NCBI RefSeq assembly: GCF_012927165.1
Contig: NZ_JABBGA010000034.1
Location: 1-39,783 of the forward strand
Source of the DNA: Zoogloea dura
GTDB taxonomy: Bacteria > Pseudomonadota > Gammaproteobacteria > Burkholderiales > Rhodocyclaceae
DNA: 39,783 nucleotides
Direction: 5' to 3'
Within the stretch, counting starts at the first letter, position 1. Each line of letters starts with the position of its first letter. A program made the translations under genes and the position numbers. The notes beneath the pieces are model-generated. The model saw nothing but the letters and a program-made list of their open reading frames with translations. It ran no database searches and was not told the origin of the DNA. Shown piece by piece: positions 1 through 39,783 of this stretch.

Positions 1-267
1 GGCGTTTTGTCCGGCGGCGTCCATGCCGGCCAGGCGGGTCTTCGGGTCACGCCAGCGGGCCATGTAGTCCTGCACGTTCAGCGCCTGCCCTTCGGCCTTG
101 GCTTTGCGCAAGGCCGCTTTGCGCTCCGGGGCGCCCAGGCTGAGGATCCAGTCGCCCACCCGCAGCTTGATGTCACCGTCGGGTTGCGATTCGAAGGCCG
201 GGCCCCAGTACGGGTCCTGGTCGTAGTAATCCGGGTGCGGGGCGTGGGCGTGCAGGTCGATCAGCAT
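1..267 (-). CDS. Amidohydrolase family protein, N-terminal part (partial)
   Basis: This is the first 89 codons of a minus-strand gene that runs off the left edge. The product opens with MLIDLHAHAPHPDYY, and the early D-x-H-x-H is the metal-binding strand-1 motif of amidohydrolases of the ACMSD/2-hydroxy-3-carboxymuconate decarboxylase type (PF04909-like). Such enzymes are metal-dependent hydrolases or non-oxidative decarboxylases in aromatic and terpenoid catabolism. The ATG at 265-267 is chosen because an AGAAAGG ribosome site lies about 8 bases upstream; an in-frame GTG further upstream is possible. It follows the TetR gene on the same strand across a 206-base gap that carries a palindromic operator (444-468). 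A second amidohydrolase in the window (35398-36705) is preceded by the same operator. Substrate unknown. Confidence 0.8.
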   Translation of the reverse strand, partial: MLIDLHAHAPHPDYYDQDPYWGPAFESQPDGDIKLRVGDWILSLGAPERKAALRKAKAEGQALNVQDYMARWRDPKTRLAGMDAAGQNA

Positions 268-473
268 GGTCAGCGGGCCTTTCTCAGGGGTGGGGGCGTG
301 AGTGGCAACGCGCACCTCAACGACCGGAGCACGCGCACCGACCCCACGGAAAAACCACCCTCCGTCAGAAAGCCTGCGTCTTTGTCTCCTGCCGCCGGGC
401 ACTCATGCGTTGCCTCGATTCGTCAGAAACATCATGCACAAAATAAACACAAAAGGCAAATGTGTTTATATAT
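268..473 (-). promoter_or_regulatory. Intergenic leader and promoter region of the amidohydrolase
   Basis: This 206-base gap between the TetR stop and the amidohydrolase start contains no credible gene. Its distal end is AT-rich and holds the palindrome at 444-468. On the minus strand a plausible sigma-70 pair, TTGCCT then 17 bases then CATGAT, overlaps that palindrome, so a regulator bound there could block or position polymerase. The rest (268-440) would be a long 5' leader. I see no obvious riboswitch or terminator fold in it. The promoter call is inference. Confidence 0.4.
444..468. promoter_or_regulatory. Operator copy 1, TAAACA-N13-TGTTTA
   Basis: A perfect inverted repeat: ATAAACAC and GTGTTTAT with an 11-base centre (core TAAACA-N13-TGTTTA, 25 bp). 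The same core with the same 13-base spacing recurs at 1937-1961 and 36788-36812, each time upstream of a minus-strand catabolic gene. It sits just past the TetR gene and upstream of the amidohydrolase at 1-267. The TetR protein encoded next to it is the likely ligand, by position. Confidence 0.7.
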
Positions 474-1115
474 CTAACTAAATTCATTGCTCATGAAGCC
501 AAGCCGCCGGGACACCAGTCCAAGAATCAAGCTTTCGATACGCGAGGAACGCTCACGCTGTGTCGGCCCCCTCGGGGCCAACTGCTCACTGAGCACGTAA
601 CGGATCATCATCTCGCACACCAGCTCCCGATCAATGCGGATACCCAAGCGGGCATCCCAGGCATCGAAGACGATCGCCAGTACGTCCTGCAGGCGCAGCA
701 CCGAGTCGTGGAAGATGCGCTGAAAAAAACCAAGCGCGTACTCTGGCGCCACCTTGAGAAGACGACGGGCCTGCCCACTTTCCAGGTAGGCCTCCAGATA
801 CGCCACCACCGCCCGAAAACGGCTATCGGGATCTTCCGTCACTTGGGCAGCCACGAGCAGCGCCGAATGGAAGTTATCCCGCTTATGGCAGGAAAAGGCA
901 TCAAGCAGATCACCCTGGGACGAAAAGTAGCGATAGAAGGTGCCACGGGACACCTCAGCCTTCTCGCACACTTCAAGAATCGAGACACGGTCGGAACCTG
1001 AGCGAAGGATGATGTCCTCCGTCGCTGCCAGGATCGTTGCTATCGTTTCCTCCGAACGCCGGTTACGGCGTCCTGCCCCATCCCCCACGCCTTTACGGCC
1101 GGCAATAGCCCCCAT
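474..1115 (-). CDS. TetR/AcrR-family transcriptional regulator
   Basis: A 213-residue one-component repressor. An N-terminal helix-turn-helix of TetR type spans about residues 20-66 (EVCEKAEVSRGTFYRYFSS is the recognition region), followed by a divergent all-helical ligand-binding domain, as usual for the family and of usual length. The start is the ATG at 1113-1115, one base after the TGA of the upstream SDR gene (TGA-A-ATG). The two are therefore translationally coupled and transcribed from the SDR promoter. A palindromic operator covers that promoter (1937-1961), and identical cores occur at 444-468 and 36788-36812. Autoregulation and control of both amidohydrolase genes are inferred. The ligand, perhaps a pathway acyl-CoA or terpenoid acid, cannot be read from sequence. 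Confidence 0.9.
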   Translation of the reverse strand: MGAIAGRKGVGDGAGRRNRRSEETIATILAATEDIILRSGSDRVSILEVCEKAEVSRGTFYRYFSSQGDLLDAFSCHKRDNFHSALLVAAQVTEDPDSRFRAVVAYLEAYLESGQARRLLKVAPEYALGFFQRIFHDSVLRLQDVLAIVFDAWDARLGIRIDRELVCEMMIRYVLSEQLAPRGPTQRERSSRIESLILGLVSRRLGFMSNEFS

Positions 1116-1116
1116 T

Positions 1117-1917
1117 TCAGTACTCGCGCACCGGTACGTCACGAGGGCGCGAGTTGTAGCCAGGAAGGTGCAGGCCACCATCAACGTGAATCGCCTCCCC
1201 AGTCATGTAGCAGGACAGCTCACTGGCCAGGAAGAGCACTGCAGGGGCAATATCGGCCTCTGGATCACCACTGCGACCCAGCGGACGTAAAGCCGCCGAA
1301 GCTTCAGCAAAGCCCGGATTCTCGGCTGCGAGCTTGTGAAAGGTCGCACCCATTGCCGTGGGGGCAATGGCATTGACGGTAATGTTGAAGCGCCCCCATT
1401 CAGCTGCAGCGCTGCGTGTCAGGCCGAGGATGCCGGCCTTGGCGGTGTTGTAGTCGGCATGCAGCCAAGCACCGGTATCCACATCGATAGAGTAGAAATT
1501 GACGACTTTGCCACCGCCCCGCAACTTCATGTGTGGAAGTGCCGCCTGCATCGCCCACCAAGATGCCCATACCGTGGACTTCAGCGTCCGCTCGAGCATC
1601 TCATCGGTCTTGTCTTCCATGCGCACGTTGGGCGACGGCACAAAGGCGTTGTTCACAAGAATGTCGAGGCCACCAAAGTGGCTGGCCGCCGCATTCACGG
1701 CGGCCACAACGCTTTCCTTCGAGGTCACGTCAGTGCGCACGAACAGTGCCCTGCCGCCCAACTCCTCCAGTTCGCAGACAACCTGCTCGCCGCTGGCCAC
1801 ATCAATCTCCGCGACAACCACCGCCGCACCTTCGCGGGCAAAACGTCGCGCCACGCCCTTGCCAATGCCGCCACCAGCGCCGGTAATCAGGGCAATCTTG
1901 CCTTCAAGTAGTCCCAT
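1117..1917 (-). CDS. Short-chain dehydrogenase/reductase (SDR)
   Basis: A classical SDR of 266 residues that interconverts an alcohol and a ketone with NAD(P)(H) in the cytoplasm. TGAGGGIG (residues 12-19) binds the cofactor, LVNNA marks strand 4, and Ser143, Tyr156 and Lys160 (YNTAK) form the catalytic set. The C-terminal GEAIHVDGG is typical. The ATG at 1915-1917 follows a near-perfect AAGGAGGGGG site; the frame is open further upstream but lacks a ribosome site. It is the first gene of an SDR-TetR pair, and its promoter region carries the shared 25-bp operator. In a terpenoid pathway it could oxidise a ring hydroxyl or act on a 3-hydroxyacyl-CoA. The exact step is unknown. Confidence 0.9.
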   Translation of the reverse strand: MGLLEGKIALITGAGGGIGKGVARRFAREGAAVVVAEIDVASGEQVVCELEELGGRALFVRTDVTSKESVVAAVNAAASHFGGLDILVNNAFVPSPNVRMEDKTDEMLERTLKSTVWASWWAMQAALPHMKLRGGGKVVNFYSIDVDTGAWLHADYNTAKAGILGLTRSAAAEWGRFNITVNAIAPTAMGATFHKLAAENPGFAEASAALRPLGRSGDPEADIAPAVLFLASELSCYMTGEAIHVDGGLHLPGYNSRPRDVPVREY

Positions 1918-2042
1918 ATCCCCCTCCTTTATTTTATAAACACAAACTCTGTTAATGTTCACATATTGGCAAGACAACGGATCGCTGTCTATAGCCGGCA
2001 AAAGATTCTCCCCACCCATACAGAGCGAAAAGCGCACCCGAC
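1918..2042. promoter_or_regulatory. Divergent promoter region, SDR-TetR / DUF2889
   Basis: This short AT-richer gap separates the minus-strand SDR from the plus-strand DUF2889 gene. On the minus strand TGAACA, 17 bases, TATAAA (about 1933-1961) resembles a sigma-70 promoter and lies inside the palindrome at 1937-1961. The spacing to the ribosome site is tight, so the real promoter could be slightly upstream. No clear plus-strand promoter was seen. Confidence 0.4.
1937..1961. promoter_or_regulatory. Operator copy 2, TAAACA-N13-TGTTCA
   Basis: Same core and spacing as the sites at 444-468 and 36788-36812, with one mismatch (TGTTCA for TGTTTA). It lies 20 bases upstream of the SDR start codon and over the likely promoter, the position expected of an autorepressing TetR site. 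Confidence 0.65.
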
Positions 2043-2792
2043 ATGCAGGCCTTCAGACGCAGGATAGAAATCCGCTCGCGGAGCACCACGACGGGAGGCG
2101 AAGTACGTGCCGCCCTGGAAGACGACTTCCACCATTTCCGCGTCACGGTGCGCCATAAAGACGGCATCGTCAGCGCCGTCGAGGGCGCCTCGCCACGTCA
2201 TCCGTTTACCGCTTGTCCCGCCGCCGCCGGGCAACTGCAGGCACTGCAGGGCATGGCGCTGACCACCGTTGCCAGCAGCGTCACCCGCCATGTGGAAGAC
2301 GCCAGCGAGCAATGCACCCACCTGCTCGATCTGGCGGGCCTGGCCATCGCCACGGCTGCAGTCGGGCTGGCCCGGCGCTGCTACGAGATCGACGTCCCCC
2401 GCGAAAACGGGCACGTCACCGCCGCCCACCTGCTGCGCGACGATGCTTACCGGCTCGACTGGAAACTCGACGGCGGACGCATTGCCGGTCCCCCCCCCTT
2501 TGCGGGTGTCAGCCTGCACGAAGGCTTCGCCCGCATGGCGCTGAGCACCCTGCCACCCGATCAGGCCGAAGCGGCAATCGTCCTGCGGCGCTGTGCAGTG
2601 ATCGGCGCCGGCCGCCTCAAGAACATCGACCTGGAACCCCACGCCAAGCCCGCCGGTCGCTGCTACGCGCAGCAGCCGGCACGGGCGCCCCTGGCGATCC
2701 GCATCGTTGGCTCGACGCTGGATTTTTCAACCAGGGCAAGCGCCCTGTGCGAGGGCGACGCGCGCTGGCTGGCCTTCGCCACCGAAACCTGA
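2043..2792 (+). CDS. DUF2889 domain protein of unknown function
   Basis: A 249-residue cytoplasmic protein without a signal peptide or membrane segment. It matches what I know of the DUF2889 family: an N-terminal RRRIEIRS strand, EDDFHHFRV, then a TACPAAAGQLQALQGM stretch, and a conserved C(S/T)HLLDL-like motif (CTHLLDLAGLA, about residues 91-101). The family's biochemical role is not known to me; members often sit near fatty-acid or aromatic catabolic genes in proteobacteria. The ATG at 2043 is the best start although its ribosome site is weak. It is transcribed away from the TetR-controlled SDR and converges on the cytochrome c gene, with a hairpin terminator between them. A run of nine C (2490-2498) lies in frame. 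Confidence 0.75.
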   Translation: MQAFRRRIEIRSRSTTTGGEVRAALEDDFHHFRVTVRHKDGIVSAVEGASPRHPFTACPAAAGQLQALQGMALTTVASSVTRHVEDASEQCTHLLDLAGLAIATAAVGLARRCYEIDVPRENGHVTAAHLLRDDAYRLDWKLDGGRIAGPPPFAGVSLHEGFARMALSTLPPDQAEAAIVLRRCAVIGAGRLKNIDLEPHAKPAGRCYAQQPARAPLAIRIVGSTLDFSTRASALCEGDARWLAFATET

Positions 2793-2803
2793 AGCTCAAA
2801 ACA

Positions 2804-2842
2804 GCAAGGCCTCCACGACAGGAAGCGTCGTGGAGGCCTTGC
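2804..2842. terminator. Bidirectional hairpin terminator
   Basis: A perfect 16-bp stem (GCAAGGCCTCCACGAC and its complement) with a 7-base loop lies between the convergent DUF2889 and cytochrome c genes. On the minus strand the stem is followed by TGTTTTG, a usable U-rich tail, so it closes the long minus-strand oxygenase operon. It probably also limits read-through in the plus direction. Confidence 0.75.
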
Positions 2843-2860
2843 CCCAAAGTCAGCCGGGCC

Positions 2861-3193
2861 TTACTGCGCCAGCACCCAGCGCACCAGAACCCGCGCTTCG
2901 TCTTCGCTGACGGCCACGCGGGCCCCCGGCGACGGCATCTTCTTGGTTCCCCAGTGGAAGCCGCCCGCATCCGGCGAACCCTTCACAACCGTCTTGACCA
3001 GCATATCCTCGGCCTGAGCCTTGCCCTTGTACTTTTTGGCCACGCTCTTGAAGGCCGGCCCGACCACTTCCTTGTCGAGGGCATGACAGCTCATGCATTC
3101 CCTGGCCTTGGCCAGGTCGGCCCCCTCGTCGGCACGGGCTGACCCCGAGGCCATTACCAGTCCGGCAAATACGCCGATCCACAGCTTTTTCAT
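2861..3193 (-). CDS. Periplasmic monohaem cytochrome c (class I, c8-like)
   Basis: A 110-residue protein with a cleavable signal peptide (MKKLWIGVFAGLVMASGSARA). The single haem-binding CMSCH motif is at residues 33-37, and a likely axial Met86 lies in KKMPSPGA. It resembles c551/c552 soluble electron carriers, which move electrons between periplasmic or membrane donors and oxidases or reductases. The ATG at 3191-3193 fits the signal peptide; upstream in-frame codons lack one. It is the last gene of the minus-strand oxygenase operon, 107 bases after the ferredoxin reductase. That is odd, because ring hydroxylation is cytoplasmic. A role with a periplasmic dehydrogenase or respiration during growth on the substrate is possible. 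Confidence 0.88.
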   Translation of the reverse strand: MKKLWIGVFAGLVMASGSARADEGADLAKARECMSCHALDKEVVGPAFKSVAKKYKGKAQAEDMLVKTVVKGSPDAGGFHWGTKKMPSPGARVAVSEDEARVLVRWVLAQ

Positions 3194-3300
3194 CGTCTCC
3201 GCTCCTATTTTGTTGTCCCGAAATACAGCGTGCCGGGCCAGGCCCGACACGCCCGCTCCGAAAGCCGGCAGGCTTCTGGATTCTTTGCACAGCGCCAGGA

Positions 3301-4536
3301 TCAGTCCCGGTTGGCGGCTTCCCACACTTTCAGCTCAAAGCCGGGGGCCGCAGCCTCCGCCGGCGTCAGGCGGGGAGGACGAGCCAGGATCTTGCGTGCC
3401 GCCATGTGATCGCCGGGTCGGTTGCAGGACTCCACGGCCACCAGTTGGTCCTGACGAAAGCACAGCACGGACAACTGATTGCTCTCCGGAGCACCGAGCA
3501 TCACGGTGCTGTCACAGCCATTCGACAAGCCGGCGATCTGCAGCTTGAGCGTCCCCTGATCCGTCCAGAACCACGGCAGCGCGGTATAGGGCGCCGGCTT
3601 GCCGACAAGACGGGCCGCAATCGCTCGGCCTTGGTCCACCGCGTTCTGCACCGACTCCAGGCGCAGGAGCTTCTGATCGTTGTGGATGCACGGAAAGGCC
3701 GCCACATCACCCAGCGAAGAAATGTGCGGATCGCTGGTTAGCAGCGTGCTGTCGACGGTGATCCCGTTGTCGATGTCGAGACCGGCCTCGAGGGCCAGCT
3801 GGAGGTTGGGAATCACGCCAATCCCATACACAACCAAGTCGGCCAGCAGGCGCTTGCCCTCAACGGTTTCCACGCCGCAGACCTTGCCGCCCTCGGTGAG
3901 GATGTGGCCGATACCCTGGCGGAAATCGAAATGCACGCCCCAGCCCTCGTGGGCGCAGCGGAACAGCTCCGACATTTCCCGCGACACGGCACGCGCCATC
4001 GGCCGGTCGCCCAGCTCCAGCACATGCACGGTCGCGCCATTGGCGGCGGCCACTGCGGCGAACTCCAGGCCGACAAAACCAGCCCCCACCACCACCACGT
4101 TGCGGGCCTCCTTGACCAGCGGCGCCAAGGCGTCGGCGTCGGCCTTGGTCTTGATGCCGAAGACACCCTGCGCTTCGGCACCCGGCACCGCCAGCGGCCG
4201 GTTATGAGCCCCCATGGCCAGCACCAGGTGGTCGTAATCCACGCTGCGCCCGGAGGCCAGGCGCACCTGGCGGTTGTTACGGTCCACCGCCACGGCCTGG
4301 TCGTGCACCAGCTCAATGTTCTGCTGGGTGTAGAAATCCTCCGGCCGGAACAGCAGCGCCGTGGCGCTGATCTTGCCGAGCAGGTAGGCCTTAGAAAGGG
4401 GCGGCCGCTGGTAGGGCAGGCCGGGTTCGTCGCCAATCAGGGTGATGTTGCCCTGATAGCCCTCCTGACGCAGGGAAGCGGCGACCTGGAAGCCGCCCTG
4501 CCCCGCACCGACGATCACAACCGAGTTGAGCGCCAT
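3301..4536 (-). CDS. FAD-dependent ferredoxin reductase (putidaredoxin-reductase type)
   Basis: A 411-residue flavoprotein that passes electrons from NAD(P)H to a ferredoxin in Rieske oxygenase or class I P450 systems. VIVGAGQGG near the N-terminus binds FAD, and YQRPPLSKAYL is characteristic of rhodocoxin, putidaredoxin and BphA4-like reductases. A second Rossmann motif (VVVVGAGFVGLEFA, near residue 150) binds NAD(P)H, and SLGDVAAFP is the second FAD motif. Full length for the family. It lies just downstream of a [2Fe-2S] ferredoxin gene (39 bases) in the oxygenase operon. It probably feeds the Rieske dioxygenase encoded upstream, the window's P450, or both. Confidence 0.92.
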   Translation of the reverse strand: MALNSVVIVGAGQGGFQVAASLRQEGYQGNITLIGDEPGLPYQRPPLSKAYLLGKISATALLFRPEDFYTQQNIELVHDQAVAVDRNNRQVRLASGRSVDYDHLVLAMGAHNRPLAVPGAEAQGVFGIKTKADADALAPLVKEARNVVVVGAGFVGLEFAAVAAANGATVHVLELGDRPMARAVSREMSELFRCAHEGWGVHFDFRQGIGHILTEGGKVCGVETVEGKRLLADLVVYGIGVIPNLQLALEAGLDIDNGITVDSTLLTSDPHISSLGDVAAFPCIHNDQKLLRLESVQNAVDQGRAIAARLVGKPAPYTALPWFWTDQGTLKLQIAGLSNGCDSTVMLGAPESNQLSVLCFRQDQLVAVESCNRPGDHMAARKILARPPRLTPAEAAAPGFELKVWEAANRD

Positions 4537-4575
4537 GGTGTCTGTCTCCGATATTTTTATGGATGCGCGGCTGGC

Positions 4576-4896
4576 TCAGTACTGGGAGGCCGGCAGGCGG
4601 ATCAGCAAGCCGTCCATGCCTTCGGCAATCACCAGCTGACAGCTCAGACGACTGTTGGCGCGACGCTCGGTGACGTTGTCGAGCATGTCCACCTCGGTAC
4701 CTTCTGCGGGCGGAAAGCGTTCCACCCAGGCCTCATCCACATAGGCGTGGCAGGTGGCGCAGCTGCAGGCACCACCACAGTCGCCCTGGATGCCGGGCAG
4801 CATGGCGAAGGTGGCAGCCTGCATGACGGACTGGCCGACTTCGCCGTGTACTTCGTGGGTTGTGCCGCTGTGTTCGATGAAAGTAAGGGTTGGCAT
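4576..4896 (-). CDS. [2Fe-2S] ferredoxin, adrenodoxin/putidaredoxin type
   Basis: A 106-residue cytoplasmic electron carrier. Cys40, Cys46, Cys49 and Cys86 form the C-x5-C-x2-C-x36-C cluster-binding pattern of vertebrate-type ferredoxins (motif DCGGACSCATC). The ATG at 4894-4896 is chosen because the conserved fold starts immediately (MPTLTFIEHSG); the open frame upstream is unlike the family. It is directly followed by its likely reductase partner and preceded by the MFS permease. Ferredoxins of this class serve bacterial P450s and some Rieske oxygenases. The window also encodes a [3Fe-4S]-type ferredoxin (13826-14062), so which carrier serves which oxygenase is open. Confidence 0.92.
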   Translation of the reverse strand: MPTLTFIEHSGTTHEVHGEVGQSVMQAATFAMLPGIQGDCGGACSCATCHAYVDEAWVERFPPAEGTEVDMLDNVTERRANSRLSCQLVIAEGMDGLLIRLPASQY

Positions 4897-4927
4897 GGTT
4901 TCGACTCCGATAAAAGTAGGCGGGTGC

Positions 4928-6208
4928 TCAAGAGCGGCCGGCAAGCGCAACCACCCCGCCAAACCCGGGGTCACGTCCCAGGGTAAGCAGAAGCGCCGGT
5001 CCGACGAGGGAACACACGAAGCAGTAGCTCAGCATCGCGGTGTAGGAAGCGGTGTAACTGAACAGCGCGGCAAACAGCAGCGGCGCCAGGGCCGAGGCCA
5101 CGGTGTTGAGGCCCTGATGCACACCAAACAGGCGGCCGTATTCGCGCAGGCCGAAATAGCGAGCGATCAGGAAGGCGGCAATGTCGAACTCGGCCCCTGC
5201 CCCAAAACCAACCAGCACGGCCGCCAGGCCAAGCAGCGGCAGATCGTTGCTGCCATTCATGTAGATCAGGCAGCCCAGCGCCGGCAGAAACAGGCTCACT
5301 GCAGCAACGCCCGGTGGCCACATGCGATCGAGCAGATAGCCCACCACCACGCGGCCGAAGATCAGCGAAACGCCGAAGCCGCCAAAGATCAGGCTCGCGT
5401 CGGCGCCCGACAAGCCCCTGTCGCGCAGCATCGGAATGGTGTTGGTAACCATCCCGACGATGGCCGAGATCACCAGTGCCAGCGCCACGTTACAGATCCA
5501 GAAACGCCGCGACACCAGCCCTTCGCGCAGGGACATGCCCTCCAGCCACACATGCGGCGCCACCTTGCCGTCATCGGCGGCACGGGCCGGCGCATCGTCG
5601 ATGGGCAAGCGGAACCAGATCAGCACCAGGGGCAGCAGCAGGCCAAGATTGAGCACCGCAAGGATCACGAAGGCTGCCCGCCAGTCCCAGCGCTCAATGC
5701 CCCAGGCCATCAGACGCGGCACGACGGCCGCGGTGATGCCGGTGCCCGACAGGCCGATGGCCAGCGCCAGCCCCCGATTGCGCACGAACCATAGGTTGAG
5801 CAGCTGGGTCCAGGTCACCGCCAGCGAGCCCATGCCGATGATCGGCAGCAGCGCAAAGGCAAGGTAGAGCGACCACACCGATCCACTGATCAGCGTCGTG
5901 GCCAGGTAGCCAAGGGCAATCAGCAGCAGTGACGCCACCACCACCCGACGCATGCCGAAGCGCAGGTTGATCCAGCCGACCACCTGCAGGGACAGCACGG
6001 CCCCCCCGAACAGAAAAGTCACCGCCACCTGCAGTTCGCTGCGGCTCCAGCCGAAGGCCTGCTGGAGGGGAATCACCAGCGTGCCGAAACCATAAAGGAG
6101 CGCCGCGTTGATGCTGATGGCGACGCCGACGATGGACAGGACCAGCACCCGCCAGCTGTGTTTGAACTCGGTGAAATCGATGCTCGCCAAGCCGATGGGA
6201 GAACCCAT
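4928..6208 (-). CDS. MFS permease (possible substrate uptake, DitE-like by position)
   Basis: A 426-residue inner-membrane transporter of the major facilitator superfamily with about 12 hydrophobic segments. The loop following an early helix pair (INLRFGMRRVVVASLL) resembles the MFS signature, and a central cytoplasmic loop (PIDDAPARAADDG) separates the two halves. It looks like the oxalate/formate-antiporter or monocarboxylate branch often used for organic acids. The ATG at 6206-6208 has GGAGG about 9 bases upstream. It lies between the Rieske oxygenase genes and the electron-transfer genes, suggesting uptake of the pathway acid. In the known dit cluster a permease gene, ditE, is linked to the dioxygenase. 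Orthology is not shown. Confidence 0.85.
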   Translation of the reverse strand: MGSPIGLASIDFTEFKHSWRVLVLSIVGVAISINAALLYGFGTLVIPLQQAFGWSRSELQVAVTFLFGGAVLSLQVVGWINLRFGMRRVVVASLLLIALGYLATTLISGSVWSLYLAFALLPIIGMGSLAVTWTQLLNLWFVRNRGLALAIGLSGTGITAAVVPRLMAWGIERWDWRAAFVILAVLNLGLLLPLVLIWFRLPIDDAPARAADDGKVAPHVWLEGMSLREGLVSRRFWICNVALALVISAIVGMVTNTIPMLRDRGLSGADASLIFGGFGVSLIFGRVVVGYLLDRMWPPGVAAVSLFLPALGCLIYMNGSNDLPLLGLAAVLVGFGAGAEFDIAAFLIARYFGLREYGRLFGVHQGLNTVASALAPLLFAALFSYTASYTAMLSYCFVCSLVGPALLLTLGRDPGFGGVVALAGRS

Positions 6209-6292
6209 GGACCATGCCCTCCACAAGAATTTGGATGGACAGCCCCTGTCACCGACCATCAGGCCGTGACAAGGGTGTTCCCGCTGTGCTGC

Positions 6293-6856
6293 TTAAAGGA
6301 AGATCGCCAGATTGGGCGTACCGAGCACGGCCTGGTCGAGGATTACCTCGCGGCGTGCCAGCTTCAGTTGGCCGTCCACCAGGCGCAGCACGTCGTTCCG
6401 CTCGCCGCTGATCAGGTCGAGATCGGGGCTGTCGAAGCGGCTGCGGGTCAGCAGTAGGTAACTCACCACGGCCAGCTCGCCTTCCACACCGGTGGTGCTT
6501 ACCTGCACGTTGGTCACCAGCCGGCGGGTACGTGACGGGGGATCTTCGGCCCAGGCGCTCTTGGTTTCGGTGAGGCGCATGATCCGGCCCATGATCGAGC
6601 GGTAGTCATCATGGTAGTGCTGGACCGTGCGGATGATGGAGGCCGCATGCTGGGCCATCGGCCGGGTCTGGCGCAGGGGCACGGTGTAGATCAGTTCCGG
6701 GCTAAGCAGCGCGCTCCACTCCTTGAGCCTGATGGCGTCGAGGAGGCTGGCCTCCCGGTACAGAAAGCCGAGAACCTGGTTATAGGTATCGGAACCGATG
6801 GGCACGCACTCGCCCTGGGCGAGGTCGGCGGTGGGCAGGGCTTGGGTTGCAGTCAT
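6293..6856 (-). CDS. ditA2: Aromatic-ring-hydroxylating dioxygenase, beta subunit
   Basis: A 187-residue small subunit with the SnoaL/NTF2-like fold of BphE/NdoC-type proteins. It carries no metal; it forms the alpha3beta3 hexamer with the Rieske alpha subunit and stabilises it. Family features include FLYREASLLDAIRLKEW near residue 30, the Y-T-V-P-L strand, and a C-terminal DGQLKLARREVILDQA. The ATG follows AAGGAG by 7 bases. It is 36 bases downstream of the alpha subunit gene. The symbol rests on the cluster's resemblance to the abietane diterpenoid dit cluster, where DitA1A2 hydroxylates 7-oxodehydroabietate. The family call is firm; the substrate is inferred. Confidence 0.88.
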   Translation of the reverse strand: MTATQALPTADLAQGECVPIGSDTYNQVLGFLYREASLLDAIRLKEWSALLSPELIYTVPLRQTRPMAQHAASIIRTVQHYHDDYRSIMGRIMRLTETKSAWAEDPPSRTRRLVTNVQVSTTGVEGELAVVSYLLLTRSRFDSPDLDLISGERNDVLRLVDGQLKLARREVILDQAVLGTPNLAIFL

Positions 6857-6892
6857 GAATTCGCTCCTTGTAGATGGACGTAGGCCAGGGGG

Positions 6893-8284
6893 TCAGGCGT
6901 TGGCGAGCATCAGCTCGTGCCAGTGCAGCCACCAGTGCCACTGGGTGTCATCCTTGGTGAAGCCTTCATTGACAATGCCCGGACCCGGCCAGCCTTCCGG
7001 CGCTCCGGTGGCATAGACGGCCTGGTACTTGAGCGTGGATTTGCGGCCGCGGGCACCCTTGGCGGCAGTGGTCATGTGCGGCCAGGTGTCGGAGTCGTCC
7101 TGCTCGACCATCCCGGAGGTACCGAAGAGCTGGATGCTCTGGCGCAGCATCTTTTCCTTCAGCTCCTGCGGGGTGTCCTTCTCGGCCAGCACCCAATTAA
7201 CGAACTCCAGCTGGTCCGGCCCCTTGGGCACATAGGCGTGCAGCAGGGTCAGGCCAAGCACCGTGCCGTCGGACTGGGGAATGTACACAAAGGCAAACAG
7301 CACGTTGGGGAAGATGCCGCCCACCTGCGGCGGCATCGAGACCAGCACCTTCAACTGGTCTTCGCTCAGCTTGCGCTTCAGCTGGGGCACCATCTCGCGA
7401 GTCACACCCGGCGGCGGCAGGGCGTCCAGCTTCTGGTCAACGCTCAGCACATCCGGATCGAGGCCGGTCAGTTTGCGGATCTTGCGGCCCAGGTCGATGC
7501 AGCGCAGTGCGTGGCCGTGGGGTGAGCTGACTTCGACACCGATCATCTCGGGGCTCAGGTCGGCACCACCCTCCTGGCCGCTCTTGGCGTAGTTGCCCAC
7601 TTCACCGAGCCAGCGGTGCAGGGTCAGGGTGTGGAAACCATCGGCGGCGGACTGTTCGCCAGCAGTCTTCCAGTTGGCCCGGACGACGAAGCGCTGCGGC
7701 GGTCCAAGCACCTCAAGGCCCTTGTCGGAGCGCTGAAAAAGAATATCGAAATACCACTTGGCGTCACCGAGGAAGTCCTCGAACGACTCGCCCTCGTGAT
7801 CCCAGGTAGCGAAGATGAGGCCGCCGTAGAGGGTCACCCGGGCCTGTTCCAGGCTGAGTTCGGCCTTGCTCATCATCGTGCCGTGCATGCATTCCTTCTC
7901 CACCGGGGAGGCTAGGAAGTCACCGTTGGGACGGAAGGCCCAGCCGTGGTAGATGCACTTGTGGATCGGTGTATTACCCGCATCCACAGTGGAAATCTTC
8001 ATGCCCCGATGCGGGCACACGTTAAGGGAAACACTGATCTGGTCATTCTTGCCGCGAGCCACGATCACCGAATCCGACCCCATGTCACGCACGATGAAAT
8101 CGTTCTCGGCGGGGATTTCGGTTTCATGGCCAAGGAGCAGCCAGCTATGCCCGAAGACCCGCTGCATTTCCAGGTCGTAGATCTCATGGTCCGACAGGGC
8201 CCGCATCTGCACTTCGCGGGTGTCGACCTTGATCAGATCCTCGATTTTCGTGCCGTCGGACAGCACATTCCTTGTGGATGTCAA
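6893..8284 (-). CDS. ditA1: Rieske non-haem iron dioxygenase, alpha subunit
   Basis: The catalytic subunit (463 residues) of a ring-hydroxylating dioxygenase that makes a cis-dihydrodiol from an aromatic ring using O2 and ferredoxin electrons. The Rieske [2Fe-2S] ligands are Cys90-x-His92 and Cys110-x2-His113. The mononuclear iron site is His218 and His223 (DGFHTLTLH, bridging Asp215) plus a later aspartate in EQDDSDTW (about 396-397). The start is a TTG at 8282-8284, chosen because AAAGGAGAG lies at the right distance and no nearby in-frame ATG exists; a GTG six codons on is the alternative. The gene follows an FAH-family gene and precedes the beta subunit. The ditA1 name is by context: IclR, separate ferredoxin, extradiol enzyme and permease. 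Confidence 0.9.
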   Translation of the reverse strand: MTSTRNVLSDGTKIEDLIKVDTREVQMRALSDHEIYDLEMQRVFGHSWLLLGHETEIPAENDFIVRDMGSDSVIVARGKNDQISVSLNVCPHRGMKISTVDAGNTPIHKCIYHGWAFRPNGDFLASPVEKECMHGTMMSKAELSLEQARVTLYGGLIFATWDHEGESFEDFLGDAKWYFDILFQRSDKGLEVLGPPQRFVVRANWKTAGEQSAADGFHTLTLHRWLGEVGNYAKSGQEGGADLSPEMIGVEVSSPHGHALRCIDLGRKIRKLTGLDPDVLSVDQKLDALPPPGVTREMVPQLKRKLSEDQLKVLVSMPPQVGGIFPNVLFAFVYIPQSDGTVLGLTLLHAYVPKGPDQLEFVNWVLAEKDTPQELKEKMLRQSIQLFGTSGMVEQDDSDTWPHMTTAAKGARGRKSTLKYQAVYATGAPEGWPGPGIVNEGFTKDDTQWHWWLHWHELMLANA

Positions 8285-8353
8285 AGCTCTCTCCTTTGGG
8301 TTTGCTCGCTCGGGGAGCGAATGGGTTTATTGTTTTTTTGGCAGGTACTGCGC

Positions 8354-9346
8354 TTACGCCACAGGCTTCGTCATGCGGGTACGCAATAGGCCGATGCCGT
8401 CGATTTCCAGCTCGATCACGTCGTCGGGCTTGAGGAAGCGCAGTTGTTCTAGGCCACACCCGTTGCCCACCGTGCCCGAGCCCAGCACTTCGCCCGGGTA
8501 GAGAGTTTCTGAACGGGAGATGTGGGCAATCAGGTCCTCGAACTGCCAGCGCATGTCACGGGTGTTGCCACGGCCCCACTCCTCGCCATTCACGCGGGCG
8601 ATCATGTTCAGGTCGTAGGGGTCACCAATCTCGTCGGCGGTGACCAAGCAAGGCCCCATCACGTTGCCGGTGTCGAAATCCTTGCTCTTGGCGGGTCCGA
8701 GCATGCCGACCATCTCGATGGCCTGGGCATCGCGGGCACTCATGTCGTTGAAGATGGTGTAACCGAGGATGTAATCACGAGCCTTGTCGCGCGGAATGTC
8801 CCTGCCCTTCCTGCCGATGTAGCAGGCCAGCTCCAGCTCGAAGTCCATGGCCTTGCTGTACGACGGCCAGATCACGTCGTCATCGGGGCCGATCACGGCG
8901 AAGCGGTTGCCCTTGTAGTAGATGGGCTGCCGGTTGAAGGTGTCGACAACCCGGTCGTCGGCGCGGGTGTTCATGGCCTTGAACGCGGCTTCCGGGTCCG
9001 GCTCGCGGGCCACGCGCATGCGGCGGGCGGCGGCGAAGCTCTGGCGCAGGTGCAGCTCGAAACAGGAGCAGTCGCGGATCTGCGGCGGTGGCTGGATGGG
9101 GGCACACAGATGCACATCGGCGCGCGCCAGCACGGCACTCGCCGGGGTGCGCTGCACCAGGGCGCGCGCCGCATCGAGGGCGCCCTCCCCGGCTTCCACC
9201 AGCGCCAGCACACTGGTGAATTCCGGCCGGGAACGGCCATGGATGGCTTCGCTGGCGAGCTGCAGGTCGAGCACCAGCTGGTCTTTTTCGAGCAGGGCGC
9301 CGGCACGTTGAAAACCGCCGGCATCACGGTAGGTGACAAGTCTCAT
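8354..9346 (-). CDS. Fumarylacetoacetate hydrolase (FAH)-family enzyme, long form
   Basis: A 330-residue FAH-fold enzyme. The metal ligands are visible as MDFELELACYIG (the E-x-E pair) and IFNDMSARD (the Asp). The N-terminal domain (MRLVTYRDAGGFQRAG) and the KGNRFAVIGPDDDV region are those of the long FAH type rather than the 220-residue decarboxylase type. Family members cleave C-C bonds of beta-diketo acids, or hydrate or decarboxylate meta-cleavage products. In this cluster it may split a ring-fission product. A second FAH gene (15948-16838) directly follows the extradiol dioxygenase, and no alpha/beta-hydrolase of BphD type is present. It is 9 bases downstream of an SDR gene; ribosome site GGAGACCCC. 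Confidence 0.9.
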   Translation of the reverse strand: MRLVTYRDAGGFQRAGALLEKDQLVLDLQLASEAIHGRSRPEFTSVLALVEAGEGALDAARALVQRTPASAVLARADVHLCAPIQPPPQIRDCSCFELHLRQSFAAARRMRVAREPDPEAAFKAMNTRADDRVVDTFNRQPIYYKGNRFAVIGPDDDVIWPSYSKAMDFELELACYIGRKGRDIPRDKARDYILGYTIFNDMSARDAQAIEMVGMLGPAKSKDFDTGNVMGPCLVTADEIGDPYDLNMIARVNGEEWGRGNTRDMRWQFEDLIAHISRSETLYPGEVLGSGTVGNGCGLEQLRFLKPDDVIELEIDGIGLLRTRMTKPVA

Positions 9347-9355
9347 GGGGTCTCC

Positions 9356-10054
9356 TCAGACGCGGCCACAGACCGGAATCAATGCGCCGGTGACCGCCGA
9401 GGCGTCATCCGACAGCAGGAAGGCGATCACAGCCGCCAGCGCAGCGGCGCTGACCCAACGGGTGGCATCGGCATCGGGCATGTCGGCACGGTTGGTGGGC
9501 GTGTCGATGATGCTCGGCAGCACCGCATTGACGGTGACACCCTTGTCCTTGAGTTCTTCGGCAAGAGCTTCGGTGAGCCGCGCCACACCGGCCTTGGAAG
9601 CCGCATAGGCGCCCATGCCGGTGGCGGCCTTGCTGGCCGCCAGGGCGCCGACATTCACCAGGCGACCCGCACCCTTGGCCAGCAGATGCGGCAACACGGC
9701 CTGGGACGCCACCACCGCGGTGCGCAGGTTCATGCTGTACATGCGATCCCAGGATTCGATGCTGCCGGCCTCGACGGTTTCCCACACAAAGCCACCGGCC
9801 ACGTTAACCAGCGCATCAATGCCTCCGAGCTCCCCGGCGATACGGGAAAAGGCGGCGCCAGCCGACTCGGGGCTGCCCAGATCCACGCCGCCGAGGGCCA
9901 GGGCCACATCCGGCAAGGCCTGTGCCGGAACGGCGGAGCGGTCTACGAGGACGACGCGGGCACCCTCCTTCACCAGCTTCGCCGCCAGCGCACCGCCAAG
10001 GAAGCCGAAGCCTCCGGTAACAACGACAGTGCGGCCTGTGAGCGTTTGAGTCAT
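9356..10054 (-). CDS. Short-chain dehydrogenase/reductase, first gene of the oxygenase operon
   Basis: A 232-residue SDR. Cofactor motif TGGFGFLG (residues 13-20), a modified NVAGG in place of NNAG, and Tyr150-x3-Lys154 (YAASK). The usual active-site serine strand reads VNVGALAA, so the canonical Ser position is Ala or Gly, which may alter catalysis. The ATG at 10052-10054 has AAGGATC upstream; the longer open frame lies in the regulatory region and is rejected. It is the promoter-proximal gene of the minus-strand operon running to 2861 and diverges from the DUF35 gene across a large inverted repeat. It could be a dihydrodiol or hydroxy-terpenoid dehydrogenase, comparable to ditG or ditI by context only. 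Confidence 0.85.
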   Translation of the reverse strand: MTQTLTGRTVVVTGGFGFLGGALAAKLVKEGARVVLVDRSAVPAQALPDVALALGGVDLGSPESAGAAFSRIAGELGGIDALVNVAGGFVWETVEAGSIESWDRMYSMNLRTAVVASQAVLPHLLAKGAGRLVNVGALAASKAATGMGAYAASKAGVARLTEALAEELKDKGVTVNAVLPSIIDTPTNRADMPDADATRWVSAAALAAVIAFLLSDDASAVTGALIPVCGRV

Positions 10055-10130
10055 GGTCGATCCTTGATGTGGCGTTGCAGGGGAAACGGTCCGAAACATC
10101 TTTTGAGAGCGGACCTGACGTGAAAACTTT

Positions 10131-10194
10131 AGACAGATTTTTGTTATCTGTCTATATGTGGATGCTAGAATTAAATTCCGAAGACAGATAACAA
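10131..10194. promoter_or_regulatory. Divergent operator with three AGACAGAT half-sites
   Basis: TTGTTATCTGTCT (10141-10153) is the exact reverse complement of AGACAGATAACAA (10182-10194), giving a 13-bp perfect inverted repeat with a 28-base centre. A third half-site, AGACAGAT at 10131-10138, pairs with ATCTGTCT at 10146-10153 across 7 bases. A TAGAAT element (10166-10171) in the centre is a likely -10 box for the plus-strand gene. The block lies between the minus operon (SDR to cytochrome c) and the plus operon (DUF35 to Cache protein), so one regulator could control both. Which regulator is unknown. Confidence 0.7.
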
Positions 10195-10214
10195 CGCCCC
10201 GGAGACCAAGGACC

Positions 10215-10613
10215 ATGGCCCGCAAACTCCCCGCACTGAACCCTGACAACTCGGCCTTCTGGCAGGGTGGCGCAGAGGGCACGCTGAACATGCACCACTG
10301 TCAGGGCTGCCAGCGCTACTTCCACCCGCCGGCACCGATCTGCCCGCGCTGCCTGAGCCAGGACGTGGGGCCGCGCCCGGTGAGCGGCCGCGGCAAGGTG
10401 CTCAGTTACACCATCAACCACCAGCGCTGGAACGCCGACGTCGAGATGCCCTATGTAGTGGCCATCATCGAGCTGGCCGACCAGCCGGGCCTGCGTCTGG
10501 TCAGCAACATCGTCGGCATGCCGGTGGATGAGGTGCACATCGACATGCCCGTGCGGGTCACCTTCAGCCAGGTCGAGGATGTCTGGCTGCCATTTTTTGA
10601 GAGGGAGGCATGA
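10215..10613 (+). CDS. DUF35 / Zn-ribbon OB-fold acyl-CoA-associated protein
   Basis: A 132-residue DUF35 protein. The rubredoxin-like zinc ribbon uses Cys29, Cys32, Cys43 and Cys46 (HCQGCQRYFHPPAPICPRC) and is followed by an OB-fold that in known cases binds acyl-CoA. DUF35 proteins partner thiolase-like proteins. In steroid side-chain degradation the Ltp2/ChsH2-DUF35 complex forms a retro-aldolase. The ATG at 10215 follows GGAGACCAAGG. The stop overlaps the start of the next gene (ATGA at 10610-10613), so the DUF35 and thiolase-like proteins are almost certainly coupled and form a complex. This is the first gene of the plus operon leaving the divergent promoter. Confidence 0.88.
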   Translation: MARKLPALNPDNSAFWQGGAEGTLNMHHCQGCQRYFHPPAPICPRCLSQDVGPRPVSGRGKVLSYTINHQRWNADVEMPYVVAIIELADQPGLRLVSNIVGMPVDEVHIDMPVRVTFSQVEDVWLPFFEREA

Positions 10614-11803
10614 TGTTCGACCGCCTGTTTGAGAAGGATGTGGCCATCAGCGGTATCGGCCAGTCCGAGGTTGGCCGCCCATCCGGCCTGTCGGCCATGC
10701 AGCTGACCCTCGACGCAGCCCTGGAAGCCATTGCCGACGCCGGCCTGAGCCGCGACGATATCGACGGTGTAGCCTGCTGGCCCGGTGACAACAACAATGG
10801 CGATGCCTTTTCGCCAGTCGGCCCGAACGCGCTGATCAGCACCCTCGGGCTCAAGGTGAACTGGTTCGGTGGCGGCTACGAAGGCCCGGGTCCGCTGGCT
10901 GGCGTGATCAACGGTGCCATGGCGATTGCCAGCGGTCTGTGCAAGCACGTGCTGGTGTTCCGCACCATCACCGAAGCCAGCAGACGCCTTACTGACAAGA
11001 CCGCCAGCGCCCTGACCAACAAGACCATCGGCCGCGACAGCAGCTTTTTCTGGCAGTGGTACACACCCTTCAATGTGCTGTCGGGCATCAACCTGATGGC
11101 CATGTACGCGCAGCGCCATTTTCACGAGTACGGCACGCGCCCCGAGCAGTTGGCCCAGATCGCCATGACCTGCCGCGCCAACGCCGCCCTCAACCCGAAG
11201 GCGGTGTACCGCACACCCATGAGCCTCGACGACTATATGAGCTCGCGGATGATCTCGACGCCGCTGCGCATGCTCGACTGCGACGTACATTGCGATGCGT
11301 CGACGGCCATCGTGCTGTCACGCATTGATGCCGCCCGGGGTGGCCCGAACCCGCCGATTCGCCTGGAAGCCATCGGCGCGGCCCTGCACCAGCCGTGGTC
11401 GTGGGACCAGATCGACCTGACCGCAATGGTCACCGGCGAAGTGGCCCGCATGATGTGGTCACGCACCGACCTGAAGCCTTCCGACCTGGGCTCAGCGCAG
11501 CTCTATGACGGCTTCTCGATCCTGACGATGATCTGGCTCGAAGCCCTCGGCCTGTGCCCCCTCGGCGAGGGCGGACGCTTTATCGAGGGTGGTCACAACA
11601 TTGCCCGCGACGGGGTGATCCCCATCAACACCAACGGCGGCCAGTTGTCCGGCGGTCGTACCCACGGGCTGGGTTACGTTCATGAAGCCTGCACCCAGCT
11701 GTGGGGTCGGGCGGGCGAGCGTCAGCTCAAGGCACACCGCGCGTCGGTGGTCGCCGCCGGCGGTGGCCCGCTGGGCGGCAGCGTATTGCTGGTCCGGGAA
11801 TGA
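10610..11803 (+). CDS. ditF: SCP2-thiolase-like protein lacking thiolase cysteines (DitF-like; likely aldolase)
   Basis: A 397-residue thiolase-fold protein of the sterol-carrier-protein-x branch (VAISGIGQSEVGRPSG at the N-terminus). The region that should carry the nucleophilic Cys (YEGPGPLAGVINGAMAIASG) has none. The C-terminal C-x-G motif is replaced by AAGGGPLGG. Retained are QLYDGFS and the GGRTHGLGYVHEA histidine region. Loss of both cysteines argues against thiolysis and for a retro-aldolase such as Ltp2, in complex with the coupled DUF35 protein. Ribosome site GAGGGAGG; ATG at 10610 or 10613. The dit cluster includes ditF with thiolase/SCP-x similarity; the symbol is by resemblance. 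Confidence 0.82.
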   Translation: MMFDRLFEKDVAISGIGQSEVGRPSGLSAMQLTLDAALEAIADAGLSRDDIDGVACWPGDNNNGDAFSPVGPNALISTLGLKVNWFGGGYEGPGPLAGVINGAMAIASGLCKHVLVFRTITEASRRLTDKTASALTNKTIGRDSSFFWQWYTPFNVLSGINLMAMYAQRHFHEYGTRPEQLAQIAMTCRANAALNPKAVYRTPMSLDDYMSSRMISTPLRMLDCDVHCDASTAIVLSRIDAARGGPNPPIRLEAIGAALHQPWSWDQIDLTAMVTGEVARMMWSRTDLKPSDLGSAQLYDGFSILTMIWLEALGLCPLGEGGRFIEGGHNIARDGVIPINTNGGQLSGGRTHGLGYVHEACTQLWGRAGERQLKAHRASVVAAGGGPLGGSVLLVRE

Positions 11804-11838
11804 AGGTCGACACCACCCCCGCCATAAAAGGAATTCCC

Positions 11839-12696
11839 ATGAAAAAGATCCTTGCCCGCCTCATAGTGCTGCTTGGCTGCACGATCCTGCTGCCGGCCCG
11901 CGCAGAACCGCCCATCGCCACCCGCACCGAAATCGATGCCGGGCGCGCCCAGGTGCTGCTCGGCCAGGCTGTCGAGCATTACCGCGCAGTCGGTGACACA
12001 GCCCTGGCCGAATTCGGCCGCCAGGGGCGCTTCATCGACAAGGAACTCTATGTTTACGTGCTCGCCAGCGACGGCACCATGCTCACCAGCGGCGGCTCCT
12101 CGGCTTCGCTGATCGGCCGCAACGTCAGTGCCATGCGCGATGTGGCCGGCAAGCCCTTCTTTGCCGAAATGCTCGAAATCGCCAAGACCCGCGGCAGCGG
12201 GCACGTGGAATACCGCTGGCTGAATTGGGTGGACAACACCGTGCAGCGCAAGCAGGCCTACTTCGAGCGAGTGAATGAGCGCGTATTGGCCGTGGGCTAC
12301 TACCTGCCCCGCACCAGCCCGGCCCAAGCCAAAGCCTTCCTCGAGCAGGCGGCAACAGCCATGCGCGCAGCGCCCGACGAAGCCATCAAGGAGTTCAACA
12401 AGCTTGGGGGACGCTTTGTTCAGGACGACCTCTACGTATTCGTGATCGACATGAAATCCGGCCACTTCGTCGCTCACGGTGTGCAGCCACGCCTGATAGG
12501 CACCGACGGGCTGGAACTGAAGGACGCCACCGGCCAGCCCATCATCCGCAACATCCTGAAAATGGCCCAGACACGTAAACAAGGCGAACTCGACTACCTG
12601 TGGCCCAACCCGGTCACCAAGAAGAGTGAAGCAAAACGTACCCTCTTCCAGGTCGTCGGCAGCCACGTTGTCGCCGTGGGCTACTACCACCAGTAG
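11839..12696 (+). CDS. Secreted tandem Cache-domain protein
   Basis: A 285-residue protein with a signal peptide (MKKILARLIVLLGC, cleavage near ARA-E) and two homologous extracellular Cache-type sensor domains, about residues 35-155 and 158-285. The repeats are visible in paired motifs: GRFIDKELYVYVLASDG with GRFVQDDLYVFVIDMKSG, LIGRNV with LIGTDG, and VLAVGYYLPR with VVAVGYYHQ. There is no transmembrane or output domain, so it is a free periplasmic ligand binder, not a chemoreceptor. The start has AAAAGGA 8 bases upstream. It is the last gene of the DUF35/thiolase operon and is followed by a clear terminator. It could capture a pathway compound for transport or sensing; the ligand is unknown. 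Confidence 0.82.
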   Translation: MKKILARLIVLLGCTILLPARAEPPIATRTEIDAGRAQVLLGQAVEHYRAVGDTALAEFGRQGRFIDKELYVYVLASDGTMLTSGGSSASLIGRNVSAMRDVAGKPFFAEMLEIAKTRGSGHVEYRWLNWVDNTVQRKQAYFERVNERVLAVGYYLPRTSPAQAKAFLEQAATAMRAAPDEAIKEFNKLGGRFVQDDLYVFVIDMKSGHFVAHGVQPRLIGTDGLELKDATGQPIIRNILKMAQTRKQGELDYLWPNPVTKKSEAKRTLFQVVGSHVVAVGYYHQ

Positions 12697-12737
12697 CGTT
12701 CCCCACCTCCCTCGGCCCGAGACAAAACGGGCTTTTT

Positions 12738-12765
12738 TGACCCGCTTCGGCGGGTTTCTTTTTTT
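12738..12765 (+). terminator. Rho-independent terminator after the Cache gene
   Basis: Stem ACCCGC / GCGGGT with a TTCG tetraloop (12740-12755), followed by TTTCTTTTTTT. It lies 43 bases past the Cache-protein stop and ends the DUF35/thiolase/Cache operon before the IclR regulator. Confidence 0.85.
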
Positions 12766-12784
12766 CCTGCCGTTCACGGGGAAA

Positions 12785-12821
12785 ATTCTTCCTGCGAGAA
12801 TTTTAATTCTCCATATAGAAT
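12785..12821. promoter_or_regulatory. Array of alternating ATTCT/AGAAT half-sites upstream of the IclR gene
   Basis: Half-sites alternate as ATTCT (12785), AGAAT (12797), ATTCT (12806) and AGAAT (12817). They form two palindromes, with centres about 20 bases apart, that share a 16-bp palindrome in the middle (GAGAATTTTAATTCTC at 12796-12811). The last AGAAT is part of TATAGAAT, a possible -10 box for the gene starting at 12870. Two dyads two helical turns apart fit a dimer-of-dimers binding mode, as for IclR regulators. Binding by the adjacent IclR protein is inferred. Confidence 0.6.
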
Positions 12822-12869
12822 GACGGCTCTGATTTAACATCTCCAACTCTGCTCGCCCAGTCCGGCCCC

Positions 12870-13703
12870 ATGAAAACAGACCTGAACGACAACAGCGCTG
12901 ACAATTTTTTTGCGGACGATGACGGGAGCAGTCAGGAAGGTGGCAACCGCGGTGGTAACGGTGTGATGGTCAAGCCCATCATCAACGCCATCCGCATTCT
13001 GCGTCACCTGACCGAAACCGCCACGCCTGAACGGGCGGCGGACCTGGCGCGGCTGCTGTCGATCAACCCGAGCACCTGCTTCAACATCCTGCGCACGCTG
13101 GTGGCAGAGGAGATTGTCGAATTCGATCGTCGCGCCAAGACCTATTCGGCTGGCCTGGGCCTGGCCAAGCTGGTCGGCAACATGGTAACCGAAGGCCAGC
13201 GCCTGGAAGCCGCACGGCCGCTGATGCAGGAGTTCGCAGCGCGCTTCGGTGTGACCGTCACCCTTTGGCGGCGCATGGGCACCGACCGCATCGTGCTGGT
13301 CAGCTCGGAAACCAGTCCGGCCGACCTGCGCATCGACATGGCCGCCGGGCAGCGCCTGCCGATGCTGATGGGTGCCAGCGGGCGCCTGTTTGCGTCCCGG
13401 CTCGACCTCAGCGATACAGAGATCCGCGCCGTATTCGACAAGATCCGCTGGGCCCGCCCCCTCAGCTTCGAGACTTACCTGCAGGAAGTCGAGCAATGCC
13501 GCCAGCAGGGCTGGTCAGTGGATGACGGTTACTTTTCGGCCGGCATCATGGTCATCGCCGCGCCGGTGTGCGACCGCAACGAGAACATCGCCTACACGGT
13601 TTCGGCGGTGATGTTCCGCGGCCAATACGATGAGGCCGGCGTCGAGATCGTCGGCCAGGCCATTCGTGAGCTGGGCCAGAAGCTCAGTACGATGCTCTTC
13701 TGA
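12870..13703 (+). CDS. ditR: IclR-family transcriptional regulator (DitR-like)
   Basis: A 277-residue regulator with an N-terminal winged helix-turn-helix (about residues 35-95; INAIRILRHLTE, ADLARLLSINPSTCFNILRTL) and a C-terminal IclR effector domain (LRIDMAAGQRLPMLMGASGR, SVDDGYFSAGIMVIAAPV). A polar 30-residue N-terminal tail precedes the DNA-binding domain. It lies immediately upstream, on the same strand, of the [3Fe-4S]-type ferredoxin gene. In P. abietaniphila DitR is an IclR-type, inducer-dependent activator of ditA3, which is the basis for the name. Palindromic half-sites upstream suggest autoregulation. The ligand would be a diterpenoid if the cluster assignment holds. Confidence 0.88.
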   Translation: MKTDLNDNSADNFFADDDGSSQEGGNRGGNGVMVKPIINAIRILRHLTETATPERAADLARLLSINPSTCFNILRTLVAEEIVEFDRRAKTYSAGLGLAKLVGNMVTEGQRLEAARPLMQEFAARFGVTVTLWRRMGTDRIVLVSSETSPADLRIDMAAGQRLPMLMGASGRLFASRLDLSDTEIRAVFDKIRWARPLSFETYLQEVEQCRQQGWSVDDGYFSAGIMVIAAPVCDRNENIAYTVSAVMFRGQYDEAGVEIVGQAIRELGQKLSTMLF

Positions 13704-13704
13704 A

Positions 13705-13739
13705 CGACGCCTCCCTGGCCCTTGGGAGACGCCGTTTTT
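13705..13739 (+). terminator. Probable terminator after the IclR gene
   Basis: An imperfect hairpin (CTCCC 13711-13715 with GGGAG 13724-13728, extended by short pairings with mismatches) is followed by TTTTT at 13735-13739. It starts just after the IclR stop codon and separates that gene from the promoter of the ferredoxin operon. Confidence 0.5.
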
Positions 13740-13742
13740 AGC

Positions 13743-13781
13743 TCACTAAATAGTGACACTTTTTTGTTTTCTGTGCATAAT
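13743..13781 (+). promoter_or_regulatory. Promoter of the ferredoxin operon with overlapping palindromic operator
   Basis: GTGACA (13753-13758), 17 bases, CATAAT (13776-13781) is a good sigma-70 match, placing the transcript start near 13788. A perfect palindrome, TCACTA-AA-TAGTGA (13743-13756), covers the -35 box. A protein bound there would either block polymerase or, if it is an activator of IclR type, contact it from the -35 side. The motif differs from the array upstream of the IclR gene. Confidence 0.65.
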
Positions 13782-13825
13782 CGTTGCAGCAGCTTGGTGC
13801 TGCGTTCGACTGTGAGGAGACAAAA

Positions 13826-14062
13826 ATGAACAACCCTGAAAATGCCGAAAAGGCACTGCATCGTGTCACGGCAGAGCGCAGCAAGTGCTGCGGTTACGGC
13901 CTGTGCGCCGCCATTTGCCCGGAAGTCTACAAGCTCGATGCGGACGGCTTGGTCTATCTGGACAGCGAATTCGTCCCGGCCGGTTTCGAGGAAGCTGCTA
14001 TTGAAGGCGCTGCCGCCTGCCCGGCCGAAGCCCTGATCGTCGAAGCCCCTAGCGGCACCTGA
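13826..14062 (+). CDS. ditA3: P450-type [3Fe-4S]/[4Fe-4S] ferredoxin (DitA3-like)
   Basis: A 78-residue single-cluster ferredoxin. The cluster pattern is C21-x2-Y24-x2-C27-x3-C31-P and a later C-P (AACPAEAL), i.e. the C-x2-X-x2-C-x3-C-xn-C-P class where the X position is Tyr. A non-Cys residue at X favours a [3Fe-4S] cluster. Such ferredoxins usually serve P450s. The ditA3 ferredoxin of the abietane dioxygenase is a known unusual case of this non-plant type serving a Rieske oxygenase. The ATG at 13826 has GAGGAG upstream. It is the first gene of the plus operon with SDR, extradiol and FAH genes, so a role in ring hydroxylation is likely. Confidence 0.88.
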   Translation: MNNPENAEKALHRVTAERSKCCGYGLCAAICPEVYKLDADGLVYLDSEFVPAGFEEAAIEGAAACPAEALIVEAPSGT

Positions 14063-14153
14063 CATTCCCTTAAATCCATCGCCAACTGCAGGCCCGGCAT
14101 CGTCTGGGTCCGCAGGCGCAGTCACGCGCTGGCATCGCTTCAGGGGGCATCCC

Positions 14154-14912
14154 ATGGCACGTCTCTCAGGCAAGGTCGTACTCATTACAGGCACCGGTGG
14201 CGGACAGGGGCGCGAGGCAGCCCTGCGTTTCGCCCGGGAAGGCGCCATCGTCGTCGGCTGCGATGTGGACGCCACCGGCCACCAGGCCACCCGCTCATTG
14301 CTCCAGGCCGAAGGCCTCGAGTTACATGGCCAGGCACCCGTCGACCTGGGCGATCCGGAACAGGCCCGTGACTGGGTTGACACCGCCGTCGCTGCCCACG
14401 GTCGCATCGACATTCTCTACAACAACGCCTCGGCAGCCAGGTTCGGCCCGGTGGGCGAGTTCTCCATCGAGGACTGGCACTACACGATCCGGAACGAGCT
14501 CGACCTGATCTTCTTCACCACCAAGTACGCCTGGGCGCACCTGACGGCAAGCAAGGGCGTGGTGATCAACATCGCCTCCACCGCGGCCTGGGGTGGCTCG
14601 CGGGTGGCCGGCATCTCGGCCCATTCGGCGGCCAAGGGGGCGGTGGTGTCGTTTACCCGCCAGCTGGCCATCGAGGGCGCACCACGCGGCATCCGGGCAG
14701 TGAGCATCAGCCCGGGCTTCATCGTTACGCCGGGCACCGCCGCTTTTGTCGACGACCCGAAGATCCGCGCCGCGCTCCTCGACGGGGTTCCGATGGACCG
14801 GCCCGGCCTGCCCGCCGAGGTCGTTGCGCTGGCCCTCTTCGTGGCCTCCGACGAAGCCTCTTTCATGACCGGCTCGGACCTGGTCGTGGATGGCGGCCTG
14901 CTCGCCCACTGA
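14154..14912 (+). CDS. ditB: SDR, candidate dihydrodiol dehydrogenase, with His in place of catalytic Tyr
   Basis: A 252-residue SDR with TGTGGGQG (residues 12-19) for cofactor binding, YNNAS (89-93) and Ser142. The canonical Y-x3-K reads H157-S-A-A-K161, so the proton-relay tyrosine is replaced by histidine (codon CAT). The rest of the fold, including MTGSDLVVDGG at the C-terminus, is intact, so this is not a decayed gene. It sits between the ferredoxin and the extradiol dioxygenase, the place expected of the enzyme that rearomatises a cis-dihydrodiol to a catechol; the ditB name is by that context. A GGGGG ribosome site precedes the ATG. Confidence 0.82.
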   Translation: MARLSGKVVLITGTGGGQGREAALRFAREGAIVVGCDVDATGHQATRSLLQAEGLELHGQAPVDLGDPEQARDWVDTAVAAHGRIDILYNNASAARFGPVGEFSIEDWHYTIRNELDLIFFTTKYAWAHLTASKGVVINIASTAAWGGSRVAGISAHSAAKGAVVSFTRQLAIEGAPRGIRAVSISPGFIVTPGTAAFVDDPKIRAALLDGVPMDRPGLPAEVVALALFVASDEASFMTGSDLVVDGGLLAH

Positions 14913-15000
14913 ATCCACGCAGAAGGCTCCACCAGAAAAGCCTCGCCATAAAGCGCACCCAACGGTTGATTCCACTCTGAACCCACCAAGGAATAAAACA

Positions 15001-15951
15001 ATGGACATCATCGGCATCGGCTATCTCGGCTTCGAAACCACCAAACTGGACGAGTGGCGCGAGTACGGCCCGCAGGTCATGGGTTTCGGCATCGGCAACA
15101 CGCCGGAGAGCGACCCCGACTCCCTGTATTTCAAGATGGACGACCGCCGCCACCGGCTGGCCTTCCATCCGGGCACGATCGACCGCATCGCCTACATCGG
15201 CTGGGAGGCCCGCGGTCGCCTGGCCTTCAATGCCGCGGTCGAGAAGTTTCGCGCCGCCGGCGTGGATATCACCGTGGGCGATACCGAGCTGTGCGAGACC
15301 CGCGGCGTCAAGGAGCTGATCCGCTTCCGCGACCCGGTCGGCTACCAGCACGAGTTGTTCTATGCGCAAAAGTGGACGCCCCGCTCCTTCACCCCGGGCC
15401 GCAACCACGGCGGCTTCGTGTGTGACGAGCGCGGTGTCGGCCACGTGGTGCTGATCACCCCGGAATACACCCCGGAGCTGGAGCATTTCCTGACCGGCAT
15501 CATGGGCTTCCACTGGTACGGTTCCGGCGCCGGCAAGGGCAAGACCGGCTTCTTTCGCTCAAAGCTCAACAACTTCACCAGCCACGACATTGCCTACGGC
15601 TTTGGCCCGGGGCGCATGGGCGTACAGCACGTGGGCGTCTTCGTGAAGAGCCTGCGCGACGTGGGCGAAACCCTGGACATCGTCAAGGCACGCAATCTGC
15701 AGTTGCAGATGACCCTCGGCCAGCACACCCAGGACCCGCACGCGTCCTTCTATCACTTCAACCCGTCGGGCTTTGCCTTTGAGACCATCACCGAACTCGA
15801 ACCCTGGCAGGGCGATGCCTTCGAGCTGAACCCCGAGAAGCTCAGCACCTGGGGCCACGAGATCGTCGGGCCGATCCTCGGGCCGAGTGTGCGCACACCG
15901 GAAGAACTCCTCGAACCTGCGTATCTGGCGCGAAAGAAGAGCAAGGCATGA
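15001..15951 (+). CDS. ditC: Type I extradiol ring-cleavage dioxygenase (BphC-like)
   Basis: A 316-residue two-module VOC-fold enzyme that opens a catechol next to the hydroxyls with Fe(II) and O2. The iron ligands are His148 (GVGHVVL), His210 (GVQHVGV) and Glu261 (FETITE), and the catalytic His195 (SHD) and a tyrosine at about 251 are also in place, nearly matching BphC numbering. The inactive N-terminal module spans about residues 1-130. The ATG at 15001 begins the conserved first strand. Its stop overlaps the next FAH gene (ATGA). In the dit model it cleaves the 11,12-diol of the abietane aromatic ring. The family is certain; the substrate is inferred. Confidence 0.92.
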   Translation: MDIIGIGYLGFETTKLDEWREYGPQVMGFGIGNTPESDPDSLYFKMDDRRHRLAFHPGTIDRIAYIGWEARGRLAFNAAVEKFRAAGVDITVGDTELCETRGVKELIRFRDPVGYQHELFYAQKWTPRSFTPGRNHGGFVCDERGVGHVVLITPEYTPELEHFLTGIMGFHWYGSGAGKGKTGFFRSKLNNFTSHDIAYGFGPGRMGVQHVGVFVKSLRDVGETLDIVKARNLQLQMTLGQHTQDPHASFYHFNPSGFAFETITELEPWQGDAFELNPEKLSTWGHEIVGPILGPSVRTPEELLEPAYLARKKSKA

Positions 15952-16838
15952 AGATCGCGCGGGTCGCCGATGCTGACGGCGACCGCTTCTGGGCGCTGAT
16001 CGATGTCGATGCCGGACTCGCCCGGCGGATCGGCGCGCCGTTTGCCGCATGGGCGCCGCTCGCCGCAGCGGGTGACGAGGCCGCCCTCGGCCTCGCGCCC
16101 GAACCCGTACCGCTGGCGAGCCTGCAACTGCTCGCCCCCCTCGAACCCGGCGCGCGGGTCTTTGGCGTCGGGCTCAACTATCTCAGCCACCTGACCCGCC
16201 TCGGGCGTACCCAGGCACCGCCCCATACCATTGCCTACATCAAGCCGGAATCGGCCATCGTCGATCCAGGCGGTGAGATCGCCTACCCGCCAGTCACCAC
16301 CCAGCTGGATTTCGAGATCGAACTGGTGGCGGTGATCGCCCGCCCATTGGGCAACGCCGAACACGCCAGCACTTGCCTGCTCGGCTACACCGTCGGCAAC
16401 GACATCAGCGCCCGCGACGCGGGCAAACAGCTTGGCTCCCTCGACCTGTTCACCCAGAAGGCCCTCGACCGCAGCGCCCCCGTCGGTCCATGGATAGCGA
16501 CCCTCGATGCCTGCGGCGGCCCGGGCCAGCCTGATCTGGCGATGCGCCTCTCCATCAATGGCGAGCTGCGTCAGCAGGACCGCACTTCCCACATGATCTT
16601 CAGCCTCGACGAGCTCCTCGACTTCGTAGATGCGCGGGTCGCCCTGCGTCCGGGCGACCTGCTGTTCACCGGCTCGACCTGCGGTGTCGGCCTCGAGGAC
16701 GGGCGCTTCCTTCAGCCCGGCGACCGCATCGAAGCGGAGATCGAAGGCATTGGCCTGCTCGCCAACCGAGTTGGCGCGCCGCGGGTGCTGCCGCCTGAAC
16801 GCCGCAAGGGGCGGCTCGGCCTGCCGCTGGCTGCCTGA
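15948..16838 (+). CDS. FAH-family enzyme coupled to the extradiol dioxygenase
   Basis: A 296-residue FAH-fold enzyme. The metal-binding pair is in LDFEIELVAVI, the Asp in VGNDISARD, and FGVGLNYLSH is the family's substrate-loop entry. GDLLFTGSTCGVG and EAEIEGIG are the conserved C-terminal motifs. The gene overlaps the extradiol dioxygenase by 4 bases, which strongly links it to the ring-fission product as a hydrolase, hydratase, isomerase or decarboxylase. In the dit cluster DitH belongs to this general family, but I cannot tell which of the two FAH genes here corresponds to it, so no symbol is given. Confidence 0.9.
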   Translation: MKIARVADADGDRFWALIDVDAGLARRIGAPFAAWAPLAAAGDEAALGLAPEPVPLASLQLLAPLEPGARVFGVGLNYLSHLTRLGRTQAPPHTIAYIKPESAIVDPGGEIAYPPVTTQLDFEIELVAVIARPLGNAEHASTCLLGYTVGNDISARDAGKQLGSLDLFTQKALDRSAPVGPWIATLDACGGPGQPDLAMRLSINGELRQQDRTSHMIFSLDELLDFVDARVALRPGDLLFTGSTCGVGLEDGRFLQPGDRIEAEIEGIGLLANRVGAPRVLPPERRKGRLGLPLAA

Positions 16839-16881
16839 TCCATCACATCAACCCCGCACGCAGACATTTCTGGAGGCCACG

Positions 16882-17898
16882 ATGTACAGCCATATCCTCG
16901 TACCCACCGACGGCACGGCCCTCTCGGTACACACCGTCACCAAGGCGGTGGAGTTCGCCCGTACCGTCGGCGCCCGCATCACTTTTTTCTACGCTGATCC
17001 GGACGCCTCGGCCTCCCTCACCGACGACGCCGCCCTGCTCAAGCTGATCGCTCCCGACACCTACCGGGACGACTACAGCGGACGAGCCCGTGAAATCCTC
17101 TCCAAGGCCGCCGTGTCGGCAGGCGCTGCGGGTATCGAATGCGAGACGGTCAGCCGCACCAGCACGCGCCCCCATGCGGCGATCCTGGCGGCCACCGACG
17201 AACTCGGCTGCGACCTGATCTTCATGTCCTCCCACGGCCCGCGCAGCTTCGGCGGCGTGATGCTGGGCTCGGAAACCCTCAAGGTGCTGGTCGGCGCCAA
17301 GGTGCCGGTGCTGGTCTCATCGGTCGAAAAGAACGACCCGGCGCCAGCAATGAACATGGTCACCTCGATCATGAAGGACGAGCACCGCAGCATCGCCGTG
17401 GTGGCCTACGGCCTGCGTACCTTCGCCCGTGGGCTGCAGGAAAACCGGCCGGTGGATTTCGACCTGCTCAAGTCCATGCTCGGTTATCTGCGCGCCTTCC
17501 CGTCGAAGCTGCACCACCCGAAGGAAGAGGCCTACCTATTCAAGAAGGTGCAGGAGCGCACCGCCGAACTCGACCCGCTGATCACAGAACTCCAGCGTCA
17601 GCACCGGGAGGGGGACGCCGCACTGCATGCGCTGGTCGAGGCTATCGAAACCCTAGGCACCGCCACGCCAGACGAACGCATCGCCTTTGTGACCCGACTG
17701 GAGAGCTTCGCCGGTGAGCAGCTCAAGCATATCGGGATGGAGGAAAACCGAATCATGCCAGCAGCATCCCGCTGCCTGCTGCCCGAAGACTGGGCGACCA
17801 TCGCCCGCGCCTTTGGTGAAAATGGCGATCTGCGCTTCGCTGAAGAAACCCGCGAGAGCTTCCGTCGCCTGTTCTCGCGCATCGCCAACCTCCAGTGA
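16882..17898 (+). CDS. UspA domain fused to a hemerythrin/HHE domain
   Basis: A 338-residue fusion. Residues 1-145 are a universal stress protein (HILVPTDGTALS, then the ATP-loop-like MSSHGPRSFGGVMLGSETLKVL). Residues about 157-330 form a helical hemerythrin-like HHE domain with likely di-iron ligands in MKDEHRSI, LHHPKEEAYLF, QRQHREGD and KHIGMEEN. The USP part may bind ATP or sense stress, and the HHE part could bind O2 or report redox state. The ATG at 16882 follows TGGAGG. It lies 43 bases after the FAH gene inside the extradiol operon. It may tune the oxygen-dependent pathway; that is inference. Confidence 0.85.
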   Translation: MYSHILVPTDGTALSVHTVTKAVEFARTVGARITFFYADPDASASLTDDAALLKLIAPDTYRDDYSGRAREILSKAAVSAGAAGIECETVSRTSTRPHAAILAATDELGCDLIFMSSHGPRSFGGVMLGSETLKVLVGAKVPVLVSSVEKNDPAPAMNMVTSIMKDEHRSIAVVAYGLRTFARGLQENRPVDFDLLKSMLGYLRAFPSKLHHPKEEAYLFKKVQERTAELDPLITELQRQHREGDAALHALVEAIETLGTATPDERIAFVTRLESFAGEQLKHIGMEENRIMPAASRCLLPEDWATIARAFGENGDLRFAEETRESFRRLFSRIANLQ

Positions 17899-17905
17899 CT
17901 CCCCG

Positions 17906-19486
17906 ATGAGCGGCCCCTCGGCATGGGCACCTCTTCGTCATCGCCCATTTCGCGCCCTTTGGCTGGCTACGGTAGTCGCCAACTTAGCCGTTTGGATGCA
18001 GAACATTGGCGCCGCCTGGATGATGACCGAGCTGGCTGCGTCACCATTGATGGTGGCCCTAGTGCAAACCGCCATGGCGCTGCCGGCATTCGTCCTCGGC
18101 ATGCCCAGCGGCGTGATCGCCGACCTGATGGACAAACGCCGCTTGCTGCTCATCACCCAGGGACTGGCCCTGCTGTCGATGATTTTGCTGTGCATCCCGG
18201 CGCTGGTGGGTAATCTCGGTCCGGTGGCGCTGCTGGCTTACACCTTCGCCCTCGGTTCAGCGAGCGCCCTCAGCATGTCGGCCTGGCTGGCGTGCACCAT
18301 TGAGCACGCCCCGCCCGGACAAACTGCCGCCGCCATTGCACTGGGCACGGTGTCCCCGAACATCGCCCGGGTTCTTGGCCCGGCGCTGGCCGGCGCGATC
18401 ATCGCCCGGGTCGGCACACCACTACTTTTTGTGCTGGTCTGTGCCTGCATGGCCAGCGTCATCGCCCTGCTGACACGACTCGGCACCACAGCCCCGATCA
18501 GCCGTCTTCCCGGCGAGCGCTTTTTCCCGGCCATCGTCAGCGGCCTGCGCTATGTCCGTCACTCTCCCTCACTATGTCGCGATCTGGGCAAAGTCGCTAT
18601 TTTTTCGACAGCTGGGAGTGCCCTATGGGCCTTGTTGCCACTGATAGCACGCGAGCGCCTCGGACTCGCCGCGGATGGCTACGGCATTCTGCTCGGCTGC
18701 CTCGGCGCCGGGGCGGTAGTGGCGGCCCTGCGCTTGCCCGATATGTACCGACGGCACCCGCTGCAGCGCATCGTTTTTGCCGGTGGCATAGCGTTCGCGG
18801 CAGTCACGCTGCTCAGTGGGGTCGTTACGAGCCTGACGCTGCTGGGTGTGCTTTATGTAGTGGGTGGCATGGCCTGGATGGCGGTCAATACTACGCTGAT
18901 GACGGTGATTCAGACCTCCACTGCCCTGTGGGTGAAGGCGCGGGTTGGCTCCATCTATCTGATGTTGATCATGGGCGGCATGGCCATGGGTGGTGTGTTG
19001 TGGGGACTGATCGCAGCACGCCTAGGAGTAGCCAGCGCCCTGATCACTGCCGGGCTGGTGATTGCCGCCGGAACCTTCCTGTCGCTGCAGAAGGCGCTGC
19101 ATCTGGGACGAGAGGAGGACTTCGGCCCTCCCACGCTGACGCTCCGAACCCAGTCAGTGCTGGACATCACGCCCGGCAAAGGACGAGTATGCATTGAAGT
19201 GAGCTATCACGTGGCCGAACCACAGCGGGATGAGTTCATCTTGCTGGCACACGCCGTCGGACGCATCCGACGCCGCAATGGCGCCTGCGACTGGCATCTG
19301 CAGAGGGATCTGGGACACCCGGGTCACTACACTGAACGCTTCATCGTCGACTCCTGGCTGACCTACCGGCGTCAACAGGAACGCAGCACCGCTGCCGATG
19401 CGCTTCAAGAGGAGCGTCTTCAACGCTTTCTTGCCGTGCCAGATCAGTTAGCACGGCACTATCTAATCGAACAAAAGACTTCCTAG
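17906..19486 (+). CDS. MFS_3-type exporter with C-terminal soluble domain
   Basis: A 526-residue protein of the EntS-like MFS_3 branch. About 12 hydrophobic segments fill residues 15-410 (PFRALWLATVVANLAVWMQNIGAAWMM at the start is typical). A soluble C-terminal domain of about 95 residues follows (VCIEVSYHVAEPQRDEF, RRRNGACDWHL, ERFIVDSW), resembling the ferredoxin-like ABM fold attached to this family. The ATG at 17906 is 7 bases past the previous stop. It probably exports a toxic acid or pathway intermediate. Its stop shares the CTAG palindrome with the convergent small gene's stop, so the two genes overlap by 4 bases. Confidence 0.88.
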   Translation: MSGPSAWAPLRHRPFRALWLATVVANLAVWMQNIGAAWMMTELAASPLMVALVQTAMALPAFVLGMPSGVIADLMDKRRLLLITQGLALLSMILLCIPALVGNLGPVALLAYTFALGSASALSMSAWLACTIEHAPPGQTAAAIALGTVSPNIARVLGPALAGAIIARVGTPLLFVLVCACMASVIALLTRLGTTAPISRLPGERFFPAIVSGLRYVRHSPSLCRDLGKVAIFSTAGSALWALLPLIARERLGLAADGYGILLGCLGAGAVVAALRLPDMYRRHPLQRIVFAGGIAFAAVTLLSGVVTSLTLLGVLYVVGGMAWMAVNTTLMTVIQTSTALWVKARVGSIYLMLIMGGMAMGGVLWGLIAARLGVASALITAGLVIAAGTFLSLQKALHLGREEDFGPPTLTLRTQSVLDITPGKGRVCIEVSYHVAEPQRDEFILLAHAVGRIRRRNGACDWHLQRDLGHPGHYTERFIVDSWLTYRRQQERSTAADALQEERLQRFLAVPDQLARHYLIEQKTS

Positions 19487-19698
19487 CGATGATGGGACAG
19501 GGCGGCAAAGAGACCGCCCGCTGCCTCACCCAGGAATGAGCCATGCGCCTCATGCGAAAACATCTCATGCGAGGCGGCACAATGAATCTCCGTAACGCAC
19601 AGGAACGCCACCTCCCGCTGGATGCGGGTATCGGGCATGTAGGTAAGGCCGGCGCAGCCAATGACGAGTGCAACGGCACGTGCAATTTTGATAACCAT
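19483..19698 (-). CDS. Small protein with N-terminal hydrophobic segment, unknown function
   Basis: A 71-residue protein I do not recognise. It begins MVIKIARAVALVIGCAGL, a short basic start plus hydrophobic stretch like a signal peptide or anchor, and its remainder contains two Cys and five His. A strong GGAGGAG site lies 5-11 bases before the ATG, and a short ACCCC-TAT-GGGGT hairpin (19714-19726) sits upstream of that, which supports a real gene. It is convergent with the MFS gene; both stop codons lie in one CTAG. It could be a small periplasmic metal-binding or redox-related protein, but nothing confirms this. Confidence 0.5.
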   Translation of the reverse strand: MVIKIARAVALVIGCAGLTYMPDTRIQREVAFLCVTEIHCAASHEMFSHEAHGSFLGEAAGGLFAALSHHR

Positions 19699-19928
19699 CT
19701 TGTCTCCTCCTTGACCCCTATGGGGTTCTCTGTCTGAACTACTCTGAATAAACTAGAAGAGAGTTCTAAATGGAGAATAGCTCACTTCTAAAAAAATACA
19801 ATAATTTTAAATATGTTCAAAAAAATGGCCCATCGGGACAATGCCGATGGGCCGAAAATCTCTCCGGTGGCACGAATGGGAGGAGAGGTAACGCCACCAC
19901 CAAAGAGAGGTCGCAAAAAAAACGGTGG
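19699..19928. other. AT-rich intergenic region
   Basis: This 230-base gap is the most AT-rich stretch in the window. It holds the small gene's leader and likely promoter (19700-19770), with an imperfect inverted repeat GAACTACTCT / AGAGAGTTC (about 19736-19765), and the terminator of the etf operon (19820-19854). No coding frame with a ribosome site was seen in 19770-19928. Confidence 0.5.
19820..19854 (-). terminator. Rho-independent terminator of the etf operon
   Basis: Perfect 10-bp stem GGCCCATCGG / CCGATGGGCC (19827-19836 and 19844-19853) with a 7-base loop. On the minus strand it is followed by ATTTTTTTG, a strong U-tract. It lies 75 bases after the etfA stop codon. Confidence 0.9.
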
Positions 19929-20861
19929 TCAGATCGCCTGAGTCAGTGCCGGGGCCGCCTCGAACAGATCAGCCACCAGTCCGTAATCGGCCACTTGGAA
20001 GATCGGTGCATCCGGATCCTTGTTGATGGCAACAATGACCTTGGAGTCCTTCATACCGGCCAGGTGCTGGATTGCCCCCGAGATGCCGACCGCCAGGTAA
20101 AGCTGCGGGGCAACGATCTTGCCGGTCTGGCCGACCTGGAAATCATTGGGCACAAAACCCGCGTCCACGGCCGCCCGGCTTGCTCCCAGCGCCGCGCCGA
20201 GCTTGTCGGCAAGGGGTTCGAGCACGCGGCGATAGTTGTCGCCGCTGCCCAGGCCACGGCCCCCCGAAACGATGATCTTCGCCGCACCCAGCTCGGGGCG
20301 TTCGCTGCGGGTCAGCTCGCGGTCGACCAGCTTGCACAGGCCCAGCTCAGGGCCCGCGGCGATGGTCTCAACTGCAGCAGCAGTGCCTGCCAAGCCCACC
20401 GACTCGAAGGCGGTAGTGCGGATGCTCAGGAACTTGATCGGGTCGATGCTCTTCACTGTCGCCAGGGCGTTGCCAGCGTAGATAGGGCGCACAAAGGTGT
20501 CTGTCGATTCGATGCCGACCACGTCCGACACCTGGGCCATGTCACACAGGGCCGCCACGCGGGGCAGCAGGTTCTTGCCTTCTGCGCTGGCCGGCACCAG
20601 CACATGACTGTAGCCAGCGGCCAGCCCCCTGACCAGTTCGGCCAGGTTCTCGGCACCACGCTCGGCATACTGCGGTGCATCGCAGAGCAGTACCTTAGTC
20701 ACACCACTGAGTTGCGCCACCGCCTGGCCCACCGCCGTACAGCCAGCACCAGCCACCAGTACGTGGATTTCGCCTTCTAGATGATGAGCAGCCCCGAGCG
20801 TATTGAGAGTCGCCGCCTTGAGGGTTTGATTGTCGTGTTCAGCAATCAACAGAATCGCCAT
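19929..20861 (-). CDS. etfA: Electron transfer flavoprotein, alpha subunit
   Basis: A 310-residue FAD-binding subunit of ETF, which takes electrons from acyl-CoA dehydrogenases and passes them to ETF:quinone oxidoreductase. The C-terminal FAD domain shows the family signature ([57 protein letters not shown]). The N-terminal domain pairs with EtfB. The ATG is one base after the etfB stop, so the two are coupled. It is the last gene of the operon that starts with the fused 2-oxoacid oxidoreductase. The window encodes three acyl-CoA dehydrogenases that would need such an acceptor. Confidence 0.97.
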
Positions 20862-20862
20862 T

Positions 20863-21612
20863 TCAGATCACCTTTACTTCGTTCTTCAGCTTTTCAACCA
20901 GCTGTGCCACATCAGAAACCACGATGCCGGCGCTACGCTTGGCCGGCTCGACCACTTTAAGGGTCACGAGGCGCGGGCTCACATCGACACCAAGCCCGGC
21001 CGGGTCGAGGGTGTCGAGCGGCTTCTTCTTGGCCTTCATGATGTTGGGCAAAGTCGCGTAGCGCGGCTCATTGAGGCGCAGATCAGTGGTGATCACCGCG
21101 GGCAGGCGCACCGCCAGGGTTTCCAGGCCGCCATCCACTTCGCGCACCACAGTGGCCTGGCCATCGGCAATCGTCACCTTCGAAGCGAAAGTCGCCTGCG
21201 ACCAGCCCAGCAGCGCAGCCAGCATCTGGCCGGTCTGGTTAGCGTCATCGTCGATGGCCTGCTTGCCGCAGATCACCAGCGCCGGGCCTTCCCGGTCGCA
21301 CACAGCCTTGAGCAATCTGGCCACCGCCAGCGGCTGCAGATCAGCATCCGACTGGACCAGGATGCCTCGATCGGCACCAATGGCCAGCGCCGTGCGCAAC
21401 ACCTCAGCCGAGGCGGCCACACCGCAGCTCACTGCCACCACTTCGCTGACGACACCGGCTTCCTTCAGACGCACAGCCTCCTCCACGGCGATCTCGTCGA
21501 AGGGATTCATGCCCATCTTCGCGTTGGCCAGATCGACCCCGGAACCATCGGCCTTGACGCGCACCTTAACGTTGTAATCAAGCACACGCTTGACCGGAAC
21601 CAGTACCTTCAT
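20863..21612 (-). CDS. etfB: Electron transfer flavoprotein, beta subunit
   Basis: A 249-residue subunit that binds AMP and completes the EtfAB heterodimer. It begins [19 protein letters not shown] and has [16 protein letters not shown] (near residue 38), both diagnostic. The recognition-loop region near [15 protein letters not shown] mediates docking to dehydrogenases. ATG at 21610-21612 is preferred over an in-frame GTG three codons upstream, because AAAGGAG lies 8 bases before the ATG and would overlap the GTG. It sits 27 bases after the acetoacetyl-CoA synthetase stop. ETF is at the end of an operon otherwise concerned with 2-oxoacid and acetoacetate activation. Confidence 0.97.
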
Positions 21613-21639
21613 TGCTTTCACTCCTTTGTTATTGCGGGT

Positions 21640-23622
21640 TCAGCAGGCCAGCTCGGGCCGGTCGGCAAACTGGGCCAGGGCTTCCGGGTTGGCCAGCGCC
21701 TCGACGTTCTTCACCGGCTGGTGATGCACCACATTGCGCACGGCCAGTTCAACCACCTTGCCGCTCTTGGTACGGGGAATCTCATCCACCTGGACGATGC
21801 ATGCCGGCACGTGACGCGGCGAAGCGTTGTCGCGAATCTGCTGGCGAATACGCTTCCTCAGTGCGTCGTCGATTACCAGGCCATCGACCAGGCGCACAAA
21901 GAGCACGACGCGCACATCGCTTGGATCAGTCGGCGGCCAGTCTTGTCCGATCACCACAGCCTCGAGCACCTCAGGCAACTTCTCGAGTTGACGATAGATC
22001 TCGGCGGTGCCGATACGCACGCCCCCCGGGTTGAGAGTGGCGTCGGAGCGGCCGTGAATAATGAAACCGCCGTGCTCCGTGAGCTCACAGAAATCCCCGT
22101 GGCACCACACGCCGGGGAAGCGCTCGAAATAGGCGGCCCGATACTTCGCCCCGTCCGGATCGTTCCAGAAACCGACCGGCATGCTCGGAAAAGGCAGCCG
22201 GCACACCAACTCGCCCTTCTCGCCGGTCACCGGCCGGCCATCGTCGTCCCACACCTCGACAGCCAGACCAAGGCCGGCACCCTGAATCTCGCCACGCCAC
22301 ACGGGTAGGGTCGGGTTGCCGAGCACAAAGCACGAAACGATGTCGGTGCCGCCGGAAATCGAGGCCAGCAGCACATCCTTCTTAATGGATTCATAGACAA
22401 AATCGAAGCTCGCCGGCGCCAGCGGGCTGCCGGTGGACATCACCATGCGCAGGTCCGGCAGGTGGTAGGCATCGGCCGGACGCAGGCTGCTCTTGGCGAG
22501 GGTCTCGATGTACTTGGCCGAGGTGCCGAAATGGGTAAAGCGCTCCGCCTCGGCGTAGTCCCACAGGATGCGACCGTCGTCCACGAAGGGGTTGCCGTCG
22601 TAGAGCATCAGCGTGGCCCCGGTGGCCAGACCGGACACCAGCCAGTTCCACATCATCCAGCCACAGGTGGTGAAGTAGAACAGACGGTCGCCCTCCTTCA
22701 CGTCGCTGTGCAGGCAATGCTCCTTGAGGTGCTGCAGCAGCGTGCCGCCGGCGCCGTGCACGATGCACTTGGGCACACCGGTGGTGCCCGACGAGTACAT
22801 CACGTAGAGCGGATGGTCGAAAGGCAGGCGTACATAGCGCGGCTCTGCAAGGTGCTGGAAGGGCGCAACGAAGGTCTTGTAGGACACGGCCCGCGGCAAC
22901 CCTGCCAGGTTCGGCTCGGCGCCGGCAGCCAAATAGGGCACCACCACCAGCTGACGCACGCTGGGGAGGCGCGGCATCAGTTCGGCAAGTTTGCCTGTGA
23001 TGTCGATGGCCTTGCCGTTGTACCAGTAGCCGTCACAGCTCAGCAGCACTTTGGGCTCAGTCTGGCCGAAGCGGTCCACCACGCCCTGCACGCCAAAATC
23101 CGGCGAGGCGCTGGTAAACACCGCGCCGATGCTCGACGCCGCGAGCATCGCAATGAGCGTTGCAGGCACATTGGGCATGTAGGCTGCCACGCGGTCACCC
23201 TGCTCCACGCCAGCGGCGCTCAGCGCGGCGGCAAATCTGGCCACCTCGCTGCGCAGCACCTGCCGCGACAGGCTCTGTTTGACCTTGTCTTCGCCCCAGA
23301 ACACCAGCGCCTGCGGGTTGCCGCTGTCGCGCAGCAGGTTCTCGGCAAAGTTCAGGCTGGCATCGGGAAACCAACGGGAATCCTGCATGCCACCCGAACG
23401 AATGAGGCCGCGCTCACCCTGGTCGCCGAGTACCTCACAAAACTCCCACACCAGGCGCCAGAACGGCACGGGCGAGTGGACCGACCACTCATGCAGAGCC
23501 GCTTGGCTCTCCAGCGGCCGGCCGGACAGAATCCGGGCACGGGCGGTGAAGGCTGCCATGTTGGTGGCGGCCACGTCGGCAGGGTCGGGCACCCACAGCG
23601 CTTGATTCTGGTTGTTTCCCAT
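21640..23622 (-). CDS. aacS: Acetoacetyl-CoA synthetase (acetoacetate-CoA ligase)
   Basis: A 660-residue ANL-superfamily ligase that activates acetoacetate, or a similar short oxoacid, with ATP and CoA. The AMP-binding P-loop is [10 protein letters not shown] (near residue 275). Other features are [28 protein letters not shown], the [28 protein letters not shown] hinge region, and the catalytic lysine in RTKSGK near the C-terminus. Length and motifs match acetoacetyl-CoA synthetase better than acetyl-CoA synthetase. Ribosome site GGAGAAGGG. It follows the fused oxidoreductase gene by 48 bases. The pair would fit catabolism of ketogenic amino acids or of acetoacetate released by FAH-type cleavage. 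Confidence 0.92.
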
Positions 23623-23670
23623 TTCCCTTCTCCTCCTCTTGTTTTGCGCTTCAGCACCGCCCTGTCGGAC

Positions 23671-26600
23671 TCAGGCGGCAGCTTGATCGTGAAAGTCGCC
23701 CCGGTAGCGGGCCAGCAGCGCCGCACGGCGGACATCCGCCTTCTTCATGTTATTTTCCTTGACGTGCCCATAGCCGCGGATCGTCTCCGGCAGGCTGGCC
23801 AGCTCCAAGGCAAGCGACAGACGTTCGCCATCAAGGGTGCTGGCAAACTCATCCACCAGATCCAGGTAGTCGCGCACCATCTGTCGTTCAGCGCGGCGCT
23901 CGGCGGTCTTGCCGAAGGGGTCGAGGAGCGTGCCACGCAGGCCCTTTAAACCAGCAAGCAGGGGGAACAGCTTCATCAGCCACTGGCCATAGCGACGCTT
24001 GACCAGATGGCCATCAGCGTCCTTTCTAGCCAGTAGCGGCGGTGCCAGATGGAAGCCAAGCTGATAATCTTTGCCCGGCTCGCCCTCAAACTGTTCCCGC
24101 AGGCGCGCCAGGAAGACCGGCGATGCGTGCAGCCGTGCCACTTCGTACTCATCCTTGTAGGCCATCAGCTTTGCCAGGTTGCGGGCCACCGCTTCGGTGA
24201 GCTGCAGCTTGCCGTCGCGCACTCGCTTTTCTTCCACAACACGAATCTTGGCCACAGCCTGCAAGTAGAGATCGGCATAGGCGCGGTTCTGGTACGCCGT
24301 GAGCTGGGACGCACGCCGCTTTAGCAGCGCCTCCAGGCTTTCGCGCAGTTCGAGCACTTGGCTAGGCCTACCCTTGTCGGCGGGGAACAGCAGGGCGTTC
24401 AGCCCTGACAGATCGTGGGCGGCCACACGGCCACACTCGAACGCCAGGCGGTTCTTATCCACCGCCACACCATTCAGCTCGATAGCCTTGAGCAGCGCCG
24501 CGCGGGACACCGGCACCCAGCCCTTCTGCCAGGCAAAACCGAGCATCAACGGGTTGGCGTAAAGGGTGTCACCGAGAAAAGCCAGAGCCAGCGCGTTGGC
24601 ATCGAGAAACTCGCACGCCTCGCCAACACTGTTGCGCACATCCGACTCGGTGGAAAGCGTCGGGAACTTCCAGTCCGGATTGCCGATGAACTCGGCGGTC
24701 GGTGTGTGGGCACTGTTCACCACTGCCCGGGTTACGCCGTGGCGCATCTTTGACAGGGCGTCGGACGAGGCCGAAACAATGGCGTCACAACCGATCAGCA
24801 GTTGTGCCTCCGCGGTGGCAATGCGGGTGGCGTGGATATCACCCGGCGTATTGGCGATCTGCACATGGCTCAGAACCGCCCCACCCTTCTGAGCCAGACC
24901 GGTCATGTCGAGCACCGTGACACCCTTGTTTTCGAGGTGGGCGGCCATTCCCAGCAGCGCACCTACGGTGACGACGCCGGTGCCACCGACGCCTGTAACG
25001 ATGATCCCAAACGGACGCTTGAGCACGGGCAGAGTCGGCTCGGGCAGCGTAAAGCCGGCCAGGGCTGCGTTAGGATCGCGGCCACCGGCAGCCTTCTTCA
25101 GCTGGGCACCTTCAGCCGTCACAAAGCTCGGGCAGAAGCCCTTCAAACACGAGAAATCCTTGTTGCACGAAGACTGGTTGACCTTGCGCTTGGTGCCGAG
25201 CGATGTTTCCAGCGGCTCCACCGACAGGCAGTTGGACGCCGTCGAGCAGTCACCGCAACCCTCGCAAACTTCCTCGTTAATGAACACGCGACGGGCCGGG
25301 TCGGGATACTCACCACGCTTGCGGCGGCGGCGCTTCTCGGTGGCGCAGGTCTGGTCGTAAATCAGGATGGTGACGCCGGCGGTATCGCGCAGCGCTTTCT
25401 GCAGGTGGTCGAACTCGTCCCGGTGATGAACCGCGACCTCGGCCGGCAGGCCTTCGCGCGAGGCGAATTTTTCAGGCTCGTCGGTGACGATGAGGACCTT
25501 GCTGGCGCCCTCGGCCGCCAGTTGGCGGGCAATCTGCGGCACCGTCAGGATGCCGTCCACCGGCTGGCCGCCGGTCATCGCCACGGCATCGTTGAAGAGG
25601 ATCTTGTAGGTAATGTTGGCCTTGCCAGCCACCGCCGCCCGAATAGCCAGCAGACCGGAGTGAAAGTAGGTGCCATCGCCCAGGTTCACAAAGACGTGCT
25701 TGTCACCCGAGAAGTGCATCTGGCCAAGCCAGGAGACGCCCTCCCCGCCCATCTGGGTGAAGGTTTCGGTACGCCTGTCCATCCACATGGCCATGTAGTG
25801 GCAACCGATGCCGGCCAGTGCGCGAGAGCCTTCCGGCACCCGGGTCGAGGTGTTGTGCGGGCAGCCGGAACAGAACCACGGCTTGCGCTCGACGGTGAGG
25901 CGCGGGCGGGCTGCTTCGCGCTCCTTGGCCTCGATGATGGCAATGCGATACAAGACTTTGGCGCGCACATCTTCCGGCAGGCCGACCCGCTCCAGGCGGC
26001 TGGCGATGGCCTTGGCAATCAGCGCCGGCGACAGTTCGTAGCGGGCCGGCAGCAACCACTGGCCACGGGGCTGCGACCATTCACCGCCAGCGTTGTCGCG
26101 CTCGTCAAACTTGCCGTAAATACGCGGACGCACGTCGTCACGCCAGTTGTAGAGCTCTTCCTTGAGGGCATATTCGAGGATCTGGCGCTTCTCCTCGACG
26201 ACCAGGATTTCTTCCAGCCCGGTCGCGAAGTCACGCGCATCATGGGCGTCCAGCGGCCACACGCAGCCCACCTTGAAAACCCGGATACCGATCTGCTGGC
26301 AGATTTCGTCGTCGAGGCCAAGGTCGGTCAGGGCCTGGCGCACGTCGAGATAGGCTTTACCGGCTGCCATGATGCCGAAACGGGCCTTTGGCGAGTCGAT
26401 GACCACCCGGTTGAGGCGATTGGCACGGATATAAGCCAGCGCTGCGTACCACTTGTGGTCGAGCATGCGGGCTTCCTGATCCAGCGGGGGATCGGGCCAG
26501 CGGATATTCAGCCCACCCTTCGGCACCTCGAAGTCCTCGGGCAGCACCACCTGCACCCGCTCCGGATCCATGTCGACAGAGGCCGTCGATTCAACCACAT

Positions 26601-27240
26601 CGGTCACGCACTTCATCGACACCCACAAGCCCGAATAGCGGCTCATGGCCCAGGCGTGGATGCCGTAGTCGAGATATTCCTGAACGTTGGACGGGTACAG
26701 CACCGGAATGCCGCAGGCGATCAACAGGTGTTCCGACTGGTGGGCCACCGACGAGGACTTGGCCGCGTGGTCGTCGCCGGCCAGCATGAGTACGCCGCCG
26801 TGCTTCGAAGTACCGGCAGCGTTCGCGTGCTTGAGCACATCGGCCGAGCGATCCACGCCAGGGCCCTTGCCGTACCACATGCCAAACACGCCATCGACCT
26901 GGGCATTCTGGTACAGATTGACCTGCTGGGTGCCCCACACGGCGGTGGCCGCCAGATCCTCGTTGAGGCCGGGCATGAAGACCACATCATGGCTGGCGAG
27001 GTGCTTCTTGGCCTTCCACAAGGCCATGTCGAGCCCCCCCAGGGGCGAACCGCGGTAGCCGGAAATGTAGCCGGCCGTGTTCAAACCGGCCAGCCTGTCA
27101 CGCTCCTTCTGGAGCATCGGCAAGCGGGCCAGAGCCTGGGTACCGCTGATGTAAACGCGGCCCTTTTCCAGGGTGTATTTGTCCTCGAGGGACACCGCAC
27201 GCAGGGCGTCGGTGGCGGCCACCGTCAGGGGGGAATTCAT
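23671..27240 (-). CDS. Fused indolepyruvate:ferredoxin oxidoreductase family protein
   Basis: A 1189-residue fusion of the alpha and beta subunits of a 2-oxoacid:ferredoxin oxidoreductase, which oxidatively decarboxylates an aryl or branched 2-oxoacid to its acyl-CoA using thiamine diphosphate. In order: pyrimidine-binding domain (residues 40-440); TPP domain with CPHNTS (about 462) and GDGTYFHSG (about 520); a cysteine-rich Fe-S region (CEGCGDCSTASNC and CNKDFSCLKGFCP, about 657-705); a gamma-type domain with GVGGTGVVTVG (about 752); and a C-terminal helical part. The ATG follows AGGAGACAG. It heads the aacS-etfB-etfA operon, an unusual set. It is divergent from a LysR gene with a double operator between. 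The physiological acceptor and substrate are uncertain. Confidence 0.92.
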   Translation of the reverse strand: MNSPLTVAATDALRAVSLEDKYTLEKGRVYISGTQALARLPMLQKERDRLAGLNTAGYISGYRGSPLGGLDMALWKAKKHLASHDVVFMPGLNEDLAATAVWGTQQVNLYQNAQVDGVFGMWYGKGPGVDRSADVLKHANAAGTSKHGGVLMLAGDDHAAKSSSVAHQSEHLLIACGIPVLYPSNVQEYLDYGIHAWAMSRYSGLWVSMKCVTDVVESTASVDMDPERVQVVLPEDFEVPKGGLNIRWPDPPLDQEARMLDHKWYAALAYIRANRLNRVVIDSPKARFGIMAAGKAYLDVRQALTDLGLDDEICQQIGIRVFKVGCVWPLDAHDARDFATGLEEILVVEEKRQILEYALKEELYNWRDDVRPRIYGKFDERDNAGGEWSQPRGQWLLPARYELSPALIAKAIASRLERVGLPEDVRAKVLYRIAIIEAKEREAARPRLTVERKPWFCSGCPHNTSTRVPEGSRALAGIGCHYMAMWMDRRTETFTQMGGEGVSWLGQMHFSGDKHVFVNLGDGTYFHSGLLAIRAAVAGKANITYKILFNDAVAMTGGQPVDGILTVPQIARQLAAEGASKVLIVTDEPEKFASREGLPAEVAVHHRDEFDHLQKALRDTAGVTILIYDQTCATEKRRRRKRGEYPDPARRVFINEEVCEGCGDCSTASNCLSVEPLETSLGTKRKVNQSSCNKDFSCLKGFCPSFVTAEGAQLKKAAGGRDPNAALAGFTLPEPTLPVLKRPFGIIVTGVGGTGVVTVGALLGMAAHLENKGVTVLDMTGLAQKGGAVLSHVQIANTPGDIHATRIATAEAQLLIGCDAIVSASSDALSKMRHGVTRAVVNSAHTPTAEFIGNPDWKFPTLSTESDVRNSVGEACEFLDANALALAFLGDTLYANPLMLGFAWQKGWVPVSRAALLKAIELNGVAVDKNRLAFECGRVAAHDLSGLNALLFPADKGRPSQVLELRESLEALLKRRASQLTAYQNRAYADLYLQAVAKIRVVEEKRVRDGKLQLTEAVARNLAKLMAYKDEYEVARLHASPVFLARLREQFEGEPGKDYQLGFHLAPPLLARKDADGHLVKRRYGQWLMKLFPLLAGLKGLRGTLLDPFGKTAERRAERQMVRDYLDLVDEFASTLDGERLSLALELASLPETIRGYGHVKENNMKKADVRRAALLARYRGDFHDQAAA

Positions 27241-27271
27241 GCGCTGTCTCCTGTTACTCGTTTTATTTGAA

Positions 27272-27330
27272 CAAATACTACAAAACTGTATTGTTATCGT
27301 AAAATCACAAATACTGAGTTCTGGTATTTG
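27272..27330. promoter_or_regulatory. Two LysR-type operator copies between the oxidoreductase and LysR genes
   Basis: CAAATAC-N9-GTATTGT (27272-27294) and CAAATAC-N9-GTATTTG (27308-27330) are two near-identical dyads 36 bases apart in a 98-base AT-rich divergent promoter region. The second ends 9 bases before the LysR start, so it probably mediates autoregulation. The first lies toward the oxidoreductase gene. Tandem dyads are how LysR tetramers usually bind. Assignment to the neighbouring LysR protein is inferred. Confidence 0.7.
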
Positions 27331-27338
27331 AAAAACGC

Positions 27339-28250
27339 ATGGAAGCCGACAGCAATATCACCCTGCGCCAGCTGCGCTATTTTGTCGCCGCAGCCGAGAC
27401 CGGCCAGTTCTCCATGGCCGCCACCCGCACCCATGTATCCCAGTCGGCCATCACCAACGCGGTGCTGTTGCTGGAGCAGACTCTTGGCACGCGCCTCTTC
27501 GAGCGCCTGCCCCATGGGGTGGCGCTGACCGTCGAGGGGCACCGTTTTCATCAACACGCCAGCCACATCCTCAGCGCATTGCAGGATGCGGTAAGGGAAC
27601 CTCGCTTCCAGGCCCCCCAGCAAAAGGGCGTGCTGCGCATAGCCGCCTCCTACACCCTGCTCGGCTACTTTCTGCCGCCCTTGCTGGCACGCTTTCGCAT
27701 GAATTACCCGGAGGTGCAAATCGACCTCCACGACATGAACCGGGAGGGCATTGAGCAAGCAGTGCTGGAAGGGAGCATCGACATGGGCGTGGTGATCCTG
27801 TCCAACGTGGCCGAGCGGGAACGTTTCGCTCACCACGTACTGGTGCGGGCCCGCCGCCAACTGTGGACCTCGGCGTCGCACCCGCTGCTGGAAAAGGACT
27901 CTGCATCCCTCGAGGACATTGCGGCCTATCCCTACATCCAGCTCACCGTGGACGAAAGCGAGGCGTCCACCGGTCGCTACTGGGCGGCCAGAGGAATCAC
28001 ACCGGCGCCAGCCTTTCGAACCAGTTCGATGGAAGCCCTGCGCGGGCTGATCGCCCACGGTTTCGGCGTCAGCATCCTGTCTGACATGGTCTATCGACCG
28101 TGGTCACTGGACGGCAAGAAAATCGAGGCGCGCCCGGTGCTGGATGTGGTTCCGCCGATGCAAGTGGGTCTGATATGGCGACCGGACGCCCCGCTGGAAC
28201 GACCGGCGGAAGCCTTCCGGCAATTCCTGATCCACACCTGCGCAAGCTGA
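27339..28250 (+). CDS. LysR-family transcriptional regulator
   Basis: A 303-residue LysR regulator. The winged helix-turn-helix occupies residues 8-67 (LRQLRYFVAAAETGQFSMAA, VSQSAITNAVLLLEQTLGTRLFER), and the periplasmic-binding-protein-like effector domain spans about 95-300. It is divergent from the fused 2-oxoacid oxidoreductase gene and probably controls that operon and itself through the two dyads at 27272-27330. The ATG at 27339 has little ribosome-site character, but the family's N-terminus starts right there. Its stop TGA abuts the stop of the convergent hemerythrin gene (TGATCA), with no terminator visible. Confidence 0.92.
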   Translation: MEADSNITLRQLRYFVAAAETGQFSMAATRTHVSQSAITNAVLLLEQTLGTRLFERLPHGVALTVEGHRFHQHASHILSALQDAVREPRFQAPQQKGVLRIAASYTLLGYFLPPLLARFRMNYPEVQIDLHDMNREGIEQAVLEGSIDMGVVILSNVAERERFAHHVLVRARRQLWTSASHPLLEKDSASLEDIAAYPYIQLTVDESEASTGRYWAARGITPAPAFRTSSMEALRGLIAHGFGVSILSDMVYRPWSLDGKKIEARPVLDVVPPMQVGLIWRPDAPLERPAEAFRQFLIHTCAS

Positions 28251-28721
28251 TCAGCCCGCTCTCGACGTTTTGCGCCTAAGCACCACCGGCGAGCCCCCCG
28301 TCGAACGTTTGACCATCCACTTGGCCAAGGCCGGATCCATATAGGTGGCATGGAGGGGAAACCACTCCTCCAGCGCCCCGGCCAATTCGCGGCATACCTT
28401 GCGCTGACCGGTGGCAACCAAGTCCCTCACCTCAAGCACAGAGCGCATCACCGCCGCGTGCTCCTCCACGTGGCAATCCCCGGCCGGATAACCGTCCAGC
28501 GACATCCACTGCTCCTCTTCGCCAAAGTGGCGCCCGATGTGGGCCAGAAAATCGTCCAGTACGGCCTGCAACTCGTCATCGGGGGCGGTGCGCAAGCGCT
28601 TCACCAGCACGACGAACTCCTGGTGCGTGTCGTCCATGGGTCGGTAGCCGAGGAGCAGGCCGTCGTGCCACTCGCCGGTCGGGACATCGGGCGGCAGCGG
28701 GTTAATATCCAGCGCGGTCAT
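28251..28721 (-). CDS. Bacteriohemerythrin
   Basis: A 156-residue O2-binding di-iron protein. The seven ligands can be placed: His33 (DDTHQEF), His65 and Glu69 (HFGEEE), His84 and His88 (HVEEH), and His124 and Asp129 (HATYMD). It has no signal peptide and is cytoplasmic. Such proteins store or deliver O2, or sense it with chemoreceptors. It lies 10 bases after folE and downstream of a methyl-accepting chemotaxis gene on the same strand, which is a context for O2 sensing. Ribosome site AGGAG. The window has a second hemerythrin-like domain at 16882-17898. Confidence 0.92.
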   Translation of the reverse strand: MTALDINPLPPDVPTGEWHDGLLLGYRPMDDTHQEFVVLVKRLRTAPDDELQAVLDDFLAHIGRHFGEEEQWMSLDGYPAGDCHVEEHAAVMRSVLEVRDLVATGQRKVCRELAGALEEWFPLHATYMDPALAKWMVKRSTGGSPVVLRRKTSRAG

Positions 28722-28730
28722 ACCCGGCTC

Positions 28731-29360
28731 CTATCGATTGGCTGCGCCACGGCCGTCACCCAGCCCCAGCATGCCCAGAAATTCGCGCCGGGTCGCCGGG
28801 TTCTCGCGGAAAGCGCCCAGCATGCGGCTGGTCACCAGGCTGGTGCCCGGCTTATGCACCCCGCGGGTCGTCATGCACTGGTGCGAAGCCTCGATAACCA
28901 CCGCCACACCGCGAGGCTGGAGCACCCGCTGCAAGGTATCGGCGATGTCGGTGGTCATCTTCTCCTGAATCTGCAGGCGCTTGGCGAAGACGTCTACGAG
29001 CCGCGCCAGCTTGGAGATACCGACCACCCGCTGGTCCGGCAGGTAGCCGATATGCACCTTGCCGATGATCGGTGCCATGTGGTGTTCGCAGTGGCTCTCG
29101 AAGCGGATGTCGTTCATCACAATCATCTCGTCGTAGCCGCCGACCTCACTGAAGGTGCGGGCCAGAATATCGGCCGGATCGGACCGGTAGCCGGCAAAGA
29201 ACTCGTCGTAGGAGCGCACCACCCGCGACGGCGTGTCCAGCAGTCCCTCCCGCGCCGGGTCGTCACCCGCCCAGCGGATCAAGGTGCGCACGGCCTCCTC
29301 GGCCTCTTCCCGGGTCGGCCGGGCGACCGGCGTGCCGGCCTCTTCATGGTTGTTCGACAT
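28731..29360 (-). CDS. folE: GTP cyclohydrolase I
   Basis: A 209-residue homodecameric zinc enzyme that converts GTP to dihydroneopterin triphosphate, the first step of folate and pterin synthesis. Zinc ligands are Cys91 and His94 (HCEHHM) and Cys162 (SHQCMTTRG), and the substrate-binding region is [22 protein letters not shown]. The ATG at 29358-29360 follows GGAGAGAGGG; the longer frame upstream runs toward the MCP gene and lacks support. It lies between an MCP and a bacteriohemerythrin gene, not with other folate genes. It could be a second copy that supplies a pterin cofactor. Confidence 0.96.
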
Positions 29361-29389
29361 CCCTCTCTCCTCTCGCTCGTTCATTCTGT

Positions 29390-31084
29390 TTAAACGCGGA
29401 AGTGGCACACCGCCCGATCCAGCTCACCCGCCGACTCGCGCAACTGGCGCACCGCCCGTGTCACATCGCGGGTGAGCTGGTCACTTTCGCCGGCCAACCG
29501 CGAAAACTGATCCACGCTGGCCGCAATGTCCTGGCTACCTTCATTCTGTGCCGTCACTGCACCGGCAATCTCGTCAACGCCCCGGTGCGATGCATTCACC
29601 AGCGCACCGGCCTTCTCCAGCACACCCTCCAGTTCGCCCATCAGGCGATGGCTGTCGTCAAGGGCCTGGGTGCCCTCCTGCAGCGACCACTCCACCGCCT
29701 CCGACTGCCGACCCAGATCGCGGGTCAGCGCGTCGATGGAGTTAGCGGCCAGCGCCGAGCGCTCCGCCAACTGGCGGACCTCGTCGGCCACGACACTGAA
29801 GCTGCGCCCCTGCTCGCCGGCCCGGGCGGCCTCGATGGCTGCATTGAGCGCGAGCAGATTGGTCTGCCCCGACAACTCCTTGACCTGTGCAATGCTGGCG
29901 GTGATAGCCGAAGTGCTGCGCACAAAATCCCCCACCGAGCCGCGGATGTCGTTGAAGGCACTGCGCATGTGCACGATTTTATCGAGCAGGCGCTGCAAGG
30001 CGCCCCGCCCCGCTTCGGCCCCCTGCAGGCTGGCCGATGCCGATTTGCGCACATCACTGGCACTGGCAGCGATGGACTCGATGCTGCGGATCATGCGCTC
30101 CACCGTATCCCCGACCGCAGAGGCAGCCTGAACCTGATCGTTGGCACCCGAGGCCACCCGGCCGGACGCGCCATAAAGCTGCTCGGCCGATGCAACAACC
30201 ACCGTCGACACCTGCCCCACCTTCTTCACTGCCGTCTGAAAACCATCCACCAGTTCATTGAAGGCCCGTGCGGTGCGGGCCACTTCATCGTTGCCCACCA
30301 CATGAACCCGACGTGTCAGGTCGCCCGAGCGCAGCTCGATGGACGCCTCTTCGATGGCCCGGATGGCCCCGACAATCTGGCCACGCACCAGCAGGCTCAC
30401 CATCAGAGCCAGCAGCACGGCCAGCACCGAAGCGCCGATGACGACCTTGACCACCTGCCCGGCCATGCGGTCGGCGCTGGCAAAATCTTCACTCGCCAAG
30501 GCATCCTGCAAGCGAACCAGGGCCGAGATCTGTCCGAAGACCCGGTCGTATTCCTTGCGCACCAGACTCAGGCGGCGAAAGCTGCCCTCCGGGTCAGTCG
30601 CCGCCGCCGAAGTCAGTTCGGTCACGGCATCGGCGAAAACCTGGACCTGCCCCTTCAACTCTTCGTAGAGGGCTATTTCCTCCGCATTGAGGCCGGGCCG
30701 CGCCGAACTGGCGGCGATGATCCCGACCAGCTCCGTCACGCTGGCCTTGAGGTCGTCCGCGTACTGGGCGAGCTCCTCCTTGCGCACTTCTGTACCCGGT
30801 TGCATCAGGTGCACCATCATCGCGTAGGTGCCCACCATCGTGTCCTGGGCCGCCGACGAAGCCACCAGAGTCTTCCGGTATTGCTCAAAGCGGACCTGCT
30901 CGAAGGAGCGCAGCACGTCCTGCTGGCCAGCCATGCCGAACCAGGCCACACCGGCCACCATCAGAAGCAGGGCCACAATCAGCACCGGTGCGACGAGCAG
31001 CTTGGCGCCGATGGAATAACGGCCCAGAAAGGCCACCGCCGGCTGCCAGGATTTCAGGCCAGAGAACAAATCACGTGTTTGCAT
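29390..31084 (-). CDS. Methyl-accepting chemotaxis protein
   Basis: A 564-residue chemoreceptor. TM1 is about residues 28-50, followed by a periplasmic helical domain of 4HB type (about 52-205), TM2 (about 205-230), a HAMP linker ([26 protein letters not shown]) and the long cytoplasmic coiled coil. The tip is the conserved [19 protein letters not shown] followed by [15 protein letters not shown]. It signals ligand binding to CheA/CheW. There is no obvious C-terminal CheR pentapeptide. The ATG at 31082-31084 has GGAGG. A terminator hairpin ends only 22 bases upstream, so how this gene is transcribed is not obvious. Confidence 0.94.
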
Positions 31085-31106
31085 TTTTCCTCCACGCCAA
31101 GGCGCG

Positions 31107-31136
31107 AAAAAAAGAGGCCCGTGTAAACGGGCCCTC
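31107..31136 (-). terminator. Rho-independent terminator just upstream of the MCP start
   Basis: On the minus strand GAGGGCCCGT-TTAC-ACGGGCCTC (one bulged base) is followed by TTTTTTT (31113-31107). It would end the acyl-CoA dehydrogenase operon 34 bases after its last stop codon. Because it also lies inside the leader region of the MCP gene, it may act as an attenuator for that gene. Confidence 0.8.
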
Positions 31137-31170
31137 AAGTGGAGGTAAATCGAGGATCGGCGGAACTGCC

Positions 31171-32295
31171 TTAAAGGCTGCGACCGATGATTTCTTTCAT
31201 GATCTCGGAGGTGCCGCCATAGATGCGCGCCACCCGGGCATCCACCCAGGCCCGGCTGATCTTGTATTCGCTCATGAAACCGTAGCCGCCGTGCAACTGC
31301 AGGAACTCGTCGAGGAGCTTGCCCTGCATCTCGGAACCCACCAGCTTGGCCATCGCAGCCACGTCCGCCGACAACTCGCCGGCCAGGGCCTGGGCCAGGC
31401 AGTGATCAACGAACACGCGCAGCATGGTGGCCTGGGCCTTGGCGTCGGCCAGCTTGAAACGGGTGTTCTGGTAGTCGAGAATCGCCTTGCCGAAAGCCTT
31501 GCGCTCGCGGGTATAGGCGATGGTTTCTTCAAGCAGGGTGTCGATCGACTGAGCCGAGCGGATGGCGATTATCAGGCGTTCCCAGGCGAGTTGATGGAAG
31601 AGGTAATTGAAACCCTCGTTCTCCTCGGCCAGGCGGTTGCTCACCGGCACCCGCACCTCGTCGAAGAACAGCTCGGCGGTGTCCTGACCCTTGAGGCCAA
31701 CCTTCTCCAGCAGGCGGCCCTTCGAGAAACCCGGCCGGTCGACTTCGACGCAGATCAGCGTAAGGTTCTTGCTGGCAGGGTCGAGCTTGACCGCTGCCAC
31801 CACCAGGTCGGCGTTGCCGCCGTTGGTGATGAAGGTCTTCTGGCCATTGATGACGTATTCGTCGCCCTCGCGGCGGGCTGTGGTGCGCATGGAGCGCAGG
31901 TCACTGCCCGCGCCAGGCTCGCTCATGGCGATCACGCCAATGGTTTCGCCGCTGACCATGCCAGGCAGCCACTTCTGCTTCTGTTCCTCAGAACCGTAGG
32001 CCACCAGGTAATTTGCGACGATCTCCGAGTGGGTGGTGAAGCCCACCGCCGTCCCATTGACCCGGGCCAGCTCCTCGATCATCACCGCCGAATGGCCGTA
32101 GTCGCCACCGGCACCACCGTATTCCTCCGGTACACAGGAGCACAGCAACCCGGCCGCGCCGGCCTTCAACCAGACGTCCCGGGGCACGATGCCGGCCTTC
32201 TCCCAGTCGTGCAGATGGGGCACGATTTCCCGGTCGATGAAGCGGCGCGCCATGTCGCGGAACATCTCGTGGTCTTCACGGAAAACGGTTCGCAT
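31171..32295 (-). CDS. Acyl-CoA dehydrogenase (long-chain/isovaleryl-like)
   Basis: A 374-residue FAD enzyme that introduces a 2,3-double bond in an acyl-CoA and passes electrons to ETF. Signatures are [15 protein letters not shown] and the C-terminal [16 protein letters not shown] and [17 protein letters not shown]. The EGT glutamate of medium-chain enzymes is Gly here. A glutamate in LAWERLIIA matches the alternative catalytic position of long-chain and isovaleryl-CoA dehydrogenases. It is the last gene of the minus operon from the amidohydrolase at 36705. Ribosome site GGAGGAG. Substrate chain not determinable. Confidence 0.94.
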
Positions 32296-32329
32296 TGTTT
32301 CTCCTCCAGATTCGATTTTTTATGCCGGC

Positions 32330-33130
32330 TCAGCGGCCGGTGAACTGCGGTGCACGCTTTTCCACGAAGGCATTCACTGCCTCCTGGTGGTCTTCCGTGT
32401 GGTGGGCCAGCGACTGGAAAGCAGCCGACAGTTCGAGCAGGGAGTCGAGGCGCATGTGCTGGCCCTCACGCAGCAGGCGCTTGGTCAGGCGCAGGCCGTG
32501 GGACGGGTTGGCAGCCATGCGGCGAGCCACGTCCAGCGCAGCACTCAGCAGTTCGGCAGCCGGCACCACTTCAGTCACCAGCCCCCACTCGAGGGCCTTG
32601 GCGGCGTCGATGGTGTCGCCGGTCAGGGCCATCAGGCTGGCCTTGGGCATGCCGACGATACGCGGCAGCAGCCAGGCGCCACCGTCACCAGGAACGATGC
32701 CGAGCTTGACGAAGCTCTCGGCGAACTTCGCCGTATCGGCGGATATGCGCACGTCGCACATGCAGGCCAGATCAAGACCGGCGCCGATCGCCGGACCGTT
32801 GATCGCAGCCACCACCGGCACATCCAGCTCATAGAGGGCCAGCGGAATGCGCTGGATGCCGTTGCGGTAGCTTTCACGCAGTTCGTAGGGCGAGCCGGCG
32901 AAGATGCCGCCGCGCTCACGCATGTCCTTGACATTGCCGCCAGCACAGAAGGCGGGGCCATTGCCGGTGAGCACCACGACCTTGACCGAACGGTCGGCCT
33001 TGACGCTTGCGCACAGGTCCACGAACTCCTGCATCTGAGCCGGTTCAGACAGGGCGTTGCGGGTCTCGGGGCTGTCCATGCGTACGGTGAGGATGGAATC
33101 CTCCCGCTCGGCGATCAGAAAGGGCTTCAT
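32330..33130 (-). CDS. Enoyl-CoA hydratase/isomerase family protein
   Basis: A 266-residue crotonase-fold enzyme. The oxyanion-hole segments are FCAGGNVKDM (about residues 60-70) and the INGPAIGAGLDLACMCD stretch (about 107-122). LVTEVVPAAELLSAALDVARRMA is the C-terminal trimerisation region. FVKLGIVPGDGGAWLLPRIVG carries Gly where the second catalytic Glu of hydratases sits in many members, so isomerase or another crotonase chemistry is possible. The ATG overlaps the stop of the upstream dehydrogenase gene (ATGA at 33127-33130). With the flanking dehydrogenases it forms a beta-oxidation module. Confidence 0.9.
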   Translation of the reverse strand: MKPFLIAEREDSILTVRMDSPETRNALSEPAQMQEFVDLCASVKADRSVKVVVLTGNGPAFCAGGNVKDMRERGGIFAGSPYELRESYRNGIQRIPLALYELDVPVVAAINGPAIGAGLDLACMCDVRISADTAKFAESFVKLGIVPGDGGAWLLPRIVGMPKASLMALTGDTIDAAKALEWGLVTEVVPAAELLSAALDVARRMAANPSHGLRLTKRLLREGQHMRLDSLLELSAAFQSLAHHTEDHQEAVNAFVEKRAPQFTGR

Positions 33131-34185
33131 GCGTGGGCTCCTGCCGAGGTTTCAAGTTGGCCAGCGACGAGGCTTGGCCAAAAGGCCGCTGCGCCGCCCT
33201 GGCACAGGGCCCGGCCAAGTTCGCCCGACCAGTAGGTAAGGGTTCCGAACTCGCTGCGCCAGCTCCATAGCCGGCGTGTGCCCAGATGCAGCGCGTGTTC
33301 GTGGGTGAAGCCAATGGCTCCGTGCACGCCGTGGGCCACCGAAGCGCCAATCCCGGCGGCCTCGGAAGCACACACCTTGGCGGCCGTCACCGGCAGGCGG
33401 GCCAGGGTCTCGGCGGATTCGGCGAAGGCTGCTTCAGCGCCCATCACCGACGCCGCGGTGTGCTCCGAGAGCACCGCGATCTGGTGCTGGATGGCCTGAA
33501 AACTGCCAATCGCCTTGCCAAACTGGACCCGCTCGTTGGCGTAGGTGATGGTCATCTCAAGCATGCCCTGCAGGGCACCGGCGATCTGCGCCGAGCGCAG
33601 CATGGCGCCGCCCAGAAGCAGCACGTCGGTGGGCACACCTGCCGGTAAGGGCACGGCCAGCAAGGGCACGGCAGATTCATAAACGAACTCGTCCCGCGCT
33701 TCGCCAGCCGTATTGCTGCGCAGCGTGCAGGCGCTGGCCCCTTCGACGGGCAACAGCACCAGCGTCGGCACCTCGCCGGCAGCAATCGCCACCAGTGCGG
33801 GCACGTTACGTCCCCACGGCACATCGACGGCGACGCCGCTGACCTTGCCAGCAGCCAGCTTCAACGAGCCGCGGGCGGCAAACGACAGCGGCCCGGCCTG
33901 GGCCGGTTGCCCACAGACGCCAAGCAGCCAGTTGGCCAGCAGGGTTTCGGGCAGCGGCAATGGCAGCGCATAGCGGCCGCACAGGCGCACCACACCACAC
34001 AGGTCGGCCCAGCTGGCGCCGGCACCGCCCAGGGCTTCGGGCACTGCAGCCAGGCCGAAGCCGGACTCCTCCAGCGCTGCCCACAGCTCGGCAGGCCAGT
34101 GGCCCGTGTCGGCAGCCCGCACCGCATCGGGGGTAACCAGGTCGGCGAAGAGTCGCTCGACGGTCGAATCGAAGATTTCCCGCAT
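33127..34185 (-). CDS. Acyl-CoA dehydrogenase-like subunit, divergent (beta partner)
   Basis: A 352-residue protein of the acyl-CoA dehydrogenase fold but degenerate. The typical FAD-contacting T-x-x-x-G-S-D segment is replaced by a shortened middle domain (FAARGSLKLAAGKVSGVAVD), and the C-terminus ends without the GGT-x-E-I helix. The mid-helix stretch ITYANERVQFGKAIGSFQAIQHQIA is kept. Short members encoded beside a normal one form alpha2beta2 heterotetramers in steroid and terpenoid catabolism (FadE26-FadE27 type). The gene begins 2 bases after the stop of the full-length dehydrogenase (TGA-TC-ATG), consistent with a complex. Ribosome site within the upstream gene's end. Confidence 0.88.
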   Translation of the reverse strand: MREIFDSTVERLFADLVTPDAVRAADTGHWPAELWAALEESGFGLAAVPEALGGAGASWADLCGVVRLCGRYALPLPLPETLLANWLLGVCGQPAQAGPLSFAARGSLKLAAGKVSGVAVDVPWGRNVPALVAIAAGEVPTLVLLPVEGASACTLRSNTAGEARDEFVYESAVPLLAVPLPAGVPTDVLLLGGAMLRSAQIAGALQGMLEMTITYANERVQFGKAIGSFQAIQHQIAVLSEHTAASVMGAEAAFAESAETLARLPVTAAKVCASEAAGIGASVAHGVHGAIGFTHEHALHLGTRRLWSWRSEFGTLTYWSGELGRALCQGGAAAFWPSLVAGQLETSAGAHA

Positions 34186-34187
34186 GA

Positions 34188-35333
34188 TCAACGCAAGCCC
34201 AATCCGCGCGCGATGATGCCGCGGAGAATTTCCCGCGTACCGCCACGCAATGAAAACGAAGGTGCCATCTGGGTCAGATAGGCCAGTACCTGGGCGTGGT
34301 CGCAACCGCCCTCCGCCGTCGGCGGGATGTCGCACAGCAGCTGTGCCAGCTCGGGGATTTCCTGCTCGAAAACAGCCCCGAGATCCTTCACGCAGGACGC
34401 CGCCCACGCCGGGTTCTCGCCGGCGGCCAGCTGGGCCGTCACCGACAGGGACATGTTGCGCAGGGTGACGAGGCGCGCCGCCAGGCGGCCGATTTCCTTG
34501 GCCTGCAGGGCATCGGGATCGCGGCCTACGGCGTCGATCAATGTGTGGATCAATGCAATGGAACTGAGGAAGCGTTCCGGGCCGCTGCGCTCGAATGCCA
34601 GCTCGGCGGTCACCTGCGACCAGCCCTGCCCTTCGGTACCGATCAGGGCATCGGCGTCCAGCACCACCTCGTCGAGGAAGACCTCATTGAAGTGTTCGCT
34701 GCCGGTCAAATCCTTGATCGGGCGGATGGTGATGCCGGGCAGGGACAAATCGATGATGAACTGGGACAGGCCTTCCTGCCGCTTGCTGTTCTCGCCGGTG
34801 CGCACCAACGCGATCATGTAATGGGAGCGGTGGGCGTTGGTGGTCCACACTTTTTGGCCGTTTACCACCCACTTGTCACCCTCACGGCGGGCGCGGGTCT
34901 TGATGGAGGCCAGATCGGAGCCGGAATTGGGCTCGCTCATACCGATGCAGAAGTATTGCTCGCCGCGGCAGATGGCCGGCAGGTGGCGGTCTTTCTGGGC
35001 GTCGGTGCCGTAGTGAAGGATCTGCGGGCCGCTCTGGCGGTCGGCAAACCAGTGGGCCGATACGGGCGCACCGGCAGCCAGCAGTTCCTCGATCACCACG
35101 TAGCGGGCGAAGGGGCTGGCGTCGGAGCCACCATAGCGCTTCGGCAGGGCCATGCCGACCCAGCCGCGGGCACCCAGGCGACGACTGAATTCGGCATCGA
35201 AACCCATCCACGAATCGGCCCGACGAATGGCTGGATAGTCCTTCAGCGTGTCGGCAAGAAAGGCGCGCACCTCGCTGCGGAGCGCTTCCGCTTCCGGCGG
35301 GATACGACTGTATTTGAACTGGTCGATAGACAT
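34188..35333 (-). CDS. Acyl-CoA dehydrogenase, main (alpha) subunit of a likely heteromeric pair
   Basis: A 381-residue acyl-CoA dehydrogenase. FAD and substrate motifs FCIGMSEPNSGSDLASIKTRA (about residue 130) and VVNGQKVWTTNAH are canonical, and the C-terminus has LRGGTREILRGIIARGLGLR. A glutamate in LAFERSGPERFL is a candidate catalytic base, since the R-G-G-T position lacks Glu. It is coupled to the divergent partner directly downstream. In actinobacterial steroid degraders such pairs act on bulky polycyclic acyl-CoAs, which would suit a ring-containing terpenoid intermediate. The start ATG (35331-35333) has only a weak ribosome site. Confidence 0.93.
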   Translation of the reverse strand: MSIDQFKYSRIPPEAEALRSEVRAFLADTLKDYPAIRRADSWMGFDAEFSRRLGARGWVGMALPKRYGGSDASPFARYVVIEELLAAGAPVSAHWFADRQSGPQILHYGTDAQKDRHLPAICRGEQYFCIGMSEPNSGSDLASIKTRARREGDKWVVNGQKVWTTNAHRSHYMIALVRTGENSKRQEGLSQFIIDLSLPGITIRPIKDLTGSEHFNEVFLDEVVLDADALIGTEGQGWSQVTAELAFERSGPERFLSSIALIHTLIDAVGRDPDALQAKEIGRLAARLVTLRNMSLSVTAQLAAGENPAWAASCVKDLGAVFEQEIPELAQLLCDIPPTAEGGCDHAQVLAYLTQMAPSFSLRGGTREILRGIIARGLGLR

Positions 35334-35397
35334 GAGCGTTCTTCAGTGAGGATTGACGCGCCAGCCGGAGACTGTCCTCCGGTTGGCGTCGGCCTGC

Positions 35398-36705
35398 TTA
35401 CAGCGCGGTCTGGGCGTCGGCGGCGGCGAACATCTTGTTGATGTCGCCGGATGTCACCGGCTTGTTGGGGTCACGCTCGGGTGCGGCACCGCCCAGGCCC
35501 AGGGCCGGTTCAATGCTGACGTGGCCAGCCTGGGCACGCAGGGCGCCGACCGTGCAGTTCTCGCGTCCCAGAATGGCGAAGGGGTCGTAGGAAAACTCGC
35601 GCATGGCGTTGAGGTGGGAGATCTTGTTGATGATCTCGTCCGGCAGATGCTGGGCCTGCTTCCAGAACACGTTGGCCGACTCGGGCCAGGTGCAGTCGGA
35701 ATGCGGGTAGTCGCATTCCCAGGTGACCATATCCACGTTGATGGCGTCCAGGTTCTTCAGGCCGAAGGCATCCTCGATGAAGCAGGTGATGATGTGCTCG
35801 TTGAAGATGTCGCTGGGCTTCTTGCCGCCGAAGTTGGAGTTGGTCCACGCCTTGTGGTGGTTGTGGGTGAAGTCCGCGCGCTCCAGCAGGTAGGGAATCC
35901 AGCCGATGCCACCTTCCGACAGGGCCATGCGCAGCTTCGGGTACTTCTTCCACATCGGCGCCCAGATCCAGTCAGCGGCCGAATTGGAGATGGAGATCGG
36001 CATGGAGGTGATCCACGCATCGATCGGCGATTCATCCGAGGCGTGAGCCGCCTTGACGCCAGTGCCGATGTGGCAGCAGATCACCACGTTGTTGTCGGCA
36101 CAGGCCTTCCACAGCGGGTCCCAGTGGTCGTTGTGGATGGACGGGTAGCCATGCACGGTGGGGTTGTCGGAAAGCGTCAGGGCATGCACACCCTGGGCTG
36201 CCAGCCGCTTCACTTCGGCAGCGGCGGCCTGCATGTCCCACCATGGCACCATCATCAGCGGGATGAAGCGGCCGGGGGCGGCATTGCACCAATCGTGCAG
36301 ATGCCAGTCGTTGTAGGCCTGGATGGCAGCCAGACTGACGGCCTTGTCGGGCATGACCTGAAAGCGCTGGCCGGCAAAACCCGGGAAAGTCGGGAAACAC
36401 AGGGAGCCGAGCACACCGTTGGCGTTCATGTCTTCGACGCGGGCCTTGATGTCCCAGGTGCCACGGCGCATCTGCTCGTAGGAGAGCGGCTCCATGCCGT
36501 ATTCCTCCTTCGGGCGGCCAACCACCGAATTGAGGCCCATGTAGCCGGTGGCCTGCTCTTCAAACACCCAGATGTCACGTCCCCCCAGCTGCTCCACCTT
36601 CGGCTGACGACCCTTGAATTTGGCCGGCATGTGGCGATCGAAGGCGCCGCGCGGCTCAATGGCGTGGTCGTCGACGCTAACGAGAATCAGATCTTCCAGT
36701 TTCAT
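35398..36705 (-). CDS. Amidohydrolase-2 family metal-dependent hydrolase
   Basis: A 435-residue TIM-barrel enzyme of the PF04909 family (ACMSD/LigW-like). The N-terminal VSVDDHAIEP carries the metal-binding D-x-H variant. Later metal ligands lie in VICCHIGTGV (strand with His, about residue 200) and WECDYPHSDCTWPES (Asp, about 328). Members decarboxylate or hydrolyse aromatic and polycyclic acids; close relatives are common in steroid and terpenoid catabolic clusters. It starts an operon with the heteromeric dehydrogenase pair, and its upstream gap carries the 25-bp operator shared with the TetR region. Ribosome site GAGGGG. Confidence 0.9.
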   Translation of the reverse strand: MKLEDLILVSVDDHAIEPRGAFDRHMPAKFKGRQPKVEQLGGRDIWVFEEQATGYMGLNSVVGRPKEEYGMEPLSYEQMRRGTWDIKARVEDMNANGVLGSLCFPTFPGFAGQRFQVMPDKAVSLAAIQAYNDWHLHDWCNAAPGRFIPLMMVPWWDMQAAAAEVKRLAAQGVHALTLSDNPTVHGYPSIHNDHWDPLWKACADNNVVICCHIGTGVKAAHASDESPIDAWITSMPISISNSAADWIWAPMWKKYPKLRMALSEGGIGWIPYLLERADFTHNHHKAWTNSNFGGKKPSDIFNEHIITCFIEDAFGLKNLDAINVDMVTWECDYPHSDCTWPESANVFWKQAQHLPDEIINKISHLNAMREFSYDPFAILGRENCTVGALRAQAGHVSIEPALGLGGAAPERDPNKPVTSGDINKMFAAADAQTAL

Positions 36706-36837
36706 TTGTGTCCCCTCTTGGTGTTGATCCCGCGCCGGGCGTGGATCGATATTGGAGTTTCAGTTTAGTGCAAGGCCGGCTTTTTGTTAAACACTTTTTT
36801 GATTTATGTTTAGTTTAAATGCCAGCCTTTCCATGAA
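36706..36837 (-). promoter_or_regulatory. Promoter region between the P450 and amidohydrolase genes
   Basis: A 132-base AT-rich gap on the minus strand. TTGCAC, 16 bases, TATCGA (downstream of the operator) is a possible promoter for the amidohydrolase operon. AAGGCTGGC and GCCGGCCTT flank the operator as a long imperfect inverted repeat, which could form a stem after the P450 gene. Both are suggestions only. Confidence 0.4.
36788..36812. promoter_or_regulatory. Operator copy 3, TAAACA-N13-TGTTTA
   Basis: A perfect TAAACA / TGTTTA dyad with the same 13-base spacer as the sites at 444-468 and 1937-1961. It ends 83 bases before the amidohydrolase start codon on the minus strand. The distance from the other copies (about 35 kb) argues that one regulator, probably the TetR protein at 474-1115, controls both ends of the cluster. 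Confidence 0.7.
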
Positions 36838-38112
36838 TCAGTCCCAGATCACCGGCACCGAGTGCGGGCCACGCAGTTGCGCGCCGGTGATGCGCGGCTT
36901 GGGCTGATCGGGGTCGAGGCGGAGGTTGGGGAACAGGTCTAGCACCGCATTAAGGGCAACCTGCAGCTCGGTCTTGGCGATGAACTGGCCGATGCACATG
37001 TGCGGCCCGAAGCCGAAACCGAAGGACGGCTTCACCTTGCGGTCGATGTCGAACTCCTCGCTGTTGTCGAAGACGTCTTCGTCCCGGTTGGCCGAGGTGA
37101 CGATGCACTGGACCATTGCCCCCTTCGGGATCTGCATGCCGGCCAGCTCGAGGTCCTGAGCCGCTTGGCGCACCTTAAAGGTCGCCACCGGCTCCAGGCG
37201 GATCGCCTCGTCGATGGCCTTGGGCACCAGTGAGCGGTCCTTGCGCACGCGATCGAGTACGTCCGGGCGTTCCAGCAGCAGCAACATCAGCGAGCCGAAG
37301 GTACGCGTGGTGGTCTCACCGGCCGCCGGCAGCAATGACCGCACGAAGGTGGTGATCTCGTGATCGTCCAGCGAGCGGCCTTCATAGGTGGCACGGATCA
37401 AGCGGCTGATCAGATCGTTGCCTTCGGCGCCGTTCCGGCGCACCTCGACAACGGCTTCCTTCACCGCGTCGTAGAGGCACTGGGCCGCTTCCATCGCAGC
37501 CTTGCGGGCCACGGCCGCTTTCTCCGGATCGACCTGCGGACCAGCCAGGATGGCCAGCGCCCAGGCGGCGTACTGCTCGACCTTTTCCGGCTGGTCATCG
37601 GGGAAACCGATCAGCGCGTAGATCAGGCGAATCGGGAAGTGCAGGCCGAAATCCATCAGGTCAGCCTTGTGCTGGGGCACCAGCGGCTTCAGGTATTCGT
37701 TACGGACAATCGGGTCCATCTTGCTGTCGCGCCAGGTGTTTACCACATCGGGCATGAAGATGGGCTGCAGCAGCGCGCGAGCACGACGATGGGCCTCGCC
37801 ATCCATGCCGGTCAGGATCAGGCCGTCGAAGAAGGCCCCGAGGCCCTCGGCGATGAAACCGCTGGTGTAGTTGGTGGCGTCCCGCAGCACCGCCATCACG
37901 TCCTTGTGCTTGAACACGGTGAAGGTCTTGCGCTCGGCATCGTAGCGGGCGATGTTCGGCACGCCGATCTTGCTCATGAAGTCTTCGGCGATGATCGGCG
38001 AGTTCTTGCGCATCTCCCGATAGATCGGGTAAAGATCCACATCGTTGCCGCCATAGTTGTTGGCGACGCCTGCAAAAGCGCGCTCCAGCGCTGATTCTGT
38101 CTTGTCGTTCAT
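36838..38112 (-). CDS. Cytochrome P450 monooxygenase
   Basis: A 424-residue soluble bacterial P450. I-helix AGETTT (264-269) for O2 activation, E302-x2-R305 (K-helix), and the haem loop FGFGFGPHMCIG with Cys373 as thiolate ligand. Length and motifs fit class I enzymes that take electrons from a separate ferredoxin and reductase, such as those at 3301-4896 or the [3Fe-4S]-type ferredoxin at 13826. In the abietane pathway a P450 (DitQ) acts on the diterpenoid before ring attack; this gene is a candidate, but sequence relation was not tested. It follows a CDGSH protein gene by 42 bases. Ribosome site AGGAGGAG. Confidence 0.95.
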   Translation of the reverse strand: MNDKTESALERAFAGVANNYGGNDVDLYPIYREMRKNSPIIAEDFMSKIGVPNIARYDAERKTFTVFKHKDVMAVLRDATNYTSGFIAEGLGAFFDGLILTGMDGEAHRRARALLQPIFMPDVVNTWRDSKMDPIVRNEYLKPLVPQHKADLMDFGLHFPIRLIYALIGFPDDQPEKVEQYAAWALAILAGPQVDPEKAAVARKAAMEAAQCLYDAVKEAVVEVRRNGAEGNDLISRLIRATYEGRSLDDHEITTFVRSLLPAAGETTTRTFGSLMLLLLERPDVLDRVRKDRSLVPKAIDEAIRLEPVATFKVRQAAQDLELAGMQIPKGAMVQCIVTSANRDEDVFDNSEEFDIDRKVKPSFGFGFGPHMCIGQFIAKTELQVALNAVLDLFPNLRLDPDQPKPRITGAQLRGPHSVPVIWD

Positions 38113-38154
38113 TTCTGCTCTCCTCCTGGGTGGTTTACTGACGGCCGATCGCTC

Positions 38155-38361
38155 TCAGGCGTCTGCCGTAGCGGACTCGTCCTTGAAACCGATGCGGGCA
38201 TGGGCACCGTCGCAAAACGGCTTTTTGGCCGATGCGCCGCAGCGACACAGGAAGACCGCCGGGCCCGGCAACGGAAGCACTGCACCGTCCTGCACCAGTG
38301 CGATGGCACCGTCGACCTTCAGAGGGCCGTTCTTCAAAACCGAAACCTTCACGTCCGACAT
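38155..38361 (-). CDS. CDGSH iron-sulfur domain protein
   Basis: A 68-residue protein with one CDGSH motif: Cys39, Cys41, Ser44, Pro48, Cys50, Asp51, Gly52, His54 (CRCGASAKKPFCDGAH), which binds a labile [2Fe-2S] cluster through three Cys and one His. Bacterial members are small soluble redox or Fe-S transfer proteins. The N-terminal half (VLKNGPLKVDGAIALVQDG) is the usual beta segment. It lies directly upstream of the P450 in an operon that also carries a peroxidase, so it may be an auxiliary carrier or an Fe-S/peroxide stress factor. Ribosome site AGAGGAGAG. Confidence 0.92.
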   Translation of the reverse strand: MSDVKVSVLKNGPLKVDGAIALVQDGAVLPLPGPAVFLCRCGASAKKPFCDGAHARIGFKDESATADA

Positions 38362-38390
38362 GCTTTCTCTCCTCTTTGAATAGCGATGAC

Positions 38391-38933
38391 TCAGCCCAGC
38401 GCAGCCTCGATGGCTGCGACCAGGGCCGGGTGATCCGGCGCCACATCGGGGGCGAAACGGCCTGCGACCGTGCCATCACGTCCGATCAGAAACTTCTCGA
38501 AATTCCACATCACATCGCTGTCCCGGGCCGGTAGCAGGCCGTGTTCGGTGAGCACTTGACGCAGGTGCGCATCGCCGGACAAGGTGGCCACCGGCCGAGC
38601 GGTGATCAAGGCGTTGTAAAGGGGGTGACGCTGGCTGTTGATGCCCAGCTTGGCGAACAACGGAAAGCTCACCTGAAAGCGGCTCTCGCAGAAGGTCTGA
38701 ATCTCCGCTTCGCTGCCCGCCTCCTGGGAACCAAAGTCGTTGCAGGGGAAGCCAAGCACTACCAAGCCCTGCTCCCGGTACTTCTGATACAGCGCTTCAA
38801 GGCCAGCGTACTGAGGCGTAAGCCCGCAAGCCGAGGCTACGTTGACGATCAGCAAAACCTTGCCTTGGTAGTTGCCAAGCGTGGACGGGCTACCGTCGAT
38901 ACGGTGCACCGGAATTTCGTAAATACTGCTCAT
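38391..38933 (-). CDS. Glutathione peroxidase family (Cys type)
   Basis: A 180-residue thiol peroxidase that reduces hydroperoxides. The peroxidatic Cys36 sits in VASACGLTPQY, where animal enzymes have selenocysteine. LGFPCNDFGSQEAGS and DVMWNFEKFLIGRDG supply the Gln and Trp/Asn of the tetrad. The ATG at 38931-38933 overlaps the stop of the AhpD-like gene (ATGA). It is co-transcribed with the P450 and would protect against peroxides from uncoupled oxygenase turnover, as inferred from context. No signal peptide. Confidence 0.94.
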   Translation of the reverse strand: MSSIYEIPVHRIDGSPSTLGNYQGKVLLIVNVASACGLTPQYAGLEALYQKYREQGLVVLGFPCNDFGSQEAGSEAEIQTFCESRFQVSFPLFAKLGINSQRHPLYNALITARPVATLSGDAHLRQVLTEHGLLPARDSDVMWNFEKFLIGRDGTVAGRFAPDVAPDHPALVAAIEAALG

Positions 38934-39448
38934 ACCAAGTTCTCCTCGTAGGCTTGCTGCACGTAAGTCATGCGGCCACCGGCCAGCATCAACGCGCAAA
39001 ACAGGTTCAATTCGACGATCTGGGGCGTAGAGAACCAACTCGCCAGATCGGCATAGATGCGGTCGTCGATGGACAGGTAGTCCCCCGCGAAGAGCTCGGC
39101 ATAACGCAGCGCACTGCGCTCGGGACCGGAGAAGTGCTCGCTGTCTGCCGTCAGACACGCAATGTCGGCCTCGGTGACGGAATCGTCTTTACGCGCCACC
39201 TGACAGGCCCGGCAGGTGGTGATGGACGCGATCTTCAGGCGAACCAGCTCCTTCAGCCGGCCGTCCAGCACCCCGTTCAGATGCATTTCCTCAAGAGCTG
39301 CCAGCCAAGCCTCGGCAACCTTCGGACGGTGGGCCCAAACCTGCACCGGCAGGCTCGAACTCAGCATCCGGCTGGCACGGCCGCGAACCAGCGCCTCGGC
39401 GAGCGAAGCAGGAAGGGCATCAAGCGGAACGGGATCAATACGAGACAT
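38930..39448 (-). CDS. Carboxymuconolactone decarboxylase / AhpD-like protein
   Basis: A 172-residue all-helical protein with the CMD/AhpD fold. The redox pair Cys79-x2-Cys82 (TTCRACQVARKDD) is present, but the His that usually follows (C-x2-C-x3-H) is Arg86, so it may not act as a standard AhpD peroxidase. It resembles the CMD proteins found beside catabolic operons. It is translationally coupled with the glutathione peroxidase and downstream of a thiolase. Ribosome site AGGAGAGAG. The role could be thiol redox, peroxide defence or a lactone decarboxylase-like step. Confidence 0.88.
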   Translation of the reverse strand: MSRIDPVPLDALPASLAEALVRGRASRMLSSSLPVQVWAHRPKVAEAWLAALEEMHLNGVLDGRLKELVRLKIASITTCRACQVARKDDSVTEADIACLTADSEHFSGPERSALRYAELFAGDYLSIDDRIYADLASWFSTPQIVELNLFCALMLAGGRMTYVQQAYEENLV

Positions 39449-39475
39449 GCTCTCTCCTGCCGGTGGCTGCTTGTT

Positions 39476-39783
39476 TCAGAAGCGCTCGATGATCGTTGCG
39501 GTACCCATCCCGCCCGCACAGCAGATCGCCTGCAGCCCGTAACGGCCACCCCGACGCTCCAACTCGTACAGTAGGGATGTCATGATCCGGGCCCCGCTGG
39601 CCCCCAGCGGATGACCCAGCGCAATCGCCCCGCCATTCACGTTGAGCTTCTCCAGGTCCGCGCCCAGCTCCTGCTGCCACATCAGCGGCACCGGGGCGAA
39701 GGCTTCGTTCACTTCGTACAGGTCGATGTCCGCCAGACTCAGCCCGGCCTGCGCCAGCACCCGGCGGGTCGCCGCGATCGGGC
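39476..39783 (-). CDS. Thiolase (acetyl-CoA acyltransferase), C-terminal part (partial)
   Basis: The last 102 codons of a thiolase whose start lies beyond the right edge. Visible are [12 protein letters not shown] (catalytic-loop region), [20 protein letters not shown] with the active-site His, and the C-terminal [11 protein letters not shown] with the C-x-G catalytic Cys. All the features lost in the thiolase-like protein at 10610-11803 are present here, so this one should perform true thiolysis of a 3-oxoacyl-CoA. It heads, within the window, the operon leading to the P450. Confidence 0.95.

Follow-up and report, generated by a model that had tools for sequence, protein, structure and literature searches.

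In mycobacterial cholesterol degradation, the TetR-type repressors KstR and KstR2 recognize 14-bp palindromes and work separately from one another, as described in PMC3068626. A predicted regulon in Zoogloea dura, carried in part by a 39,783-nucleotide stretch of one contig (the window), appears by analogy to be of the same two-TetR type with a wider operator, and is found in a few Zoogloea and related bacteria. The likeness lies in two TetR-type repressors, each autoregulated, and a conserved palindrome at the catabolic promoters of one region, the repression and autoregulation being predictions for the locus studied here. The difference is that the palindrome is 25 bp long with arms 13 bp apart, and that both TetR proteins seem to read related sites. 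Scanning spacers of 0 to 30 with a relaxed pattern gave a spacer of 13 in 18 of 20 matches, which is not the 14-bp KstR type, and the first regulator, TetR1, scored 29.6 bits with the NCBIfam model of KstR, whose cut-off is 280, so that by score it is not a KstR orthologue.

Other TetR regulators, among them QacR, CgmR and Ms6564, bind as a pair of dimers, and the operator of QacR exceeds the classic TetR site in width, according to PMC4486848; the operator predicted here is wide too. Because its half-sites are centred 19 bp apart, we infer that a pair of dimers per operator is likelier than a single dimer, this spacing being the one feature of the sequence that points to a QacR-like arrangement. 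QacR controls drug efflux, not a catabolic cluster. The Ms6564 chain 4jl3 was the second PDB sequence match of TetR1, over the DNA-binding part only. In gene content, the cluster recalls the dit cluster for abietane diterpenoids, which is likewise large and comprises a P450, ring-hydroxylating and ring-cleavage dioxygenases and a sterol-carrier-like protein, a likeness of description, not of sequence, drawn from PMC13063091 and PMC10710418. The open-access papers searched showed no described TetR regulon of Zoogloea and nothing on this cluster.

The window carries three dyads of the form TAAACA-N13-TGTTTA, as in the original prediction, two without mismatch (444–468 and 36788–36812) and one with a single mismatch (1937–1961), each upstream of minus-strand genes at the computed distances given below. 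The spacers had been called identical; their length is (13 in all three), but their sequences differ.

1..267, minus strand: left amidohydrolase-type gene, N-terminal part, cut by the contig end
444..468: predicted operator dyad 1, TAAACAC-N11-GTGTTTA, directly behind the TetR1 stop and about 177 bp before the amidohydrolase-type ATG (267)
474..1115, minus strand: TetR1, proposed repressor, 213 aa (Pfam TetR_N; TetR-like predicted fold)
1117..1917, minus strand: SDR oxidoreductase, first gene of the TetR1 operon (Pfam adh_short_C2, 3.8e-55)
1937..1961: predicted operator dyad 2, 19 bp upstream of the ATG (1917) of the SDR gene in the SDR-TetR1 operon
2850..10057, minus strand: Rieske run of SDR, FAH, Rieske alpha and beta, MFS, reductase and a small CxxCH-motif protein
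10130..10154: predicted operator of variant form, TAGACAG-N11-CTGTCTA, in the gap from which the Rieske and OB-fold/thiolase operons diverge
10158..11803, plus strand: a pair of genes for an OB-fold (ChsH2-like) and a thiolase-like protein, facing away from the Rieske genes
19929..27240, minus strand: indolepyruvate:ferredoxin oxidoreductase-like protein, AMP-binding enzyme and two ETF subunits (partly from synteny)
27268..27292: predicted weak operator, 27 bp upstream of the indolepyruvate:ferredoxin oxidoreductase-like gene
31171..36705, minus strand: amidohydrolase, two acyl-CoA dehydrogenase-type proteins, enoyl-CoA hydratase and acyl-CoA dehydrogenase
36788..36812: predicted operator dyad 3, 82 bp upstream of the ATG (36705) of the second amidohydrolase, overlapping a −35-like hexamer

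The fragment at 1..267 had no Pfam match, and the Massilia gene in its place is annotated as an amidohydrolase family protein. The genes at 2850..10057 probably form an operon, and this run is supported by synteny across clusters, in a comparison in which the CxxCH-protein query had a partial last codon. A housekeeping role for the mid-window genes was considered and dropped. A further dyad-like sequence, at 19795–19819, occupies a convergent, non-promoter position. The promoter scan gave a weak signal: the three scanned regions held 0, 1 and 1 sigma-70-like pairs against 0.5, 0.1 and 0.3 in shuffles, with a pair at two of the four dyads they contain and none at 444 and 1937.

Allowing up to two mismatches, the window contains four matches, the fourth at 10130–10154, whereas 100 shuffles averaged 0.09 and none of them reached four. 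Five places in the 5.83-Mb Zoogloea genome match the strict form, TRAACA-N13-TGTTYA, three in the window and two on other contigs that carry more of the same cluster; all five precede cluster genes, so in its strict form the motif is not common away from promoters. TAAACA-N13-TGTTTA with at most one mismatch was found at six places, three of them in the window (reversed control, one); the sixth is C56:183324. At up to two mismatches the genome-wide count was noise (24 places against 27 in the reversed control). Since matches with one or two mismatches were, among those listed, equally common in controls or cluster-free genomes, only strict sites or a conserved position are counted as evidence. 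In 25 genomes, which are related and whose site counts are not independent, the strict motif was present in 7/7 with the window's TetR1 (27 sites, all in the cluster) and in 0/18 without it, and the reversed pattern matched one place.

A matrix trained on Zoogloea sites only was tested on 90 kb of a Massilia plasmid with an unbroken cluster. It found 11 dyads of at least 15 bits, each 18–152 bp upstream of a gene start (measured to a list of 36 starts); 20 permuted matrices gave 0–3 dyads (mean 0.55) and the reversed control gave one, overlapping a real site. Dyads of at least 15 bits stood in 51 of 202 upstream regions, a count that takes in training sites and counts divergent promoters from both sides, against 0–5 (mean 1.6) for ten permuted matrices. 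Dyad positions recur gene by gene in five clusters, in a comparison that uses approximate starts for SDR2 and the OB-fold gene (about 9 and 57 bases off) and mixes TetR1 and TetR2 loci in its TetR1 row. In 5/5 clusters a dyad precedes the SDR-TetR1 operon at 17–19 bp, the second amidohydrolase at 82–85 bp and the indolepyruvate:ferredoxin oxidoreductase-like gene at 24–27 bp (at least 15 bits in 4/5, 12.9 in G044). The dyad between the Rieske and OB-fold/thiolase genes is likewise present in 5/5, its Massilia copy being nearer the strict form, and a dyad at the position equivalent to 444 is also found in L011–L014, G067, G044 and Massilia.

TetR1 has an N-terminal helix-turn-helix domain (PF00440, E 4.8e-10, 39.5 bits against a cut-off of 24). 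Its predicted structure, a mediocre model (pLDDT 72), is all helical, and the best Foldseek rows were TetR-type regulators at a TM of about 0.6. A paralogue, TetR2, 59–60% identical and with the same recognition-helix core, is encoded on contig C8; this core, RGTFYRYF, is identical in 17 of 18 aligned TetR rows. A dyad precedes the gene of TetR2 itself in 8/8 loci, and these related own-gene sites, with the shared helix core, suggest that a single operator code probably serves both proteins. Of the nine genomes or plasmids with either TetR1 or TetR2, seven have both, alongside the whole cluster, so which protein binds a given site does not follow clearly from co-occurrence. A search of the whole order (399 genomes, E up to 1e-40) for TetR1 matched the window's genome only, and a scan of viral_contigs found no relative.

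The computed sites, the confinement of the strict motif to the cluster, the conserved positions and the linkage to TetR genes make it very probable that the dyads serve as operators in a catabolic regulon of the TetR family, with TetR1 and TetR2 as repressors. The original prediction of a TetR regulon is thereby supported, but the regulon's size was underestimated in it, given the further sites at 10130 and 27268 and the paralogue on another contig. Each protein would repress its own transcription unit, dyad 2 being the proposed site of SDR-TetR1 autoregulation, and between them they would repress the remaining promoters of a single large cluster that encodes P450s, Rieske dioxygenases, amidohydrolases, acyl-CoA dehydrogenases and a CoA ligase. 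Without inducer, TetR dimers would occupy TRAACA-N13-TGTTYA inside or next to the promoter. They would be freed by an intermediate of the pathway, perhaps an acid or acyl-CoA derived from a substrate that resembles polycyclic terpenoids or steroids. As the predicted sites mark the promoters of the cluster, the whole pathway is probably switched on together.

The sites might instead be divided, with TetR1 on the strict palindromes and TetR2 on the TAAACA..TGTCAA variants that flank its gene, making two adjacent regulons. The TGTCAA arm recurs before TetR2 in 8/8 loci, and G101, which has TetR2 only, keeps its two variant dyads and has no strict site; the variant arms (TGTCAA; TAGACAG) could, as read from their letters, be separate specificities. 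Yet the spacer is the same, the recognition-helix core is near-identical and a strict site accompanies the copy of the left amidohydrolase on C8, the contig of TetR2, which leaves this division a serious but less favoured reading. That an unrelated regulator binds the dyads and the TetR1/TetR2 link is accidental is improbable. One candidate is the IclR-type protein at 12870–13703, whose distribution over 12 searched genomes (present in 7) matches that of TetR1; the 10130 dyad lies near its gene and has distinct TAGACAG arms, so IclR may own that dyad. The other is TetR3, unrelated and beside a P450 on contig C8. However, G101 keeps its dyads beside TetR2 with no match to TetR1, IclR or TetR3 (the last two searched at E up to 1e-40), TetR1-type dyads persist in G110 (89% complete) with no TetR3 match, and dyads consistently precede the TetR1 and TetR2 units. 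Chance AT-rich palindromes or terminator stems would fit the AT-rich spacers and the convergent place of 19795–19819, but are contradicted by the Massilia matrix test, by the shuffled, reversed, permuted and spacer-length controls and by the conserved start-codon distances, and we give them practically no weight.

With TetR1 and TetR2 as the favoured repressors, the regulon delimits an uncharacterised catabolic supercluster and ties together its pieces on three contigs of the assembly. The three window sites had been thought to mark its extent, but contigs C8 and C31 carry further sites and further genes of the cluster. The window's left end, also considered as a border, is not one: contigs C28 and C8 share a 471-bp end stretch (98% identical) with an amidohydrolase-type gene, and C28 and C31 one of 315 bp (99.4%), so these ends look like assembly breaks at repeats. 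The exact operator could help to identify additional members and serve in a screen for the inducer, a pointer to the substrate. Tentatively, a supercluster of about 65 kb or more may combine two paralogous TetRs, one wide operator code bound by a pair of dimers per 25-bp operator, graded site strength and two related ligands into an ordered switch-on. Strict sites precede the amidohydrolases, the SDR-TetR1 unit and the Rieske genes of C31, and weaker variants stand before TetR2, at the divergent Rieske/thiolase promoter and before the indolepyruvate:ferredoxin oxidoreductase genes.

The three dyads expected in the window were recovered, two exact and one with a single mismatch, and a fourth was seen once two mismatches were allowed; at that threshold, a shuffled window gave a mean of 0.09 matches versus 4 observed. 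The 13-base spacer, predicted to be identical, is so in length but not in sequence.

Dyads in the window
444-468: TAAACA-N13-TGTTTA, 0 mismatches, before an amidohydrolase-type gene truncated by the contig end
1937-1961: 1 mismatch, before the SDR-TetR operon
10130-10154: 2 mismatches
36788-36812: 0 mismatches, before the amidohydrolase heading the acyl-CoA dehydrogenase genes

A further dyad-like sequence (19795-19819, 23.5 bits) lies next to a GC-rich hairpin where genes converge, a position that is not promoter-like, and no counterpart above 12 bits was seen in the related genome G104.

Scanning of the whole genome (5.83 Mb, 83 contigs, the window being contig C28) with up to one mismatch yielded six places, three of them within the window. 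On contig C31, the site at 8991 precedes a Rieske-amidohydrolase-FAD oxidoreductase run, and on C8, the site at 120684 precedes another copy of the amidohydrolase-type gene at the window's left end (98% identity over 471 bp). The sixth, C56:183324, is probably a chance match and was lost with the strict form TRAACA-N13-TGTTYA, which kept the other five; with five strict places in 5.83 Mb, the motif is not common genome-wide away from promoters. The plain pattern with up to two mismatches matched 24 places versus 27 for the reversed control, and such matches are therefore noise genome-wide; among the 24, C8:109859 and C8:111672 flank the gene for TetR2, which shares 59% identity with TetR1 (474-1115, minus strand). 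Both window ends are near-identical repeats, 1-471 shared with C8 (98% over 471 bp) and 39469-39783 with C31 (99.4% over 315 bp), and the cluster is probably a single piece split by assembly. The original prediction of a local TetR regulon held as to its kind but not its extent, which is larger than seen: comparison of sequences supports well a TetR catabolic regulon with two paralogous regulators, an ordinary kind of system, whose description was not found in the portions of open-access literature searched.

Of 101 genomes searched in the family, 3 gave a TetR1 relative (E up to 1e-20), as did 6 of the 23 searched in the genus. The strict motif, searched in these 23 plus G044 and G067 (both picked for having TetR1), was present in precisely the seven genomes with TetR1 (five sites each in G000, G102 and G104, four in G111, three each in G110 and G067, two in G044) and was not found in the other 18 of the 25, including G101, which has TetR2 only. 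All 27 sites lay on cluster contigs or inside the cluster interval, and the reversed-pattern control matched one place over all 25 genomes. With one mismatch allowed, matches appeared in 14 of 14 genomes searched, as did control matches; looser matches are therefore weightless unless their position agrees.

Dyads occupy both places around the SDR-TetR operon, with differing spacers, in four named records whose TetR is 79-91% identical. Three of them bear the label Zoogloea and the fourth 'Proteobacteria bacterium'; all are G110, G102, G111 and G104 again rather than additional witnesses. On the Massilia putida plasmid NZ_CP019037, where the cluster is unbroken and encodes two TetR1 relatives, 90 kb were scanned with a matrix trained on the 19 distinct strict sites from Zoogloea. 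Eleven dyads scored 15 bits or more, all 18-152 bp upstream of a gene start; the reversed control gave one match, overlapping a real site, and 20 permuted matrices gave 0-3 (mean 0.55).

Dyad-to-gene distances over G000, G104, G044, G067 and Massilia
SDR: 17-19 bp, 5/5 clusters
Indolepyruvate:ferredoxin oxidoreductase (IOR)-like: 24-27 bp, 5/5 clusters (G044 only 12.9 bits)
Second amidohydrolase: 82-85 bp, 5/5 clusters
C31-type Rieske: 32-36 bp, 3/3 scanned clusters having the gene

Dyads of at least 15 bits were found in 51 of 202 upstream regions versus a mean of 1.6 for ten permuted matrices, and when spacers of 0-30 bases were scanned, 18 of 20 relaxed-pattern matches had a spacer of 13. 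Caulobacter sp. FWC26 plasmid p1 carries a related Rieske gene, a 35%-identical TetR and weaker dyads (17-20 bits); a diverged version of the operator code may reach into Alphaproteobacteria, or these dyads may be chance.

TetR1 has a TetR_N domain and a TetR-like predicted model (pLDDT 72), and falls in no named NCBIfam equivalog (top score 29.7 bits versus 201.3). The recognition-helix core RGTFYRYF is common to TetR1 and TetR2 in 17 of 18 aligned rows, two of which represent one gene, and the Caulobacter relative deviates. A dyad lies upstream of TetR2 in all eight loci (G000, G044, G067, G101, G104, Massilia, G102 and G111). Other candidate binders are the IclR-type protein (12870-13703), present in 7 of 12 genomes searched, the same ones as TetR1, and TetR3, an unrelated TetR beside a P450 on C8, present in 6 of 12. 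Yet G101 has TetR2 and two dyads with neither IclR nor TetR3 found, and G110 has TetR1-type dyads with TetR3 not found; TetR1 and TetR2 are therefore favoured, while IclR could bind the 10130 variant dyad.

TetR1 and TetR2 would probably repress at these promoters, including those of their own genes, until a pathway intermediate releases them. The dyads at 36788 and on C31 overlap sigma-70-like hexamers; the promoter scan found none at 444 or 1937. Half-site centres are 19 bp apart, beyond the usual reach of a single TetR dimer, and A/T predominates at the inner positions. By analogy with QacR, CgmR and Ms6564, for which PMC4486848 describes binding by a pair of dimers, a dimer pair may occupy each dyad.

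The window encodes a Rieske dioxygenase, SDRs, FAH-type hydrolases, a BphC-like protein, IclR, ETF, an AMP-binding enzyme, the IOR-like protein, acyl-CoA dehydrogenases, amidohydrolase and P450. At 10158-11803 lies a ChsH2-like OB-fold protein with a thiolase-like partner, a pair reminiscent of the retro-aldolases that act in steroid side-chain breakdown. The gene set would suit a polycyclic terpenoid or steroid-like substrate, and a lead comes from a review's table naming a Zoogloea strain as a dehydroabietic acid degrader (PMC6891630). The catabolic cluster also holds a hemerythrin-like gene, GTP cyclohydrolase I (folE) and a chemotaxis receptor (28251-31138); relatives of folE and the hemerythrin gene occur in the G067 and G044 clusters as well.
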